Below are positions 1 through 64,000 of a DNA stretch of 64,000 bases, piece after piece (the first letter of the stretch is position 1; each line of letters opens with the position of its first letter). A program made the translations under genes and the position numbers. Under the pieces are notes generated by a model, which was not told the origin of the DNA, searched no databases, and saw only the letters and a list, made by a program, of their open reading frames with translations. The stretch comes from Phaeobacter porticola (GTDB taxonomy: Bacteria > Pseudomonadota > Alphaproteobacteria > Rhodobacterales > Rhodobacteraceae). The DNA is taken from the NCBI RefSeq assembly GCF_001888185.1, contig NZ_CP016364.1, forward strand, positions 1,364,001 to 1,428,000. The letters are read 5' to 3'.

Positions 1-2
1 AA

Positions 3-956
3 ACCTCGCATGCGGCGGCGGATGTGATCTTTCGCACGTTGTTTTCCATTCCGATCGAACACCATCTGGCACAGGAGGTGTTCCATCGGTTTCGTGCCTA
101 TCAACAGGGGCAACCGATTTTGAATCTGGCCGCCTTTGTGCCGTTGCCGCGTTGGCTGCCGCGGTTCCATCGTCGCGACACCCGCCGCAACGCCGCTCAC
201 ATCCGTGCATTGATCACCCGTCTTACGGAGGAACGGATGCAGGCGATCGCAGCAGGCTCAGCGCCGCGGGATCTGGCAACGAAGATCATGACCACTGCGG
301 ACCCGGAAACCGGCGAACGGTTTTCAACCGATGAAATGGCTGATCAAGTGGCGATCTTCTTTTTGGCGGGCCATGAAACCAGCGCCTCGGCCCTGGCCTG
401 GGCGTTATATCTGGTCGCATTGGCCCCGAAGTGGCAGGACCGCATTGCCGAAGAGGCCGCTGACCTGCCGTTAGAAACCTTCTCGGCCGCCTCAAAACTG
501 CGCATCAGCCGCGACGTCTTTCGTGAGGCGCTGCGGCTCTATCCGCCGGTGCCGATGATGGTGCGCGAAGCCACCTGTCCACAGCAATTCCGGGGCCGTA
601 CCCTGCCGAAAGGCGCGCAAGTGGTGCTGAGCCCTTGGCATCTGCATCGCCACACGCGGCTCTGGGACAATCCCGATGGCTTTGATCCGGGACGATGGGA
701 AACGGATAATGGTAAGACCTGTCAGAGAGAGGCCTATATACCGTTCTCAGCTGGTCCGCGCGTTTGTACCGGTGCTGGCTTCGCAATGATTGAAGGACCG
801 CTGATCCTATCGATGATCCTGCAACGGTTTCGGGTGGAACCTGTTGCTGGCCAGGAGCCGATCCCGGTCGCCCATCTGACAGTCCGGTCAAAAAACGGGA
901 TCTGGCTGCACCTGGCGCCGCGACAGCGCGAAGCGCAGCCAGATAATGATCGCTAG
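3..956 (+). CDS. Cytochrome P450, 3' part (5' end outside window)
   Basis: Heme-thiolate monooxygenase; substrate unknown. The reading frame is open from the window edge, and the residues before the first possible internal start (GTG at 24) still read as P450, so the gene begins upstream and about 100 residues are missing. Visible family marks in order: I-helix AGHETSAS, ExxR in EALRLYPP, the PERF-like region around DNPDGFDPGRW, and the heme loop FSAGPRVCTGAGFA with an intact Cys. It is thus an ordinary, probably active P450, unlike the Cys-less homologue at 25964. The convergent gene on the other strand ends inside its last codons (953). Family call is secure; role is not. Confidence 0.93.
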   Translation, partial: TSHAAADVIFRTLFSIPIEHHLAQEVFHRFRAYQQGQPILNLAAFVPLPRWLPRFHRRDTRRNAAHIRALITRLTEERMQAIAAGSAPRDLATKIMTTADPETGERFSTDEMADQVAIFFLAGHETSASALAWALYLVALAPKWQDRIAEEAADLPLETFSAASKLRISRDVFREALRLYPPVPMMVREATCPQQFRGRTLPKGAQVVLSPWHLHRHTRLWDNPDGFDPGRWETDNGKTCQREAYIPFSAGPRVCTGAGFAMIEGPLILSMILQRFRVEPVAGQEPIPVAHLTVRSKNGIWLHLAPRQREAQPDNDR

Positions 957-1309
957 TTGGTGAATTTCACCGGTGTACCTGTTGCATGGCGGCACCCCCA
1001 GCTCAGCGGACAGACCTGGATACCAGTGACATTGACGCCGATGACAGCGTCAGCGCCGACCTTGGCGGCTTCGATCCGCAGTTTTTGCTGGGCTTGTGCA
1101 ACCGTGGGAGCAGGGTGGAAAGCCGTGACCTTGGCTACGGTTGTCTTGAGAGGCGGAAGGGACGTGAAGTTTCCGCCGTTAACCGTCGCCGACGAGACCA
1201 GCTTGATCTCATTCACAGGTGTCGCAGACACCGCGTTCGCAGCCTTGGACTGTTTTTCTAGCTGAGAAGGATAGCTAATTGTGTCTCCACAGGCCGACAA
1301 TAGGGCCAA
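953..1309 (-). CDS. Small lipoprotein-like YbjQ/DUF74-type ORF with no normal start codon
   Basis: From a TTG at 1309 the frame reads as LALLSACGD, a lipobox with Cys at residue 7, followed by a roughly 100-residue domain with KVGADAVIGVNV, reminiscent of the YbjQ/DUF74-like fold. A TTG start would leave only six residues before the lipid-bearing Cys. Reading further upstream adds a good hydrophobic leader (NLTLVAA) but hits a TAA at 1331-1333 with no ATG, GTG or TTG in between. Either an odd start codon is used, a one-base change has damaged the start, or the gene is decaying. If made, it would be an outer-membrane-anchored lipoprotein of unknown role. Confidence 0.5.
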   Translation of the reverse strand: MALLSACGDTISYPSQLEKQSKAANAVSATPVNEIKLVSSATVNGGNFTSLPPLKTTVAKVTAFHPAPTVAQAQQKLRIEAAKVGADAVIGVNVTGIQVCPLSWGCRHATGTPVKFTN

Positions 1310-1430
1310 TGCTGCAACAAGAGTTAGGTTTTATTTTAAATCCTTATTTTCAATAATGATGACGGCAAGCTTAGGGCTTTGATCCAAGCCGTTCGCGGTA
1401 AACTATTGATTGGCGTGATGTCATCCAGAG

Positions 1431-1682
1431 TTAAGTGGGTTTTTGCGCATCGCTGGAGACGACGCGCTGTTTTCTTAAACGTCGCAACACATGCAGACGA
1501 ATGGCCGAGGCCAGACCACAGTCCACGCCTCTATTTTCGTCTATTTCAGCGGCCAGGTCGTTGATGGCTCGGTTGTCTTCGGCGGCAATCTCGCGGAAGG
1601 CCTGCCAGAACTCATCCTCCAGCGACACCGAGGTGCGGTGACCACGCAGGGTAAGCGAGTGTTTCCGTGGGCGATTAGTCAT
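1431..1682 (-). CDS. Ribbon-helix-helix domain protein
   Basis: An 83-residue protein with an RHH-type DNA-binding fold: a strand-forming segment (RTSVSLEDEFW) followed by helices with AINDLAAEID and ASAIRLHVLRRL. I place the start at the ATG at 1682, which overlaps the stop of the DUF4169 gene by eight bases; a longer reading to 1781 adds a low-complexity Arg/Pro leader that does not belong to the family. It is the third gene of a fumC-DUF4169-RHH run, an arrangement known from related marine alphaproteobacteria. Its DNA target is not known. Confidence 0.8.
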   Translation of the reverse strand: MTNRPRKHSLTLRGHRTSVSLEDEFWQAFREIAAEDNRAINDLAAEIDENRGVDCGLASAIRLHVLRRLRKQRVVSSDAQKPT

Positions 1683-1881
1683 CGTTGGTCTTGGGATCGT
1701 CGCATTTTGTGCCATCCAGTCGCCGCATATCTTGCGCGTTGCGGGCCTGGTCCAGATCCTTCTCGGCCTTGGTCCGGCCATAAGTCACGGCATTCTGGTC
1801 GGCGCGGGCCTTCTTCTCAGCCCGCGCCTTTTCCTTGCGATACCGGTTCAGATTGACCGGGCCTGAACCGGAACCAGCCAT
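1675..1881 (-). CDS. DUF4169 family small basic protein
   Basis: A 68-residue, highly charged protein rich in Lys, Arg, Glu and Ala (YRKEKARAEKKARADQNA), typical of DUF4169, predicted mostly helical and soluble. Its start ATG shares one base with the fumC stop (TGATG), and its end overlaps the RHH gene, so the three are probably co-translated. No biochemical function is established for the family; the fixed position behind fumC is its main recognisable trait. Confidence 0.85.
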   Translation of the reverse strand: MAGSGSGPVNLNRYRKEKARAEKKARADQNAVTYGRTKAEKDLDQARNAQDMRRLDGTKCDDPKTNDD

Positions 1882-3275
1882 CAGTCTTTCGGGCCGATCA
1901 TCTGCTCTGGGCGGACAACGGCGTCAAACGTCGCCTCATCGACGAAGCCAAGCGCGATGGCCTCTTCCTTCAGCGTGGTGCCGTTCTTATGCGCGGTTTT
2001 GGCAACCTTTGTGGCATTGTCATAGCCGATGGTCGGGGCCAGAGCAGTGACCAGCATCAGCGACTCTTTCATCAGCTTGTCGATGCGCGGTTCATTGGCC
2101 TCGATGCCATTCAGCATCCGCTCGGTGAAGCTGTCCGCAGCGTCGCCCAAGAGTTGGATCGACTGCAAAAGGTTATAGGACATCATCGGGTTGTAGACGT
2201 TCAGCTCGAAATGGCCCTGCGAGCCTGCGAACTTGATCGCGGCGTCATTGCCCATCACATGGGCGGCCACCTGGGTCAGGGCCTCGGCCTGTGTTGGGTT
2301 CACTTTGCCGGGCATGATCGAGGAGCCCGGCTCGTTTTCCGGCAGGATCAACTCGCCCAGACCGGAGCGCGGACCGGAGCCAAGGAAGCGGATGTCATTG
2401 GCAATCTTGTAGCAGCTGCCTGCAATGGTCGCGAGCGCGCCCGACAGAAACACCATGGCGTCATGGGCGGCCAGTGCTTCAAACTTGTTTGGCGCGGTGA
2501 CGAAGGGCAGGCCAGTGATTTCAGCCATATTGGCGGCGACGGTCTCGCCCCAGCCTTTTTGCGTGTTCAGACCGGTGCCAACAGCGGTGCCGCCTTGCGC
2601 TAGTTCATAGATGCCGGGCATCGTGGCCTCAACCCGTGCCAGACCCTGGCGGATCTGATGCGCGTAGCCGCCAAATTCCTGGCCCAGCGTCAGCGGGGTT
2701 GCATCCTGCGTATGGGTGCGGCCGATCTTGATGATATCCTTGAAGGCCTCGGATTTGGCTTCCAGCCCTTCGGCCAGCTTGGTCAGGCCGGGCAACAGTA
2801 CGTCGCGCACCGACATTGCGGTGGCGATATGCATTGCGGTGGGGAAGGTATCGTTGGAGGACTGGCCCATGTTGCAGTGATCGTTTGGGTGCACCGGATC
2901 CTTGGAGCCAATGGTGCCGCCCAGGATCTCGATCGCGCGATTGGCGATGACTTCGTTGGAATTCATGTTGGACTGGGTGCCGGAGCCGGTCTGCCAGACC
3001 ACCAGCGGGAAGTTGTCGTCAAACTTGCCCTCGATCACCTCGCCGGCCGCTTCGATGACTGCATCCGCGATCTTGACGTCCAGTGCGCCCGAGGCCTTGT
3101 TGGCCATGGCGCAGGCCTGCTTGATCACCCCCAGTGCGCGCACGATGGCGACAGGCTGTTTTTCCCAGCCAATCGGGAAGTTCATGATCGACCGTTGGGT
3201 CTGTGCGCCCCAGTACTTGTTGGCGGGGACCTCAAGCGGACCGAAGCTGTCGGTTTCGGTGCGGGTATCGGACAT
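1881..3275 (-). CDS. fumC: Class II fumarate hydratase
   Basis: Interconverts fumarate and malate in the TCA cycle; iron-independent homotetramer in the cytosol. The 464-residue length is standard. Visible marks are [14 protein letters not shown] near residues 97-109, RTHTQDA with the catalytic His at about 188, and the superfamily signature [13 protein letters not shown] at about 317-329 carrying the catalytic loop Ser. An AGAGAGA-like ribosome site precedes the ATG at 3275. First gene of the fumC-DUF4169-RHH run on the minus strand. Confidence 0.97.
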
Positions 3276-3477
3276 AAGTCTCTCTCCGTCTGATGATGAC
3301 TAAATGTATGCGTCGGTATGCCGTGTAACCTGAGCCGGGCTATCAGGCAATTGCGCAGTTTCGCGCAGCATAGTCATTCCGAACCCGAGGTATAGAGCCC
3401 ATTGCAGGATGAGCCATTGCACCGCGCCAGAAGACCGCTAGATTAACTCCAGATTGCACCAGTTGGAGGGCCTGCCT

Positions 3478-4074
3478 GTGTTCACATACCGACCAATGCC
3501 AATCGGCCTGGCCAAAACCTGGTTGCCCTGCATCCGCAGCGGGGTATTGGCTGTGTTCGTTGTCGCAGTGTCTCTGATCGTGACCGGGCAGGCGATGGCC
3601 GCGGACGTGCGGCCGTTCTTTGGCCGATATCAGGGGGCGTTGGTGGTGCCAAATGCGGATGGCACCGAGGAACAGCGAGACGCGACGGTGCAGATCGGTC
3701 CGATTTCCAAAGACGATGGCTTTTACGTGCAGTGGACAACTACATCGCTCAAGAACGATGGTCGGCGTAAGACCAAGTCTTATAACGTGGAATTCCAATC
3801 AACCGAGCGGGCAGATATCTTTGCCGCTGCGATGAAGCGCAATGTCTTTGGCCATACTGTTCAGCTCGACCCGATGAAGGGGGAACCTTATGTTTGGGGT
3901 CGGATCGTCGGTGATACGCTGACGGTGTTTTCCATGTTTATTGGTCCCAACGGGGACTACGAGATGCAGCAATATGATCGTAGCCTCGCCGAGGGCGGTT
4001 TGGATCTGGTCTATTCTTCGCATCGCAACGGTTTCCCGCGCAAGGAATTGAAAACGTTCTTGGAACGTCAGTGA
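3478..4074 (+). CDS. Secreted protein of unknown function
   Basis: About 198 residues. I choose the GTG at 3478 because GGAGGG lies about eight bases before it; TTG 3454 and ATG 3496 are alternatives. The N-terminus has basic residues, a hydrophobic stretch (SGVLAVFVVAVSLIV) and a likely signal-peptidase site at GQAMAADV. The mature part is beta-rich, with DATVQIGPISKDDGFYVQW and YVWGRIVGDTLTVF, and reads like a small lipocalin-like or beta-barrel sensing fold, but I do not recognise a named family. It stands alone, divergent from fumC. Confidence 0.75.
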   Translation: MFTYRPMPIGLAKTWLPCIRSGVLAVFVVAVSLIVTGQAMAADVRPFFGRYQGALVVPNADGTEEQRDATVQIGPISKDDGFYVQWTTTSLKNDGRRKTKSYNVEFQSTERADIFAAAMKRNVFGHTVQLDPMKGEPYVWGRIVGDTLTVFSMFIGPNGDYEMQQYDRSLAEGGLDLVYSSHRNGFPRKELKTFLERQ

Positions 4075-4287
4075 TGCAAATTTAAAACGTGGTAAACAAA
4101 GCATTACAACAGCTTGGACCGAATAGTTGAAGCGGTGCGAATAGACTGATTTGGTGATGTGGCGGTCAATCAAACGCGCGTGGTCGGGGCCAGTTTACGC
4201 GATATGGCTTGGTTACCAATAAAATATGCGCCGCACGAAACATGCAGCGCATCAGGCCTATTCCATCTATGTCACTGAATATGGAGG

Positions 4288-4764
4288 TTATTTGCGGAAG
4301 CTGTCCAATGACACCACATCGGCCGGCTTGTTGTCCTCAGGATCTTCGTCGACTTCTATCTCGATGTCATCGTCCAGCTCAGTGATGATTTCGTCAGGGT
4401 CGCCGTCCTCTTCGGGGGTTTCGAAGCGCAGGCCAAATTCTACAGACGGATCGACAAAGGTCTTAATCGCGTCATAGGGGATATATAGCGGTTCGGGCGC
4501 GTCACCGAAGTTTAGCGTAATCGCAAACCCGTCTTCTCCCACATCAAGATTGTCGAACCAATGCTGCATCACCACTGTCATTTCTCCGGGATAGCGGTCA
4601 GACAGCCAATCGGCCAGTTCCGCATCCGGATGTGCTGTGTCGAATGTGATGAAGAAATGATGATTTCCGGGTAACCCATGTTCGGCCACCCCGTCCAGAA
4701 CCGAACGGATTAGGCCACGCATGGCCGAATGCATCAGATTTCCATAGTCAATTTCGCGGGACAT
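4288..4764 (-). CDS. sspB: SspB-family ClpXP adaptor
   Basis: SspB binds ssrA-tagged proteins released from stalled ribosomes and hands them to ClpXP. The 158-residue frame from ATG 4764 has the alphaproteobacterial SspB core (IDYGNLMHSAMRGLIRSVL, HHFFITFDT, MTVVMQHWFDNL, EPLYIPYDAI) followed by a long acidic linker (DELDDDIEIEVDED-like) and a short C-terminal tail (VVSLDSFRK) that in the family docks on the ClpX zinc-binding domain. AAGGG sits seven bases before ATG 4764; the extension to 4857 lacks family similarity. The tmRNA gene lies 31 kb away in this window. Confidence 0.93.
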   Translation of the reverse strand: MSREIDYGNLMHSAMRGLIRSVLDGVAEHGLPGNHHFFITFDTAHPDAELADWLSDRYPGEMTVVMQHWFDNLDVGEDGFAITLNFGDAPEPLYIPYDAIKTFVDPSVEFGLRFETPEEDGDPDEIITELDDDIEIEVDEDPEDNKPADVVSLDSFRK

Positions 4765-4899
4765 TCCGATACCCTTGTTCTCTTTGAACTTAGAATACGT
4801 ATTTCTGACGGAAACTAAAGGGCCGCTCGCGAGGGATTCGTAAATAATTTCTGACACTAGCAGGATGCTACTCAGACCTTTGCGCTGTGTTTATGCGGC

Positions 4900-6243
4900 T
4901 CAGATCGACAAGGAGACACCCACGCCAAGGCCTGCCATCACCGGCAGCAGAAATGCCAGTCGGCCGCCACAGACCAAGGCAACAACCGGCGCGGCTAGCA
5001 CCAATAGCGCTGCGCTAACGTTCAGGCTGGACATCACAGGTACCATCAGCATGACAGCGGGCAGGTCCAGCACTGTGATCTCACGAAACAGTATATGCAG
5101 CAGGAACCAGACCGACAGATTGAGGATAACACCAACAACCGTTGCAGTGATCGCCCGCAGCGCCGCCCCAAGCTGGGGATGGCTGGCAATCCGCTCAACA
5201 TGTGGAGCTGCGAGAAAAATCCATAGAAAACAGGGCATGAACGTCGCCCAAAGTGCAACCAGACCCGCTGCCAGAGCCATCCAAATGCCGGAGGTCAGCG
5301 CGCCGGTCAGCATCGCCACAAACTGTGTCACCAAGATCAGTGGACCGGGGGTGGTTTCCGCCATCCCCAGGGCGTCGATCATCTGGCCGGTGTCGATCCA
5401 CTGATAGTGTTCGACTACAGTCTGCGACATATAGGCCAGTACGGCATAGGCACCACCAAATGTGACCACAGCAAGCTTGGCGAAGAACCAGCCAAGATCC
5501 GCAAGAAGCTGTGGACCGAACAGGCTGAGCATCGCCAGCGGCATGAGCCATAGTCCAGCCCAGATCAGCAGGGTTGGCCAAAATCGACCGGAAACGGTTG
5601 GCGGCAGGGGTGTTGCATCACTCACCCTATGCCACGCTCGCAAGCCACCTATGGCACCTGCCGCCAGTACGACCAGTGGGAAGGGCAAACCAAAGAAAAA
5701 CAGTGCAACAAACCCAAACCCCGCCAGTGCCAGATCAACAGGGCCATGCAGGGCTTTCTTGCCCAAGCGTTGCAAAGCCTGCAGAACAATCGCCACAACA
5801 GCGGCTTTGATCCCTAAGAATGCTGCCTGAACAAGGGGCTGCGTGCCATAGTGGACGTAGAGAATGACCAACGCCGTGATCACTATCGCGCCCGGCAGAA
5901 CAAAGAGTAACCCTGCAATCAGCCCACCAATCCCCCCGCGCAGACGCCATCCTGCATAGGTCGCAAGCTGCATCGCCTCGGGGCCGGGCAGCATCATACA
6001 AAACGACAGCGCCCGCAGAAAACCGGCGTCGCTCAGCCAGGGGCGGTCTTCGACCAGTTCCTTGTGCATCAGCGCGATCTGCGCGGCTGGTCCGCCAAAT
6101 GACATCAGCCCGATGCGGCCAAAAACCCGCACAAGATCTACCATGGCAATTGTATGAGCTTGGGGCTGCACTTTGGGCTCAGGAGAGATATCGGTCATCG
6201 GCGCACCATTGGCTGGACGCTGATCTTGTATCATCCGTTGCAT
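4900..6243 (-). CDS. chrA: ChrA-type chromate transporter, two-domain form
   Basis: Inner-membrane permease of the CHR superfamily, associated with chromate efflux. The 447 residues contain two homologous halves: the first with RIGLMSFGGPAAQIALMHKE and MLPGPEAMQLATYAGW, the second with KLAVVTFGGAYAVLAYMSQ and MAETTPGPLILVTQF. These repeated FGG and PGP motifs are diagnostic. Roughly ten to twelve hydrophobic segments follow. ATG 6198 is an alternative start; neither has a strong ribosome site. No chrB-like regulator is nearby, so the true substrate is inferred from family only. Confidence 0.93.
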   Translation of the reverse strand: MQRMIQDQRPANGAPMTDISPEPKVQPQAHTIAMVDLVRVFGRIGLMSFGGPAAQIALMHKELVEDRPWLSDAGFLRALSFCMMLPGPEAMQLATYAGWRLRGGIGGLIAGLLFVLPGAIVITALVILYVHYGTQPLVQAAFLGIKAAVVAIVLQALQRLGKKALHGPVDLALAGFGFVALFFFGLPFPLVVLAAGAIGGLRAWHRVSDATPLPPTVSGRFWPTLLIWAGLWLMPLAMLSLFGPQLLADLGWFFAKLAVVTFGGAYAVLAYMSQTVVEHYQWIDTGQMIDALGMAETTPGPLILVTQFVAMLTGALTSGIWMALAAGLVALWATFMPCFLWIFLAAPHVERIASHPQLGAALRAITATVVGVILNLSVWFLLHILFREITVLDLPAVMLMVPVMSSLNVSAALLVLAAPVVALVCGGRLAFLLPVMAGLGVGVSLSI

Positions 6244-6300
6244 ATTTCGCCAGTGCTCTCCGGGGATGAAGAGCCGAAATTTGGCGCTTTTACAAAAGCT

Positions 6301-6765
6301 TCATTCGGCGTCTTTAGGCGAGCGAATGTGATCGTCCATCCAGATCAGGCGTTCTCCGGTCATGCAAATTGGAAGACAGTCGGGCGGAAGCTGCCCGAGC
6401 TGTTCGAACATAGTCATGTAGTCAAAGTTCGACTGGAATTCGCGGATCTTACCATCCTGCATTCGTACGATCAGCTGACCAGAGTAGTCTAGGACATGAT
6501 CCGGCGTGTTGCCAGATCCGCGCACCCGCATCCGCAGAGCGACAAAATCGCCGTCGTTCAATGCATGGGTAAGGCTTATATCTAGATCGTGAATAATATT
6601 GCCCAGAGTGTTCACGACTTCGCGGTAGTCCTCTGCAATCGCGATCGCTCCGTGGAGCGGGCCGTTTACCTCCAGCTCTGGGTGCAACATGGGCTCAATC
6701 CTGTCGAGGTTTCGGTCAACCCAGACATCATGGAACCATTGAAAGACCCGATCGCTATTTTTCAT
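6301..6765 (-). CDS. SnoaL/NTF2-like fold protein
   Basis: A 154-residue cone-shaped NTF2-like protein. The ester-cyclase-type N-terminus (VFQWFHDVWVDRNLDRIEPMLHPE) and the DGDFVALRMRVRG and LIVRMQDGKIREFQSNFD stretches fit SnoaL-like polyketide cyclases and related small-molecule-binding proteins. Nothing shows what it binds. It lies just upstream, on the same strand, of the chromate-transporter gene, with 57 bases between the two; the pair could be co-transcribed. Confidence 0.8.
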   Translation of the reverse strand: MKNSDRVFQWFHDVWVDRNLDRIEPMLHPELEVNGPLHGAIAIAEDYREVVNTLGNIIHDLDISLTHALNDGDFVALRMRVRGSGNTPDHVLDYSGQLIVRMQDGKIREFQSNFDYMTMFEQLGQLPPDCLPICMTGERLIWMDDHIRSPKDAE

Positions 6766-7206
6766 GATGAGTTCGACATATCCTCAATATGGGCCAACAG
6801 GCTCCTGATATCAGTGCCAGGTCTTTGGTGCTCGCTCTTACATGCTGCGCCTGGTTCCAAGTGTAAGAGTCCAGATATTCAAGTAGCTTGAGAACTCAGA
6901 CTGAACCACAAATATGAACAACAATTCAATGAAAATCCTAACATGGCTCTGGAGATCGAGTGACGACATACGATCTGACATGACATTGAGCTGACACCAA
7001 AATAAGCAAATGCTCCGGCCATACGTCTGTGGATAGATATCTCTTCTTGGTGGGCGCGTCTGTCCGTTACGTCGCAGATACCAGGTCCAGCATCGTTCCG
7101 GGGGCCAGTGCGCGTTGGCTCCATTAAGTTGAGGCGTTCGATATTCGGCTGAGACGGTGCCAAATGACGATTTGGTACGTCCCGCGCGGCTTCTAGGTCG
7201 CGGTAT
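6766..7206. other. Intergenic stretch without a recognisable gene
   Basis: About 440 bases between the divergent SnoaL-like gene and the efflux operon. It should hold both promoters. The only long minus-strand reading frame (6879-7241) has no ribosome site, atypical composition and crosses the start of the adaptor gene, so I do not call it. No RNA gene or repeat seen. Confidence 0.5.
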
Positions 7207-8343
7207 ATGGCCTCGATGGGCGATCTATTGGCCATGAACATTCAAACCGACACCCACCGCAATCTTGCTGAGGCTTTGACCCCACTTTCGGCCGTCACGG
7301 TCTCAGAGGCTCAACCGAGTTTTGAGGACAGGCAAGAGCGTGGCCCCTCTTGGACACTTCGGATTTTCCTATTGCTCGGTCTACTGGCGGCTGGCGGCGC
7401 GGTCCTGTGGCGCAGCGATCTGCCAACTCTGACCACATTGCGCAATTGGGGGGAGGGCCTGTTGGACCCGGCGTCGCAATCAGCCGCAACAAATGTGCCG
7501 GTCGCACCAACGCCTGTTTCAGATACAACGGCCCGCATCCAGCCCGCACCTGTGCCGATGCCAACGGCGGAAATAACCGGATCAGGGTATGTACTGGTAC
7601 AGGACTACGCATCGGTCTTTGCAAAATACGAGGGCACAATAACGGACCTTCTTGTCGCTTTGGGTGACCCGGTTACACGCGGACAACCGCTGGCCGCAGT
7701 CAGCGATCCGGGCGCGCAATATGCCCTGAAGTCGGCATTGATTGATCAGTCACTGGCGCAGCTGCGGCTGGAAACCAAACGCATCGAGGTGGATCAGTCC
7801 GAGCGCGATTTTGACCGGCTGACATCCCTCCTTGCCAAAGACGCTGTATCAGAACGCGTGACGCAGGACGCCGCCACAGCGTTAAGCCTCGCAAAAACCG
7901 CGTTGAGACAGGCAGAACAAGACATTCATCTGGCTGATCTCAAGGTCGAGATTGCGCAGGAACACGTGGATGAACTGACGATACGCGCGCCGGTTTCTGG
8001 GACCATTACCCAGCTCAACGCCCGTATCGGCAATAGCGTTCTGGCCCGTGTCGATACCATTCGCGACACCGACTACCTCATGGTGATCACCGACACCGCC
8101 TCCATGTATCTCGATGCCGAAGTCGCCGAGACCAATGTCTCGCGACTGCGGGTCGGTCTGACGGGAGAGGCCGTGCTTGATGGTTTCCCTGACCAACCAT
8201 TTGAGGTTCGCGTTGTTGGCATTTCGCCCGTTGTCTCTGCTGAGAGAGGCACGATTTCGCTGCGCCTGGAACTGGACGGTCCACCTGACGGCATCCGCCC
8301 AAACATGGCCGCCCGCATTCGTATCACCCTGAGTGATACCTGA
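7207..8343 (+). CDS. HlyD/MacA-like periplasmic adaptor of an ABC export system
   Basis: Membrane-fusion protein linking an inner-membrane ABC pump to the outer membrane or periplasm. One N-terminal membrane anchor (WTLRIFLLLGLLAAGGAVLW), a lipoyl-like half (YVLVQDYASVFAKYEGTITDL...GDPVTRGQPLA), a helical hairpin, the second lipoyl half (TIRAPVSGTITQLNARIGN) and a beta-barrel domain (MYLDAEVAETNVSRLRVG) follow in the usual order. ATG 7234 is an equally possible start, as neither has a clear ribosome site. First gene of a four-gene operon with ATPase and two permeases. Confidence 0.9.
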   Translation: MASMGDLLAMNIQTDTHRNLAEALTPLSAVTVSEAQPSFEDRQERGPSWTLRIFLLLGLLAAGGAVLWRSDLPTLTTLRNWGEGLLDPASQSAATNVPVAPTPVSDTTARIQPAPVPMPTAEITGSGYVLVQDYASVFAKYEGTITDLLVALGDPVTRGQPLAAVSDPGAQYALKSALIDQSLAQLRLETKRIEVDQSERDFDRLTSLLAKDAVSERVTQDAATALSLAKTALRQAEQDIHLADLKVEIAQEHVDELTIRAPVSGTITQLNARIGNSVLARVDTIRDTDYLMVITDTASMYLDAEVAETNVSRLRVGLTGEAVLDGFPDQPFEVRVVGISPVVSAERGTISLRLELDGPPDGIRPNMAARIRITLSDT

Positions 8344-8370
8344 TTATCCTCTCTTATAAGGAGTACCTTT

Positions 8371-9078
8371 ATGTCCGCGTCCCAGAAAACACCCTTTATT
8401 CAGCTGGATGCTGTCTCAAAGGGATTTACCTTCAGCAAAGAGAAGATACAGATCTTTTCTGATCTTACCTTGGGCATCGACGCAGGTGAATTCGTGGCAG
8501 TGATGGGGCCATCAGGATCCGGTAAGTCGACAATGCTCAATCTTCTCAGCGGGATTGATGCCCCTGACACGGGAAGCGTACGGATTGGGAATTCAAAACT
8601 GGAGCAATTGGGCGAGGCTAAGAAATCCAACTGGCGCGCCCATAATGTTGGCATTGTCTTTCAGTTCTACAATTTGCTTCCGACGTTGAATGTGGCTGAG
8701 AACATTGAACTGCCGCTGTTGCTCAAGCCGATTGGCCGGGCCGAACGTCGGGCGCGGGTTGAGAAAATAATTGACCTCGTTGGTCTGTCCGGACGTGGCA
8801 AACAATTGCCGTCCAGCATGTCAGGTGGTCAGCAACAGCGTGTCGGCATTGCCCGCGCTATCGTCAGCGATCCGCCGCTTCTACTCTGCGACGAACCAAC
8901 CGGCGATCTTGACCGGGCCTCGGCGGATGAGGTGCTGGAAGTTCTGGGGTTTCTCAATCGCGAATTGAAGAAAACCATCGTCATGGTCACTCATGATCCC
9001 GAAGCGGCGACCCATGCAAGCCGCACCCTGCATCTGAACAAGGGGCAGTTCGTCGAAAGACAAGAGGCTGCCGCATGA
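8371..9078 (+). CDS. MacB/LolD-type ABC transporter ATPase
   Basis: Cytosolic ATP-hydrolysing subunit of the efflux system. Walker A GPSGSGKST near residue 47, Q-loop in VFQFYNLLPTLNV, signature SGGQQQRVGIARA, and Walker B LLLCDEPTGDLD are all intact; the 235-residue length fits the LolD/MacB/FtsE class that moves substrates from the periplasmic side. TAAGGAG precedes the ATG at 8371. Its stop overlaps the next permease start by four bases (ATGA). Confidence 0.96.
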   Translation: MSASQKTPFIQLDAVSKGFTFSKEKIQIFSDLTLGIDAGEFVAVMGPSGSGKSTMLNLLSGIDAPDTGSVRIGNSKLEQLGEAKKSNWRAHNVGIVFQFYNLLPTLNVAENIELPLLLKPIGRAERRARVEKIIDLVGLSGRGKQLPSSMSGGQQQRVGIARAIVSDPPLLLCDEPTGDLDRASADEVLEVLGFLNRELKKTIVMVTHDPEAATHASRTLHLNKGQFVERQEAAA

Positions 9079-10217
9079 CTTTTCTGACACTGGCGAGGCG
9101 CAATGCCTGGCGCAAACCGATGCGGACGCTGCTACTGATGTTCTGCATCGCGGTTGCCTTTCTTATCTACGGTCTGACGGCCAGTTTCCTGTCTGGCACG
9201 CAAGGATCTGCAGGGGCCAATGACGATGTGCTGGGCGTGATGAATAAATCAGGTCGGGGCCAGACCCTGCCAATTGCGCATCTGCGCCGGATCGCAGCGT
9301 TGGACGGCGTCGCAGATGTCGCTTATATGTCCCGCCTGCGGGGGTTTAGTGAGGTCGAGCGCAATGTCGTGGTTGCCAATGCGGTGGCCGTAGATGATTT
9401 CGCCCGGATCAACGGTGACAGCCTCGCGCTGACCTCGGATCTTTTGGCCGCGCTCAAACAGGGCAGGGATCGCGTGCTGGTTGGCCGAGCCCTCGCAGAT
9501 GCCCAAGGATGGCGCGCGGGACAGCGGATTGAGATCACCTCGTTCAACATTATGCAGCAGGGCGGAAACCGGAACTGGCGGTTCGAAGTCGGCGGTATTT
9601 TTGAAGGCAAAACGCCAAGCACCGATACATATTTCATGCTGGCGAACTATGACTACGTGAATGCACTGCGCAGCCGCGATGTGGATACAGTAGACGGATT
9701 TGTCGTCCAACCGGTGCCCGAAGTGACGGCCAGCGCTCTGGCGTCTCAGATCGATGCATTGTTCGCCAATACGGGTACACCGACACGCACCCAATCGGAA
9801 AAACAATTCCTCGAAGCCTTCCTGCGGCAGTTCGCCGATGTGGAATTGATCGTCTCGCTGGTTGTGGGGGCGGCATTCGTGACCATCCTGATGATCGTCA
9901 TCAACACAATGCTGTTCGCGGTCCGTGAACGGACATTCGAGATCGGCGTGCTCAAGACTTTGGGCTTCAATAACCGCTTTATCGTGGTTCTCATTCTTTG
10001 TGAAACCCTGCTTATTTTTCTGGTTGGCGGGGCGGTCGGGATTGCTCTGACCAAAGCCGCAACACAGCTCACAGGCCCTGCACTTGGTCTGGTTTTGACA
10101 GGCCCAGTCGTGATCAAATCGTTGGTAATCACAGTGTTGCTGGGCGTTCTGACCGGATGTCTGCCCGCAGCGCTCGCGATGCGCACAACCGTCTCCAACG
10201 CTTTCAGAACGAGATAA
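9075..10217 (+). CDS. FtsX/MacB-type ABC permease, first
   Basis: Integral membrane subunit, 380 residues: one N-terminal membrane helix (TLLLMFCIAVAFLIYGLTA), a large periplasmic MacB-PCD-like domain (about residues 40-260), then three C-terminal helices with the FtsX core RERTFEIGVLKTLGFNNRF. This is the topology of mechanotransmission-type exporters. It is translationally coupled to the ATPase upstream and followed after three bases by a second permease, implying a heterodimer. Confidence 0.93.
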   Translation: MTFLTLARRNAWRKPMRTLLLMFCIAVAFLIYGLTASFLSGTQGSAGANDDVLGVMNKSGRGQTLPIAHLRRIAALDGVADVAYMSRLRGFSEVERNVVVANAVAVDDFARINGDSLALTSDLLAALKQGRDRVLVGRALADAQGWRAGQRIEITSFNIMQQGGNRNWRFEVGGIFEGKTPSTDTYFMLANYDYVNALRSRDVDTVDGFVVQPVPEVTASALASQIDALFANTGTPTRTQSEKQFLEAFLRQFADVELIVSLVVGAAFVTILMIVINTMLFAVRERTFEIGVLKTLGFNNRFIVVLILCETLLIFLVGGAVGIALTKAATQLTGPALGLVLTGPVVIKSLVITVLLGVLTGCLPAALAMRTTVSNAFRTR

Positions 10218-10220
10218 GCT

Positions 10221-11423
10221 ATGTATTTGCATATGAAACAAATCGTCGTGATGGTCTCTGCCAATCTTCGCAGCCTGCCCAAACGACTGTGGATTTCACT
10301 GTCCATGGTGCTTTCCGTGGCATTGGTGGTGGCGGTGTTGACTGGGTTCCTCGCCATGGCAAAGGGTTTTGAAACCGCGCTCGCCGGAAATGGGTCTGCT
10401 GGGATTGCGGTGATCCTTGGCGGTGGCACCAATCAGGAAACCAGCTCTGACATTCCATCCGGGGTGATCCGCAGCCTGCAAGCAACCTCAGCCGATCTTG
10501 GTCTTCAACGCGATGAAACCGGCGCCGTGATTTTCTCGCGCGAGATCGTCGTTCCGGTTGAAATCCAGTCGGCCGCCGATGGATCCCTTCAGACGTTGGC
10601 GCTGCGCGGTATGGACCTTGCGGGGATCACGCTGCGAGAGAATGCGGCTGTCGCTATTGGCCGCAACTTTGTTCCTGGCACACGGGAAATTGTTGTCGGT
10701 CGGGACCTTGCTGCGCGCGCGGGCGTCTTTGGGATTGGTCAGATCGTTCGGTTGGGGGCCGTCGACTGGCAGGTCGTTGGCCATTTTGAAACCGGTGGCG
10801 GTGCGATGGAATCTGAAATCTGGGGTGGGCTAGAGGCCGTGCAATCTGCGTTTGATCAGATGGGGCAGGTGCAGATCCTGCGAACTGCCCTTGCAGGTCC
10901 CAATGGTTTGGAAACTTTGCAGTCTGCGTTGCCTGCTCTGTCGCAAACGCCGTTGGCGGCCGTGACCGAGGTGCAATTGCTGTCCGCACAATCGGCGCGG
11001 ACCTCGACGCTGATCCGCATGTTCGGCTGGCCGCTGGCAATCCTGATGTCGATTGGCGCCACGGTTGGCGCGATCAACACGATGATGACCTCAGTCGCCA
11101 ATCGGTCGATGGAGATCGCCACGGTGCGCACGCTCGGCTTTTCGCGTTTGTCCGCGTTTACCGGAACCTGGGTTGAGGCGGTGGTCCTATCTGCTTTCGG
11201 TGCCGTATTGGGCGCGGCGGCATCATGGCTGGTGTTCAACGGTTGGCAGGCCAGCACGGTCGGCCCAAATAACACAACCACTGCGTTTCAACTTGAGGTC
11301 ACCATCAGCGTTCTTCGCGATGGGGCATTGCTGGGGATCGCCATCGGCATGATTGGTGGCGCCTTGCCAGCCCTTGCCGCGACACGGGTGAAACTGGCCA
11401 CCGCCCTTCGATCCGCAGGTTAG
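10221..11423 (+). CDS. FtsX/MacB-type ABC permease, second
   Basis: 400-residue partner of the preceding permease with the same topology: N-terminal helix (LWISLSMVLSVALVVAVLTGF), periplasmic domain, and the C-terminal FtsX block (NRSMEIATVRTLGFSRL) with three helices. The two permeases are clearly diverged, so they probably form an asymmetric pump. The operon ends at a strong terminator 30 bases downstream. The substrate is not shown by sequence; the position next to the large biosynthetic run starting at 12094 makes product export one possibility. Confidence 0.93.
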   Translation: MYLHMKQIVVMVSANLRSLPKRLWISLSMVLSVALVVAVLTGFLAMAKGFETALAGNGSAGIAVILGGGTNQETSSDIPSGVIRSLQATSADLGLQRDETGAVIFSREIVVPVEIQSAADGSLQTLALRGMDLAGITLRENAAVAIGRNFVPGTREIVVGRDLAARAGVFGIGQIVRLGAVDWQVVGHFETGGGAMESEIWGGLEAVQSAFDQMGQVQILRTALAGPNGLETLQSALPALSQTPLAAVTEVQLLSAQSARTSTLIRMFGWPLAILMSIGATVGAINTMMTSVANRSMEIATVRTLGFSRLSAFTGTWVEAVVLSAFGAVLGAAASWLVFNGWQASTVGPNNTTTAFQLEVTISVLRDGALLGIAIGMIGGALPALAATRVKLATALRSAG

Positions 11424-11453
11424 CCTTTCGACATTCCTAACCTGACTGCCTAT

Positions 11454-11486
11454 GCCGACCTTCGCTATGCGGGGGTCGGCTTTTTT
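11454..11486 (+). terminator. Rho-independent terminator of the efflux operon
   Basis: GCCGACC at 11454-11460 pairs with GGTCGGC at 11474-11480, followed directly by six T. It separates the ABC operon from the downstream biosynthetic run. Confidence 0.88.
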
Positions 11487-12093
11487 GATTTTGAGGTGCG
11501 TGGATATCGGCGTGTTCTGAGGGCTGGCTGATCACCGTCGCACTCCTTTCCCCCACAATCACTGCTGGGGTGCGGTCGCTGTAGTGCCACATATCCTGCG
11601 ACCCTTCGTGTTAACCGTCAGTGCAGTACGCCGTTGTTGTTGGACATTGGTTGGGGCTGGAACAGTTCAGCCATTGCAATGTTGGCCGGATTTGCGAATG
11701 CCACGGGTGCAGCAGCCACATCACTATATCGTTAGATGATTCTCTTGAGACTGATTGCCGAATATCGGATCTGGCCGATTCTCGATTGAAACGCCTGTCT
11801 CGGTATTCACCCCATAAATGCACAACCTCAGATTGATTGAGGGCAGTATTGTCTGCTCTGAAAAAAGTCGGTGCTTCACCAACGTCGGCACGGAGGACTT
11901 CAGATTGCACGCTCCAGCAGCGACCGCTGCTTTCAGGCTGCCGTAGCGGAAGGAAAGGTTCGAATATACGTTTATAAGGGTACACTATCGTGAAAAAGGT
12001 CGTTCCCAGGTTGCGCGGAATTCACAGAGTACAACGTGAAATCGCTGAGCAAATCCTGTTTTCGACAGGGCTGGTCAGCAAAAAGGACCCGCC
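11487..12093. other. Upstream region of the biosynthetic cluster, no convincing gene
   Basis: About 600 bases, less GC-rich than the genes around it. A minus-strand frame (11611-11985) lacks a ribosome site and matches no family I know. The cluster promoter must lie here or further up; I could not pick a credible -35/-10 pair. AAAAGGA seven bases before ATG 12094 is a good ribosome site for the first cluster gene. Confidence 0.5.
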
Positions 12094-13041
12094 ATGCTGT
12101 CTCTCGACCACATTCATTTTGCACCTGACGAAATCACGCGTGTTCCGCTGTGCGATCTTGGACCCAGCCATGGGCTGAGTGCTGGCGCCGTGAAGATGTA
12201 CCAGCGCTTTTTCGAACTTGAGAGCGTCGGGCTGCAAGGGGATGATCTGAACGGGATGCTGGGCGCAGCGCTTGATGGCGTGCTCGCAACCAACGCGCAG
12301 CTTGTGACGCAGAGCGGTACTCTCTTTTATTGTCGCACCCAGACCCATCATGGGTTTGCGGATCAGGACTGGCTCCGCGGCCTCGCTGATGATCACGGTC
12401 TTGCTGGTTGGGAGGTCAATTCGCTGACGATGACCAGCTGCGCCTCTGCGCTTGCGGCGATGCGGTTTATCCAGGCGATTGAGGAAGAGCACCCCGTCAT
12501 TATCCTGACAGGTGAAAAGGCGTTTCACTACAATGTGGCGCGTTTGCCCGTGGGTCTATTGGCCGAGCTGCCGACTGCCGCGTTGTTCAACGCGGGTCCA
12601 GATAAACGATCCGGGAAATGGACCGTACTCAACACCAGCGTGCGGCACATGCCGCGTTTCTTTCAGAACCCTGATGCGATGGCAGCAGATGATCGGCGTG
12701 CGCTACAGGACGAGTACCTGAGCGGAATGATTGGCTTTGTCGGGGACAGCCTGAAGAATTTCGGGGACGTCCTCAGCGATGATTTTCGGGTTTTGCCGCA
12801 TAATCTCAACCTGCCCGTCACACGCGCTCTGCTGCGCCATTTCGAATGGGAACCGAGGTGCTTTCAAGGCGATGTTCAACGCCTCGGTCACGGTTATTGC
12901 TCTGACATTTTTGTCAATCTGACCGACTACGAGATTTCACACCCCAACCAGATTTCCCCCGGCACCCAGGTGTTCGTGCTGGCTGCCGGGACAGGCGTGA
13001 CCTTTGCGACCTGTCTGCTGGAACGAACGGACTTCACTTAA
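12094..13041 (+). CDS. KASIII-like ketosynthase/acyltransferase, cluster copy 1
   Basis: 315-residue thiolase-fold protein. The nucleophile is Cys116 in LTMTSCASALAA; the catalytic His is His236 in VLPHNLNL. The third FabH residue, an Asn in the GNTSAAS loop, is replaced: the aligned loop reads RLGHGYCSD, giving His266. A Gly-rich C-terminal loop (LAAGTGVTFATC) closes the fold. In FabH the Asn helps decarboxylate malonyl-ACP, so its loss suggests acyl transfer or a non-standard condensation, as in CerJ-like KASIII relatives. First gene of the 20-gene run and directly followed by a carrier protein, its likely partner. Confidence 0.85.
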   Translation: MLSLDHIHFAPDEITRVPLCDLGPSHGLSAGAVKMYQRFFELESVGLQGDDLNGMLGAALDGVLATNAQLVTQSGTLFYCRTQTHHGFADQDWLRGLADDHGLAGWEVNSLTMTSCASALAAMRFIQAIEEEHPVIILTGEKAFHYNVARLPVGLLAELPTAALFNAGPDKRSGKWTVLNTSVRHMPRFFQNPDAMAADDRRALQDEYLSGMIGFVGDSLKNFGDVLSDDFRVLPHNLNLPVTRALLRHFEWEPRCFQGDVQRLGHGYCSDIFVNLTDYEISHPNQISPGTQVFVLAAGTGVTFATCLLERTDFT

Positions 13042-13056
13042 AAGAGGTATGGAAAA

Positions 13057-13326
13057 TTGACAGCGATGATTTTCAAGGCAATCGAAACTGCGCTCTCCGA
13101 GGTCACGGAACGCCAGGTTAGCGGTCTCACACCGGAGACCGAACTGGACAAGGCGTTCGATCTGGATTCCTACATGTTTGTTCAGTTTCTGCTGGCGCTT
13201 GAGGACCAGATCGACGGTTTGCAGTTTGACCCTGATGCCATTGGGCAGCAGGAGTTCAACCACGCAGCATCCCTGGTCAGCCACATCGAAGACCGTATTG
13301 GTGCGCGGCAGGTTGAACATGTTTGA
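13057..13326 (+). CDS. Free-standing acyl/peptidyl carrier protein 1
   Basis: 89 residues. The phosphopantetheine Ser is Ser38 in FDLDSYMFVQF, preceded by the usual acidic Asp; helices before and after fit a four-helix carrier protein. AGAGG lies about ten bases before the TTG at 13057; ATG 13066 is an alternative start. It overlaps the next gene by eight bases. It would be activated by the phosphopantetheinyl transferase at the end of the run. Confidence 0.82.
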   Translation: MTAMIFKAIETALSEVTERQVSGLTPETELDKAFDLDSYMFVQFLLALEDQIDGLQFDPDAIGQQEFNHAASLVSHIEDRIGARQVEHV

Positions 13327-13999
13327 TCTGGACACATCAGACAGCTTGCCGACACTGATGGCTTTGGCGCGCAGGACTGCGCCAAAGGAAGCGTTGGCTG
13401 AGCTGGGCCGGATGCTGTCCGGACAGCCAGCCTATCCGGCATGTAATGGGATGGCGCTGCATGCGTCAGATTTTGGCACATCTGATGCTGCGATGATCCT
13501 CGATCTGAGTAATCTGGGCAAAACGCCGACCCTCACAGCACCAATGGAGGAGGTTGGTCTCGCGGCCTTCGACCTTCAATTGTCACAAAGCGATGCTGGT
13601 ACGCCCAAGATTGCGGATGTCCTAAATCCAGCTTTCATAGCCCTTCGGCTGGGTTGGCTGATGCGCAGTCTTGATCTCGCCTTTGGCCATCTGGAGGGCC
13701 GCGAGAGTTTTGGCATCAAGCTGCTACATCAGCCGCTGATTAAGGCGCAATTCTCTGAAATCAGCGCTGCGGTGGATCGTCTCATGGGAGAGACCCAGCT
13801 GCCGGGCGCACCGACCGCAACAATGATGCTGTCCGCGCACCGCGACATCGGTGTTTTGTTTGGCAAGGCGGCCAAGCTGATGGGCGGACGCGGGCTGCTG
13901 GAAGGGCAATGCCACGGGCTGGAATTCCTTGATGCGGTCTTCTTCGCTCTGGTCCGACCTGCATTTGACGGGGTTTCTGATGATCGGGAACGGGGCTGA
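13319..13999 (+). CDS. Short acyl-CoA dehydrogenase-like protein (C-terminal helical domain only)
   Basis: A 226-residue protein, about half the length of an acyl-CoA dehydrogenase. Its second half resembles the C-terminal four-helix domain: GRESFGIKLLHQPLIKAQ matches the R-x-x-FG-x-x-x-x-x-x-Q pattern, and FGKAAKLMGGRGLLEG matches the LGGRGYLE region. The N-terminal helical and middle beta domains, including the TEPxxGSD flavin loop, are absent. ATG 13319 overlaps the carrier-protein stop by eight bases; a longer upstream frame is a shadow. It may be a structural partner of a full dehydrogenase or a binding protein; catalysis alone looks unlikely. Confidence 0.6.
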   Translation: MFDLDTSDSLPTLMALARRTAPKEALAELGRMLSGQPAYPACNGMALHASDFGTSDAAMILDLSNLGKTPTLTAPMEEVGLAAFDLQLSQSDAGTPKIADVLNPAFIALRLGWLMRSLDLAFGHLEGRESFGIKLLHQPLIKAQFSEISAAVDRLMGETQLPGAPTATMMLSAHRDIGVLFGKAAKLMGGRGLLEGQCHGLEFLDAVFFALVRPAFDGVSDDRERG

Positions 14000-14001
14000 T
14001 C

Positions 14002-14538
14002 ATGACGGGTACTAGTCACTATTTATTTGATTTTAATGGGATGAAATTGGTGTCCCAGGGCCGTGTCCAAACACCTCTATCCGATCCGTCGCCATGTCAG
14101 ATCTCGCTCGATCAGACGTGCAGGGGCCAAGCGGCATCCAATCCTGTGGACCGCGCGTCTGCGCCGGGACTTGGCCCGAACAGCCGCGTGCCGCTGGTCT
14201 ACCTGCACCGCGATTACCACAAGGACGAGCGCTCGCCTAAATTGCTCGATATCCTGAATGTCTTGCAGCACAGCGGTCCTGTGCATGCCTTGCGTATCAG
14301 CAGTGTGGCCACAGCCAGCTCAGCGCGCGGGTTTGTGCAGGCGCTGCTGGAACTGTTTCCCACCATCGTTGTGCTTGAAGACGTGGCGCAAAGCCCAGAA
14401 TTTTGGGACAGCCGGTTCTATGTGCTCTCAGCAGAGTGCTGCACCGATATGCCCATGACGGACCAAGGCGCAGGCGCTGCGCCCCTGTCCGTCCGTTTTT
14501 CCGACCTTGGCGACCTTTCCCCCTCAGTGCGGAGCTAG
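14002..14538 (+). CDS. Truncated KASIII-like protein lacking the active-site Cys
   Basis: 178 residues, no obvious family at first sight. The middle aligns by eye with copy 1: VYLHRDYHKDERSPKLLDIL against FYCRTQTHHGFADQDWLRGL, and SARGFVQALLELFPTIVVL against ALAAMRFIQAIEEEHPVIIL. In this alignment the nucleophilic Cys is Val, and the protein stops before the region that would carry His and the third residue. It could be a non-catalytic partner, comparable in concept with the chain-length factor of type II polyketide synthases, or a remnant. It sits three bases after the short dehydrogenase-like gene. Confidence 0.5.
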   Translation: MTGTSHYLFDFNGMKLVSQGRVQTPLSDPSPCQISLDQTCRGQAASNPVDRASAPGLGPNSRVPLVYLHRDYHKDERSPKLLDILNVLQHSGPVHALRISSVATASSARGFVQALLELFPTIVVLEDVAQSPEFWDSRFYVLSAECCTDMPMTDQGAGAAPLSVRFSDLGDLSPSVRS

Positions 14539-14542
14539 CACC

Positions 14543-15919
14543 ATGCAACCAGCCATTTTTCCAGCCGGCGCGGATGACATCCTGCCACCACCGCGCCGTT
14601 CAGTCTGGTCGGTCCTGTCCGAAATCATAGTCATGGCCATTCCCTTTGCGACCGGGGCGATCATCGTGTCGGGACTGCACCTGGGGAAGGTGGCGATCCT
14701 GGCTCGTGCGCCACAGGCAACGCCGCTTGAACTGCAATCCATGTTGCAGCCTGCGTTCCTGCTGGTGCTGGCCCTGATGGAAGGCCTGGCGATCTCCAAT
14801 CAGGTTTTTAGCGCCCGGTCCAAAAACAACTGGCCGCGCTCTGCAATTCTCCCAGCATCCTGGCGGATGTCAGGCTACGCTTTGATTGGTCTGAGCCTTT
14901 TTGCGGCCATCGCCTACGCCGTCTCTCAATATGTTTCGATAGAGGACCCGCTGTTTCGCGAAACGCTCGACTATCTGCCGCTATATATCCTATCCCTTAG
15001 CGCGTTTGTCGTGTTTGACATTTTCTATGCTGCCATGCGTGGGCAGGGCAAACTGGCGCGCAGCCTGCTGCCGTTTCTTGGGCTTGCAGTGCTGGATCTG
15101 GCAACCACATATGTGCTGCTAACCGAATACAATATGGGGTTTGAGTCCGTATTGATCGGCAATCTGGTCGGCCCGATTTTGATGCTGCCGGTCATCGTTT
15201 TGCTGCTCAAACGTGAGGCCGGTCAGGCCATTACCCATCTCAAGGAACAGGTCAAAGCTCGCACGACACAGTTGTTGATGTTTGTGGGCACCCCGATTGC
15301 GCTGACGATTTTGGTGGGCTCTCTCAGTGCCGCTGTGATCTTTCCGGTGCTGGCAGAGTTCGGCAGTGAATATGCCTCGGCCTTTCTTGTGGTGATGCGG
15401 TTCCGGGTGTCCTTTATGATACCGGCCATCGCCATCGGTTCCGTTATCGCGATCCTGGTGAACCAGTTGGCAGAAAACAGCACCCCGACGGCACGGCTGC
15501 AGTATCTGGGCATTGGTGTGCCCGTGATGCTGGGCTTTTACGGGTTGCTGACCGCGTTGCTGCCATTCTGGGGCGATGACATGATCCGGCTTCTTGTCTC
15601 GCCCAGCCAGAACACCAACGAATTGCGCGCGGCCACGGATCTGGTGATGCAGGGCCTGCAACTGACATTCTTCTTTGTGTCAGGGGCGGCGATGCTTCAG
15701 GTGGTGATGGAGCAGCTGGGGCGTGCAACGCAGGTCCTTATCATTGCCATCGTCACTGAAATCATCACCGGCGGTGTTGTGTTCTACGCTCAATACGTTG
15801 GCCATGATCTGAATATGGCGATCTGGCTGTTGTGCGTGGTCAGTGGTCTGACGTTCGCTTTGTTCTTACTTCAGTTTGCTTTCCTCCTACGCCAACAGGG
15901 GCGCCGCGATGCTGTATGA
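14543..15919 (+). CDS. MATE-family multidrug/metabolite exporter
   Basis: 458-residue inner-membrane protein with about twelve hydrophobic segments and internal two-fold similarity, typical of MATE cation-antiporters. Marks include FDIFYAAMRGQGK in the first half and the second-half helices around FFFVSGAAMLQVVMEQLGRATQ. I choose ATG 14543 because GGAG lies eight bases upstream and the previous gene ends at 14538. As the only transporter inside the run, it is the prime candidate to export the cluster product. Confidence 0.87.
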   Translation: MQPAIFPAGADDILPPPRRSVWSVLSEIIVMAIPFATGAIIVSGLHLGKVAILARAPQATPLELQSMLQPAFLLVLALMEGLAISNQVFSARSKNNWPRSAILPASWRMSGYALIGLSLFAAIAYAVSQYVSIEDPLFRETLDYLPLYILSLSAFVVFDIFYAAMRGQGKLARSLLPFLGLAVLDLATTYVLLTEYNMGFESVLIGNLVGPILMLPVIVLLLKREAGQAITHLKEQVKARTTQLLMFVGTPIALTILVGSLSAAVIFPVLAEFGSEYASAFLVVMRFRVSFMIPAIAIGSVIAILVNQLAENSTPTARLQYLGIGVPVMLGFYGLLTALLPFWGDDMIRLLVSPSQNTNELRAATDLVMQGLQLTFFFVSGAAMLQVVMEQLGRATQVLIIAIVTEIITGGVVFYAQYVGHDLNMAIWLLCVVSGLTFALFLLQFAFLLRQQGRRDAV

Positions 15920-16859
15920 ACTCGCCTTGCCCGGTTTACTTGCACAAGGCGGCTATCGCTGGCTCCGCGCAGTGCGGCGGTCTGCGCCGCAGGAGCCCGC
16001 GCTGCGCTTGCGAACCGCGCGGTCCCGGTTGCGGCGGCTGGAGATAGACCTGCTGGATCGTCTGTCACCTACATTGGCTGCGCGGTTGTTGTTACGGCGG
16101 TTTCATCAAAATCAGTCAGAAACGCCAACACCGATCCCAACGAACCGCGACCAGCAGCTGATCACCGCCAGCGATGCCTTTCACTGTTCAGGCATCTACG
16201 TGCGACAGTTTGGTCCTACAAACGGGCCACGTGTTCTGCTGGTTCACGGCTGGAACGCAGACGGACGCATGATGCTGCCACTGGCGCAGGATCTGGCCGA
16301 CCGTGGTTTTCGGGTCGATGTGCCGGATCTGCCCGGCACCGGTGAATCGCGCGGGCCTGTGCGCAGTTTTGTGGCTGTCGCGCGGCGCCTAAAAAACATG
16401 TGCCCGCAGGATCAGCCGTATGAGGTGCTGGTCGGGCATTCAGCTGGTGGTCTGATGGCGATGATCGCACTGGGGCTGGGGTTCAAGGCGCGCCGATTGG
16501 TGACCCTTTCGGCACCATCTTCACTGGACCGCCTCATGGAGCTCTACCTGCGCTTCACCGGACAGCCCGCCAAAACCGGCGCTGCCCTGATGCGCAGATA
16601 TGCAAAAACCTGCGGCAGAGAGCTGGCAGAGATCGGACCGGCCGAATGCAGGAAAACAACCCTGCCGATGTTGGTGATCCACGCACAGCACGACTGGCAG
16701 GTGCCCCCAGCCGAGGCGCAACGCATCTGTGCCGCACGCGACGGGATCACGCCAATTTACCTGCGCAACTGCAACCACAGATCGGTGCTGCACCATCCAG
16801 AGCTGCTCGGCCTGATGGAGCGGTTCTTTCATGAAACGTCAAACGCGGGGAGCCGGTGA
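15909..16859 (+). CDS. Alpha/beta hydrolase
   Basis: 316 residues, start ATG 15909 overlapping the MATE stop by 11 bases. The oxyanion region is LVHGWNADGR, the nucleophile elbow is VGHSAGG, the acid is in IHAQHDWQVP, and the catalytic His is in NCNHRSVLHH, so the triad is complete. An N-terminal Arg-rich segment of about 80 residues precedes the hydrolase fold. In the run it may release the product from a carrier protein or edit wrongly loaded carriers, as type II thioesterases do; an esterase role is also possible. Confidence 0.87.
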   Translation: MLYELALPGLLAQGGYRWLRAVRRSAPQEPALRLRTARSRLRRLEIDLLDRLSPTLAARLLLRRFHQNQSETPTPIPTNRDQQLITASDAFHCSGIYVRQFGPTNGPRVLLVHGWNADGRMMLPLAQDLADRGFRVDVPDLPGTGESRGPVRSFVAVARRLKNMCPQDQPYEVLVGHSAGGLMAMIALGLGFKARRLVTLSAPSSLDRLMELYLRFTGQPAKTGAALMRRYAKTCGRELAEIGPAECRKTTLPMLVIHAQHDWQVPPAEAQRICAARDGITPIYLRNCNHRSVLHHPELLGLMERFFHETSNAGSR

Positions 16860-17785
16860 TGCTGCATATCGTTGATTTTGAACTGGATCACCCTGAGCGG
16901 ACGGAGTTCCTGGAAGAGATTTCCGAGGATCTTTCGCTCAGTCGGAACCAGCGGCGCATGTTTTCGCGCTTCTTTGGTTTTGAGGCGTTTCACTACGATG
17001 AACAGGCCCCATTGGCGCAGATGACTTCAGGTGCGGTGGACAGGCTGCTGGCGCGCAATCCACGCAGTGCCGCCGCACTTAGCCATGTATCCCATTGCCA
17101 TACCCTGCCGGCAATCACCCATTGCGATGGCGAAAGCTCTTCGATCCTTGCGCCATTTGCCGAACAGGGGCTGGAGGTGTTCAGCGCCACTATGAACCAT
17201 TGTGCAACGGGATTGTCGATGTTGTCGGCAATGGATCAATTGCTGGGCGATGCAGATACCGGGCTTGTCCTGATCGCTGAAAAAGCTTTCCACCCTGATG
17301 TGCGGTTGATCAAGAACACCACGATTATGGGCGAATGTGCGGCGGCGGTTCTTGTGCGTCGCGAGGCCAGCCGCCTGCGGGTTGTTGACAGTCACACCCA
17401 GCATGAAACGCGGTTCTGGCAGAACACCGGACATCTTGATGAACCCTATCTTGAGGGGTTCGAAGACATGTATCTCGATTTTGCGTGCAACACTCTGACC
17501 AACGCGCTGAAGCGGTTCGGCCTTGGGATGGAGGATGTGCGTTTTATTCTGCCGCATAATGTCAACATGGCGTCCTGGATCATGATTGCTCAGATCCTTG
17601 GGTTTGACCGTCATAAGGTCTGCCTCTCGACGATTGCGCGCTTTGGGCACTGCTTTGGTGCCGACCCGTTCATCAATCTGATGCAGCTCATCAAGGACGA
17701 CCAGCTGGTAGCTGGCGACCGGCTGCTTCTGTTCAGCATCGGCCTGGGCGCTACGGCGACCTGCACATTGGTTCAGGTCAACTGA
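16859..17785 (+). CDS. KASIII-like ketosynthase/acyltransferase, cluster copy 2
   Basis: 308 residues from ATG 16859, which shares one base with the hydrolase stop. Cys115 in ATMNHCATGLS and His233 in ILPHNVNMASW are present; the third position again is His (His264 in RFGHCFGADP), as in copy 1. The C-terminal Gly loop is FSIGLGATATC. Carrier protein 2 follows 33 bases later, repeating the synthase-plus-carrier pairing of copy 1. Sequence identity to copy 1 is clear but modest, so the two likely take different acyl groups. Confidence 0.86.
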   Translation: MLHIVDFELDHPERTEFLEEISEDLSLSRNQRRMFSRFFGFEAFHYDEQAPLAQMTSGAVDRLLARNPRSAAALSHVSHCHTLPAITHCDGESSSILAPFAEQGLEVFSATMNHCATGLSMLSAMDQLLGDADTGLVLIAEKAFHPDVRLIKNTTIMGECAAAVLVRREASRLRVVDSHTQHETRFWQNTGHLDEPYLEGFEDMYLDFACNTLTNALKRFGLGMEDVRFILPHNVNMASWIMIAQILGFDRHKVCLSTIARFGHCFGADPFINLMQLIKDDQLVAGDRLLLFSIGLGATATCTLVQVN

Positions 17786-17818
17786 CCCTTTTTTAATTCA
17801 GCGTACTGGAGAAGAAAC

Positions 17819-18100
17819 ATGACAGATCACCAATCGATTGTCCGCGACGCTCTGCAAGGAATTGGCCTTGGGCCGGAACGTGTTGAAGCTGCCTTGAATG
17901 GTAGCCCTATTTATGGGGTTTCGGGTCTCCTGAACTCGCTCGAACTGGTGCAGTTTGTGACCGAACTGGGGGAAGTCACCCGGATAGATCCGACCGAGTT
18001 TTTGTCGGTTGGGGAAAGCGGACTGAACACAGTGGTATCGGGCATCTCGAGCCTCTGCGGGTTTCTTGAGACACGCATGTGTCTGCCGGAAGGGGTGTAA
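17819..18100 (+). CDS. Free-standing carrier protein 2, with Asn before the attachment Ser
   Basis: 93 residues; GGAG upstream of ATG 17819. The likely phosphopantetheine site is Ser40 in GLLNSLELVQF. Most carrier proteins have Asp-Ser here, so the Asn is unusual, though the flanking helix (SLELVQFVTEL) is typical. It lies between KASIII copy 2 and the decarboxylase/dehydrogenase fusion, only four bases before the latter, so it may hold the amino-acid substrate of that fusion. Confidence 0.75.
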   Translation: MTDHQSIVRDALQGIGLGPERVEAALNGSPIYGVSGLLNSLELVQFVTELGEVTRIDPTEFLSVGESGLNTVVSGISSLCGFLETRMCLPEGV

Positions 18101-18103
18101 GGG

Positions 18104-20590
18104 ATGACTGATTTGTTCCCAGACACCGACCTGCGCCTGATCGACGAGATTGCGACAACCGCGGGGACGCCGTTCTACCTCTATGATGCCTCGGTGTTGC
18201 GGGGGCGATTGGATGCGCTGCGCGCAGCCCTCCCGCAGGTAGATTTTTTCTACTCGCTCAAGTCCAACCCGAACCTTTCGGTGACGCGGGTGTTGCATGG
18301 CCATGGGGCTGGCTGCGAAGTGTCCTCGCTGCTGGAGCTGGAAACGAGCCTTCAGGCCGGTGCCACACCTGAACGCATCTTGATGGTGGGCCCTGGCAAA
18401 TCCGAGACCGAGCTGACGCGTGCCATTGAATTGGGGATCAAGGCCATCGTGGTCGAGTCCGCCCATGAGTTGACCCAAATTGATGCCTTGGCGCGCCAGC
18501 TGGGTCGTGTCCAGAATATCGCGCTGAGGGTCAACCCAGACTTTCACGCAGGCGGTGCGAAGTTGAACATGAGCGGTCGCCCAACCCAATTTGGTATCGA
18601 CCAATCTGAGCTGTCCGAAGTGCTGAAGCAGGCAGAGAGCTGCGCTCATCTGCGGCTGTGCGGTCTGCATGCCTATATGGGCACTCGTATCCTGACCCAC
18701 GAAACTGTTGTCGCCAATGTGCGCAACATTCTGAACCTGGCGACCGAGGTCATATCAAGCCTCAAGGCCCCCCTCGATTTTGTCGACGTTGGTGGTGGAT
18801 TTGGTATTCCCTATTACGACGGCGAGACAGAGCTGGATCTGGACGCTCTTGGTCAGGCGGTCACGCCGCTTGTTCAGAGCTTTGGCGCCACACATCCAAA
18901 GACCCGTGTTGTGATAGAACTGGGGCGCTATCTCTCTGGTCCGTCCGGGCAGTTTGTGACCCGTGTACAGCAGACCAAGAGCAGCAAGGGCGAGCATTTT
19001 GCGGTCTGCGATGGTGGCTCTAACGTCCATGTCGCTGCGGCTGGTCAGGGTTTTCTGCGCAAGAATTTCCCGATCCGCTTGTTGCGGGACGGTAAGGCAG
19101 CGATCAAGGACGAGGCGGCGCAGCCCTGGACACTGACCGGCCCGCTGTGCACACCGCAGGACGTGATCGGTAAATCTGTCCCGATGGCAACGCCGCAGGT
19201 GGGCGATTTGATCTCCGTCGGGCAATCCGGTGCTTATGGACCAACGGCCTCACCGGTGAATTTCCTCGGCTTCGGTGCCCCCGCAGAAGTCATGATCGAC
19301 GGCACAGAGCTGCTGCTCGTTCGATCCCGTGACACGGTAGAGGCGCGCCTGGCAGTGCAGCAGCCATCTGACCTGCGGTCGGCCACCCACATAAATTCCA
19401 GCACCAGTCATGCTCCTGCGGCGCTGGCCGATCTTTATTCTTCGGCACCCGGAAATGGGCTGGAGGGAACACCGTTTTCAGACCCCTGTCTGGAGCGACT
19501 GACCGGATTGCAGACGCTATTTCGCGAAACCGGTGCCCGTCTGGACCGCGACCCCGAAAGCTGGACCGCACTTTGGGAGAACCCAACGGTACGTGCGCTG
19601 ACCACCATCGGCGTGCCTGAGAAATTCAATGGCTTCCCGTTGCGTGACAGTGGCCTTGGCATTTCGGATTGCCCCTATGGTCTGCATGTCGCCATGGTCG
19701 AACGTCTGGCACGGTTTGACGCCAACTGCATTTTGTCGCTGCCGGGGCCGTCGCTGTCCGGTGGCGCGGTGCTGGCAACGGGCACCGACGCACAGATCGC
19801 GCGGTTCTTTGACGGATACCGATTTGGCCCGCAGGGGACGTTCTTTGCGGTGACAGAACCGGATGCTGGATCCGATGCCTCCAACGGGCGCAGTACGCTG
19901 GGTCTGAAAGACGGAAAACTGGTCCTGAATGGTGTCAAAACATTGGTTGGTGGCATTGCCCGCGCCGAAATTGGCCTGTTCTTCGCGCATATCGAGGAAA
20001 CCGGTCGCATGGGGCTGGTGATGATTGCGCCATCTGATGCGCCCGACTGTGTGAAAATCGAACGGCTTGGCACCAATGGTCTGCGCGGGGCGGATCTCTG
20101 CCAGATGACTTTGACCGACTTCCCGGTGACGCAGGACATGATCCTTGGCAGCGGGGGACGATCTCTGCGGGATGGCTTTATGGCCATCAACGGTGTCTTC
20201 GAACGCAACCGCCCCATGGTTGCCGCGATGGCGCTGGGATCAGGGCGCGGCCTTATTGAGTTGATGTTGGAAGATCCGACACGGCTCCCGGCGTATCAGG
20301 ACCTGTTGGCCAGCCACACTGCGCTGTTGGTGCAACTGGTTAAGGTGATCCGCGCGCAAGAAAACCGCCGCCCCAAGGTTCAGGATATCAGCAAGGTCAA
20401 AATGCAGGCCGTGAGCTTTGTCGACCAGGTGGTGCGCCGGATCACGGATCAGGATCCGATGCGCTTTTTGCAGGATGCCGAACTGCGGCGGCGATGCCGG
20501 GACGTGAAGGCCTTTGAATATATGGAGGGCACCAGCAATATCCATCTTTTGAACGCCTACCGGTCTTATACCGCAGGGGTGGATCAATGA
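18104..20590 (+). CDS. PLP-dependent decarboxylase fused to an acyl-CoA dehydrogenase
   Basis: One uninterrupted 828-residue frame. Residues 1 to about 420 are a fold-type III (alanine-racemase-like) decarboxylase of the diaminopimelate/ornithine decarboxylase class: PLP Lys53 in YSLKSNPN, phosphate-binding GGGFGIPYYDG at 230-240, ELGRYLSGPSG, and the active-site Cys349 in GPLCTPQDV. After a linker, residues about 440-828 are an acyl-CoA dehydrogenase: FFAVTEPDAGSD at 580-591, NGVKTLVGGIA at 609-619, and the catalytic Glu808 in YMEGTSNIHLL. I infer that a carrier-bound or CoA-bound amino acid is decarboxylated and then desaturated. BtrK of butirosin is a precedent for decarboxylation on a carrier protein. 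I know of no characterised enzyme with this fusion. Confidence 0.88.
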   Translation: MTDLFPDTDLRLIDEIATTAGTPFYLYDASVLRGRLDALRAALPQVDFFYSLKSNPNLSVTRVLHGHGAGCEVSSLLELETSLQAGATPERILMVGPGKSETELTRAIELGIKAIVVESAHELTQIDALARQLGRVQNIALRVNPDFHAGGAKLNMSGRPTQFGIDQSELSEVLKQAESCAHLRLCGLHAYMGTRILTHETVVANVRNILNLATEVISSLKAPLDFVDVGGGFGIPYYDGETELDLDALGQAVTPLVQSFGATHPKTRVVIELGRYLSGPSGQFVTRVQQTKSSKGEHFAVCDGGSNVHVAAAGQGFLRKNFPIRLLRDGKAAIKDEAAQPWTLTGPLCTPQDVIGKSVPMATPQVGDLISVGQSGAYGPTASPVNFLGFGAPAEVMIDGTELLLVRSRDTVEARLAVQQPSDLRSATHINSSTSHAPAALADLYSSAPGNGLEGTPFSDPCLERLTGLQTLFRETGARLDRDPESWTALWENPTVRALTTIGVPEKFNGFPLRDSGLGISDCPYGLHVAMVERLARFDANCILSLPGPSLSGGAVLATGTDAQIARFFDGYRFGPQGTFFAVTEPDAGSDASNGRSTLGLKDGKLVLNGVKTLVGGIARAEIGLFFAHIEETGRMGLVMIAPSDAPDCVKIERLGTNGLRGADLCQMTLTDFPVTQDMILGSGGRSLRDGFMAINGVFERNRPMVAAMALGSGRGLIELMLEDPTRLPAYQDLLASHTALLVQLVKVIRAQENRRPKVQDISKVKMQAVSFVDQVVRRITDQDPMRFLQDAELRRRCRDVKAFEYMEGTSNIHLLNAYRSYTAGVDQ

Positions 20591-21462
20591 CGTTGCGCAT
20601 TGCACCCGGCAGCCTGATCTGTCGAGAGTTCGGCGGATTGGAAGCCGCAGATCCCAACTGGCTCAAGGAAGTGGACTATTGGGAGGACTACAACAGCCGG
20701 TTCTTTCGTGCCAATGGCAAGACCTACCAATCTGCTGACAGCAATGTGCAGACGTGGCTGACGGCGGATGACCGGGCACCCTACGCGGCCATGACGCGGG
20801 AGTTGCTGGATGATCTGTCGTCCCGCATGGACCTGTCCGATATTGATCTGGTGCTGATGGCACATTGGTTGCCGGACATCCACCTGGGCACCTCGGTGAC
20901 CAATTTCGCCCTGCATCACCTTGGGGTGAAGGATGGGTTTGGTTTTGCGATCTCTGATCGCGGGCGCACGGCACCGCTTTTTGCCATGCATTGCGCGGCC
21001 CGCTACCTCAGGTCGGGACGGCGCAAGGCGCTGGTGTTATCGATGGATCAAAAACATCTGCTTTATCGCTCACCTGTTGTTGACGCGCTGGAGCCGGTCA
21101 ACAGTGCCGCTGCCATGGTGCTGGAACGCGATATCCAAAGCGGGATGCAGTATTCAGGCTATCGGCGGTTGATGCTGACCGACCAGGATGATCTGGCAAC
21201 GGCTGTTACCAATCTCTGTGTTGAAATGGGGCGGGCACCAGAAAACGTCTGCCTGATCGCAGCGCCGGATCTGTTGACCAGGGCCGCGCATGCAGGGCAG
21301 GTGATTGCCCAATCCACACGGCTGCTGTGTGCTGCCCCATTTGCGGCGCTGCATGATGCACAAACCCAAGGGGTCAGTGGGGCATACTTGGTATTGAGCC
21401 AAGAGCGAAATGCGGTGTCAGCCATTATGCTCAGCGCTGATGAGATGAGACTCGCGGCATGA
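20587..21462 (+). CDS. KASIII-fold protein with all catalytic residues replaced
   Basis: 291 residues with a recognisable thiolase/KASIII layout (IDLVLMAHWLPDIHLG, the nucleophile helix region GFGFAISDRGRTAPLFAM, then VNSAAAMVLE). The residue aligned with the nucleophilic Cys is Gly126, judged from the fixed spacing to RSGR versus RAGR in the next gene. The PHNxN motif is replaced by AAPDLLTRAA, so the His is Asp. It overlaps the active-looking copy 3 by four bases at its end and the fusion gene by four at its start. A non-catalytic heterodimer partner of copy 3 is the natural inference. Confidence 0.68.
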   Translation: MTLRIAPGSLICREFGGLEAADPNWLKEVDYWEDYNSRFFRANGKTYQSADSNVQTWLTADDRAPYAAMTRELLDDLSSRMDLSDIDLVLMAHWLPDIHLGTSVTNFALHHLGVKDGFGFAISDRGRTAPLFAMHCAARYLRSGRRKALVLSMDQKHLLYRSPVVDALEPVNSAAAMVLERDIQSGMQYSGYRRLMLTDQDDLATAVTNLCVEMGRAPENVCLIAAPDLLTRAAHAGQVIAQSTRLLCAAPFAALHDAQTQGVSGAYLVLSQERNAVSAIMLSADEMRLAA

Positions 21463-22475
21463 GACTGACGGCGCTGGCAACCTACATTCCCGAAGGGCGC
21501 ATCGACGCGGAGGAGATCATTCGCGATGCGGGTGGCTCTCCTTCCGAAGCGCGGGTGTTCGAGCGGTTGTTTGGCTTGGCGCAAGTGTCGAGCTGTTCGA
21601 CCAAAGAAACACGTTACGATCAATTCGCGCGTATTCTTGAAGAGTTGCAGGCCCAGAGTGGCGATGCGCCGCTGCCAGATACGCTGATTCATGTTCGGGG
21701 CCTGCCGATGCGCGATGGCCCATCTGGTGCCGTCCTGCCGCGTTTGCGTCAGGAGTTTGGCTTTCTGGCAAAAGTTCAGCAGAAGTTCGATCTGGACCAA
21801 ACCAATTGCGCAGGGCTGATCTGGGCACTGGAACTTGCGCGCACCTTGATTAGGGCAGGGCGTGCACGGGTGGTCGCAGTGGTCGCTGGTGATGGTCACG
21901 AACGGCTCCGTCTGGCAGACCGCTATGTTCCGGGTAGCACACTTATGGGCGATGCGTTCTGTGGTCTCTTGCTTATGCGAGACACCGATGTGGCTGCCGA
22001 TGTCGGGTTGCACATCGGTGACATCTCGCTGACCTGTCATCCCAGGTTTTCCTTTGGTTACAAGGGGACCACAGCGCAAATGGGTACATTTTATGCCGCC
22101 CATGGCGAGATTGTTAGCAAGACGCTTCAGGATCTGGGGTTCGACTGGGACTGCGGCTCGACGCTTCTCCCCCACAATGTGAACAGATTGGCCTGGCACA
22201 GTTTTTGTGCCGAAACGGGCCTTGCGGCTGATCGTATCCGCCTGGGGCTGCTGCCGGACATCGGGCATTGCTACACCGTGGATCCCTTTCTGCTTCTGAA
22301 ACAGGAGCTGGACGACCGGATCCGTGATCGCGACAGCGCCCCATTCACGCCGGTGACGCTGCTCTCCGTTGGCATGGGGGGCTATGCCGCCGGATGTCAG
22401 GTCAGTGCGGCTCGCGCAGTGGTTTCCTCTTCCCATTCCACATATTTTCAAAGGAGCGGCACACATGCTCTCTAA
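21459..22475 (+). CDS. KASIII-like ketosynthase/acyltransferase, cluster copy 3
   Basis: 338 residues. Cys117 in LDQTNCAGLIWAL, His239 in LLPHNVNRLAW and His270 in DIGHCYTVDPF reproduce the Cys/His/His pattern of copies 1 and 2. N-terminal ALATYIPEGRIDAEEI is close to ordinary FabH-type starts (the first two lack this). It is translationally coupled to the degenerate KASIII upstream and overlaps the AMP-ligase gene by 11 bases. The order suggests it condenses or transfers the acyl group activated by that ligase. Confidence 0.87.
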   Translation: MRLTALATYIPEGRIDAEEIIRDAGGSPSEARVFERLFGLAQVSSCSTKETRYDQFARILEELQAQSGDAPLPDTLIHVRGLPMRDGPSGAVLPRLRQEFGFLAKVQQKFDLDQTNCAGLIWALELARTLIRAGRARVVAVVAGDGHERLRLADRYVPGSTLMGDAFCGLLLMRDTDVAADVGLHIGDISLTCHPRFSFGYKGTTAQMGTFYAAHGEIVSKTLQDLGFDWDCGSTLLPHNVNRLAWHSFCAETGLAADRIRLGLLPDIGHCYTVDPFLLLKQELDDRIRDRDSAPFTPVTLLSVGMGGYAAGCQVSAARAVVSSSHSTYFQRSGTHAL

Positions 22476-24066
22476 GCAGAATCTCCTGACAAATTTTCTT
22501 GAGCAGGCAGCGTCTGATTATCCGCACTCGACCGCAGCGGAAGACAGCACCAGACAGCTGACATTTGCCGAAATGCGCGACCGCGCCCAGCGCGTGGCGC
22601 AACTGCTGAAACAACAGGGCGTTGCGCGCGGCGATCATGTGGTTCTCTGCATGAGCAATTCTGTCGGTTTCTGTGTGGCCTTCTGGGCCACGCTCTACGC
22701 TGGTGCCGCTGCAGTTCCGCTCAATACGGACACAAAGGCGGCCAAACTCGCTTTTGTCCTTGGCGATTGTGCGGCAACGGCGGTGATCCACGATGATGAT
22801 CAGTCCACAAAGATCACTCAATCCCTGCAAGATGCAGGTTCCGATGCTGCCGTGATCAGTTTCGGTGCCGAGACCGCGTTCTCTGCTGCGCTGGATGGCG
22901 CAGGCGACAGGCCTCAACAGGCCCCTGCAACAGTGTTGGACCAGGATCTGGCCGCCATCATCTACACCTCCGGGTCCACCGGAAACCCCAAGGGCGTGAT
23001 GCTGTCGCATCTCAATATGACCAGCGCTGCCCGTTCGGTGGCTGAGTATCTTGGTTATCAGGCCACGGATCGCATCTTTTGCGCCATCCCGATGACCTTT
23101 GACTATGGGCTGCATCAGCTGACCATGGCGACGCTCACAGGTGCCTGCCTACTGGTAGAGCCCTCCTTTGCACGGCCGCTCTTTGCGCTCCAACGCCTGG
23201 CCAAAAGTGGCGCAACCGTATTCCCGGTGGTGCCGACAATGGTGCCCCTGATTGCGCCACTTGCGGCGCGGTATGATTTCTCTGCTGTTCGCAGCATCTC
23301 CAGCACGGCAGCGGCCCTCCATGCGCCGTTCATCGACCAGCTTGAGGTGATTTTTCCAAATGCCACGGTGTTCTCCATGTATGGCCTCACCGAATGCCAC
23401 CGCTGCACCTACCTTAACCCCGCGGAACTGACGCGTCGCCGAACCAGCGTGGGCAAGGCCATCCCGAACACCGAACTTTGGGTCGTGGACGCTGATGGGA
23501 ACTCGCATCGGCGCAATGCCACCGGAGAATTGGTTATTCGCGGCTCGACCGTGATGAAGGGCTATCTCAATAACCCTGAAAAGACGGCAGAAAAGCTGCG
23601 TCCCGGGCCGATGCCGGGCGAGCAGGTGCTCTATACCGGTGATACCTGCCGACTGGATGAGGACGGCTTTGTCTACTTTATCAGCCGTTCAGACGACATC
23701 CTCAAAGTCGCCGGAGAAAAGGTCGCCCCCAGTGAGGTCGAAACCGCTCTTATCGCCCATCCTGATGTCGACGAAGTTTGTGCGCTGGGCGTAGATCACC
23801 CGGTTTATGGCCAACAATGTTGCGCTGTTGTGAGCGGGCCGGATGTGTCCTCGCCCGATAGTGCGCGTGCTTTGAAAACATGGTGCGCCGACCGGTTGGA
23901 GGCGCATGTGGTGCCCGCGCGTATTCTGGTCGTCGAGGCATTGGCCCGCAACGGCAATGGCAAGGTCGATCGCCATCTGCTGCGTGAATGGCTGGATGCG
24001 GGCACCTCGTCCGGAAACCAATCTGACGCCGTCAGCCGGTCCCACGCTGATCCTGTCCCATCCTGA
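22465..24066 (+). CDS. Acyl/aryl-AMP ligase (ANL superfamily)
   Basis: Activates a carboxylic acid with ATP and passes it to CoA or a carrier protein. 533 residues from ATG 22465, with AAAGGAG eight bases before it; earlier codons are a shadow of the preceding gene. Motifs: P-loop IIYTSGSTGNPKGVML near 165-180, MYGLTECHR, YTGDTCRLDEDGFVYFISRSDD, and the C-terminal catalytic Lys in NGNGKVDRHLL. It reads as an acyl-CoA synthetase-like enzyme rather than an amino-acid adenylation domain. Substrate unknown. The third carrier protein follows 36 bases later. Confidence 0.9.
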   Translation: MLSKQNLLTNFLEQAASDYPHSTAAEDSTRQLTFAEMRDRAQRVAQLLKQQGVARGDHVVLCMSNSVGFCVAFWATLYAGAAAVPLNTDTKAAKLAFVLGDCAATAVIHDDDQSTKITQSLQDAGSDAAVISFGAETAFSAALDGAGDRPQQAPATVLDQDLAAIIYTSGSTGNPKGVMLSHLNMTSAARSVAEYLGYQATDRIFCAIPMTFDYGLHQLTMATLTGACLLVEPSFARPLFALQRLAKSGATVFPVVPTMVPLIAPLAARYDFSAVRSISSTAAALHAPFIDQLEVIFPNATVFSMYGLTECHRCTYLNPAELTRRRTSVGKAIPNTELWVVDADGNSHRRNATGELVIRGSTVMKGYLNNPEKTAEKLRPGPMPGEQVLYTGDTCRLDEDGFVYFISRSDDILKVAGEKVAPSEVETALIAHPDVDEVCALGVDHPVYGQQCCAVVSGPDVSSPDSARALKTWCADRLEAHVVPARILVVEALARNGNGKVDRHLLREWLDAGTSSGNQSDAVSRSHADPVPS

Positions 24067-24102
24067 CCCAGTTCAGTCCTGACCCTTTACCGAGGTACAA
24101 TT

Positions 24103-24366
24103 ATGCAAAATATCGAACAGATCATCACCGATGCGCTTATCGAGCTTCTGGATATGCCCGACAACAGCCAGATCACGGCCCAAAGTCGTCTGCAAGAGGA
24201 TCTCGGTGTCGACAGTGGCTTGCTGCTGGAGCTGTTTATGGCAGTCGAAGAAAGCCTGCCGCAGGCGGTTCTGGATCCGGCGATCATGAAGCCAGAGGAT
24301 ATCACCACGGTCGGCAGCTTTGTCGGAATGGTTCGCGACAGCATGGTCGAAGAGGCGCCGGCATGA
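24103..24366 (+). CDS. Free-standing carrier protein 3 (DltC-like)
   Basis: 87 residues with the attachment Ser38 in LGVDSGLLLELFMAVEE, preceded by the normal Asp. The acidic composition and short length resemble DltC and other amino-acid carrier proteins. It overlaps the adenylation enzyme at 24363 by four bases, so the two are probably a dedicated loading pair. Confidence 0.87.
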   Translation: MQNIEQIITDALIELLDMPDNSQITAQSRLQEDLGVDSGLLLELFMAVEESLPQAVLDPAIMKPEDITTVGSFVGMVRDSMVEEAPA

Positions 24367-25967
24367 CGTGTTTCGCTGTCGCGACATCTGACAGCACAGA
24401 GGCACACGCACGGCTGCGAGAGATCTTTGCCGCCTTTGAGGGGGACAGCCGACCGGCCTATTGTGTCGCCGGGGCCGAGTTGAGCTTTGCGGTGCTCTTT
24501 GATCATGCCCGCGCTCTTGGTCAGCGGTTACATGAACAGACCAGCGGTGGCCGTCACAAGCCGGTTCTGATTCATGGCCACAAGGATATTCGCTATCCCG
24601 TTGCCTACTGGGCCTGTCTGCTGGCCGGGCGCACCCTGATCCCGGTTGAGCCGGAAACGCCTGCGTCGCGCATTAAGCAGATTGCCGAAACCTGTGGAGC
24701 TTCCACACTGCTGATCGCAGCGCCTGGCGGGACCGATCTGTCGGGGGTTCTGTCGTCAACCTCACTCGCGATGGTGCCGGTGCCGGATCCACTTGGCCCA
24801 ATCCCTGAGGGGCTGCGGGACGCATCGCAGACCGATGTCATCAAGGACCAAGATCTGGCCTATTTGATGTTCTCTTCCGGCACGTTGGGGCAGCCCAAAG
24901 GCATCGGCATCACCTATGCCAATCTTGTGGACTTTATCGACTGGCTAGATGTGCTCTACCCAGAAAATATCGAGATGACTGGTGTCTCTGGCGTGATCCG
25001 CCATTGCTTTGATGTGTCCTTGTTTGAACTGTGGATGTCGTGGACACGTCGTCTCCCGTTGGTTGCGTTGGATCATGCGGATTTTGCCAATTCGACGGCT
25101 TATATCAACCGTTTGGCAGAGCAGGGCACTAGCCTTTGGGTCTCAACCCCGTCTATTACGCGCCTGTTTCTCACAAACCGCCGGTTCAACGCCGGTCAGC
25201 TGCCAAAACTACGTAACTTTGTGTTCTGCGGCGAGGTTCTGACCAAGAAAATTGTCACTGCGCTGTTTGAGCGGTTTCCCGGATGCCGGATTACCAACAC
25301 CTATGGCCCGACCGAATGTACGGTTGCCGTCACATCTGTGGATATCACCGAGCAGCATTTGCAAGCCGATCAGGATCTGCCCATTGGTGCTGCCCGGCCG
25401 GGAACCGGTTTGGAGGTTGCGGCATTGGCAGACGACCTTCCGGGAGGTGAACTTCTGATCCGGGGCGCCAGTGTTGGCGCAGGTTATGTCGGTTTGCCGG
25501 AAAAAACCAAAGCGGCCTTTCCCGAAGCCGGACTTTACCGAACCGGGGACCGCGCATGTCTGGCCAAGGACGGACTGTGGTACTTCGCAGGGCGTATCGA
25601 CCGAGAGGTCAAAATCCAAGGCGTCCGCATCAACCTCAATGATGTGGAAACCCATCTGCGCAATCTGCCAGGGGTGGAGGATGCCGTGGTCGAACCGCAG
25701 ATGTTGCGCGGCGTGCCACACGCTTTGTCGGCCTATGTGCTGGGGGTGCGTGCGCTTGCGGATCTGCAGCACCTGCCGGCGACCCTCGCGGCGGAATTAC
25801 CGCCCTATTTGGTGCCGCGATATTGGTATGCGGATTTCCCCGCGGGCCTGAACCAGAATTCCAAATTTGATCGTGCAAGACTGGCAAACGCGGCAGCAGA
25901 TGCCCGCCTGCGCCATATCCATATGCCATCTAGCGTTGCCAAAATCGCACAGGAGGAACCCGCATGA
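24363..25967 (+). CDS. DltA-like amino-acid adenylating enzyme 1
   Basis: 534-residue stand-alone adenylation enzyme that should form an aminoacyl-AMP and load a carrier protein. Motifs: LMFSSGTLGQPKGIG near 168-182, HCFDVSLFELW with Asp217 at the position that binds the substrate amino group, WVSTPSITRLFL, FCGEVL, NTYGPTECTVAVTS, YRTGD, and a C-terminal Lys in NQNSKFDR. The STPS, FCGEVL and NTYGPTE blocks are those of D-alanine:carrier ligases, but there is no dltB or dltD and the organism is Gram-negative, so the role is biosynthetic. The amino acid cannot be read with confidence. Confidence 0.9.
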   Translation: MTCFAVATSDSTEAHARLREIFAAFEGDSRPAYCVAGAELSFAVLFDHARALGQRLHEQTSGGRHKPVLIHGHKDIRYPVAYWACLLAGRTLIPVEPETPASRIKQIAETCGASTLLIAAPGGTDLSGVLSSTSLAMVPVPDPLGPIPEGLRDASQTDVIKDQDLAYLMFSSGTLGQPKGIGITYANLVDFIDWLDVLYPENIEMTGVSGVIRHCFDVSLFELWMSWTRRLPLVALDHADFANSTAYINRLAEQGTSLWVSTPSITRLFLTNRRFNAGQLPKLRNFVFCGEVLTKKIVTALFERFPGCRITNTYGPTECTVAVTSVDITEQHLQADQDLPIGAARPGTGLEVAALADDLPGGELLIRGASVGAGYVGLPEKTKAAFPEAGLYRTGDRACLAKDGLWYFAGRIDREVKIQGVRINLNDVETHLRNLPGVEDAVVEPQMLRGVPHALSAYVLGVRALADLQHLPATLAAELPPYLVPRYWYADFPAGLNQNSKFDRARLANAAADARLRHIHMPSSVAKIAQEEPA

Positions 25968-27322
25968 CCCGCAAGGAGATCCCGATCTTCGATGCCAATT
26001 CAACCATGTTTCAGAACATTGGTTTGTTGAAAGTGGCAGAAACCGCGACCCGGCAGCATGGCGATATCGTGGCCATTCGTGTCAGCGACACCCGTGATCT
26101 CTATATCGCGGGCAGTCCTGAGTGTTTTCACTACTGGCGTGGCCATCAGGGGCATTTCCAGACCGACCTTGGTGATATTGCCAGCAATCAGGCCATCACG
26201 CGCATGTTGCTGGGCGATGAGCTGCAGGATCCCCGCTGGAGCGATGTGTGGGTGCTTACGGCCAACCGCATGTCGGCGATTGCGCGGGACTTTGATGGCT
26301 GGCTAGAAACCGCCCTTGCAGACGCAACCCGCACGTTGATCGCCGAACTGCCGCAGGATGGTACAGCGGCGGATCTACGCGATATCTGTCGTGACTGGTC
26401 TATCCGCGCGGTGTGCCCAGCGATTTTTGGCGCTGATCTGGATGTGGCTGAGATCGCGCAGGGGGTTGCCGATGTCGAAGGCTTCTACTTCGCCATGAGC
26501 ACAAAAGATGCCGCCGAGACCGCCGACCATGAAACTCTGGCCGAGTTTAAGGCCGCACGCGGCTTTCTGGACAAGGCCATCACAACCGCTTTGCGCAACA
26601 GCACACCGTCTGATCCTAATTTGATTGCGCAGATCGCAACGGTCATTCCGCAGGATGTGTCCGAGGCAGATCGGCTCAATCTGTTGCGGCCAACCGTGGG
26701 CCATGTGATCACCGAAAAGCTAAATATCGGCGGTCTGAGCCTGTTGTGGACCTTGGTGCAACTTGCCCAGGATCCACAGCTGGCCGCAGACATCAGTGCG
26801 GAATGTCACGGCAATGATCCATTGACGATGCGGGATGCCGACAGCCCCCTGGCGCTGTCCTCGGTCAAGGAAGGGCTGAGATTGTTCCCGGAGTTGCCGT
26901 TCATTTACCGTATCACCAGCGAAGAGGTCCCCATTGGCGACTATGTGATCCCCTCCGGGGCGACGGTTGTCTTCGCGCCATGGCTGGTGCACCGCGACCC
27001 GCGGTTCTGGGAGTCCCCTAAACGTTTTCAAGGGGATCGCTTCCTTGATGAAGCACAGCACCGCGCCCACTACTACCCCTTCGGGGTTGGCGCCCGCATT
27101 CGCTCGCGTGCCAATTTTATGCTGCATCAGCTGACCTTGGCCGCGCGATCCATCTGCGCGGCGCACAGTCTGGCACTCTCGCCTGATTGTCCGCGCGGCA
27201 ACATTCGCCCGCTGTTGCGCTCGGCGCTTATTCCGCGCGGCGTCGTTCCGGTGGTCTTTGCTCCGCGTGACGCATCAGCAATGGCTGCGGACGATCAATC
27301 ATTCGCTGATGCCACTCAATGA
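25964..27322 (+). CDS. Cytochrome P450-fold protein without the heme-ligating Cys
   Basis: 452 residues with overall P450 layout: ExxR at Glu303-Arg306 (VKEGLRLFPELP), the PHRDPRFWESPKRFQGDRF-like region near 342-360, and a heme-loop position YPFGVGARIRSRANF at 371-385. The canonical pattern is F-x-x-G-x-R-x-C-x-G; here the Cys is Arg380 (codon CGC at 27101-27103) and the Gly is Arg382. The I-helix segment (NIGGLSLLWTL, near 254-264) also lacks the acid-Thr pair. Yet the frame is intact and coupled by four bases to the preceding gene. It is either a heme-less pseudoenzyme, uses different ligation, or is recently inactivated. Confidence 0.85.
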   Translation: MTRKEIPIFDANSTMFQNIGLLKVAETATRQHGDIVAIRVSDTRDLYIAGSPECFHYWRGHQGHFQTDLGDIASNQAITRMLLGDELQDPRWSDVWVLTANRMSAIARDFDGWLETALADATRTLIAELPQDGTAADLRDICRDWSIRAVCPAIFGADLDVAEIAQGVADVEGFYFAMSTKDAAETADHETLAEFKAARGFLDKAITTALRNSTPSDPNLIAQIATVIPQDVSEADRLNLLRPTVGHVITEKLNIGGLSLLWTLVQLAQDPQLAADISAECHGNDPLTMRDADSPLALSSVKEGLRLFPELPFIYRITSEEVPIGDYVIPSGATVVFAPWLVHRDPRFWESPKRFQGDRFLDEAQHRAHYYPFGVGARIRSRANFMLHQLTLAARSICAAHSLALSPDCPRGNIRPLLRSALIPRGVVPVVFAPRDASAMAADDQSFADATQ

Positions 27323-27363
27323 TGCCTGCCCAACCGGATCAATCACGAAAAGGAAGATCGCAG

Positions 27364-28923
27364 ATGTTTGAGACATTTATTGCAGACCTCCGTGAAACCC
27401 TGCTCTCGCAACCGGACCGCCCGGCATTGATCACCTCTGAGGAGGTGATCAGTTTTGGCAGCTTGGCTCGCCGGGTTGAAGGCATCCTGCGCGCGCTCGA
27501 CGATATGCCGCCGGGGCTCAGCCTGATTGTCGGTCATAAGGAACCGGATTGCATTGCCGCGATGATTGCCTGCGCCATTGCTGGGCGCGCTTTTGCCTTT
27601 GCCGACCGCTCCACGCCGATGGACCGCTTGGAACAGATCGCCAGCACCGCCGCGGCCAGTCATATCTTGGCCTTTGGCCAGGAAACTCTGCTAGGTGGTT
27701 TGCCGGTCCAGACGCTAAAGGACCTGCCGACACGCACGCCTCAGCTGGAATTGGGAGCTGCGCTCTCTGAGGAGGGACCCTTCTATGTGATTTTCACCTC
27801 CGGCAGCACCGGCACGCCAAAGGGGGTGCCGATTTCACGGGGCAACTATATGGCGCTGCACCGTTGGTATACGCCGCTACTGGGGGCTGTCAGACCGGAG
27901 GGGGCGCATGTGAACCATGCCAGCATGGCCTTTGACATGGGCATGTTTGATCTCTGGCCAACCCTGTCTCTGGGGCGTCCTGTGCATTTGCTCAACCATG
28001 CAAACAACATTATGCCCCGCAACAACATCCGTCATCTGACCCGCGTTGATGTGGCCTCTCCGGCGTCTTGGGCGTCGACCCCTTCGCTGTTGCAATTGAT
28101 GTGCACGGACCCGCAGTTCACCGCTGAAAACCTGCCGGATCTGCGCTTTTTCGTGGTCGGCGGTGAGATGCTGCCGGGTGCGCTGGTCCAGGAACTACAG
28201 ACCCGCTTTCCGCAGGCTCAGGTGCTGAATGGCTATGGCCCGTCCGAGGCGACTTGTGCGACGCATCTCTACCCGATCAGCGTCGCAGATGCTGGTGCAG
28301 ATGGCGCGATGAAAATCGGCTGCGCGGTTGGGGAAAACCGGATGCAGATCATCGACGCAGACGGTGAAGACGTTCCCGCAGGCGAGCAAGGCGAGCTGGT
28401 CTTGTCCGGCCCGCAGGTTATCAGCCACTATTTGCCTCGGGATCACCCCGCCAATGCCGCACTTAACCAAGAGGACGGCATCAATACCTATCGCACCGGT
28501 GATCTCGCCCGTCTTGATGTGGATGGAAATCTGATCCTGCTGGGCCGGATCGACCGGCAGGTCAAACTTCTGGGCAACCGGATAGAATTGAACGAAATCG
28601 AGCGTATCGCAGAAGGCTACTCAGCTGTACGCAAAGCTGTCTGCCTGCCGCAAAAAGACGCCGCCGACCGCGTCACCGGGTTGCAGCTCTTTGTAGAGCC
28701 TCTGGCCGGGGCCACCTGTGAACGGGATGGCTTGTTTGCCCATATGGGCAAACATCTCTCGGCGCAGGTGCTACCGCGTGATCTGCGGATTGTGTCGGCT
28801 TTTCCGGTGACCAGCAATGGCAAGCTGGACACGCGCAGCCTGCTGGAGCTGCCGACTGCACGGACCCCCTCGCGCGGCATCGCGGCATCTGACACGGGTT
28901 TGATGGCGGAGGCTGTGAAATGA
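27364..28923 (+). CDS. DltA-like amino-acid adenylating enzyme 2
   Basis: 519 residues from ATG 27364, where AAGGAAG gives a ribosome site; GTG-like codons upstream are less likely. Motifs: VIFTSGSTGTPKGVP, MAFDMGMFDLWPTL with the amino-group-binding Asp, STPSLLQLMC, VVGGEMLPG, NGYGPSEATCAT, YRTGDLARLD, GRIDRQVKLLGNRIE, and the catalytic Lys in TSNGKLDTRSL. It is clearly related to, but diverged from, enzyme 1, so a second amino acid is likely. No carrier protein is adjacent; it would have to use one of the three others. It overlaps the next gene by four bases. Confidence 0.9.
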   Translation: MFETFIADLRETLLSQPDRPALITSEEVISFGSLARRVEGILRALDDMPPGLSLIVGHKEPDCIAAMIACAIAGRAFAFADRSTPMDRLEQIASTAAASHILAFGQETLLGGLPVQTLKDLPTRTPQLELGAALSEEGPFYVIFTSGSTGTPKGVPISRGNYMALHRWYTPLLGAVRPEGAHVNHASMAFDMGMFDLWPTLSLGRPVHLLNHANNIMPRNNIRHLTRVDVASPASWASTPSLLQLMCTDPQFTAENLPDLRFFVVGGEMLPGALVQELQTRFPQAQVLNGYGPSEATCATHLYPISVADAGADGAMKIGCAVGENRMQIIDADGEDVPAGEQGELVLSGPQVISHYLPRDHPANAALNQEDGINTYRTGDLARLDVDGNLILLGRIDRQVKLLGNRIELNEIERIAEGYSAVRKAVCLPQKDAADRVTGLQLFVEPLAGATCERDGLFAHMGKHLSAQVLPRDLRIVSAFPVTSNGKLDTRSLLELPTARTPSRGIAASDTGLMAEAVK

Positions 28924-30332
28924 GCCTGTTCGCTGACGCCGATAGGCCCCGCTGGCCCGATCAAACGGCCGCGGTGATTGGATCCGGGTTTGCCGGCATG
29001 GTGGCCGCCGCCGTTCTGGCGCGGGTTTTTGGCACCGTCTGGCTGATTGATCGCGAAGACCATCCAAATGTGCCTGCCTTGCGCAAAACCGTTCCGCAGG
29101 CCGCCCATGTGCATGCGTTGCTGCAATCAGGTCAGAATGTGCTGGAACAGGTTTTTCCCGGCTTCGAATGCAAGGCCATCGCCCAGGGAAGCCTGCCGCT
29201 CAAGGTTCGGAGCGGCTGGCGCAGCTTCAGTGCAGGGCGCTGGTTGCCGCCGGTCGAAACCGGGGTGCAGGTTTTGTCGCAAACCCGTCCGGCACTTGAT
29301 CATCTGATCAGACAGCAGATTGCTGGTATCGCGGGCATACTTCCGCTGTTGGGGCGTGTTACGGGCTTGCTGGCGGATGACGCGGGCGCGATCTCTGGTC
29401 TGCGCTTGCTGCAAGACGGTACCGAGCGTGAACTCGCCGTTGATCTGGTGGTGGATGCTGCGGGCCGGGCAGAGCAGGGCGCAGGCTGGCTTGCGGCACT
29501 TGGCCATACCGCACCGCCGGTTGAAACCGGATACCCAGAGGTTCGCTATGTCTCTGGCCTGTTCTCCCGCCAGCTTGACGCAGGTGAGGATCTTGCTGGG
29601 TGGCTCAACTTTGCCTCGGCGCCGATGACACGCGGCGCGGTTCTGGCGCCAGTAGAAGGGGGGCGCTGGATGGCCACGGCGACCTGCCGCTTTGACACGC
29701 AGGCCCCCGCAACCCCAGCAGAGTTTCGGGCGTTTCTTGAGGCGCTGCCAGACGACAAAATCAGCAGCCTGGTTAGGGACGAGACTCTGGTGAGCGAGCT
29801 GAAAAGCTATCGCATCGCCTCTGTACGCTTCAACCGCTTTGATCAGGCCACACAGCCTCTCCCGCTGGGCTACCTGCCCATTGGGGACCGGATTGCCACT
29901 TTTAACCCGCTCTATGGTCAAGGCATGTCGGTGGCGGCGCTTCAGTGTCAGGCGCTTGCGGATGCCTTGGGGCAGGTGACAACCGCTGATCCATCTTCCG
30001 ACTGGCGTGCGGCTCTTGCTGCACCATACCTAGCCAGTGCTGCGGTGCCCGCCGAAGCTGCGTGGCTGATCGGTCAGGCAAGCGATATGGAGTATCCGGC
30101 CTACAGGGGTCAGCCTTCAGCGGCAGCAGTGGCCCTGAACAAGGATCTACGCCGCGCCTTTGCGACCTCAATCGGCCGGGCCGACAGGATGCGCCGCATT
30201 GATCAGGTACTGCACCTGCTTGAACCTCTCTCGCATTTGTCGTCGCTGGTCCACCGCCCCACTGGCTCGGGTGATCCGCGTCAGGATACGGCCTTGGCAC
30301 AGGCGCGCGACATCTCCCCCGCTTTGAATTGA
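28920..30332 (+). CDS. FAD-dependent monooxygenase/oxidoreductase
   Basis: 470 residues. FAD-binding GSGFAGMVAAAVLAR after a short N-terminus, VVDAAGR in the middle, and the second FAD motif GDRIATFNPLYGQGMSVAA near residue 325. This matches the class of single-component flavoprotein hydroxylases, epoxidases and related dehydrogenases that includes squalene-epoxidase-like enzymes; the WxWxIP motif of Trp halogenases is not seen. A tailoring oxidation of a carrier-bound or free intermediate is inferred. Coupled by four bases to adenylating enzyme 2. Confidence 0.86.
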   Translation: MSLFADADRPRWPDQTAAVIGSGFAGMVAAAVLARVFGTVWLIDREDHPNVPALRKTVPQAAHVHALLQSGQNVLEQVFPGFECKAIAQGSLPLKVRSGWRSFSAGRWLPPVETGVQVLSQTRPALDHLIRQQIAGIAGILPLLGRVTGLLADDAGAISGLRLLQDGTERELAVDLVVDAAGRAEQGAGWLAALGHTAPPVETGYPEVRYVSGLFSRQLDAGEDLAGWLNFASAPMTRGAVLAPVEGGRWMATATCRFDTQAPATPAEFRAFLEALPDDKISSLVRDETLVSELKSYRIASVRFNRFDQATQPLPLGYLPIGDRIATFNPLYGQGMSVAALQCQALADALGQVTTADPSSDWRAALAAPYLASAAVPAEAAWLIGQASDMEYPAYRGQPSAAAVALNKDLRRAFATSIGRADRMRRIDQVLHLLEPLSHLSSLVHRPTGSGDPRQDTALAQARDISPALN

Positions 30333-30348
30333 TGAAAGGAATTGCCCG

Positions 30349-31341
30349 ATGAAACTCTTTACCACGGCTCCCCCCTCTGTTCGGTCCAGCGCAGGGGATT
30401 ATCTGAGCAGGATTGCCGATATCGCCCGCTGGCATGAGGATGCAGGCGTTGAGGGCATGTTGATCTACACAGACAATTCGTTGATGGACCCATGGACGGT
30501 CGCCCAGGCAACCATTGAACGCACATCCAAATTTGTGCCATTGGTCGCAACCCAGCCGCTTTATATGCATCCGTTGGCAGTGGCGCGAAAAATCTCATCG
30601 CTGGGGTTCCTCTACGGACGCAAACTGGCGTTGAATATGGTTGCAGGCGGGTTCGTGCGGGATCTCAAACAGCTTGGCGATCAGGCCGAACATGATCCGC
30701 GCTATGATCGGCTGACCGAATACAGCCAGATCATGATGGCATTGTTGCACGGCGAAACCGTGACGCTGGCTGGGGAATACTACCAGGTTGAGGGGCTGCG
30801 ACTGGAGCCTGCGCTGGACGAGGCGCTGATGCCGGATCTCTTTGTGTCCGGTATGTCACCCGCCTGCCAGGCCACAGCCGCGACGCTGGGGGCCACAAGG
30901 TTGAGCTACACAAAACCGCGCGAGCAGCTGGATCAAGCCGCAGTTGCGGGCAAAAACCTTGGCGTGCGATTTGGCGTGATTGCCCGTCCACGCAGCGAAG
31001 ACGCCTGGGAGGAAGCCCGTGCGCGGTTCCCGGCCGACCGGCGCGGCCAATTGGCCCATCGCATGGCACAGGGGACATCCGATTCCATCTGGCACCAGCA
31101 GATCTCAGCCGTGGCCGAAGAACTGGAAGATGCGCGGTCCGGGGCCTATTGGCTGTTTCCGATCAAGAACTACAAGACCTTCTGCCCGTATCTTGTCGGC
31201 AGCTACGAAGAGGTAGCAGACTACATCCAAAGCTATATTTCGCTGGGGTTTGAAACGCTGATCCTTGACGTGCCGCAAGGGCGCGACGATCTGGCCCACA
31301 CCATGCGGGCCTTCGATCTTTGCCAGCAACCGGTGGTGTGA
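30349..31341 (+). CDS. LLM-class (bacterial luciferase-like) flavin monooxygenase
   Basis: 330-residue TIM-barrel enzyme that would use reduced FMN and O2. Visible marks are LALNMVAGGFVRDLKQLGD, HDPRYDRLTEYSQIM and GSYEEVADYIQSYISLGFETLILD, as in alkanesulfonate-monooxygenase-like proteins. In natural-product pathways such enzymes hydroxylate carrier-bound acyl chains (BtrO in butirosin is an example) or nitrogen. AAAGGAATT precedes the ATG. No flavin reductase gene is in the run, so reduced flavin must come from elsewhere. Confidence 0.9.
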   Translation: MKLFTTAPPSVRSSAGDYLSRIADIARWHEDAGVEGMLIYTDNSLMDPWTVAQATIERTSKFVPLVATQPLYMHPLAVARKISSLGFLYGRKLALNMVAGGFVRDLKQLGDQAEHDPRYDRLTEYSQIMMALLHGETVTLAGEYYQVEGLRLEPALDEALMPDLFVSGMSPACQATAATLGATRLSYTKPREQLDQAAVAGKNLGVRFGVIARPRSEDAWEEARARFPADRRGQLAHRMAQGTSDSIWHQQISAVAEELEDARSGAYWLFPIKNYKTFCPYLVGSYEEVADYIQSYISLGFETLILDVPQGRDDLAHTMRAFDLCQQPVV

Positions 31342-31350
31342 GCGGCGATT

Positions 31351-32514
31351 ATGTTCAAACGCACTCTATTCGAAGCAGATCATGAAACCCTGCGCCACCA
31401 GATTGCTGACTTTCTGGAGACACAGGTGGTGCCGGATCACCCGCAATGGGTGGCGGATCGACAGGCTCCACGTGCGATCTGGCAACAGGCTGGTGCGGCA
31501 GGGTTGCTCTGTCGTACCATCCCCACCGACTGCGGCGGGCACGGTGGCGATTTTCGGGACTCAGTGGTCATCATTGAAGAAATCGCCAAACGGCGGCTCT
31601 GCGGTCTTTTGACCTTTCTTCAAAGCGATATTGTCGCCCCCTATCTGCACCGCTTGGGGAATGAGGTTCAGCGGCAGGAATATCTGCCGGGCCTGTGTTC
31701 AGGGCGGCGCATTGGGGCGATTGCCTTGACCGAACCGCAAGGCGGCTCCGATCTGCATGCGCTGAGCTGCGCGGCAGAACAGGACGGTGACGAGATTGTC
31801 CTGACGGGGGAGAAGACACATATCTCAAACGGCTCTCAGGCCGATCTCATTATCGTGGCCGCCCGTAAGGGGGGCACGGATGGGGGGACCGGACAACCCA
31901 CGGGCTTTGACATGGTGCTAGTGGATGCCGACGCACCCGGCCTGACGCGCAGCCGGATCAACAAAACCGGGATGCCTGCGCTTGACACCAGCCATTTGCG
32001 GTTTGACGGTTGTCGCGTGCCACAGGGCAATCTCTTGGGGGCCAGCGGCATGGGGTTCTTCTATCTGGTGAGCTTCCTGAGCATCGAACGGCTGGTGCTT
32101 GCGGTCTATGCTCAGGCCATGACAGAGACGCTGCTGCAAGAGACGGTGAAGCTGTGCAGTACACGCCAGACCGGGCAGGGAACGACATTGGATTATCAGG
32201 CAACGCAATTCCGGCTGGCTGATCTCTATGGTGAGGCCATGGCCAACAGATCCTTTGTCGACAGCTGCATTACAGATCATCTGGCCGGACGGTTGGACAA
32301 TCGCAATGCCTGTATCGCCAAACTGCGCAGTACCGAGACCTTGGCTGCGATTGCGGCGGCGAAACTGCAACTATCTGGTGCCCGCGGCTATTGCACGGAG
32401 GGACCTGACACCGCAACGCAGGACGTGCTCGACAGTGCGATTCAAACCATCTGGGGCGGCAGCAGCGAAGTGATGCGCAATGTGGTGGGAAGCAGCCTCG
32501 CAAACATCCTGTGA
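31351..32514 (+). CDS. Acyl-CoA dehydrogenase
   Basis: 387 residues, a complete three-domain enzyme. IALTEPQGGSDLHAL gives the flavin-contacting signature near residue 130, GEKTHISNGSQADLI follows, and the C-terminal IWGGSSEVMRNVV replaces the YEGT of short-chain enzymes, as in the GGTSEIM subgroup where the catalytic base lies elsewhere. Probable role: alpha,beta-desaturation of a carrier- or CoA-bound unit. This is the second complete dehydrogenase of the run, besides the one in the fusion at 18104. Confidence 0.92.
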   Translation: MFKRTLFEADHETLRHQIADFLETQVVPDHPQWVADRQAPRAIWQQAGAAGLLCRTIPTDCGGHGGDFRDSVVIIEEIAKRRLCGLLTFLQSDIVAPYLHRLGNEVQRQEYLPGLCSGRRIGAIALTEPQGGSDLHALSCAAEQDGDEIVLTGEKTHISNGSQADLIIVAARKGGTDGGTGQPTGFDMVLVDADAPGLTRSRINKTGMPALDTSHLRFDGCRVPQGNLLGASGMGFFYLVSFLSIERLVLAVYAQAMTETLLQETVKLCSTRQTGQGTTLDYQATQFRLADLYGEAMANRSFVDSCITDHLAGRLDNRNACIAKLRSTETLAAIAAAKLQLSGARGYCTEGPDTATQDVLDSAIQTIWGGSSEVMRNVVGSSLANIL

Positions 32515-32522
32515 GGTGGTGC

Positions 32523-33296
32523 ATGCCCGCGTCTGATCATCATGTCCCGGTCCCCGCATTGCAACCGGGGCAGGTTCACCTGTGGCAGGGGACTGTGGGC
32601 TGCGGCGCTTTGGCTGATCTTGACCCAACCGTCCTGTCACCGTCAGAGCAGGCGCGAATGGCCAGCATCGCAAACACCGACGCGCGCGCGCTTTATGCCG
32701 CGTCGCATGTGGCCCTGCGACATGTTCTTGCAGCCTATGATGGCCGTCCGGCCAGAAACCTCAGGTTCAGGACCGCTGAAGGGGGTAAGCCAGGGCTTGT
32801 TGACGGGCGCGGGCTGTCATTTAACCTGTCGCATTCCGGGCAGATGCTGCTGATCGCGGTGGCCGACGATTGCGAGCTGGGCGTCGATATTGAACAACAG
32901 CGAGGCGGCCACAGGTCCGAGGCCGTCGCCCGCCGTTTCTTTGCGCCCGAAGAATATACTGCGCTGGCAACATGTCCTGTACATCTGAGGTCAGACTATT
33001 TCACCCAGATATGGGCGCTGAAAGAGGCCTATATCAAGGCCACGGGGCAGGGGCTTGCGCAGCCACTGCAGGGATTTGCGGTCCAGTGTCTTGAGGACCG
33101 TGCCGAGCTTATGCGCTGTGACATAGGCAGGCCTGATGATTGGACATTGGTCACCTGGACACCGACACCCGGATACAAGGCTGCTCTGGCCGCTCAACGA
33201 CCGGCGCTCGAGGTCCATCATTTCGATCTTTCTGAGGCAGACATCCCCAGCCCAGCAGGTTCTCTTTTCCGCAAACCACATTCTGGCCGTCCTTAA
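32523..33296 (+). CDS. Sfp-type 4'-phosphopantetheinyl transferase
   Basis: Transfers phosphopantetheine from CoA to the Ser of the carrier proteins. 257 residues from ATG 32523 with GAGG just upstream; GTG 32511 is less likely. Motifs: FNLSHSGQMLLIAV, LGVDIEQQR with the Mg-binding Asp-x-Glu, and the signature WALKEAYIKATGQGL. Last gene of the 20-gene run, eight bases after the dehydrogenase. Its presence strongly supports carrier-protein-based biosynthesis in this run. Confidence 0.93.
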   Translation: MPASDHHVPVPALQPGQVHLWQGTVGCGALADLDPTVLSPSEQARMASIANTDARALYAASHVALRHVLAAYDGRPARNLRFRTAEGGKPGLVDGRGLSFNLSHSGQMLLIAVADDCELGVDIEQQRGGHRSEAVARRFFAPEEYTALATCPVHLRSDYFTQIWALKEAYIKATGQGLAQPLQGFAVQCLEDRAELMRCDIGRPDDWTLVTWTPTPGYKAALAAQRPALEVHHFDLSEADIPSPAGSLFRKPHSGRP

Positions 33297-33446
33297 TCCG
33301 TATTGAGGACGCGCGCGCTACCGCGATCAGCCAGATTGACCCCGTCCTCTGGCGCAGTCCTGATATTTCACGACAGGGGACATGACCCGCAGCAACCGGT
33401 CGCGATCTGAAATCCGCGACTGGTCAGCAGACCCAAGAGGTATCCC

Positions 33447-34037
33447 ATGACCGCCCATCGTTTCCGCCCCCCGTCGCTATCTCATCTCACCCGCTTTATG
33501 GCCATTGGTCTGGCCGCGCTTGGCATCGGCAGCGGTGCCGCCATTGCAAAGAGCGTGCAGATCCCTGAACTGGCGACCCCGATCACCACGGTCCGGCTGA
33601 TTGGCGATGAAACCACGCTGAAGCTGAGCAACGGAATCGGCGCGGCGCAAACGCTGGAAATCTCGACCGGGAACAGCGTTGGTTGCCGACTGGATGCCCG
33701 CGTCGAACAGAGCGGTGACACCTTAGAGATCCATCTGACGCGATCCGGGATCGAAACCAGCTGGTGGTGCGAACCGGAGCTGCACATCGCCATGCCGCCA
33801 GAGCTGGGCCTCAAGGTTGAGGTCGCCAAACTTGTTGCGGATATTCGCGGTGCTTTTGGTGCGGTTGATATCGCATCGGAGAACGCGGTGGTGAATTTTA
33901 CCGGCGACGCGGCACATTTCAAGCTGACTGGGGCAAAGGCGATTTCCCGCCTGGAGTTCGGCCCCGCGACAAAACGTGAAAACGTGGATGTGGCAGTGCC
34001 GCTGAACCTGTCGCATGTCTCATTCCGCACGGAATAA
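33447..34037 (+). CDS. Secreted beta-rich protein of unknown function
   Basis: 196 residues, AAGAGG before the ATG. The signal peptide is visible (FMAIGLAALGIGSGAAIA, likely cut near AIAKS). The mature protein is a series of short beta strands (VRLIGDETTLKLSNG, VEVAKLVADIRGAFGAVDIASENAVVNFTG) resembling DUF2807/DUF4097-type beta-helix-like proteins. It lies 150 bases after the cluster and may or may not be part of it. Confidence 0.72.
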   Translation: MTAHRFRPPSLSHLTRFMAIGLAALGIGSGAAIAKSVQIPELATPITTVRLIGDETTLKLSNGIGAAQTLEISTGNSVGCRLDARVEQSGDTLEIHLTRSGIETSWWCEPELHIAMPPELGLKVEVAKLVADIRGAFGAVDIASENAVVNFTGDAAHFKLTGAKAISRLEFGPATKRENVDVAVPLNLSHVSFRTE

Positions 34038-34593
34038 AACACCAGCGTGGCGATGGATGCTGATCACATGCTGTTCTGGACCCTTGCGGCTTGGACCGCA
34101 TGACCCAGGGGGCTATCTGGCCAAAATGTGAATATTGAGAAACGGAATTGTGCAATAAGCTCACAACCTGTTATAGAGCAGATGGAAATTGAATAACCTT
34201 ATGGGAGGTCTGGATCTCTCATAGGTAAAATACACTGACGTAGGGTGACCAGCGGTGCGACCGAGGCGCAGAACAACTCAGACTTCCACGAGATTGTCCC
34301 GTCTCATCCTGCGGAGTCCCAAGCCATATCACGCGAAATTAGAGCGCTCTGGGGCAACATCATCATCGTCCCGCCGGGCCTCACACGCAGGCCCGGCGAC
34401 CCTAATGTCGGCACCGCATCATGGCCCGCATCCCCCCAGGTCTTTTATTCGAACATCCCCGACACCGGATATGAAATTGACACAGTCGTTTCATCTGGAC
34501 AGGGCATCGTCAAACAGAGGTGAGAGACGCGATCCTCGGCCGCGCCCGCCTCGCAATGACGTAAGACGACAGTCTCAGTAAGGCACTTACCTA
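34038..34593. other. Intergenic stretch with an inverted repeat, no convincing gene
   Basis: About 555 bases with lower coding character. Small plus-strand frames here have no ribosome site. The notable element is the perfect inverted repeat at 34372-34398, listed separately. The promoter of the downstream regulator must be near the 3' end. Confidence 0.5.
34372..34398. repeat. Perfect 10-bp inverted repeat with 7-base loop
   Basis: CGCCGGGCCT at 34372-34381 pairs with AGGCCCGGCG at 34389-34398 around CACACGC. No T-run follows on either strand at usual distance, so it is more like a palindromic intergenic element, an attenuating hairpin or a weak terminator than a standard terminator. Confidence 0.7.
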
Positions 34594-35661
34594 ATGATTT
34601 TTATCCCGATCGAATTCATGTTTTCAGCACAGATGCTGTTTCTATTCATCCATGTCGTCAGAAATGATGACTCGGCGAATAAGAACAGACCTTTTCTGAT
34701 ACTCATTCTCTTGAGCGCGGTTCAATCGTTTCTGCTGGGCTTGCGCTGGGGCTATGACGTCGAGGCCACATCCTACATCGTACCGATCCTCGCCACGCTG
34801 GTACCGGCTTTGGTTTATGCCGGTGTTTTGAATGTGGTGGAGCGCGACCGCTGGCCGATGGCGCCGCGGCTGGCGGTGCATTACCTGCCAACGGTTCTGG
34901 TGATCGGGTTGACGTTTGTGTGGCGCGAGGCCGTCGATATCGTCGTTGTCGTCACTTTTCTGTCTTATGCTGTAGTTATTTTGCGATTGCTGTTGCCGGG
35001 TACAGACGCGCTTGGGATTACGCCGCTGGATGGTGCGGACTCCACCTACCGGGCCATCTTCTTTGCTGCATTGTCGCTGCTATCTTTTGCCCTCCTCGAC
35101 ACGATCCTGTTTCTCAGTTTTATGTGGAAACATGTTGAGTATGTTCCTTCCGTCATCCTGTTTGCGAATTTTGCGGCGCTGGTGATGCTTGGCCTTGCGG
35201 CAACCCTTGCCAGCAACAGCCGCAGCGCGCCTGAAACCCCGCAACAACCCCGCCGGATCGAAGAGGAAGAAGAGCTGAGCGGTTCTGCCACAATCGTGCG
35301 TATTGAAGAGCTGATGAACGATGACAAGGTCTACCGCGACGCCAACCTGAACCTGGAAAGACTGGCGCGCAAGGCGCTGATCCCATCTCGCCAGATCTCT
35401 CAGGCAATCAACCGGTCCGCTGGCATGAATGTGTCGCAATACGTCAATGGCTACCGCATCGCAGAGGCCTGCGACCTGTTGCAGGCAACCCGTCGTTCGG
35501 TAACGGACATCATGTTCGATGTCGGGTTCCAGACCAAATCCAACTTTAATCGGGAATTCCGGCGGGTCACAGGGATGACCCCGCAGGCATGGCGGAACAA
35601 ATACACACCTGGGTGCGACGGGGCAGAGGCCGCATCAAACCCAAGCTGTGCGCCTCAATAA
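34594..35661 (+). CDS. Membrane-anchored AraC-family transcriptional regulator
   Basis: 355 residues. Residues 1 to about 215 hold some seven hydrophobic segments (FIPIEFMFSAQMLFLFIHVV through ILFANFAALVMLGLAATLA). A Pro/Glu-rich linker follows, then a C-terminal AraC domain with two helix-turn-helix units: LNLERLARKALIPSRQISQAINR and VTDIMFDVGFQTKSNFNREF, ending in the typical GMTPQAWR. Such proteins sense a signal at the membrane. It is the nearest dedicated regulator to the biosynthetic run, which itself contains none. Confidence 0.92.
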   Translation: MIFIPIEFMFSAQMLFLFIHVVRNDDSANKNRPFLILILLSAVQSFLLGLRWGYDVEATSYIVPILATLVPALVYAGVLNVVERDRWPMAPRLAVHYLPTVLVIGLTFVWREAVDIVVVVTFLSYAVVILRLLLPGTDALGITPLDGADSTYRAIFFAALSLLSFALLDTILFLSFMWKHVEYVPSVILFANFAALVMLGLAATLASNSRSAPETPQQPRRIEEEEELSGSATIVRIEELMNDDKVYRDANLNLERLARKALIPSRQISQAINRSAGMNVSQYVNGYRIAEACDLLQATRRSVTDIMFDVGFQTKSNFNREFRRVTGMTPQAWRNKYTPGCDGAEAASNPSCAPQ

Positions 35662-35710
35662 ATATTGAGACAGGACAAGGCATAAGTGCGATTTCCAGAT
35701 ACTGCGCGAT

Positions 35711-36050
35711 AAAAAAGAGGAGAAAGTGCAGGTTTCTGTTGCCAGGTACCTGCGAACCCCGCCTTACGCGGCTAGGCGCAAGGACTTAGTTTCGGCGACA
35801 TTAACAGCTTACGCTGCTACTGCCATTGCCGGAGCACGATTGTCATTTGCAATTGTACAAGTTTCGCCGATAACGGTGGCAGACAGCCGAAACAAAGCTA
35901 ACCCCTTTAGACGTTCGTCGATCCTATTTCGACCCCATGATCCCCAAATGAAGGATGTTTGGTGGAGTCGCCGGGTACCGCCCCCGGGTCCGATCCGCTT
36001 ATTACGAGCGCGTTTATGTCCATAGTCCCCGAAGGAACATCAGTAATATA
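35711..36050 (-). ncRNA. ssrA: Transfer-messenger RNA, circularly permuted two-piece type
   Basis: On the minus strand the acceptor piece comes first and ends in CGACTCC-ACCA (CCA end at 35960), with a T-arm-like CCGGG/CCCGG hairpin just before. After about 23 bases the coding piece starts at 35936 with GGGGTCG, which pairs with CGACTCC to make the acceptor stem, followed by the conserved AGGATCGACG. The tag reading frame runs from GCA at 35850 to a TAA ending at 35809 and encodes ANDNRAPAMAVAA, a normal alphaproteobacterial tag. A hairpin at 35728-35753 and a T6 run at 35716-35711 close the gene. The outer 5' boundary is approximate. Plus-strand ORFs across it are false. Confidence 0.93.
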
Positions 36051-36137
36051 GGCGGTGCATTGGCGGAGTTAAAGGGGGAAATCACATATTCTTATGACGG
36101 TGCCAGAGTTGGTAGGCGTAGGAAAATCAAGATAAGT

Positions 36138-36887
36138 TCAGGCTTTTACAACGTTTGGGGTCTCGCGGGCGCGCCGGGCAAAAACCGCAGCGGCAAGCGC
36201 GCGCGTCTCCTCGTCCAATTCAGTCAGCCCAGCGCTGGCGGCAACCTCGTCGCAGGCCTCAATGGCATCCGCAATGGCGCCATGCAAAGCAACAATCCGG
36301 GCGCGGTCCCGCGCGGTGAAAGTGATCATATTCATCAGCGGCTGCATCGCCTCTACGGCGCCGGCCAGCTGATAGGACAAAACCGGATTGCCCGCCGCAT
36401 CCACGAGTGCCCGGTGAAAGGTCACATCAGACGCACAAAACGCCTCATCCGAAAGACCGGGCTGGCCCTGTCGGAAAATCTCTGCCCGCATGGTGGCAAG
36501 GTGATCCGCCGTGCGCCGGGTGGCCGCCAGCGGGGCGCAGGCGCGCTCCAGCGCGTAGCGGGCCTCGCAGGCGGTGTCGAAACTGACGGCATTCATGCTC
36601 AGCAGCAACGTTGATGTGGTGATCTGCTGCGCATAAGCCTCCTCAAAATTCAGCCGATTGACAAAGGCCCCGCCTGTGGCCCCGCGCTGGGTGCGGATCA
36701 GTGATTGCGCCGCCAGCCGCTTCAACGCCTCGCGCACGGTGGGTCGCGAGACCTGAAATTGCTCTGCCATCTCGGCCTCCGACGGCAAACGTTCGTCGAC
36801 AATCAATGCGCCACTCACAATCGCGTCGCGGATAGACTGGGCAATCTGGGCAGAGAGATCCGCCGCGCTTTTTGGGTCCAGCTTCAT
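36138..36887 (-). CDS. GntR/FadR-family transcriptional repressor
   Basis: 249 residues from ATG 36887, with CGGAG eight bases upstream. N-terminal winged helix with LPSEAEMAEQFQVSRPTVREALKRLAAQSLI, then an all-helical FCD ligand-binding domain (ACAPLAATRRTADHLATMRAEI, FHRALVDAAGNPVL). Divergent from acuI across a 188-base gap containing a perfect inverted repeat. GntR regulators next to acuI or dmdA are known in roseobacters, so acrylate/DMSP-responsive control is a reasonable inference. Confidence 0.92.
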   Translation of the reverse strand: MKLDPKSAADLSAQIAQSIRDAIVSGALIVDERLPSEAEMAEQFQVSRPTVREALKRLAAQSLIRTQRGATGGAFVNRLNFEEAYAQQITTSTLLLSMNAVSFDTACEARYALERACAPLAATRRTADHLATMRAEIFRQGQPGLSDEAFCASDVTFHRALVDAAGNPVLSYQLAGAVEAMQPLMNMITFTARDRARIVALHGAIADAIEACDEVAASAGLTELDEETRALAAAVFARRARETPNVVKA

Positions 36888-36918
36888 ATTGTCGCTCCGC
36901 TGACTTGGAAAAATCATT

Positions 36919-36942
36919 TGTCAGACATTTAAAAGTCTGACA
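36919..36942. promoter_or_regulatory. Probable operator of the GntR regulator
   Basis: TGTCAGAC at 36919-36926 and GTCTGACA at 36935-36942 form a perfect 8-bp inverted repeat around an AT-only centre. It lies between the divergent GntR gene (start 36887) and acuI (start 37076). Symmetric, AT-centred sites of this size fit a FadR-type dimer; binding is inferred. Confidence 0.72.
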
Positions 36943-37075
36943 TTTGAATAGCAAGAGCTGAGTCGTGCACCCAGGACAGGATCCGCTGTGTTTCGGTGGG
37001 GATTTTTCTGGTTCGGGATCGGCGGATGGGCCGACCGCGCGTGGTCAGTCAAGGGACATCAGAGGAGGAGACATC

Positions 37076-38068
37076 ATGTTCAATGCATTGCTTGTGACCA
37101 AGGATGAGGACAGCGGCAAGACTGCTGCGGCTGTGACAGAGCTGAGCCTGGATCAACTGCCTGAGGGTGAGGTGACCGTCGCCGTTGATTATTCCACCGT
37201 CAACTACAAAGACGGCCTTTGCATCGGGCCGGGCGGGGGACTGGTGCGCAAGTACCCGCATGTGCCGGGTATTGATTTCGCAGGCACGGTGGAGGCCTCC
37301 AGCGATGACCGCTACCGGCCCGGCGACAAGGTCGTGCTGACCGGCTGGCGCGTGGGAGAGGCCCATTGGGGCGGCTATGCGCAAAAGGCAAATGTGCGCG
37401 CCGATTGGCTGGTGCCGCTGCCGGAGGGGATCGACACGCGTCAGGCGATGGCAGTGGGCACCGCAGGTTTTACTGCCATGCTGTCGGTGATGGCGCTGGA
37501 GGATCACGGGCTGACGCCAGGCCACGGTCCGGTTTTGGTCACTGGTGCTGCGGGCGGTGTCGGCTCGGTTGCCACCGCCATCCTGTCGAACCTCGGCTAC
37601 GAGGTGGCAGCGGTCACCGGTCGGCCAGAGACCTCCGGCTATCTGACCAGCCTGGGTGCCACCCAGATTGTGCCGCGCGAAGAGCTGAACGAAACCGTGA
37701 AGCGCCCGCTGGAGAGTGAGAACTGGGCGGGCTGTATTGATGCCGTCGGCGGCGCAATGCTGGCGCGTGTTCTGGGCCAGATGAAATATGGCGCGTCCGT
37801 TGCTGCGGTTGGGCTGGCGGGTGGGGCAGATCTGCCTGCAACCGTGATCCCATTCCTGTTGCGCGGTGTGAACCTGCTTGGCATCGATAGCGTGATGCAG
37901 CCCTACGACAACCGCCTGCGGGCCTGGCAGCGGATCGCAACGGATCTGCCGATGGACAAGCTGGAGGCGATGGTCAAACCGGCCACGCTGTCCGATCTGC
38001 CGCAGCTGGGCGCCGATATTCTGAAGGGTCAGGTAAAGGGCCGGGTTGTTGTGGATGTAAACGCCTGA
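37076..38068 (+). CDS. acuI: NADPH-dependent acryloyl-CoA reductase (MDR family)
   Basis: Reduces acryloyl-CoA to propionyl-CoA, detoxifying acrylate made from DMSP. 330 residues from ATG 37076, preceded by AGAGGAGG; the upstream frame to 36965 is not part of it. Zinc-free medium-chain dehydrogenase/reductase with STVNYKDGLCIGPGGGLVRKYPHVPGIDFAG at the start, VTGAAGGVGSVA as NADPH-binding loop and YAQKANVRADWLVPLP. These blocks are characteristic of AcuI/YhdH. A terminator follows at 38112. Confidence 0.95.
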   Translation: MFNALLVTKDEDSGKTAAAVTELSLDQLPEGEVTVAVDYSTVNYKDGLCIGPGGGLVRKYPHVPGIDFAGTVEASSDDRYRPGDKVVLTGWRVGEAHWGGYAQKANVRADWLVPLPEGIDTRQAMAVGTAGFTAMLSVMALEDHGLTPGHGPVLVTGAAGGVGSVATAILSNLGYEVAAVTGRPETSGYLTSLGATQIVPREELNETVKRPLESENWAGCIDAVGGAMLARVLGQMKYGASVAAVGLAGGADLPATVIPFLLRGVNLLGIDSVMQPYDNRLRAWQRIATDLPMDKLEAMVKPATLSDLPQLGADILKGQVKGRVVVDVNA

Positions 38069-38111
38069 TCACATTGCGTGGCCGTCGCAACAGTTGGCGG
38101 CAAGCAACAAG

Positions 38112-38138
38112 AAAACGCGCAGCCAGTCTGCGCGTTTT
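38112..38138 (+). terminator. Rho-independent terminator after acuI
   Basis: AAAACGCGCAG (38112-38122) pairs with CTGCGCGTTTT (38128-38138) around CCAGT; the symmetric A/T ends would let it work in both directions. Confidence 0.82.
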
Positions 38139-38451
38139 CGCGTCTGGCCCGTGCGCCCTCCGGCGGCCCGCCAACTGGGATCCATAGAGCGCGACAATTT
38201 TGCAGTTTTCTGTTACACTTGGCATAGATCCATCGCTGCGTAGCTGCTGCTGCGCCTTGGGCTCAGCGCTGATGCAGTGCCGCGATCATTGCGGCAGGAT
38301 ACGGCGCAAGAGAGGCCAGGGCGGGATCACGGCAGGGGCTGCTCGCAGCACGCAGGTCGTTTGTTGCTATTTTTTGCAATCGGCGGGAACCTGCGCAGCC
38401 GTGGGGTTGTTGGGTCTGTGGACGTTCATAAAAACCAAAGCAGGGACGCGC
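38139..38451. other. Leader region of the BCCT gene
   Basis: About 310 bases. The transporter frame stays open back to 38200, but those 84 codons are Cys- and Arg-rich and unlike the family, so I regard this as untranslated leader with the promoter. No RNA element recognised. Confidence 0.5.
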
Positions 38452-40089
38452 ATGACAGACGAAACGGCCAATCAGGGCATACCCGCCCCCGACGGTGAGG
38501 CCGCCGTCATCGACACCGAATATGAAATTGGACAGGACAATTTAGAGGGATCGGTGGGGCCGATTGGGTTTGACATCCACAATCCCGTTTTCATGGTTTC
38601 CGGCATCAGCATCATGCTGTTTGTCTTCTACGCGCTGGTCCTTCCCGAACAGGCCGCCGCTTTCTTTGGCTGGCTGCGTCCGGCGGTGACCAGCTCGTTT
38701 GACTGGTTTTTCCTCAGCGCCGGCAACTTCTTCGTCCTGTTCTGTTTTTTCCTGATCGTTTCGCCCTGGGGCAAGGTGCGTCTGGGCGGTGCGGATGCGG
38801 CACCAGATTATACCTATACTGGCTGGTTTGCGATGCTGTTCGCGGCGGGCATGGGCATCGGTCTGATGTTCTACGGCGTCAGCGAACCGATGAGCCATTA
38901 TTCCACCTCCTTTGGCGGGGTAAGCATGGGCGAAAATGGGGCGCGTACCGACTGGGCCCCGCTTGGCGGCGCCGCCGGGGACAGTGCGGAATCCGTGCGT
39001 CTCGGCATGGCGGCGACGATCTATCACTGGGGCCTGCACCCTTGGGCAATCTACGCCATTGTGGCGCTGTCACTGGCACTCTTCTCCTTTAACAAAGGTC
39101 TGCCGCTCACTATCCGCTCGGCCTTCTATCCGATTTTCGGCGAACGGGTCTGGGGCTGGACTGGCCATATCATCGACATTCTGGCGGTGTTTGCCACGCT
39201 CTTTGGTCTTGCGACATCGCTTGGCTTTGGCGCGACACAGGCCAATGCCGGTTTGAATGAGCTGTTTGGCGTGCCCGTTGGGGCCACAACAGAAGTTGTT
39301 CTGATCTCGGCCATCACCGCCGTGGCGCTGATCTCTGTGCTGCGCGGCCTTGATGGCGGCGTCAAAATTTTGAGCGAAATCAACATGGGATTGGCTTTCC
39401 TGCTGCTGATCTTTGTGCTGCTGGTCGGCCCGACACTGCTGATCATCACCGGGTTTTTCGACAGCCTTCTGGCCTACGTGCAATATCTCCCGGCACTTTC
39501 GATGCCCTTCGGACGCGAGGATGCCAACTACAGCCAGGGCTGGACCGCCTTTTACTGGGCGTGGTGGATCAGCTGGTCACCCTTTGTGGGCATGTTCATT
39601 GCGCGTGTCAGCCGGGGCCGTACTGTGCGCGAGTTCATCATTTGCGTCTTGCTGATCCCCAGCCTTGTCTGCGTGTTGTGGATGAGCGTCTTTGGCGGCA
39701 CCGCCATCCATCAGGTGGTGGCAGATGGCTATACTGGCGCGCAGGATGCAGCACTGGAGCTGAAACTGTTCAAGATGCTGGATCAGTTGCCCCTGGCTGC
39801 AATCACCTCCTTTGTCGGCATCCTTTTGGTGATTGTATTCTTTGTAACCTCTTCAGATTCCGGCTCGTTGGTGATTGATACAATCACCGCCGGGGGCAAG
39901 GTCGATGCCCCCATGCCGCAGCGGGTGTTCTGGTGCGTGTTCGAAGGGGCTGTTGCCATCGTTCTGCTGCTTGGCGGGGGATTGGTTGCACTACAGGCTA
40001 TGGTGATCTCCACAGGCTTGCCCTTCACGGTGGTGCTGTTGCTGATGTGCTGGGCCATTGTGCGCGGCTTGCAAACCGAAACGCGATAA
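38452..40089 (+). CDS. BCCT-family betaine/choline/DMSP transporter
   Basis: 545-residue inner-membrane symporter from ATG 38452. About twelve hydrophobic segments; family marks MGIGLMFYGVSEPMSHY, YHWGLHPWAIYAIVAL and the WTAFYWAWWISWSPFVGMFIAR region with the Trp-rich motif, followed by SRGRTVREF. BCCT carriers import quaternary-ammonium or sulfonium compounds. Position after acuI makes DMSP a plausible substrate, though glycine betaine or carnitine is equally possible from sequence. Confidence 0.93.
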   Translation: MTDETANQGIPAPDGEAAVIDTEYEIGQDNLEGSVGPIGFDIHNPVFMVSGISIMLFVFYALVLPEQAAAFFGWLRPAVTSSFDWFFLSAGNFFVLFCFFLIVSPWGKVRLGGADAAPDYTYTGWFAMLFAAGMGIGLMFYGVSEPMSHYSTSFGGVSMGENGARTDWAPLGGAAGDSAESVRLGMAATIYHWGLHPWAIYAIVALSLALFSFNKGLPLTIRSAFYPIFGERVWGWTGHIIDILAVFATLFGLATSLGFGATQANAGLNELFGVPVGATTEVVLISAITAVALISVLRGLDGGVKILSEINMGLAFLLLIFVLLVGPTLLIITGFFDSLLAYVQYLPALSMPFGREDANYSQGWTAFYWAWWISWSPFVGMFIARVSRGRTVREFIICVLLIPSLVCVLWMSVFGGTAIHQVVADGYTGAQDAALELKLFKMLDQLPLAAITSFVGILLVIVFFVTSSDSGSLVIDTITAGGKVDAPMPQRVFWCVFEGAVAIVLLLGGGLVALQAMVISTGLPFTVVLLLMCWAIVRGLQTETR

Positions 40090-40118
40090 GCGCCGCCAGT
40101 ACGATATCTGACATGATA

Positions 40119-40147
40119 AAACGCCCCGGAGACGATCCGGGGCGTTT
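40119..40147. terminator. Bidirectional terminator between BCCT and VOC genes
   Basis: AAACGCCCCGG (40119-40129) pairs with CCGGGGCGTTT (40137-40147). The two flanking genes converge on it. Confidence 0.85.
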
Positions 40148-40156
40148 CGCCTTTTA

Positions 40157-40537
40157 TCAGGCGGTCGCCTCATAAAATCCGACCGAATTTCCATCAGGAT
40201 CCTTTGCGTAGAAAAACCGTCCACCCGGCAGTGGGACAGGTTCCGAAATCACCTCGCCACCGGCCGATGTCACCCGCGTCATGACGTCGGCCAGCGTGCC
40301 CTCGGCGGCCAGATGCAGGGTAGGGCCGACGCCATCCGGGGCGGGCGTGCCGGGATAGATGCTGAGGGCCACACCATTGGCGCGATCCTTGAGGCGAAAT
40401 AGCAACATCGGGTTTGGCCCGTCGGTGACCAGCTCCAGCTTGGCACCCGTTGCGGTTTCATAAAACGCGCATGCCCGATCCATATCGGTCACCGGCAGCT
40501 CTCCCCAGACCAGAAAATCCTTGGGTTCATAAGCCAT
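40157..40537 (-). CDS. VOC/glyoxalase-fold protein
   Basis: 126 residues from ATG 40537, with AGAGGAG upstream. Two beta-alpha-beta-beta-beta repeats: WGELPVTDMDRACAFYETATGAKLEL and GGRFFYAKDPDGNSVGFYEA. The DPDGN-x-x-GFYE ending is typical of this family. It is probably a small metal-dependent enzyme or binding protein; the substrate cannot be inferred. Confidence 0.9.
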   Translation of the reverse strand: MAYEPKDFLVWGELPVTDMDRACAFYETATGAKLELVTDGPNPMLLFRLKDRANGVALSIYPGTPAPDGVGPTLHLAAEGTLADVMTRVTSAGGEVISEPVPLPGGRFFYAKDPDGNSVGFYEATA

Positions 40538-40677
40538 CTGTCGTCTCCTCTTGGTAAATGACACCCCCTTGCTAACGGGTCGTAATGTCAGAAACTGTCA
40601 TTAGCCAAGACCACCTCCGCGCTTGACCTTGGCCGCATGGAACGGCACTTCTTTTGAGACAGCAACAAGGAGAGACC

Positions 40678-41901
40678 ATGGCCCTCGATATCGACTATGT
40701 CCGCAGCCAGTTTCCGGCGTTTTCAGCACCGAATTTGCAGGGTCAGGCCTTTTTCGAGAACGCCGGCGGCTCTTATACCTGCCAGCCGGTGATCAATCGG
40801 CTGACGCGGTTCTACACCGAACGCAAAGTGCAGCCCTATGCGCCTTATGAGGCCTCGACCCTGGCTGGGGCCGAAATGGATGAGGCGCGGCACCGCTTGG
40901 CCAAGATCATGGGTGTTGACACTGATGAGTTGAGCTTTGGCCCCTCCACCACGCAGAACACCTATGTGCTGGCGCAGGCCTTTCGTCAGCTTCTGTCTCC
41001 GGGGGAGGCAATCATCGTCACCAATCAGGACCACGAGGCCAACAGTGGTCCGTGGCGGCGTCTGGCGGATGCAGGAATTGAGGTGCGCGAGTGGCAGATC
41101 GACCCGCAGACCGGCCATCTGGCTCCGGGCGATCTGGAAAATCTGCTGGATGAAAAGGTCCGCCTGGTCTGTTTTCCCCATTGCTCCAACGTGGTCGGGG
41201 AGCTGAACCCGGTCACCGAAATCACCGCACTGGCCCATGCGGCGGGCGCTTTTGTCTGCGTTGATGGTGTCTCTTATGCGCCGCATGGCCTGCCCAATGT
41301 TGGCGAGCTGGGGCCGGATATCTATCTGTTCTCCGCCTACAAGACATATGGGCCGCATCAGGGGCTGATGGTGATCCGCCGTGCCTTGGGGGAGCTGCTG
41401 CCCAATCAGGGGCATTTCTTCAACGGTGATACGCTTTACAAACGCTTCACCCCGGCGGGGCCGGATCATGCGCAGGTCGCGGCCTGTGCCGGTATGGCCG
41501 ACTATATTGCGACACTGGCCCATCATCACGGTGGCCCGCTGACCGAAGGGGCGGCACAGGGCGCTTTTGTCCACGATCTGATGCGCGCCCATGAGGTGGA
41601 GCTGCTGCAACCGCTGCTGGACATGGTGAAGGACCGCAATGATCTGCGCCTGATTGGCCCCTCGGATGCCAACAACCGTGCGCCCACCGTGGCACTGGCG
41701 CTGGATCGCCCCGCCGAAGGCGTCGCCGCAGAACTCGCAGAAGAGGGGATTATGGCCGGTGGCGGAGATTTTTATGCTCTGCGCGCGCTGAATGCGATGG
41801 GCGTTTCGATTGGTGATGGAGTGCTGCGGCTCAGTTTTACGCATTACACTTCGAAAAAAGAGATGACACAGTTGATGGAGGCCCTAGATCGCGTGTTGTG
41901 A
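40678..41901 (+). CDS. Class V aminotransferase / cysteine desulfurase-like PLP enzyme
   Basis: 407 residues from ATG 40678, preceded by AAGGAGAG. Fold-type I marks: FENAGGSYTC near the N-terminus, FGPSTTQNTYVLAQAF, VTNQDHEANSGPWRRL with the PLP-stacking His, VCVDGVSYAPHG with the Asp that contacts the ring nitrogen, and the PLP Lys in FSAYKTYGPHQG. It resembles the CsdA/selenocysteine-lyase-like group, but the exact substrate is open. Stand-alone between a VOC gene and photolyase. Confidence 0.9.
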   Translation: MALDIDYVRSQFPAFSAPNLQGQAFFENAGGSYTCQPVINRLTRFYTERKVQPYAPYEASTLAGAEMDEARHRLAKIMGVDTDELSFGPSTTQNTYVLAQAFRQLLSPGEAIIVTNQDHEANSGPWRRLADAGIEVREWQIDPQTGHLAPGDLENLLDEKVRLVCFPHCSNVVGELNPVTEITALAHAAGAFVCVDGVSYAPHGLPNVGELGPDIYLFSAYKTYGPHQGLMVIRRALGELLPNQGHFFNGDTLYKRFTPAGPDHAQVAACAGMADYIATLAHHHGGPLTEGAAQGAFVHDLMRAHEVELLQPLLDMVKDRNDLRLIGPSDANNRAPTVALALDRPAEGVAAELAEEGIMAGGGDFYALRALNAMGVSIGDGVLRLSFTHYTSKKEMTQLMEALDRVL

Positions 41902-41933
41902 AAACACATGTGATACAAAGGCTTTGATCTTTC

Positions 41934-43373
41934 ATGACTGACCTTACCCCGTCGAAGGCTCCGGTGATCTGGTGGCTGCGGCGCGACTTGCGCCTGGCCG
42001 ACAACCCTGCCTTGGCGGCTGCTGTGGCCAATGGCACCCCTGTAATCCCGCTCTTTGTGTTTGACACGCTGGACGAGGATCTGGGCGCGGCCCCACGGCT
42101 TCGACTGGGCCTGGGCCTTGCGCATCTGGGCAAGGTGCTTGAGCGGCTCGGCAGCCGTCTGATCCTGCGGCGTGGCCCGGCAGCTGACGTGCTGGCACAG
42201 ATGATTGCGGAAACCGGCGCGGGCGCAGTCCATTGGACCCGCGCCTACGATCCGCAGGCCATCGCCCGCGACACTGACATCAAGGACCAGCTGAAGGGGC
42301 AGGGAATTGCGGCCAAATCCTTTGGCGGCCATCTGCTGTTTGAACCCTGGACGGTCGAGACCAAGACTGGCGGTATGTACCGTGTCTATTCACCCTACTG
42401 GAAATCCGTGCGCGACCGCGATGTTGACGGGCTGATCGCCGCCCCATCACGAATCCCGGCGCCGGCGCAATGGCCAGCATCAGACGATCTGGACAGCTGG
42501 CGGCTGGCTGCCGCCATGCGCCGTGGCGCAGATGTGGTGGCGCAATACTGCCGCGTTGGCGAAGATGCCGCGCAGGCGCGGCTGGCGGAATTCCTTGACA
42601 CCCGCGTCGCCGATTACAAACAGGACCGCGACTTTCCCGCTGTGGATGCCACCTCGGGCTTGTCAGAAAACCTCGCCTGGGGAGAGATCAGCCCGCGCCG
42701 CATGTGGCATCACGGGTTGGAGGCGCGCCGGGCAGGGAAATCCGGCGCAGAACATTTCCTAAAGGAAATCGTCTGGCGCGAATTTGCCTACCACCTGATG
42801 TTCCACACACCGCATATCCTGACCCGAAACTGGCGGCCGGAGTGGGAGAGTTTCCGCTGGTCCGAACAGGAGAACGAACAGGTCGATGCCTGGCGACGTG
42901 GCCAGACGGGGTATAATTTCGTCGATGCCGCCATGCGTGAACTCTATGTGACCGGCAAAATGCACAACCGCGCCCGGATGATCGTCGCCAGCTTTCTGAC
43001 CAAACATATGCTCACCCATTGGCGCATCGGCCAGCAGTGGTTTGAGGAATGTCTGGTGGACTGGGATCCGGCCTCCAACGCCATGGGCTGGCAGTGGGTG
43101 GCCGGGTCCGGCCCCGATGCCTCGCCGTTCTTTCGGATTTTCAACCCCGATGGTCAGCTGGAGAAATTCGACCCCAAGGGCCGCTACCAATCTGCCTGGA
43201 TCGCCGAAGGTCAGGCCAATCCGCCGCAAACTGCGCTGGATTTCTACCGCGCCACCCCCCTGTCCTGGGAGCTGTCGCCTCAGGACACACGCGCTGAGCC
43301 GTTCCTTGATCTGAAGGCGGGACGCGCCCGTGCGCTGGAGGCTTACGGACAGCGGGAACTGCCCGACGACTGA
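41934..43373 (+). CDS. phrB: Deoxyribodipyrimidine photolyase (cryptochrome/photolyase family)
   Basis: Light-driven repair of cyclobutane pyrimidine dimers. 479 residues: antenna-binding N-terminal domain (VIWWLRRDLRLADNPAL) and a C-terminal FAD domain with WREFAYHLMFHTP, GQTGYNFVDAAMRELYVTGKMHNR, and DWDPASNAMGWQWVAGSGPDASP. The FAD and Trp-rich features of class I photolyases are present. It is followed by cfa, trgA, trgB and cysK in the same direction. Confidence 0.96.
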   Translation: MTDLTPSKAPVIWWLRRDLRLADNPALAAAVANGTPVIPLFVFDTLDEDLGAAPRLRLGLGLAHLGKVLERLGSRLILRRGPAADVLAQMIAETGAGAVHWTRAYDPQAIARDTDIKDQLKGQGIAAKSFGGHLLFEPWTVETKTGGMYRVYSPYWKSVRDRDVDGLIAAPSRIPAPAQWPASDDLDSWRLAAAMRRGADVVAQYCRVGEDAAQARLAEFLDTRVADYKQDRDFPAVDATSGLSENLAWGEISPRRMWHHGLEARRAGKSGAEHFLKEIVWREFAYHLMFHTPHILTRNWRPEWESFRWSEQENEQVDAWRRGQTGYNFVDAAMRELYVTGKMHNRARMIVASFLTKHMLTHWRIGQQWFEECLVDWDPASNAMGWQWVAGSGPDASPFFRIFNPDGQLEKFDPKGRYQSAWIAEGQANPPQTALDFYRATPLSWELSPQDTRAEPFLDLKAGRARALEAYGQRELPDD

Positions 43374-43441
43374 CAGATCCCTTGCCAGAAGCGCCTGATT
43401 TGGCCTAGCCTTTTGGGCGGGCACGTCTTGGGGAGGACAGA

Positions 43442-44647
43442 ATGGCGCTCACAACGACCGACGGACAGGCCAATCTGCCGCGCTACTTCGCAGCGATTTT
43501 TGACCAGCTGCACGCGCTGGAGGTGGGTCAGCTGGACATCCACCTGCCGGACGGGCGGGTGTTTCGCGTCAGTGGCCAACGGCCCGGACCAGCCGCTGAT
43601 CTACATATCCACAATCTCGATTGCTTTGCCCGGCTGATCCGCGAGGGGGATCTGGGGTTTTCCGACGCCTATCTTGATGGCTGGTGGAGCACCTCGGACC
43701 TACAGGCCTTTATGGATCTTATACATCTTGGATCTGACACCGTTTACGACGGGTTTCCGGGGCGCGGGTTGATCCGGGCCTATGAACAATTCCGTTTCTG
43801 GCTGCAACGCAATCACCGCGCCCAGGCCAAGGCAAATATCTCCTACCACTATGACCTCGGCAACGCTTTTTACGGGCTGTGGCTGGACGATACGATGACC
43901 TATTCCAGTGCGCTGTTCAAAACCGGACAGGAAAGTCTGGAGGCTGCTCAGACCGCCAAATATGCCTCTATGGTGGATCAGATGGGGGTAAAACCCGGCG
44001 ATCATGTGCTGGAGGTCGGCTGCGGCTGGGGCGGCTTTGCCGAATATGCCGCGCGCGAACGCGGCCTGCGGGTGACCGGCCTGACCATCAGCGAAGAACA
44101 GTTGAAATACGCCCGAGAGCGTATTGAAAAGGCAGGGCTTTCCGATCAGGTGGAACTCAGGATGCAGGACTACCGTGACTGCGAGGGCACCTTTGACGGG
44201 ATCGCCTCCATCGAGATGTTTGAGGCGGTGGGCGAAAAATACTGGCCGGCCTATTTCAACATGATCCGCGACCGGTTGCGCCCAGGCGGGCAGGCGACCC
44301 TGCAAATCATCACCGTCGCGGACCGGCGCTGGACCGTCTACAAACGCGGCGTCGATTTCATTCAGAAGCACATCTTTCCCGGCGGCATGTTGCCCGCGCC
44401 CACGATATTGCGGACCCAGGTGGAAAATGCTGGGCTTCAGGTCATGAAATCGCTCGAATTCGGTGATAGCTATGATCAGACGTTGCGGCGCTGGCACGCC
44501 ACATTCAACAACCGCTGGGATGAGATAGCCGCCATGGGATTTGATGATCGCTTCAGGAAAATGTGGAATTTCTACCTCACCTCCTGCGCTGCCGCCTTCA
44601 AGGCAGAGACCTGCGACGTGACCCAGATCACGCTTGCCCATCGCTGA
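43442..44647 (+). CDS. cfa: Cyclopropane-fatty-acyl-phospholipid synthase
   Basis: SAM-dependent methylation of phospholipid double bonds at the inner membrane. 401 residues with GGGGAGG before the ATG. SAM motif VLEVGCGWGGFAEYAA near 190, then YDLGNAFYGLWLDDTMTYSSALF upstream and FQKHIFPGGMLPAP-like block (IQKHIFPGGM) later, all family hallmarks. In Rhodobacter, photolyase and cfa belong to the RpoE/ChrR singlet-oxygen regulon, which makes the adjacency here meaningful. Confidence 0.95.
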   Translation: MALTTTDGQANLPRYFAAIFDQLHALEVGQLDIHLPDGRVFRVSGQRPGPAADLHIHNLDCFARLIREGDLGFSDAYLDGWWSTSDLQAFMDLIHLGSDTVYDGFPGRGLIRAYEQFRFWLQRNHRAQAKANISYHYDLGNAFYGLWLDDTMTYSSALFKTGQESLEAAQTAKYASMVDQMGVKPGDHVLEVGCGWGGFAEYAARERGLRVTGLTISEEQLKYARERIEKAGLSDQVELRMQDYRDCEGTFDGIASIEMFEAVGEKYWPAYFNMIRDRLRPGGQATLQIITVADRRWTVYKRGVDFIQKHIFPGGMLPAPTILRTQVENAGLQVMKSLEFGDSYDQTLRRWHATFNNRWDEIAAMGFDDRFRKMWNFYLTSCAAAFKAETCDVTQITLAHR

Positions 44648-44662
44648 CCGAAAGCACAGATC

Positions 44663-45103
44663 ATGCCCACAGCTGCCCGATTGATTGCCGCCCTCAGCAT
44701 GGCCCTTGTCGGGATCGTGGTTTCATTCCTGATCATGCCGTTGATGCCTGAAGGCACCGCTTTTGGCTATTTTGTCTATGTAAATGCTGGTCTTGGCGCG
44801 GTGATTGGCTGGGTCTGGGTTGGCCGTCATGTTGGGCTGGGGGTGGTCAACGCCATCAACAACGGCCTCACCGGCGTTGGGCTTCTGGTACTGTGGGGAC
44901 TGTTCTTGCAAGGCGCATGGGAGATGTTTCGCCTTGCCATGCGCAACCGATACGATGATCCGTTCGAGGCGCTCTCGGCAATTTTTGTGATCGGATTGGA
45001 TTTCTTTTTTGTTATGGCGGTGCCACATGTGTTGCTGGCGCTGGTCATCGGCGGCATCTTGGCCGGTCTCGTGACCGAGAATGCTGCGGCTCGCTGGCGC
45101 TAA
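44663..45103 (+). CDS. trgA: TrgA-family membrane protein
   Basis: 146 residues with four hydrophobic segments (ALSMALVGIVVSFLIMPLMP, YFVYVNAGLGAVIGWVWV, GVGLLVLWGLFLQGA, FFFVMAVPHVLLALVIGGILAG). Length, topology and position before the trgB-like gene and cysK match TrgA, linked to tellurite resistance in Rhodobacter sphaeroides. The molecular action is unknown. Confidence 0.85.
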   Translation: MPTAARLIAALSMALVGIVVSFLIMPLMPEGTAFGYFVYVNAGLGAVIGWVWVGRHVGLGVVNAINNGLTGVGLLVLWGLFLQGAWEMFRLAMRNRYDDPFEALSAIFVIGLDFFFVMAVPHVLLALVIGGILAGLVTENAAARWR

Positions 45104-45131
45104 ATGACATAATGCCAATAGGATAACGACT

Positions 45132-46250
45132 GTGGTTGATCTCTTTGTTTACGGCAGCCTGCGCCATGTGCCGCTGCTCGAACTGGTGTTGGGGCGGCCC
45201 AGTAGCGCGCTGGATATGCTCCCCGCCCATTTGCCGGATCACGGAGCCTTTTCGGTGGTGGATCAGCCTTTTCCCGCAATCGAGGCCCGCGCCGGTCACG
45301 GCGCACCGGGGCTCTTGCTACGTGGCCTCACACAGGACGATATCGACGCCCTGAACTTTTACGAAAGTGGGTTCGACTATGCGCTGCGCCGCGTCACGGT
45401 GGAGCTGGGCGCAGGTGGCAGCGCCCCGGCCGATGTCTATTTTCCGTACCCCGGCCTCTGGCAGACGGGGGATCCTTGGGATCTGGCGGCATGGCAGGCT
45501 GACTGGGGCGCGTTGTCCTTGCGCGCCGCAGAGGAGGTCATGGCCTATCGGGGTCGTCTGACCGCCGCTGAGGTGGCCGAGCGTTTCCGCCCCATCCGTA
45601 TCCGTGCCGCGGCGTGGTTGGCGGCGCAGAACCGTCCGGGGGATCCGAATCATGATCTTGCCCGCGATGTGGTGGTGCATGAACATAAACGCGCCTACCT
45701 TAACTTCTTCGCGATGGAGGAGATGGATCTTCAGTTTCGCCGCTACGACGGCAGCCTCAGCCCGGTGGTGAACCGCGGCGTGGCGCTGGTCGGGCAGGCG
45801 GCTGTTGTCCTGCCCTATGATCCCCGCCGCGACGCCGTGTTGTTGATCGAACAATTCCGCGCCGCGACTTACATTGCAGGCAATCAGCGTCCGTGGATGT
45901 GGGAACCGGTCGCGGGCTTGATTGATCCCGGCGAAACCCCGGAACAGGCCGCCCACCGCGAGGCGATGGAGGAAGCCGGGCTGACCATCGACAAGTTGGA
46001 AACCGTGGCACAGGTCTATCCCTCCAGCGGCGCGTCGGGCGAGTTTTTGCACATATTTGTAGGCGTTTGCGACTTTGAGAACATCGCAGGCGGCGGCGGG
46101 CTGGAGAGCGAAAACGAGGATATCCGCAGCCAGATCATCCCCTATGATGTGCTGATGCAAGGCATTGATGATCAGACTTATCAGGACATGCCGCTGGTCA
46201 CCTCGGCGCTGTGGCTGTCACGTCATCGTGAGCGGTTGCGGCAGGGCTAG
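45132..46250 (+). CDS. trgB: TrgB: gamma-glutamylcyclotransferase-like domain fused to NUDIX hydrolase
   Basis: 372 residues from GTG 45132. The N-terminal 150 residues have the GGCT/AIG2 fold (LFVYGSLRHVPLLELVLG). The C-terminal part is a NUDIX domain: GLIDPGETPEQAAHREAMEEAGL supplies the Nudix box. It is close to ADP-ribose pyrophosphatases. The two-domain architecture and the trgA-trgB-cysK order correspond to the R. sphaeroides tellurite-resistance locus. The cyclotransferase Glu is not certain by eye. Confidence 0.88.
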   Translation: MVDLFVYGSLRHVPLLELVLGRPSSALDMLPAHLPDHGAFSVVDQPFPAIEARAGHGAPGLLLRGLTQDDIDALNFYESGFDYALRRVTVELGAGGSAPADVYFPYPGLWQTGDPWDLAAWQADWGALSLRAAEEVMAYRGRLTAAEVAERFRPIRIRAAAWLAAQNRPGDPNHDLARDVVVHEHKRAYLNFFAMEEMDLQFRRYDGSLSPVVNRGVALVGQAAVVLPYDPRRDAVLLIEQFRAATYIAGNQRPWMWEPVAGLIDPGETPEQAAHREAMEEAGLTIDKLETVAQVYPSSGASGEFLHIFVGVCDFENIAGGGGLESENEDIRSQIIPYDVLMQGIDDQTYQDMPLVTSALWLSRHRERLRQG

Positions 46251-46340
46251 CGGCGACAACAGGACAGTGCACATGCATCTCGGCTTGTGGTTGTCCAAAC
46301 CCTTGGCTACATCTCAACGGGAATGATCGAAAGGGATACC

Positions 46341-47375
46341 ATGCGCATTGCACATGACTTGGCCGACGCGATCGGCCACACGCCTCTGATCCGCCTGAAC
46401 CGCGTCAGCGATGAAACCGGATGTGAGATTCTGGGGAAGGCCGAATTCATGAACCCCGGCCAGTCGGTCAAGGACCGCGCGGCACTTTATATCATCAAGG
46501 ACGCCATCGCGCGCGGGGATCTGAAACCGGGCGGCACCATCGTTGAGGGCACCGCCGGGAACACCGGTATCGGCCTGGCGCTGGTTGGGGCCTCGATGGG
46601 GTTCAAGACGGTGATCGTCATCCCCGAGACCCAGTCCGAAGAGAAAAAGGACATGTTGCGGCTGGCCGGTGCCCAACTGGTGCAGGTGCCCGCAGCGCCG
46701 TATCGTAACCCCAACAACTTTGTCCGCTATTCGGAGCGTCTGGCCAAGGAACTGGCCAAGACCGAACCCAATGGCGCAATCTGGGCCAATCAGTTCGACA
46801 ATGTCGCCAACCGTCAGGCCCATGTGGAAACAACCGCACCGGAGATCTGGGAACAGACCGAGGGCAAGGTTGATGGCTTTGTCTGCGCCGTCGGCTCCGG
46901 CGGCACGTTGGCCGGTGTGGCGGATGTGCTCCAGCCCAAGGGCGTGAAGATCGGTCTCGCAGACCCGATGGGGGCTGGGCTGTTCTCCTATTACACGACC
47001 GGTGAGATCGCGACCGAAGGTGGCTCCATTGCGGAAGGCATCGGTCAGGTCCGCATCACCAAGAATCTCGAAGGTTTCAAACCCGATTTCTGCTACCAGA
47101 TTGAGGACCGGGACGCGCTGCCCTATGTCTTTGATCTCCTGCACGAAGAAGGCCTGGTTCTTGGCGGCTCTTCGGCGATCAATATCGCCGGTGCCGTGCG
47201 CATGGCCAAAGACATGGGGCCGGGAAAAACCATCGTCACCGTGCTCTGTGATTATGGCACGCGCTACCAGTCGAAGCTGTTCAATCCCGACTTCCTGCGT
47301 GAAAAGGATCTGCCGGTGCCGGATTGGATGACCCATACCCCGGCCTCTATCCCTGGCGTGTTTGAGGACGTATGA
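46341..47375 (+). CDS. cysK: Cysteine synthase A (O-acetylserine sulfhydrylase)
   Basis: PLP enzyme making cysteine from O-acetylserine and sulfide. 344 residues from ATG 46341 (AAAGGGA upstream). Family marks: IGHTPLIRLNRV, PLP Lys in NPGQSVKDRAA, EGTAGNTGIGLAL, FDNVANRQAHVETTAPEIW, VGSGGTLAGV and the Ser of GGSSAIN. Cysteine supply supports thiol-based oxidant and tellurite tolerance, which fits its neighbours. Overlaps the MscS gene by four bases. Confidence 0.95.
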   Translation: MRIAHDLADAIGHTPLIRLNRVSDETGCEILGKAEFMNPGQSVKDRAALYIIKDAIARGDLKPGGTIVEGTAGNTGIGLALVGASMGFKTVIVIPETQSEEKKDMLRLAGAQLVQVPAAPYRNPNNFVRYSERLAKELAKTEPNGAIWANQFDNVANRQAHVETTAPEIWEQTEGKVDGFVCAVGSGGTLAGVADVLQPKGVKIGLADPMGAGLFSYYTTGEIATEGGSIAEGIGQVRITKNLEGFKPDFCYQIEDRDALPYVFDLLHEEGLVLGGSSAINIAGAVRMAKDMGPGKTIVTVLCDYGTRYQSKLFNPDFLREKDLPVPDWMTHTPASIPGVFEDV

Positions 47376-49858
47376 CCTCTGCCATGCGTGTTGTTGTGAA
47401 ATGTCTGGCCGGGCTGGTTCTTTTGATCAGCCTGGCCATACCAGCCATGGCGCAGCTCGATGCGCGCTCAAAGGCCTATTACGAAGACTGGCTGCGCACT
47501 GCCAACAGGGCTGAGAATGTCATTGATGCCAGCCGCGCCTCAAATATTGCGCTGGAACAGCTGCGCAGTGAGCTCACGGCCTTTCGGCAAACCTTTCAGA
47601 CCAAGCGTGGCGAAAATGGCGAGCGTATTCAAACCCTTCAGGGTCAGGTTGACGCGCTTGGCGCCGCCCCCGGCGAGGGCGAGGAAGAGCCTGAAGACAT
47701 CGCCCAGCTGCGCGCAGCACTGACCCAGCAGCTCAATCAGCTCAAGGTTCCGCGTATCGTCGCGGAGGAAGCCTACAGCCGTGCCGATGGTCTGATCAAT
47801 GAGATCGACAAGATCGTCCGCGAGCGGCTGACCAAACGCCTGTTTGAACGTGGCACCTCGCCGCTCAATCCCGAACATTGGCCCGGTGCGCTGCGGGATC
47901 TGGTCCACGCCAGTCGCGCAGTGGGCAACGAAACCCTGTCGCAGCTGCGCAATGACACCACCAGTGAACGCATCAGCGGTGATCTGGTTGGCATCCTTGG
48001 CCTGCTGTTGATCGGCCTGCTGTTGATCCTGCGCGGCCGCCACTGGGCGCACCGTGCGGGCGACTATCTGCGCCGTTATGGCGCGCGTGGATCAGGGGTC
48101 TGGACGTTTGTCGTGTCACTCCTGCAGGTACTGCTGCCGCTGATTGGCGTGATCTTCTTATGTGCTGCGGTTGATGTCTCCGGCATTTTGGGGGTGCGTG
48201 GCAGCATCCTCTTGGGTTCGGTGCCGGCCTGGGCCTTTATCATGCTGTCGTTCCACTGGTTGGGAGAGCAGCTCTACGCCAATCAGATCGAAAACGACCT
48301 GCTGCCGGTGCAAGAAGGCAATCACGCCGAAACCCGCTTTCTGATCGACATGATGGCGGTGATCCTGGTGGCTCAGGATTTGTTTGCCACGATTGAGCAG
48401 ATTCAGAATATCCCCGACAAAAGCTCTGCGGTTTACGCCTTTCCGCTGATCACCTGCGCCGCTCTGATCCTGCTGCGACTGCACCGTATCGGCGCCAAGC
48501 AGCGGCAGGCACAGACCGACGAAGACGGCGAGGAGGGCGCAATTGCCGCCGGTGCGAACCGGGTGATCGCCGTGGTGCGCCGCGTCATCTATTTGCTGGG
48601 CTTTGCCGGACCGGTGCTGGCGGCGCTCGGCTACCTCAATGCGGCCGAGGCGGTGATGTACCCCTCCATGGTGACGCTGGCGATGCTGGCAGGGCTTTTT
48701 GTGCTGCAAAGCTTTCTGGCGGATCTCTATGGGTTTGTGTCGCGCAAAGGCGCTGCCGCACGCGACTCGCTGTTTACCGCACTGATCGGCTTTGCACTTG
48801 CCCTTCTGGCGCTGCCGCTTTTGGCGCTGATCTGGGGCGCGCGGGTAGCTGACCTGACTGAGCTGTGGTCGAATTTCCTCGAAGGGTTCCAGGTTGGGGA
48901 CACCCGTATTTCGCCCACGGCCTTCATCACCTTTGTGGCGGTCTTTGCCATTGGCTATGGGCTTACCCGGCTGGTGCAGGGCAGCCTGCGCAACACACTT
49001 CTGCCCAAGACCCGCATTGATGTCGGCGGGCAGAACGCCATTGCCTCGGGCATGGGCTATGTCGGGATCTTCCTTGCGGCTCTGGTGGCCATTTCCATGG
49101 CTGGCCTTGATCTGTCCTCGCTTGCTATTGTCGCCGGTGCGCTGTCTGTGGGCATCGGTTTCGGCCTGCAAACCATCGTGTCGAACTTTGTCTCTGGCAT
49201 CATTCTGCTGGTCGAACGCCCGGTGTCCAAGGGCGACTGGATCGAGGTTGGCGGCCTGATGGGCTATGTGCGCGACATCTCTGTGCGCTCGACCCGGATC
49301 GAGACCTTTGATCGCACCGATGTGATCGTGCCGAATTCGGACCTGATCACCGGCACTGTCACCAACTACACCCGTGGCAATACCGTTGGGCGGGTAATTG
49401 TCCCCGTTGGCGTTGGCTATGGCACCGATCCACGCAAGGTAGAGGCCATCCTGACGGAGGTCGCAAAGGCCCATCCCATGGTGCTGATGAACCCGCCGCC
49501 ATCGGTGGTGTTTCAGGGTTTCGGTGCCGACAGTCTGGACTTTGAGATCCGCGCCATCCTGCGGGATGTGAATTGGGTGCTGTCGGTGAAATCCGACATG
49601 AACTACGATATCGCGCGCCGGTTCGACGAGGCAGGCATCGAGATCCCCTTCGCCCAGCGCGATATCTGGATCCGCAACCCCGAAGCATTGGCGAGTGGTA
49701 TCAACGATGCAGCAAGCGAAACCGCTGATACCGCCAGGCCGTCAGCCCCCGCAGCGCCTGATCCAGCCCGGAAACAACGCCCTGATACCCCGGATCTGGA
49801 CGATCTCTCCAGTGGGGATGATGGGAATGGAACTGAAGACGGAGACGCCGACAGATGA
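47372..49858 (+). CDS. Large MscS-type mechanosensitive channel with DUF3772 N-terminus
   Basis: 828 residues. Signal peptide (LAGLVLLISLAIPAMAQ), a periplasmic coiled-coil region with Glu/Gln-rich helices (about 25-200), then some eleven membrane helices and the MscS core: IVAGALSVGIGFGLQTIVSNFVSG as pore-lining TM3 and GDWIEVGGLMGYVRDISVRSTRIETFD as beta domain. The tail is Pro/Asp-rich and probably disordered. It should open under hypo-osmotic shock. Translationally coupled to cysK and to alaX. Confidence 0.93.
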   Translation: MTSAMRVVVKCLAGLVLLISLAIPAMAQLDARSKAYYEDWLRTANRAENVIDASRASNIALEQLRSELTAFRQTFQTKRGENGERIQTLQGQVDALGAAPGEGEEEPEDIAQLRAALTQQLNQLKVPRIVAEEAYSRADGLINEIDKIVRERLTKRLFERGTSPLNPEHWPGALRDLVHASRAVGNETLSQLRNDTTSERISGDLVGILGLLLIGLLLILRGRHWAHRAGDYLRRYGARGSGVWTFVVSLLQVLLPLIGVIFLCAAVDVSGILGVRGSILLGSVPAWAFIMLSFHWLGEQLYANQIENDLLPVQEGNHAETRFLIDMMAVILVAQDLFATIEQIQNIPDKSSAVYAFPLITCAALILLRLHRIGAKQRQAQTDEDGEEGAIAAGANRVIAVVRRVIYLLGFAGPVLAALGYLNAAEAVMYPSMVTLAMLAGLFVLQSFLADLYGFVSRKGAAARDSLFTALIGFALALLALPLLALIWGARVADLTELWSNFLEGFQVGDTRISPTAFITFVAVFAIGYGLTRLVQGSLRNTLLPKTRIDVGGQNAIASGMGYVGIFLAALVAISMAGLDLSSLAIVAGALSVGIGFGLQTIVSNFVSGIILLVERPVSKGDWIEVGGLMGYVRDISVRSTRIETFDRTDVIVPNSDLITGTVTNYTRGNTVGRVIVPVGVGYGTDPRKVEAILTEVAKAHPMVLMNPPPSVVFQGFGADSLDFEIRAILRDVNWVLSVKSDMNYDIARRFDEAGIEIPFAQRDIWIRNPEALASGINDAASETADTARPSAPAAPDPARKQRPDTPDLDDLSSGDDGNGTEDGDADR

Positions 49859-50586
49859 CGGATCAATTGTTCCTGACGAACGCCTACGCCCAACAGGCCC
49901 CGGCACAGATCACCGAACACACAAGCGACGGCGGGCTGGTTCTGAACCAGTCCGTCTTCTACGCAACTGGCGGCGGGCAACCGGGTGATATCGGCAGCCT
50001 CAGCTGGTCCGATGGGGCAGGGGATCACCATCTGCCCATCACCAACACGGTGAAGGGGGAGGCGAGCCGGATTGTTCTGATCCCCGCCGACAGCCAGCCC
50101 CTGCCAGCCGTCGGACAAGAGGTGGTGCAGACCCTCGACTGGGAGCGCCGCTTTGGCCATATGCGCGTCCACACTGCGCTGCATCTTCTGTCGGTGGTGA
50201 TCCCGCTGCCGGTCTCCGGCGGCTCCATCGGCTCCGAAAAGGGGCGACTTGATTTCAACATGCCGGAGGCGCCTGAGGACAAGCAGGCGCTGGAGGATGC
50301 GCTTAACGCCCTGATCGCGCGTGATCTGGAGGTCAGCGAACGTTGGATCACCGAGGATGAATTGGATGCAAACCCCGAATTGGTGAAAACCATGTCGGTG
50401 GCACCACCCCGCGGCAATGGCCGTATCCGCCTGGTGCGGATCGGCAGCGCAGAGGAGCAGATTGACCTGCAACCCTGCGGCGGCACCCATGTGCGCAGCA
50501 CCGCCGAGATTGGCGCTATCCGCCTTGGAAAGGTTGAAAAAAAAGGAAAACAGAACCGCCGCGTCTATCTGCATCTGGACGGCTGA
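49855..50586 (+). CDS. AlaX-type alanyl-tRNA editing protein
   Basis: Free-standing editing domain that hydrolyses Ser- or Gly-tRNA(Ala). 243 residues: FYATGGGQPGDIG in the N-terminal barrel, and zinc ligands in MRVHTALHLL (HxxxH) and QPCGGTHV (Cys and His). Overlaps the MscS stop by four bases. A stem at 50609-50616/50636-50643 followed by ATTGTTTT may end the operon. Confidence 0.92.
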   Translation: MTDQLFLTNAYAQQAPAQITEHTSDGGLVLNQSVFYATGGGQPGDIGSLSWSDGAGDHHLPITNTVKGEASRIVLIPADSQPLPAVGQEVVQTLDWERRFGHMRVHTALHLLSVVIPLPVSGGSIGSEKGRLDFNMPEAPEDKQALEDALNALIARDLEVSERWITEDELDANPELVKTMSVAPPRGNGRIRLVRIGSAEEQIDLQPCGGTHVRSTAEIGAIRLGKVEKKGKQNRRVYLHLDG

Positions 50587-50608
50587 AGGCGGGCCGAAAA
50601 TTAGTTTC

Positions 50609-50650
50609 TGCAAGAGTGATTTTTTCCTGTTTTCGCTCTTGCAATTGTTT
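50609..50650 (+). terminator. Possible terminator after alaX
   Basis: TGCAAGAG (50609-50616) can pair with CTCTTGCA (50636-50643) around a 19-base, T-rich loop, followed by ATTGTTTT. The long loop makes it weak. Confidence 0.45.
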
Positions 50651-50677
50651 TCACGATCCGTCAAAAGTCCGCCCAAC

Positions 50678-50767
50678 GGAGAGGTGGCCGAGTGGTCGAA
50701 GGCGCACGCCTGGAAAGTGTGTAGGCGGGAGACCGTCTCCAGGGTTCGAATCCCTGTCTCTCCGCCA
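50678..50767 (+). tRNA. tRNA-Ser (anticodon GGA)
   Basis: 90 nt including encoded CCA. Acceptor GGAGAGG pairs with TCTCTCC (one G-T), discriminator G. Anticodon loop CTGGAAA gives GGA, reading UCU/UCC. The long variable arm (GTAGGCGGGAGACCGTCTCC region) is the class II feature of serine tRNAs, and the T-loop is GGTTCGAATCC. Confidence 0.97.
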
Positions 50768-50796
50768 TAACATCTAGACCAAGATGATTTTATGAC

Positions 50797-50823
50797 AGCC
50801 GCCACTGCAAGTGGTGGCTTTTT
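50797..50823 (+). terminator. Rho-independent terminator of tRNA-Ser
   Basis: AGCCGCCACT (50797-50806) pairs with AGTGGTGGCT (50810-50819) with one G-T pair and a GCA loop, then a T run. Confidence 0.87.
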
Positions 50824-50896
50824 GCGTTACTGCCCTTCCTCTGTGATCTTGTCTGCAACTTGTCAAATCGTGGTGATCGGTGCCCGAACGACAAAA

Positions 50897-50933
50897 TGAT
50901 AGACGTCTATCAAATAATGATATACGTCTATCA
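50897..50933. promoter_or_regulatory. Two tandem palindromic operators before the xyl regulator
   Basis: TGATAGACGTCTATCA (50897-50912) is a perfect 16-bp palindrome; TGATATACGTCTATCA (50918-50933) differs by one base. Centres are 21 bp apart, two helical turns, so two dimers would sit on the same face. The central CpG symmetry fits LacI-family operators. They end 29 bases before the regulator start, indicating autoregulation of the xyl operon. Confidence 0.82.
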
Positions 50934-50962
50934 AAACTCGCGAACGCAGAGGGGCCGCAAGG

Positions 50963-52024
50963 ATGGGAAAACCCACATTACATGATGTCGCGGCTGCGGC
51001 GGGGGTCAGCTACGCCACGGCGGACCGGGTGCTGAACAAGCGGGGCGGCGTGGCGAAGAAATCTCAGGACCGGGTGCGCGCGGCGATTGCTGATCTGGGC
51101 TACCAGCGTGACATCACCGCCGCCAATCTGTCGCGCCGCCGCCAGTACCGCTTTGCGGTGTTGCTGCCTGCGGCGCGGGAGGGGTTCTTTGCCGCGCTGC
51201 ACGACGATCTGGAACAGGAGGTGGCCGCCCGCTCTCAGGCCCGCCAACAGATCACCATCACCCATGTGCCGCCCTTCGACGCTGCCGCGCTGACCCGCGC
51301 GATAGAAGGCTGCGCCGCAGAGGGTTACGACGGTGTCTGCCTCGTCGCGGTTGAGGATCCGGGCGTTGAAGCGGCGCTGACCCGGCTGCGGGCGCAGGGC
51401 GTTGCCGTGGTGACACTGGTTGCGGACAGTGCCGCGCAGGCCCGCGATACCTATGTTGGCATTGATAACCGTAGCGCCGGGCGCACCGCTGGTGATCTGA
51501 TGCGGCTGGCCCATCGCGGTGGCGCAGCCTTTCGGGGTCAGGTCCTGCCCATCACCGGCAGCCTTAGCGCCCGTGACCATGCCGACCGCTATGCGGGCTT
51601 TTGTGATGTGGTGGCCGCAGATCTACGCACCCTGCCGCCGCTGGAAACCGGCGATGATCCGGAGATCCTCGAACAGGCTTTGGGCCGCGCGCTGCGTGCC
51701 AACCCCGATATTACCGGCATTTACAATCTGGGGGCGGGTATTCCGGGCCTGATTTCGGCGCTTGCGACGATACAGCAGGACGACAGGCCGGTGGTGATCA
51801 GCCACGAACTTTGCCCGGCCACTCGCGATGCAGTGGCGCAGGGGCTCATTGATGCGGTTATTGATCAGAAACCGGCGCAGGAAATCACCGCCGCCCTTGC
51901 CGCGCTTGTCGCCCTCAGTGACGGGCAGTCGGTTGATCCAGTGGCGGGGCAAATCACCCCGGCGGTTCATTTCAAACACAACATGCCCCCGCAGTCTGCG
52001 GTCGGGCCAGAAGAGGGGGCCTGA
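50963..52024 (+). CDS. xylR: LacI-family regulator of xylose genes
   Basis: 353 residues. N-terminal HTH and hinge: [30 protein letters not shown], then a periplasmic-binding-protein-like effector domain ([36 protein letters not shown]). Such regulators usually bind a sugar or phosphate sugar and leave the operator. It lies directly upstream of xylA and xylB in the same direction, so the sensed sugar is probably xylose or a derivative. The symbol is by context. Confidence 0.88.
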
Positions 52025-52026
52025 CC

Positions 52027-53331
52027 ATGGCTGGCTATTTCGACGACATCGCGGCAATCACCTACAATCCAGATGGCGACGGGCTGGCCTATCGCCACTA
52101 CAACCCCGATGAAATGATCATGGGCAAACGGATGGAGGACCACCTGCGCTTTGCCGTTTGCTACTGGCACAACTTCGTGTGGGAGGGGAACGACCCCTTT
52201 GGCGGCCAGACGTTTCAGCGCCCGTGGTTCCCCGCCGACACCATGGATCTGGCACGTATGAAGGCCGATGCCGCCTTTGACATGTTCCGCATCCTTGGCG
52301 TGCCGTATTACTGTTTCCACGATCACGATATCCGGCCAGAGGGCGACAGCCTCGCCGAAAGCCACAAACGCCTCAGCACCATGGGCGACGTGCTGGAACA
52401 GAAGATGGCTGATGGTGGCCCGAAACTTTTATGGGGCACGGCCAATATGTTCTCCAATCGCCGCTATATGTCCGGCGCCAGCACCAACCCCGACCCGGAT
52501 GTCTTTGCCTATTGCGCCTCCACCGTGCGCGCCTGCATGGATTTGACCCATCGTCTGAATGGCGAGAACTATGTCCTCTGGGGCGGGCGTGAGGGCTATG
52601 AAACCCTGCTCAACACCGATCTGTCGCGGGAGCTGGAGCAGATGGGCCGCTTCCTGTCGATGGTGGTCGATTACAAACATAAAATCGGCTTCAAAGGGGC
52701 GATCCTGATCGAACCGAAGCCGCAGGAGCCGACCAAACACCAATATGACTACGACGTGGCCACGGTTTATGGCTTCCTCAAACGCTTTGGTCTTGAGGAT
52801 GAGGTGAAGGTGAACATTGAACAGGGCCATGCGATCCTGGCTGGTCACAGCTTTGAACATGAGATCGCCATGGCCAACGCGCTGGGGATCTTCGGCTCCA
52901 TCGACATGAACCGCAATGACTATCAGTCCGGTTGGGACACCGATCAGTTTCCCAACAATGTGCCGGAGGTGGCGCTGGCCTACTACGAAATCCTGCGCGG
53001 CGGCGGGCTGAAGACGGGTGGCACCAATTTCGACGCCAAACTGCGGCGTCAGTCACTGGATGCCGAGGATCTGATTGCCGCCCATGTGGGCGCGATGGAT
53101 GTCTGCGCACGTGGCCTGCGTGCCGCCGCCGCCATGTTGGAGAGCGACAGCCTGGAGGCCAAGCGTCGGGATCGTTATGCCGGTTGGACCCGTGCCGAGG
53201 CGCAGGCCTATCTGGCCGAGGGGGCCACCCTTGACGCCATCGCCGATCAGGCTGAGGCCAAGGCGCTCAACCCGCAGCCGGTTTCCGGCCGTCAGGAACA
53301 GCTGGAGACGCTGGTCAACCGCTTTGTCTGA
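52027..53331 (+). CDS. xylA: Xylose isomerase
   Basis: Converts D-xylose to D-xylulose with two divalent metal ions. 434 residues: catalytic His in [33 protein letters not shown] with metal-binding Glu, [18 protein letters not shown] and [20 protein letters not shown] with further ligands. This is the longer class II type. Three bases after the regulator stop, so co-transcribed. Confidence 0.97.
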
Positions 53332-53369
53332 GGCGACAGGACCACGGCGCAATCGGGAGAGGGACAAAT

Positions 53370-54806
53370 ATGTATCTTGGCATTGATCTTGGCACATCGG
53401 GGCTGCGCGCGCTGATGACCGATGCAGCGGGCAGGCCCGTCGCCTCGGCAGAGGCGCAGTATAACGTGCAGACCCCTCACCCCGGCTGGTCGGAACAGGA
53501 TCCGGGTGACTGGATCACCGCGCTGGATCAGGCGATGGACCAGCTGCGGGATACCCCCGGCTACGGAGACATTTGTGGCATTGCGGTTGCCGGTCATATG
53601 CATGGCGCGGTTTTGCTGGATGGTTCCGATCAGGTGCTGCGGCCCTGCATCCTGTGGAACGACACCCGTTCGGCGACCGAGGCCGCAGAACTGGACGCGA
53701 CAGCGCAGGTCCGTGATCTGAGTGGTAATATCGTCTTCCCCGGTTTCACCGCGCCGAAACTTTTGTGGGTGCAGCGCCACGAGCCGGAGATCTTTGCCGA
53801 TGTGGCCAAAGTTCTTTTGCCTGCGGCTTACCTCAACCTGCATCTGACCGGGCGCCATGTGGCGGATATGTCCGATAGCGCGGGCACCTCCTGGCTGGAT
53901 GTCGGCGCGCGGGACTGGTCAGAGCAGTTGCTGAAGGCTGGGCAGATGCGGCGCGATCAAATGCCGGATCTGGTCGAGGGCTGTGCGCCAGCAGGTCAGT
54001 TGCGCAGTGATTTGGCCCGCCACTGGGGGCTGACCGGGCCTGTCACAATTGCGGGGGGCGCAGGTGACAATGCCGCTGCGGCCTGTGGCACTGGCGTGAT
54101 GGCTGCGGGGCAGGGGTTTGTGTCACTTGGCACATCGGGCGTGGTGCTGACGGCGCGGGATGGGTTCCACCCTGATGCGCAGACAGCTGTGCATACCTTT
54201 TGTCACGCGATCCCGGATCGCTGGTATCAGATGGGCGTCATGCTATCGGCGACCGACTGCATGAACTGGCTGGGCCGCATCACCGGGCGCAGTCCCGCGG
54301 ATCTGACGGCATGTCTTGGCGATCAGCTGCGGCCACCGGGGCCGGTGACATTCATGCCCTATCTTTCGGGAGAGCGGACACCGCATAACTCAGCCAGCCT
54401 GCGTGGTGGGTTTCAGGGGCTGTCGATCTCAACCACGTCTGAGGATTTGGCCATAGCGGTCATGGAGGGGGTTTCATACGGGTTGCGGGACTGTCTGGAG
54501 GCCTTGCGCGCCACCGGGGCCGAGCTTAGCAGCTGTCTGGTTATCGGCGGGGGCAGCAAGTCCGGCTATTGGGTCAAGCTGCTCGCCACTATATTGGATC
54601 TACCGTTGCAGCTGCCCAAAGGTGGTGAGTTTGGCGCCGCTTTAGGTGCGGCACGACTGGCGCAGATTGCGGTGACGGGTGCGGCCCCGGCAGAGATCCT
54701 GACCGCGCCGGATATCGCAGCGACGGTGATGCCGGATTCCAATCTGCGCGATGGGTTCGACGCGGGCTATGCGGCGTTTCGTGCGCGGGTGTCTGCGTTG
54801 ACCTAG
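53370..54806 (+). CDS. xylB: Xylulokinase
   Basis: Phosphorylates D-xylulose with ATP. 478-residue FGGY-family kinase: phosphate motif MYLGIDLGTSGLRALMTD, WSEQDPGDW, VAGHMHGAVLLD, GAGDNAAAACGTG and VIGGGSKSGYWVKLLATILDLP. Follows xylA after 38 bases with GGGAGAGGG as ribosome site. No xylose transporter is within the window after it, so uptake genes lie elsewhere. Confidence 0.96.
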   Translation: MYLGIDLGTSGLRALMTDAAGRPVASAEAQYNVQTPHPGWSEQDPGDWITALDQAMDQLRDTPGYGDICGIAVAGHMHGAVLLDGSDQVLRPCILWNDTRSATEAAELDATAQVRDLSGNIVFPGFTAPKLLWVQRHEPEIFADVAKVLLPAAYLNLHLTGRHVADMSDSAGTSWLDVGARDWSEQLLKAGQMRRDQMPDLVEGCAPAGQLRSDLARHWGLTGPVTIAGGAGDNAAAACGTGVMAAGQGFVSLGTSGVVLTARDGFHPDAQTAVHTFCHAIPDRWYQMGVMLSATDCMNWLGRITGRSPADLTACLGDQLRPPGPVTFMPYLSGERTPHNSASLRGGFQGLSISTTSEDLAIAVMEGVSYGLRDCLEALRATGAELSSCLVIGGGSKSGYWVKLLATILDLPLQLPKGGEFGAALGAARLAQIAVTGAAPAEILTAPDIAATVMPDSNLRDGFDAGYAAFRARVSALT

Positions 54807-55327
54807 CGACATCTGTTGGTCAGCCAGAGAATTCTGGTGTGGACCGAATCGAATTTACCCAGCGATCTCACGACAAGTTGCTTTGAATTATCCATATTGT
54901 TGCGTGCCATAGGACAACCCGTCCTCGGCGGGCCCTGAACATCTCAGGGGTGCGCGCCTGTGTCGCGACATCGCGCAAGCGTTGATTGTTCGAGATTTGA
55001 GAACAAACCCTGCGCGATTGGGCCGTGTCCTGCACTGGCACCCGCTGCCTTGGTCGAAACCGGAAACAATCAAAGCGCGCTGCCCACGCTTCTGCGGCTG
55101 CGCTGTCCAGGAACAGCGGGGGTCGATATGACGTAATTAAGATTTTGTTCTTTTTTGGGCAGATCTCCATGCGTATGGTGAAGACACGCTGCCGGAGAAT
55201 TACCGGCGCTCTCTTCATTGCTGCGCTTGTGGTGCGGCCCACTTAAATAACACTGAAAGCAGGCGATTGGCCGGTTGCAGTTTCTCTGCGACCGGGTGGG
55301 TGCCGCTTTATCGACGGAGATTTCGAC
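54807..55327. other. Intergenic stretch without a recognisable gene
   Basis: About 520 bases. Short frames on both strands are rich in Arg, Cys and His and lack ribosome sites. A GACGGAG motif at the 3' end serves the Hint gene. No tRNA, repeat or mobile-element end recognised. Confidence 0.5.
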
Positions 55328-55915
55328 GTGCCCTGTTTTGCCTCCGGGACCACAATCGCCACACCCTATGGTGCCTGCGCCGTTGAAGATCTGAGTGTGG
55401 GGGACCGCGTGGTGACCCGTGACAATGGCCTGCAACCCATTCGCTGGATCGGGCAGCGGCAGCTGGATCGCGCTGCCTTGCAGGCGGTAGCGCATCTTCA
55501 GCCCGTGCTGATCGCAGAAGGCGCACTTGGCAATGGGATGCCGGAACGGGATCTGCTGGTCAGCCCCAACCACCGCGTGCTGATCTGCAATGACAAAACA
55601 GGGTTTTATTTTGAAGACCGCGAAATCCTGGTGGCAGCAAAACATCTGACCGGTCTGTCAGGGGTCGATGCCGTTGAGACCACCTGTATCGACTATGTTC
55701 ATTTTACCTGTGACGCGCATGAGGTGGTGTCGTCGGGTGGGGCCTGGATTGAATGTTTCCAGCCCGCAGATCAATCCCAACGTGGCACGGACCGTGGGCA
55801 GCGGGATGAGGTTTTGACACTGTTTCCAGAACTGGCCGCCCAGGCCCCGCTGCCCGCTCTTGCACAGCTAAAACGCGTAGGTCGCAAAACAGAGGCGCAG
55901 TGGTTCATTCACTGA
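55328..55915 (+). CDS. Stand-alone Hint-domain protein
   Basis: 195 residues from GTG 55328, with GGAG eight bases before. The Hint (hedgehog/intein) fold begins at once: PCFASGTTIATPYGACAVEDLSVGDRVVTRDN, with the nucleophilic Cys at residue 3, and LLVSPNHRVLI as the internal His motif. In longer relatives an N-terminal secreted region precedes this; here none is seen, so it may be a minimal form or a truncated gene. Such proteins are frequent in Rhodobacteraceae; their role is unclear. Confidence 0.82.
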   Translation: MPCFASGTTIATPYGACAVEDLSVGDRVVTRDNGLQPIRWIGQRQLDRAALQAVAHLQPVLIAEGALGNGMPERDLLVSPNHRVLICNDKTGFYFEDREILVAAKHLTGLSGVDAVETTCIDYVHFTCDAHEVVSSGGAWIECFQPADQSQRGTDRGQRDEVLTLFPELAAQAPLPALAQLKRVGRKTEAQWFIH

Positions 55916-55957
55916 CCTAATCCCGAGGCCTACCCCCTTGGGCAGGGGAGCAGCCGT

Positions 55958-56584
55958 TCAGGATCCGGTTGGGGCGTGGCGTTGCGCGCGCCAATTTGCC
56001 CAAGCCTCTGGCGTGTCCAGATCGGTGAGCGCGTGTTGGTCTGGCAGGGCTACAGTGGCGATTTTTTCGCTGTTCTGGATCGCTGATTTGACAAGGGCGC
56101 GCGCGCCTTTATCGCCCTGTAATTGAGCCAGGGCGGTGAAATGGCGGCGCGGGAAAATCACCGGATGCCCGAAACGGCCATCGGCCGCCGTGGCGCGCAG
56201 GATCATGTCCGGCGCTGCGGCAAAACCGGAGATCACCTGCCGCAGATCCTCTTGGGTCAGCTCTGGCATGTCGGCGGGCAGAATCATCACGCCATCATAA
56301 TCCGGTCCTACAGCGGCGACCCCGGTGCGGATAGAGGCCCCCATGCCTTCGGCGGCATCGGGGACATAGACCGCGGTTGCGGAGCGCATGTTGTTCAGGA
56401 TCAGTGTGGCGCGGGGATGGGACGCGGCAGGCAGGGTGACATAGGTGTCATGGCCCGTGGCCAGTGCTGCCGCACAGATCCGGCTGAGCAGGGGACTGGC
56501 ATCAATGTGTTCCAGCAGTTTGTCACGTCCGCGCATACGACGGGCAGCCCCGGCGGCAAGAATGAGAATGGCGATGTTGATCAT
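55958..56584 (-). CDS. MobA-like nucleotidyltransferase
   Basis: 208 residues. LILAAGAARRMRGRDKLL gives the GxxRRM-x-x-x-K nucleotide-binding loop, and GVMILPADMPELT the metal-binding Asp. It belongs to the MobA/MocA NTP-transferase group, which attaches CMP or GMP to molybdopterin. No molybdoenzyme or xdh-type accessory gene is adjacent, so the exact substrate is not established. Confidence 0.88.
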   Translation of the reverse strand: MINIAILILAAGAARRMRGRDKLLEHIDASPLLSRICAAALATGHDTYVTLPAASHPRATLILNNMRSATAVYVPDAAEGMGASIRTGVAAVGPDYDGVMILPADMPELTQEDLRQVISGFAAAPDMILRATAADGRFGHPVIFPRRHFTALAQLQGDKGARALVKSAIQNSEKIATVALPDQHALTDLDTPEAWANWRAQRHAPTGS

Positions 56585-56795
56585 CAGTATCGCCCCCTGG
56601 CGCTCGGCGGGGCTGTTGGATGCCTCCGGTGGGGATATTTTGGGTCAGAAGAGAGGGCGGGTCCAGCAAAAGCGGCGGTGAAAGGTCAGAGATGCTGACA
56701 GGATGTTTCGCGTGCGAAACATTGGGGCCGATATATGCCCCATCTGTTGCGCGATATCTGTTGTTTAGCGCGCGCCGGGCGCGCAACAGGGGGGG

Positions 56796-56822
56796 AGGTG
56801 GGTCAGTTCATCTGACCCACCT
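56796..56822 (-). terminator. Strong hairpin downstream of the FAD/GcvT dehydrogenase
   Basis: AGGTGGGTCAG (56796-56806) and CTGACCCACCT (56812-56822) form a perfect 11-bp stem with a 5-base loop, seven bases past the stop of the minus-strand gene. A C-run rather than a T-run follows on that strand, so termination strength is uncertain. Confidence 0.6.
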
Positions 56823-56828
56823 ATGGGG

Positions 56829-59246
56829 TTAGCCGCGCATGCGGGCGCCGTCGGCGTCAAACAGCGGCTCGGTGATCAGCCGTGCAGCGCGCAGTTTGCC
56901 AAGGATTTCGATCTCCACCTCCAGACCGTCCTGTGCCAGATCACGGGGGATGAGCCCGAGGGCAATGGATTTCTGCGCGTGATGGGAATAGCCGCCCGAC
57001 GTACAGAAGCCGACCACAGCGCCATCGTGCCAGATGGGTTCGTAGGCGACCACATCGGCGTCCTCTGCTGCCACCTCAAAGGCGCAGAGTTTGCGGGCGG
57101 GGCCTGCGTCGCGTTCGGCCTCCGCTGCGGCGCGACCGATGAAATCGGCGTCTTTCTTGAAAGAGATGAAGCGATCCAGGCCGGTTTCCGCAGCGGTGTA
57201 GTCCGGGGAGAATTCGCTGAGCCAGGAGCCGAAGAATTTATCCAGACGCAACGACATCATCGCCCGCATGCCAAAAGGCTTCATGCCATGCGTTTGGCCT
57301 GCGGACCAAAGGCTGTCCCAGAGGGCGCGTTGGCTGGGCAGGTCGCAGTAGATCTCATAGCCCAGATCACCGGTGTAGCTGACCCGCTGCACGATACAGT
57401 CGGCCATGCCAACTGTCATGCGGCGCACATCCATAAAGCGCATGTCGGAGACATCCTGACGGGTGCAGGCTTGCAGAACCTCCGTCGCGCGGGGGCCTGC
57501 GATCTGAAAACCGTTGCAGGCGTCGGAGATGTTCTCAAGGTTGATGCCCTCGTCCAGGTGCTGGAGGAACCAGCGCATATGGTAGGCCTGAAAGCCATAG
57601 GAGGCGGTAAGCTGGAATTCGTCCTCGGACAGGCAGGAGATGGTGAAATCCCCGATCAGGCGACCTTTGGGGGACAGCATCGGGGTCAGCGACAGGCGGC
57701 CCGGTTGCGGCACCCGGCCGGCCATGATGCGGTCGAGCCAGGCGCGCGCACCTGCGCCCCGAATGCGGTATTTGCCGAAGTTATGTACCTCGTTGATGCC
57801 GACGGCGTCGCGCACGGCTTTGACCTCGCGCGCGGTGGCCGCAAAGGCGTTGGAGCGGCGGAAGGACGGGGTCTCGTAGCGCGGCTCGTCCCCTTCGGCG
57901 AAGTAGTTCGGAACCTCAAGCCCGTATTGCGCGCCCCAGACCGCGCCCATGCCATCGAAAGTATCGTACATCGGCGTGGTGCGGAACGGGCGGGCGGCGG
58001 GCAGTTCTTCGTTCGGGTAGGCGATGGAGAAACGTTTCTGGTAGTTTTCAATCACCTTAGGCCGGGTGTAACCCGGTGTGATCCAATCGCCAAAGCGGGC
58101 CGTGTCCATGGCAAAGGTGTCGCGTTCGCATTCGCCCTCCACCATCCATTGCGCCAGCATCAACCCGACGCCGCCGCCCTGGGAGAAGCCGGCCATGACG
58201 GCGCAGGCGGACCAGTAGTTGCGCATGCCGGGCACCGGGCCGACCAGCGGGTTGCCATCCGGGGCAAAGGTGAAGGGGCCGTGGATTACTGATTTGACGC
58301 CTGCGCGTTCCAGCGCGGGAAAGCGGTTGTAGGCAAAGGCGATGCTGTCCTCGATTTTGTCGAAATCATCGGGCAGCAGCTCATGGCCAAAATTCCATGG
58401 GGTGCCATCGACGGCCCAGGGTTTGCAGGGTTGTTCGTAAAAGCCGATGCAGAGGCCGCGGCCCTCTTGTCTGAGATAGCTTTCACCGGCGGGGTCCATC
58501 ACATGCGGATGCTCGCCACCTGCGTCGATGATACCGGCAATCTCCGGCACTTCATCGGTGACGATATACTGATGTTCCATCGGGTGCAGTGGGAAGTAGA
58601 TCCCGGCCATGGCGCCGACCTCGCGCGCCCAGAGACCACCGGCGTTGACGATGTGTTCGGCGTGGATGGTGCCCTTGTCGGTGACCACATCCCAGGTGCC
58701 GTCCGGGCGCTGGTTGGTTTCAACCACCTTGCAGTGGGTCTCAATCGTGGCGCCGCCCATGCGCGCGGCCTTGGCGTAGGCGTGGGTGGTGCCGGAGGGG
58801 TCGAGGTGGCCGTCGAGCGGATCATAGAGGCCGCCAACAATGCCGTCGATATTGGTCACGGGCGCGATTTTGGCGATTTCTTCGGGGGAGACGATTTCGG
58901 TTTCCAGCCCCATGAACTGGTGTTTGGCGCGCTCTGCCTTCAACATGTCAAAGCGTTCCTGAGTTTCGGCCAGGGTGACGCCGCCAACGTGGTGGAGGCC
59001 GCAGGACATGCCGGTGATCGCTTCCAGCTCTTTATATAACTTGATGGTATAGCCCTGAAGGGCGGCCATATTGGTATCGCCATTGAGGGTATGGAAGCCG
59101 CCGGCTGCGTGCCAGGTGGAGCCGGAGGTGAGTTCCGAGCGTTCCAAGAGCATCACATCGGACCAGCCAAGCTTGGTCAGATGATAGAGCACCGAGCAGC
59201 CTACAACGCCGCCGCCAATAACTGCCACCCGTGTCGTCGTCTTCAT
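56829..59246 (-). CDS. FAD-dependent oxidoreductase with GcvT domain (dimethylglycine/sarcosine dehydrogenase-like)
   Basis: 805 residues. N-terminal DAO-type FAD domain (VIGGGVVGCSVLYHLTKLGWSDVMLLER) with GSTWHAAGG, where His in the family carries covalent FAD. The middle FAO-type and C-terminal aminomethyltransferase (GcvT) domains follow (GDFTISCLSEDEFQL, YTGDLGYEIYCDLP, CTSGGYSHHAQKSIALG). Such enzymes oxidise N-methyl groups and pass the one-carbon unit to tetrahydrofolate. Dimethylglycine or sarcosine from glycine betaine is a reasonable substrate for a marine roseobacter; not proven. Confidence 0.9.
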   Translation of the reverse strand: MKTTTRVAVIGGGVVGCSVLYHLTKLGWSDVMLLERSELTSGSTWHAAGGFHTLNGDTNMAALQGYTIKLYKELEAITGMSCGLHHVGGVTLAETQERFDMLKAERAKHQFMGLETEIVSPEEIAKIAPVTNIDGIVGGLYDPLDGHLDPSGTTHAYAKAARMGGATIETHCKVVETNQRPDGTWDVVTDKGTIHAEHIVNAGGLWAREVGAMAGIYFPLHPMEHQYIVTDEVPEIAGIIDAGGEHPHVMDPAGESYLRQEGRGLCIGFYEQPCKPWAVDGTPWNFGHELLPDDFDKIEDSIAFAYNRFPALERAGVKSVIHGPFTFAPDGNPLVGPVPGMRNYWSACAVMAGFSQGGGVGLMLAQWMVEGECERDTFAMDTARFGDWITPGYTRPKVIENYQKRFSIAYPNEELPAARPFRTTPMYDTFDGMGAVWGAQYGLEVPNYFAEGDEPRYETPSFRRSNAFAATAREVKAVRDAVGINEVHNFGKYRIRGAGARAWLDRIMAGRVPQPGRLSLTPMLSPKGRLIGDFTISCLSEDEFQLTASYGFQAYHMRWFLQHLDEGINLENISDACNGFQIAGPRATEVLQACTRQDVSDMRFMDVRRMTVGMADCIVQRVSYTGDLGYEIYCDLPSQRALWDSLWSAGQTHGMKPFGMRAMMSLRLDKFFGSWLSEFSPDYTAAETGLDRFISFKKDADFIGRAAAEAERDAGPARKLCAFEVAAEDADVVAYEPIWHDGAVVGFCTSGGYSHHAQKSIALGLIPRDLAQDGLEVEIEILGKLRAARLITEPLFDADGARMRG

Positions 59247-59390
59247 TGTCCATCCCCTGTTAGGTTGCGTGGCTTATTCTGGACATATGTGAACAGTAGT
59301 CCAGCAAAAATACGACACAGCATGTCGCTGATGACGGGCAGATCGCCGGATCCCCGTGCCGGGCCGCTTTGTGCGAGCAGCAAAAGACAA

Positions 59391-59415
59391 GGCCGCAACA
59401 TGTGATGCTGCGGCC
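59391..59415 (-). terminator. Terminator after the CNNM/HlyC gene
   Basis: On the minus strand GGCCGCA (59415-59409) pairs with TGCGGCC (59397-59391), followed by TTGTCTTTTG. It lies just downstream of the gene ending at 59447. Confidence 0.78.
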
Positions 59416-59446
59416 CTGATGTCGGGGGATTGGGCGCGCTAAGGCG

Positions 59447-60760
59447 TCAGTTCAGCGGGCGGATTTTCAGCTCGGTCACCCGGTTGCCTTCGCGGGCGGT
59501 GACCTCAAGGCGGAAATTGTGGAAGGAGAACACCTGACCCACGATCGGGATCATCTGTGCCTCGTGGATGACCAGCCCGGCGATGGTATTGGCCTCTTCG
59601 TCGGGCAGGTTCCAATCGGTTGCGCGGTTGAGATCGCGGATCGTGGTGGAGCCTTCGACCAGATAATTGCCGTCGCTGGTCTTGCTGATGACGGTGTCTT
59701 CGTCCGGGTCGAATTCATCGGTGATCTCGCCGACGATTTCCTCAAGGATGTCTTCGAGCGTGATCAGCCCCTGAAGGGTGCCATATTCATCAACCACGAG
59801 CGCAAAATGGGTGCGGGCGCGCAGGAACTGGCGCATCTGTTCGTCCAGCGTCGTGGTTTCGGGGATGAAATACGGCGGCTTGGTCACGCTGGTGATGTTA
59901 AAGTTGCGCAAAGAGGCGGCATCGCCATCAGGGCCACCGATCTGGGCGTACATTTCCCGCAGCAGATCCTTGGCATGCAACACGCCGATGATGTTTTCCG
60001 GTTCGTCCTTGAACACCGGCAGGCGGGTGTGCGGCGAGGTCAGGCATTGTTCGAGGATCTTCTGCGGTTCAAGGCTGGCGTCGATCATCTCGATATTAGA
60101 GCGGTGCAGCATGATTTCTTCGACAAAGCGGTCCGAGAGGTCGAGCGCGCCGAGAATCCGGTCGCGATCTTCCTTTTCTACAACGCCTTCGGAATGGCCA
60201 AGATGCAAGGCACCGGCGATTTCTTCGCGTACCGCCATAATGTGACTGTCAGGATCAATGCGCACGCCGAACAATCCAAGTACGCCGCGCACGAAGAGCC
60301 GCACCGCGCCAACCACGGGGGCCAGCAGCGTGACCAATATGCCAATTGGGGGGGCGACGGCGGAGGCGGCTTTTTCAGGGTTCGAAATGGCGTAGGTCTT
60401 GGGCAGGACTTCGGCGAAGATCAGCACCAGCAGGGTCATGACGAGGGTCGCCAGCGCGACACCGCTTTCGCCCAATGCGCGGGTGAACAGCGCGGTCGCC
60501 AGCGATGTTGCGAGGATGTTTACCAGGTTGTTGCCCAGCAGGATTGAGCCGATCAGCCGTTCGCTGTCTTCGGTGATCGCAAGCGCGCGTTTGGCCCCGT
60601 TGGAGCCCTTGTCGGCCTGCGAACGCAGCTTGCCCCTCGAGGAGGCCGTCAAGGCGGTTTCAGAGCCAGAGAAGAATCCTGACAGAACCAATAAGAAGAC
60701 AATTGCACCGGCGGTGGTCCAAAAGGTGGAGTCGGCAAAGGTCGAGGTGCTGTCCATCAT
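59447..60760 (-). CDS. CNNM/HlyC/CorC-family membrane protein with CBS pair
   Basis: 437 residues from the ATG at 60760 (second ATG at 60757); the extension to 60937 is not family-like. An N-terminal CNNM domain of about four membrane helices (FLLVLSGFFSGSETALTASSRG, GNNLVNILATSLATALF), a CBS pair (IMLHRSNIEMID, TLDEQMRQFLRARTHFALVVDEYGTLQGLITLEDILEEIVGEI) and a C-terminal CorC/HlyC transporter-associated domain are in the standard order. Possibly Mg2+ or Co2+ transport or its regulation; the old hemolysin name is not meaningful. Confidence 0.93.
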   Translation of the reverse strand: MMDSTSTFADSTFWTTAGAIVFLLVLSGFFSGSETALTASSRGKLRSQADKGSNGAKRALAITEDSERLIGSILLGNNLVNILATSLATALFTRALGESGVALATLVMTLLVLIFAEVLPKTYAISNPEKAASAVAPPIGILVTLLAPVVGAVRLFVRGVLGLFGVRIDPDSHIMAVREEIAGALHLGHSEGVVEKEDRDRILGALDLSDRFVEEIMLHRSNIEMIDASLEPQKILEQCLTSPHTRLPVFKDEPENIIGVLHAKDLLREMYAQIGGPDGDAASLRNFNITSVTKPPYFIPETTTLDEQMRQFLRARTHFALVVDEYGTLQGLITLEDILEEIVGEITDEFDPDEDTVISKTSDGNYLVEGSTTIRDLNRATDWNLPDEEANTIAGLVIHEAQMIPIVGQVFSFHNFRLEVTAREGNRVTELKIRPLN

Positions 60761-60863
60761 ATTCCCGAAAAGAGTAGTGAGATCACCATGGTTATGGGGT
60801 GCCAGCCGCGCTGTCGCAAGGGGGCGGGATGGCATGTCGCAGCCTGAGATGCTGTATTTATCT

Positions 60864-61874
60864 TTAGTCGTCGGATTCTGTGTCGTCCGGGTGCAGGGGG
60901 GCTGCGTGATCTGGCGGGCTCCCGGCGGGGCGGGCAAGCGGGTGATGTTCCAGCACCAGCTCGCTCAACCGGGCATCCAGTACATGGGTGTAGATTTCGG
61001 TTGTGGCGATGTCGGCATGGCCCAGCAGCGCCTGAATGGCCCGCAGATCGGCCCCATTGGTCAGAAGATGCGTGGCAAAGGCGTGGCGCAGGGTGTGGGG
61101 AGAGACAGCCTCGGGCGCGATGCCGCCGGTGACCGCAAATTCCTTGATCAGCAGATAAAACCGATGCCGGGTCAGATGGCCGGATTTCCCGCGTGAGGGG
61201 AACAGGAAACGCGATGGCGCTGCCCCTTTGGCAACGGCAGCCTCATCCGTTTTATCGCGCACCGACAGCCAGACCGCAAGCGCATCGCGGGCAGGCGGCG
61301 ACAGGGGCACCATACGTTCTTTGCCGCCCTTGCCCAGCACCAGCAACATGCGCGGATCGCCCCGCGCGGCGGCGACGGGCAGGCCGACCAGCTCGCTTAC
61401 CCGCATGCCGGTGGCATACAGCAGCTCCATCATGCAGGTGTTGCGCAGCCGGTCCGACAGGTTACGGCCGGATTGCCGCGCGGCGTCCAGCAGGCGATCC
61501 ACCTCGATCACTTCCAGCGTTTTGGGCAGGGCTTTCTGTCGCCCCGGTCCTTTGATCTGGATCGCGGGATTGTCGCTGCGCCAGCCTTCGTCAAAGGCAA
61601 AGCGATAGATCTGTTTGATTGCAGAGAGGCGGCGCGCACGGGTGGCGCGCGACAGCCCTTCCGCATTGCAAGAGATCAGATAGGCCTCAATATCGGTGCG
61701 GTTGGCGGTGCCAAAGGCGAGACGTTTGTGTTTCAGCCAAGAGGCCGCGTCCTTCAGGTCGCGGCCATAGGCCAATAGCGTATTATGCGCCGCGCCCAGA
61801 TCTGCGGCCTGCGCATCCAGAAAGGTGGCAATCCATTGCAGGTCATCCTGCGGAGCGTTGGCGGGCGGGGTCAT
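60864..61874 (-). CDS. xerD: Site-specific tyrosine recombinase XerD
   Basis: Resolves chromosome dimers at dif with XerC and FtsK. 336 residues: N-terminal core-binding domain (NTLLAYGRDLKDAASWL) and catalytic domain with the active Arg in LLYATGMRVSELVGL, Lys in LGKGGKERMVPL, HTLRHAFATHLL and LGHADIATTEIYTHV with the nucleophilic Tyr. It lies beside aroK and the CNNM gene, a housekeeping context, not a mobile element. Confidence 0.93.
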   Translation of the reverse strand: MTPPANAPQDDLQWIATFLDAQAADLGAAHNTLLAYGRDLKDAASWLKHKRLAFGTANRTDIEAYLISCNAEGLSRATRARRLSAIKQIYRFAFDEGWRSDNPAIQIKGPGRQKALPKTLEVIEVDRLLDAARQSGRNLSDRLRNTCMMELLYATGMRVSELVGLPVAAARGDPRMLLVLGKGGKERMVPLSPPARDALAVWLSVRDKTDEAAVAKGAAPSRFLFPSRGKSGHLTRHRFYLLIKEFAVTGGIAPEAVSPHTLRHAFATHLLTNGADLRAIQALLGHADIATTEIYTHVLDARLSELVLEHHPLARPAGSPPDHAAPLHPDDTESDD

Positions 61875-61900
61875 CAGCGGGGGTATTTCATGGCGCGACG

Positions 61901-63646
61901 TCAGCGCCTGTCCAGCAACAACAGCTGGAGCGCGGCGCGTCGGGCAGTGTCTTCCAGGCCAACGGCACGGAAGGTCGTCAGCGCATCCGTAAGATCGCCA
62001 AGATTGCCATCGGCTCCCCGTGCAAAGAGATCCATTGCGCGCAGGATCGACTCACCCAATTGGCCGTTGTCCAAAAGCCGTTGCAGTTTGTGTGGTGCAG
62101 CACTCTCGGGACCAAAGGCGGCGGCGATGGCCTGTTCCACCCCGGTGTGGGCCAGATCAGCCGTAGGGATCCCCTGTGCCACGGCCGCGAGAAAGGCATG
62201 TTTGCCACGGGTTTGTGGCTGACTGTGAGAGGCGGTTTCATAGGTGGGGGCCAGGAGGCGGATGCGCCAGGCCAGTTCTTCGGCACTGCCGTCAAGGGGA
62301 ATCCGCGCCAGCGAATCTGCAAAGAGATCGGCAAAAGCGGTTTCGATCTGCGCCGCCTTCATGGCGCGCCAGACTTTGGGCAGGGTTTTGCTCACAGCCT
62401 CGCTGCTGCCGGTTTCAAGCGCGGTTTCAAAGCGTTGCAGCGCTGCAACCCGGTCCCAGATCCCGCCCGAGGCGGCAGGCGAGCGGGCGCTATAGAGCCC
62501 TAGCAGGTGATTGGGATTTAACGCGCCAATGCGGGCCAGCCGTTCGGCGGCTTCCAGTTGGGCCTTCCAACCGGCCACATCGCGCAGATCCGCCGCGGCA
62601 AAAGCGCGTGGCAGATTGGCAGTGGGCCGACGCTCTCCGATGGTCTCATACAGGCGGAAGGTCAGCGGATCGGGCGATTTCGGCGCGCGCAGCGGGGCGG
62701 CATCTTCAAAGATATCTGGGTTGAGGAAACGGTCGAGCAGATCAAGCTGGCGGTTGTCCACCAGCTCCAGTGCATGGGCGGCCTCTAGCAGCAGCGCGGC
62801 GGTGGGCCAGTCCCCCAGCCGGGCGGCGCAGAAGATGCGGGCGGCATAATCCGGGGCCAGATGTGGCTTGACTTGCAGGGTGATGCAGGCCTTCTGCTCA
62901 TCTCCGGTCAGTAATGTGGCATCGAACCAGCGTTTGAAACGCGCCTTGGTGCGATCTGGGTCGGCCTGTTCGGCCAGCGCCTGCGTGGGATCGGGTGCGC
63001 CGAGATCCATCAACCGGTCCAGCCGCGCCAGCAGCAGGGTCTCGCCGCCCTCAACCGGAGGACGGGTTTCCGACAGCAGCAGCGTGAACATCAACGATTG
63101 CATCGCGGGTGATTTCTGCACGTGGACACTGGCCAGCAGGGCGGCAACCTCATCCGCGTTGCTGCCGCGCCAGAGATCGACGGGCAGACCGGTTGAGGCA
63201 GGTTTTACCAACCCGATGGGTGTCACCAGGCTGGCCAACGGGGTGACGGTTATCTCTGGGCGGCGGGCGGTGTCGGCAACGGGCGGCTCCAGCAGAACAG
63301 TTCCCGGCAACCCTGCGTCGGGCGCAGGTGTCGCCAGCCAGTCGATTGCCGCCAGCGGATCCTGCGGTGTGGGTGCCTTGGTCGGGGTCGTTTTTGGGGC
63401 GGCTTTGGATGTCGTCTGGAGGGGCTGCACAGCTGCGGGTGCGGCGGGTGATTGCGCCGGGGCCGGAGCGGGGCCTGCAAGTGTGAAACCCGCGCAAAGC
63501 CCAAGACACAACGTCAGGTTCAGCCCACGGCGGCTTGGGCTGAACCGTGATTGCCCAGCCGGTTGGTCAGGCCCCACGCCGATGGCGCGGGATCTGAAAG
63601 ACAATACGGCAGCAGATGACTCGCTGCGTTGTGGTCTAGTCGGCAT
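61901..63646 (-). CDS. Exported helical protein of unknown function
   Basis: 581 residues. After an Arg-rich start, a hydrophobic segment (LTLCLGLCAGFTLAGPAPAPA) acts as signal peptide or anchor. A Pro/Ala/Thr-rich linker follows (about 65-105), then a long, mainly helical, Ala/Leu-rich region that looks like alpha-solenoid repeats (LLEAAHALELVDNRQLDLLDRF, AAERLARIGALNPNHLLGLY). I do not recognise a named domain. Conserved placement near xerD/aroK suggests a housekeeping or envelope role. Start ATG 63646 overlaps the small membrane gene by 11 bases. Confidence 0.72.
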   Translation of the reverse strand: MPTRPQRSESSAAVLSFRSRAIGVGPDQPAGQSRFSPSRRGLNLTLCLGLCAGFTLAGPAPAPAQSPAAPAAVQPLQTTSKAAPKTTPTKAPTPQDPLAAIDWLATPAPDAGLPGTVLLEPPVADTARRPEITVTPLASLVTPIGLVKPASTGLPVDLWRGSNADEVAALLASVHVQKSPAMQSLMFTLLLSETRPPVEGGETLLLARLDRLMDLGAPDPTQALAEQADPDRTKARFKRWFDATLLTGDEQKACITLQVKPHLAPDYAARIFCAARLGDWPTAALLLEAAHALELVDNRQLDLLDRFLNPDIFEDAAPLRAPKSPDPLTFRLYETIGERRPTANLPRAFAAADLRDVAGWKAQLEAAERLARIGALNPNHLLGLYSARSPAASGGIWDRVAALQRFETALETGSSEAVSKTLPKVWRAMKAAQIETAFADLFADSLARIPLDGSAEELAWRIRLLAPTYETASHSQPQTRGKHAFLAAVAQGIPTADLAHTGVEQAIAAAFGPESAAPHKLQRLLDNGQLGESILRAMDLFARGADGNLGDLTDALTTFRAVGLEDTARRAALQLLLLDRR

Positions 63647-63785
63647 TCAATACCACCGGTTTGCGGACCTCTGCGGTGGGGGCATCAAAATCAGCCCCAA
63701 ACCACGGTCCGACATAGGCATAGATCACCAATCCGATCGCTGCCAGAATAACAATATAAAGTAGATATTTGATCAATCGCCCCAT
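63636..63785 (-). CDS. Small single-pass membrane protein
   Basis: 49 residues from ATG 63785: MGRLIKYLLYIVILAAIG and VIYAYVGPWFGADF, one membrane helix, then a short polar tail. A longer reading to 63884 is unlikely. It is coupled to the downstream helical protein and divergent from aroK. Function unknown. Confidence 0.72.
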   Translation of the reverse strand: MGRLIKYLLYIVILAAIGLVIYAYVGPWFGADFDAPTAEVRKPVVLNAD

Positions 63786-63866
63786 GGGTGTCCCGCTGAC
63801 TGCTTCTTTGGCTTTTGTGCAAGTTATATATGGCCTTTTTAGCAATATCACGTCATTCACTGAAGA

Positions 63867-64000
63867 ATGAGCGAAAAAGAGCAAACACTCAGTGGCGCGG
63901 GTGACCGCCGGGTGCCCGGAGCGCTGAAAAAAACCATCGTGATGGTGGGGATGATGGGGGCGGGGAAGACCGCCGTGGGGCGGGCCCTGGCGGCGCGTCT
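63867..64000 (+). CDS. aroK: Shikimate kinase, 5' part (continues beyond window)
   Basis: 45 codons from ATG 63867. After a short variable N-terminus, VMVGMMGAGKTAVGRALAARL gives the P-loop (GxxxxGKT/S) and the type of sequence seen in AroK, which phosphorylates shikimate in aromatic amino-acid synthesis. Position opposite xerD is the usual one in the Rhodobacteraceae. The rest is beyond the edge. Confidence 0.87.
   Translation, partial: MSEKEQTLSGAGDRRVPGALKKTIVMVGMMGAGKTAVGRALAAR

What the first reader, a model, noticed from the sequence alone, without database searches (positions are those of the whole stretch)
12094..33296. A 20-gene non-modular biosynthetic cluster built from discrete KASIII-like enzymes, carrier proteins and DltA-like ligases
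Seen: twenty co-directional genes, most overlapping or within 40 bases, from a KASIII-like gene to a phosphopantetheinyl transferase. They include five KASIII-fold proteins, three free carrier proteins, three ANL enzymes, two complete acyl-CoA dehydrogenases (one fused to a PLP decarboxylase), two flavin monooxygenases, a MATE exporter and a hydrolase. There is no condensation domain and no modular NRPS or PKS. Established: Sfp-type transferases activate carriers, and A enzymes with an Asp at the amino-binding site load amino acids. Inference: amino-acid units are tethered, decarboxylated, desaturated and joined by KASIII-like chemistry into a small nitrogen-containing metabolite. I recognise no described pathway with this set.
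Basis: partly seen in the sequence, partly recalled or inferred. Interest (0 to 1): 0.92.

Follow-up and report, generated by a model that had tools for sequence, protein, structure and literature searches.

The report
Vfm-type signal cluster in marine roseobacter
A marine-type alphaproteobacterium carries a mobile block of about 26 genes whose core matches the genes a plant pathogen uses to make an unidentified cell-to-cell signal, and the shared enzymes suggest what part of that molecule should look like.

Summary
It is part of a larger island of about 29 kb (6766-35716) beside tmRNA that also holds an ABC exporter and a membrane-anchored AraC regulator; a congener has the empty site. The run is not without precedent. 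Its core is homologous to the vfm quorum-sensing locus of Dickeya: 15 of 20 genes match as best hits, and the stand-alone adenylation codes I read from two Dickeya type strains equal the published VfmO/VfmP codes. A July 2026 paper still calls Vfm Dickeya-specific and its signal uncharacterised. The chemistry has studied precedents, bolagladin and AFC-BC11: a VinN-type enzyme loads Asp by its side chain, a BtrK-type enzyme decarboxylates it, an acyl-CoA-dehydrogenase-like enzyme desaturates it, and KAS III-like acyltransferases replace condensation domains. I predict a small peptide-like product with a beta-alanine or dehydro-beta-alanine unit plus two further amino acids. The Dickeya two-component sensor is not found in the window, so a signalling role is inference. 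The P450 homologues of the alphaproteobacterial group, where readable, lack the haem cysteine, yet the gene evolves under strong constraint.

The parts
6766..35716 (.). Genomic island; whole transferred unit, ends at tmRNA
   Evidence: Congener G075 has the two flanks 353 bp apart (L061 2979 and 3333); the island is present at the same site in congeners G1034 and G1033
7207..8343 (+). HlyD/RND-type periplasmic adaptor of the exporter
   Evidence: Pfam HlyD_D23; homologues beside the cluster in L015-L018
8371..9078 (+). MacB-like ABC ATPase
   Evidence: Pfam ABC_tran; 43% to the ABC gene of the vfm locus
9075..10217 (+). MacB/FtsX-like permease 1
   Evidence: Pfam FtsX and MacB_PCD; homologues in L015-L018; only E 0.001 to the 862-aa vfm permease
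10221..11423 (+). FtsX-like permease 2
   Evidence: Pfam FtsX; local 31%, E 1.7e-4 to the vfm permease
12094..13041 (+). A: KAS III-like acyltransferase (Cys, GHxxxxD)
   Evidence: PF08541; motifs 12 of 12; 35% to vfm locus
13066..13326 (+). B: carrier protein 1
   Evidence: PF00550; Ser 22 of 22; start moved from TTG 13057 by inspection
13319..13999 (+). C: ACAD C-terminal-only protein
   Evidence: PF00441 weak, below cut-off; short form kept in L015-L018 and vfm; start by inspection
14002..14538 (+). D: unknown, possible half KAS III fold
   Evidence: 10-row alignment; model pLDDT 70; weak HMGS/ChlB3 fold matches
14543..15919 (+). E: MATE-like exporter
   Evidence: TIGR00797 weak; 32% to vfm locus; start by inspection
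15909..16859 (+). F: alpha/beta hydrolase
   Evidence: PF00561; 31% to vfm locus
16856..17785 (+). G: KAS III-like acyltransferase
   Evidence: PF08541; Cys and GHxxxxD in 34 of 34; CerJ/FabH alignment
17819..18100 (+). H: carrier protein 2 (no Pfam match)
   Evidence: Ser 15 of 15; homologue in vfm E 2e-6
18104..20590 (+). I: BtrK-type decarboxylase fused to ACAD
   Evidence: best solved relatives BtrK 266 bits versus 164 for the best diaminopimelate decarboxylase; ACAD middle and C-terminal domains
20587..21462 (+). J: KAS III-fold protein without catalytic Cys, likely partner of K
   Evidence: SDRG in place of Cys; fold
21459..22475 (+). K: KAS III-like acyltransferase
   Evidence: PF08545; Cys, His, GHxxxxD in 34 of 34
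22465..24066 (+). L: VinN-type aspartate ligase, VfmM counterpart
   Evidence: alignment to VinN 3wvn; code DYHPSSMRCK; start by inspection
24103..24366 (+). M: carrier protein 3
   Evidence: PF00550; Ser 31 of 31
24363..25967 (+). N: DltA-like ligase, VfmO counterpart
   Evidence: DltA model 318 bits, below its cut-off; code DVFVVCTVAK
25964..27322 (+). O: P450-like protein with Arg at the haem-Cys position
   Evidence: PF00067; motif comparison; dN/dS 0.058 against G1033
27319..28923 (+). P: DltA-like ligase, VfmP counterpart
   Evidence: DltA model 296 bits, below its cut-off; code DMFAVGGCAK
28920..30332 (+). Q: FAD-dependent oxidoreductase
   Evidence: weak Trp_halogenase/QhpG matches; homologue seen in L016 only among the loci searched, flanks limiting
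30349..31341 (+). R: luciferase-like monooxygenase
   Evidence: PF00296
31351..32514 (+). S: complete ACAD
   Evidence: three ACAD domains
32511..33296 (+). T: Sfp/HetI-type phosphopantetheinyl transferase
   Evidence: PF01648; 38% to vfm locus
33447..34037 (+). Unknown protein with a signal-peptide-like N-terminus (by eye)
   Evidence: no Pfam match; kept in L016 and two congeners
34594..35661 (+). AraC regulator with six predicted membrane helices
   Evidence: HTH_18; same architecture in L015-L018
35718..36052 (-). Permuted tmRNA gene, edge of the island
   Evidence: same gene at the empty site and in both congeners

Best explanation
A horizontally acquired, condensation-domain-free peptide-assembly island of the Vfm type. 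Proposed path: the PPTase (T) activates free carriers; L (VfmM type) loads L-aspartate by its side-chain carboxyl; the decarboxylase half of I removes the alpha-carboxyl to give a beta-alanyl thioester; the ACAD half of I (and/or S) desaturates it to dehydro-beta-alanine; N (VfmO type) and P (VfmP type) load two further amino acids; KAS III-like acyltransferases A, G and J/K make the amide bonds; Q/R (not the Cys-less P450) do oxygenations; the hydrolase may release or edit; the ABC and MATE proteins export. Probably the product is a secreted signal sensed through the membrane-anchored AraC protein (sub-claim about 0.4). Shown here: homology, gene order, conserved active-site letters, selection, island. 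Inferred: every reaction, bond order and function.
For: The 10-residue codes I read in D. oryzae ZYY5 and D. undicola 2B12 equal the published VfmO2/VfmP2 and VfmO2/VfmP3 codes. 15 of 20 genes have a best-hit homologue in the D. undicola locus. VinN is the best single-domain solved match to the core of L (153 bits; best LgrA domain 83), with D230 and R331 kept and S299 as Thr; D, T and R recur in 32 of 32 sequences. The decarboxylase is closest to BtrK. Bolagladin and AFC-BC11 show or propose the same Asp, beta-Ala, dehydro-beta-Ala and KAS III logic. The Cys and GHxxxxD of CerJ/ChlB3-type acyltransferases are in 34 of 34 G and 34 of 34 K sequences. Selection and island. Six or seven predicted membrane helices in 6 of 6 AraC regulators.
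Against: No product is known. VfmH/VfmI homologues were not found in the window or in the alphaproteobacterial loci fetched, whose flanks are limited, so the sensing part differs. The G and K proteins also keep the FabH-like His (34 of 34 each), so C-C chemistry is not excluded. By whole-protein score a gramicidin synthetase with two adenylation domains outranks VinN for L (323 to 243 bits) and ties over the core (153.6 to 153.8). Carrier-ligase pairing is not known. O, Q and R have no match in the Dickeya locus, so the final product probably differs. AFC-BC11 and bolagladin are an antifungal and a proposed siderophore, not signals.
Confidence: 0.6

Rival explanations
1. Same chemistry, but the product is an antibiotic, toxin or metal chelator rather than a signal; the AraC protein senses something else.
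For: The closest chemically studied relatives in logic are AFC-BC11 (antifungal) and bolagladin (proposed siderophore); MacB-like plus MATE-like exporters would suit an antibiotic cluster (general knowledge); no VfmH/I found.
Against: Gene-by-gene match is to a signalling locus; the VfmP-like code varies while the VfmO-like code is nearly fixed; in Dickeya variation of these two genes sets the signal variant.
Confidence: 0.35
2. KAS III-like enzymes make C-C bonds (alkaloid or pyrrole-like product) as in PqsBC-type chemistry (recalled).
For: Cys plus FabH-like His are kept in G and K; J/K looks like an inactive/active pair.
Against: No malonyl-loading enzyme was recognised in the run; GHxxxxD is the acyltransferase triad; AfcL forms a C-N bond in vitro.
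Confidence: 0.15
3. A cell-surface or exopolysaccharide decoration system related to the exosortase A-associated ligase/decarboxylase pair.
For: TIGR03099 and TIGR03098 are the top NCBIfam matches of I and L; DltA likeness of N and P.
Against: Both score below the curated cut-offs; no glycosyltransferase or exosortase was reported in the 26 island genes scanned with Pfam; the vfm signal is extracellular and AFC-BC11 is a free molecule.
Confidence: 0.07

Closest known systems
Vfm quorum-sensing locus of Dickeya
   Same: VfmM/N/O/P-type ligases and carrier, KAS III-like proteins incl. Cys-less partner, BtrK-type decarboxylase, ACADs, ACAD C-terminal stub, MATE, hydrolase, PPTase, MacB-type ABC transporter
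   Different: No VfmH/VfmI pair found; decarboxylase and ACAD fused; extra LLM and FAD oxidoreductases and Cys-less P450; membrane AraC regulator; unusual VfmP code
AFC-BC11 (afc) pathway, Burkholderia (PMC12186527, passages)
   Same: VinN-type Asp ligase, PLP decarboxylase, free carrier, KAS III-like acyltransferases with Cys/His/Asp, no C domains
   Different: afc has a fatty acyl-AMP ligase and fatty-acid genes, one carrier, one amino-acid adenylation enzyme; not compared by sequence here
Bolagladin (bol) dehydro-beta-alanine cassette (PMC7756342, passages)
   Same: BolO, BolC, BolN, BolQ and KAS III logic
   Different: bol feeds an NRPS and uses a citrate-primed fatty acid; BolM/BolP lack the Cys
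VinN/VinO/VinL and BtrK/BtrI
   Same: side-chain loading (VinN) or carrier-bound substrate, then decarboxylation on a carrier
   Different: feed a polyketide synthase (vicenistatin) or butirosin
P450-derived glycosyltransferase activators (TIGR04515)
   Same: P450-derived proteins; that these lack the haem Cys is recalled, not from a call
   Different: only 26 bits, far below the cut-off of 343; role unknown here

Membership tests
Vfm quorum-sensing system | Three stand-alone adenylation enzymes VfmM, VfmO, VfmP with the published code pattern | tested here: met
   Codes of two Dickeya type strains reproduced exactly; window DVFVVCTVAK and DMFAVGGCAK; the window's own codes equal none of the published ones
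Vfm quorum-sensing system | Shared biosynthetic gene set | tested here: met
   15 of 20 genes by best hit; D, O, Q, R without match; S matched only second to I
Vfm quorum-sensing system | VfmI/VfmH two-component system | tested here: not met
   The locus's histidine kinase and sigma-54/Fis response regulator have no tblastn hit in the 64 kb window; hits in 10 of 34 sequences (7 Pseudomonas, 1 Rahnella, 2 Dickeya). The rest of the genome was not searched for them
Vfm quorum-sensing system | VfmF/VfmG-type ABC transporter | tested here: inconclusive
   ATPase 43%; permeases only E 1e-3 to 1e-4 though both belong to the MacB/FtsX families; no hit of the 862-aa permease at 1e-8 in the window
Vfm quorum-sensing system | Extracellular product induces its own genes | not testable with these tools
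   needs culture
Asp-to-dehydro-beta-alanine cassette (bolagladin/AFC) | VinN recognition residues D230, S299, R331 | tested here: met
   D and R kept, S to T
Asp-to-dehydro-beta-alanine cassette (bolagladin/AFC) | BtrK-type carrier-dependent decarboxylase | tested here: met
   BtrK best solved match by about 100 bits; carrier dependence itself not tested
Asp-to-dehydro-beta-alanine cassette (bolagladin/AFC) | ACAD that desaturates the beta-alanyl unit | tested here: inconclusive
   ACAD fused to the decarboxylase and a second ACAD; orthology to BolQ/AfcE not tested
KAS III-like acyltransferase (CerJ/ChlB3/AfcL) | Cys plus GHxxxxD triad | tested here: met
   A 12 of 12, G 34 of 34, K 34 of 34; not J
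Modular NRPS | Condensation domain | tested here: not met
   none reported in 20 proteins
Functional cytochrome P450 | Haem-thiolate Cys | tested here: not met
   Arg in the window and both congeners

The most novel reading that the evidence does not exclude
The island is a complete alphaproteobacterial chemical-signalling system of the Vfm kind, with its own receptor (membrane-embedded AraC regulator instead of a histidine kinase), whose autoinducer is a short non-ribosomal peptide carrying a dehydro-beta-alanine unit; by homology the still unknown Vfm signal of Dickeya has the same unit, and the P450 has become a haem-free structural partner or acyl-carrier chaperone.
Probability: 0.3. Interest if true: 0.88.

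Novelty: new variant of a known kind. Interest (0 to 1): 0.74.

Why it matters
Vfm was described in 2022 as uniquely present in Dickeya (PMC8860905, passages) and in July 2026 as Dickeya-specific with a still-uncharacterised signal (PMC13395407, passages). Finding the same biosynthetic core in roseobacters, rhizobia, Pseudomonas, Rahnella, Lonsdalea, Vibrio and Xenorhabdus makes it a wider, though thinly spread, class, offers producers outside the soft-rot pathogens in which to isolate the molecule, and the VinN/BtrK/ACAD reading predicts a piece of its structure. It also supports KAS III-like amide synthesis as a recurring alternative to condensation domains, and it presents a P450 homologue that lost its haem ligand yet stays under strong constraint.

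Tried and rejected
Rejected: decay. Rejected: the crown-gall antibacterial of Rahnella HX2 as the product; the start of an abstract in a search listing names gluconic acid (PMC4263746). Rejected: the gene 33447-34037 as counterpart of the 215-aa vfm-locus protein; BLASTP E 2.1. Rejected: J as an active ketosynthase (no Cys). Considered and left open: proline-to-pyrrole ACAD chemistry (the prolyl-carrier dehydrogenase model matches S at 164 bits, far below its cut-off of 650). A plasmid search for relatives of L counted two Burkholderia records, but neither was among the 60 of 142 rows shown in either listing, so afc and bol were compared through papers, not by sequence. The fold of D stays weak. 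The VfmE regulator was not identified in the Dickeya locus, so the window AraC protein was not compared with it directly; no protein called from that locus matched the window AraC protein at E 0.01.

Limits: genome contigs was scanned once with J patterns, so relatives with a diverged J are missed; flanks of 10 kb or contig ends cut many clusters, so absences at the edges are not evidence. The J alignment A2 holds 25 of 29 possible rows (L024, L040, L041, L045 left out). In one search best hits under 31% identity or on the minus strand were dropped, leaving 12 A sequences of the 34 sequences searched. In some searches N hits under 36% and P hits under 34% identity, and short hits, were dropped (32 N and 27 P codes of 36). 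L034 and L038 were left out of the tree. In one search a second P450 copy in L024 was not readable by my motif search. Nasser et al. 2013, the first vfm paper, was not held; I know it only through later papers.
Full report
Observation. The 20 genes are present as described, all on the + strand, with spacings of -11 to +36 bases. Family searches confirm three ANL ligases, two carriers (the third, H, has no Pfam match but keeps the Ser), KAS III-like proteins, a decarboxylase-ACAD fusion, a second ACAD, a luciferase-like enzyme, an FAD protein, a hydrolase, a weak MATE match and a PPTase. That short form is kept in four other loci of different genera, L015-L018, so it is not a fragment of decay.

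The unit is an island. The run lies in the main contig of a 4.2 Mb genome. In congener G075 the left flank (to window 6765) and the tmRNA side (from window 35717) are 353 bp apart; here they are 28.95 kb apart. Congeners G1034 (95.5% DNA identity over 31.5 kb) and G1033 carry the island at the same place. Within the genus 4 of 7 genomes, ours included, have the marker protein J. One of them, G1037, is identical over the 18,000 bases compared to a record titled MAG: Phaeobacter sp., which places our genome in a roseobacter-type genus; the exact name is not known to me. The island adds a MacB-like exporter (7207-11423), an unknown protein (33447-34037) and an AraC regulator (34594-35661). The 26 genes tested look constrained by selection: dN/dS 0.00-0.23 against G1034 and 0.015-0.36 against G1033, where dS is mostly above 1 and only rough. 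G+C is 58.1% in the island and 60.1% in the rest of the window.

Relatives. The fused decarboxylase-ACAD protein was found in 2 of 295 genomes of the family, ours included, at a strict threshold. J was found in 1 of 385 class-level and 3 of 398 phylum-level genomes, ours included, in 16 of 72,556 plasmid records and at 28 loci in one scan of the collection of 84,980 species genomes. The same order A-O (and P in Tritonibacter) occurs in Gemmobacter fulvus, whose record ends within O, and Tritonibacter mobilis; with some rearrangement or additions it occurs in a Rhizobium and in Agrobacterium vitis VAR03-1. More distant, rearranged versions occur in Rahnella, Pseudomonas, Lonsdalea, Prodigiosinella, Vibrio, Xenorhabdus and Dickeya. 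A five-protein tree of 32 sequences splits an alphaproteobacterial group of 14 (support 0.99) from a group of 18 (support 1.0) holding the gamma- and betaproteobacteria and A. vitis; rooting is by midpoint only.

Identification with vfm. PMC9306890 (introduction, section on VfmO/P signatures, first part of the discussion, and conclusion read) gives 10-letter codes: VfmO2 DVYVICTVAK and VfmP2 DMMFFGACVK for D. oryzae ZYY5, and VfmO2 with VfmP3 DLMFAGCCMK for D. undicola 2B12. The codes that I read from loci L046 and L048 are identical to these. So window L, N and P correspond to VfmM, VfmO and VfmP. The whole D. undicola locus holds best-hit homologues of 15 of the 20 window genes (A, B, C, E, F, G, H, I, J, K, L, M, N, P, T). 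D, O, Q and R have none, and S appears only as a second-best ACAD match. In that locus the decarboxylase and the ACAD are separate genes. Across loci the VfmO-type code hardly varies (32 codes; changes at positions 3, 5 and once 7), while the VfmP-type code varies widely (27 codes); the window code DMFAVGGCAK is unusual and is shared by both congeners. In Dickeya, vfmO/P variation is held to decide which signal analogue is made (abstract and discussion of PMC9306890).

What differs. The locus's histidine kinase and sigma-54/Fis-type response regulator (Pfam), which I take as VfmI and VfmH, have homologues (49-65% identity) in seven Pseudomonas loci and one Rahnella locus besides Dickeya, together with the 862-aa MacB-type permease, but no hit in the window or in the alphaproteobacterial loci fetched (10 of 34 sequences with hits; flanks limit this). 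In the alphaproteobacterial clusters with enough flank the nearby regulator is an AraC protein with six or seven predicted membrane helices: 6 of 6 proteins from the window and L015-L018 (a simple hydropathy count). [quoted passage not shown] it has Vfm-type biosynthesis.

Mechanism. The decarboxylase half of I is closer to BtrK (266 bits) than to any diaminopimelate decarboxylase in the PDB (164 bits). The core of L aligns to 3wvn as one domain with 153 bits, the best LgrA domain reaching 83; whole-protein scores tie because two LgrA domains add up, and over the full length LgrA's sum is higher (323 to 243 bits). PMC11253843 lists 3WVN as VinN. VinN residues D230, S299 and R331 (roles as told in PMC7756342 passages) correspond to D, T and R in L; I matched numbering by a constant offset of 16 that fits all three, and D, T and R are in 32 of 32 relatives read. 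PMC7756342 proposes, with deletions of bolN and bolQ, that such a set turns aspartate into dehydro-beta-alanine in bolagladin. PMC12186527 (passages) reconstitutes Asp loading, decarboxylation and a KAS III-like acyltransferase that forms a C-N bond without condensation domains in AFC-BC11; the term vfm does not occur in it. KAS III-like G aligns its GH with the GN of FabH and the GH of CerJ. The Cys-His-Asp triad of the CerJ/ChlB3 acyltransferases (PMC9573744 passages) is kept in 34 of 34 G, 34 of 34 K and 12 of 12 A sequences. The FabH-type His is also kept in G and K (34 of 34 each) and in 9 of 12 A, so Claisen chemistry is not excluded. J has a confident KAS III-type model but SDRG at the Cys place, and sits directly before K in the loci mapped; I infer a J/K pair like PqsB/PqsC (recalled).

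The P450-like protein. In 18 loci (L018, L020, L030, L032-L045, L047) the haem-binding motif has its Cys. In 9 (window, L016, L017, L021, L022, L024, L026, L028, L031) it does not: Arg, or His in a second L017 copy. 8 of the 35 sequences examined gave no reading, being cut, without a match or without the motif. Both congeners share the Arg and the gene has dN/dS 0.09 and 0.06. So a haem-free role is likely in this group; Q and R may have taken over oxidation (inference).

Print status. Five of my ten full-text searches named vfm (listings capped at 30 of 44, 25 of 28, 30 of 38, 13 of 13 and 12 of 789). In those listings and in the passages opened I saw no report of vfm-type clusters outside Dickeya and Musicola. 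PMC8860905 (passages) says the cluster is uniquely present in Dickeya; PMC13395407 of July 2026 (passages) says Dickeya-specific with a still-uncharacterised signal; PMC10319131 (passages) lists it in Dickeya and Musicola. Subscription papers and preprints are not held, so this is not proof of absence.

Verdict. A real, intact, mobile, condensation-domain-free biosynthetic island whose core corresponds to that of the Vfm signal locus, with an alphaproteobacterial exporter/regulator set. Chemistry proposed with moderate confidence, signalling role with less.

Noticed in passing
L037-L044: Seven Pseudomonas loci and one Rahnella locus (L038) carry close relatives of the Dickeya kinase/regulator pair and permease beside the biosynthetic genes, so apparently complete Vfm-like systems exist outside Dickeya.
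   Followed up: partly
window 35718-36052: A permuted tmRNA gene marks the right edge of the island in the three carriers compared and lies at the empty site too.
   Followed up: yes
window 24-956: A second, ordinary-looking P450 with its Cys, apparently cut by the window edge; outside the island.
   Followed up: no
L019: A Streptomyces plasmid has a BtrK-type decarboxylase, a ligase related to L and a carrier next to ectoine genes and a P450.
   Followed up: no
plasmid hits H41-H80: Sinorhizobium megaplasmids encode a ligase about 43% identical to L, while J found no Sinorhizobium plasmid.
   Followed up: no
L018 31494-31754 and L017 6098-7605: In A. vitis VAR03-1 the LLM protein is matched over 82 residues only, and in the Rhizobium plasmid ligase P is split into two annotated pieces.
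   Followed up: no
window 33447-34037: Conserved island protein with a signal-peptide-like start and no family; a protein of similar size without detectable similarity sits near the PPTase end in gammaproteobacterial loci.
   Followed up: partly
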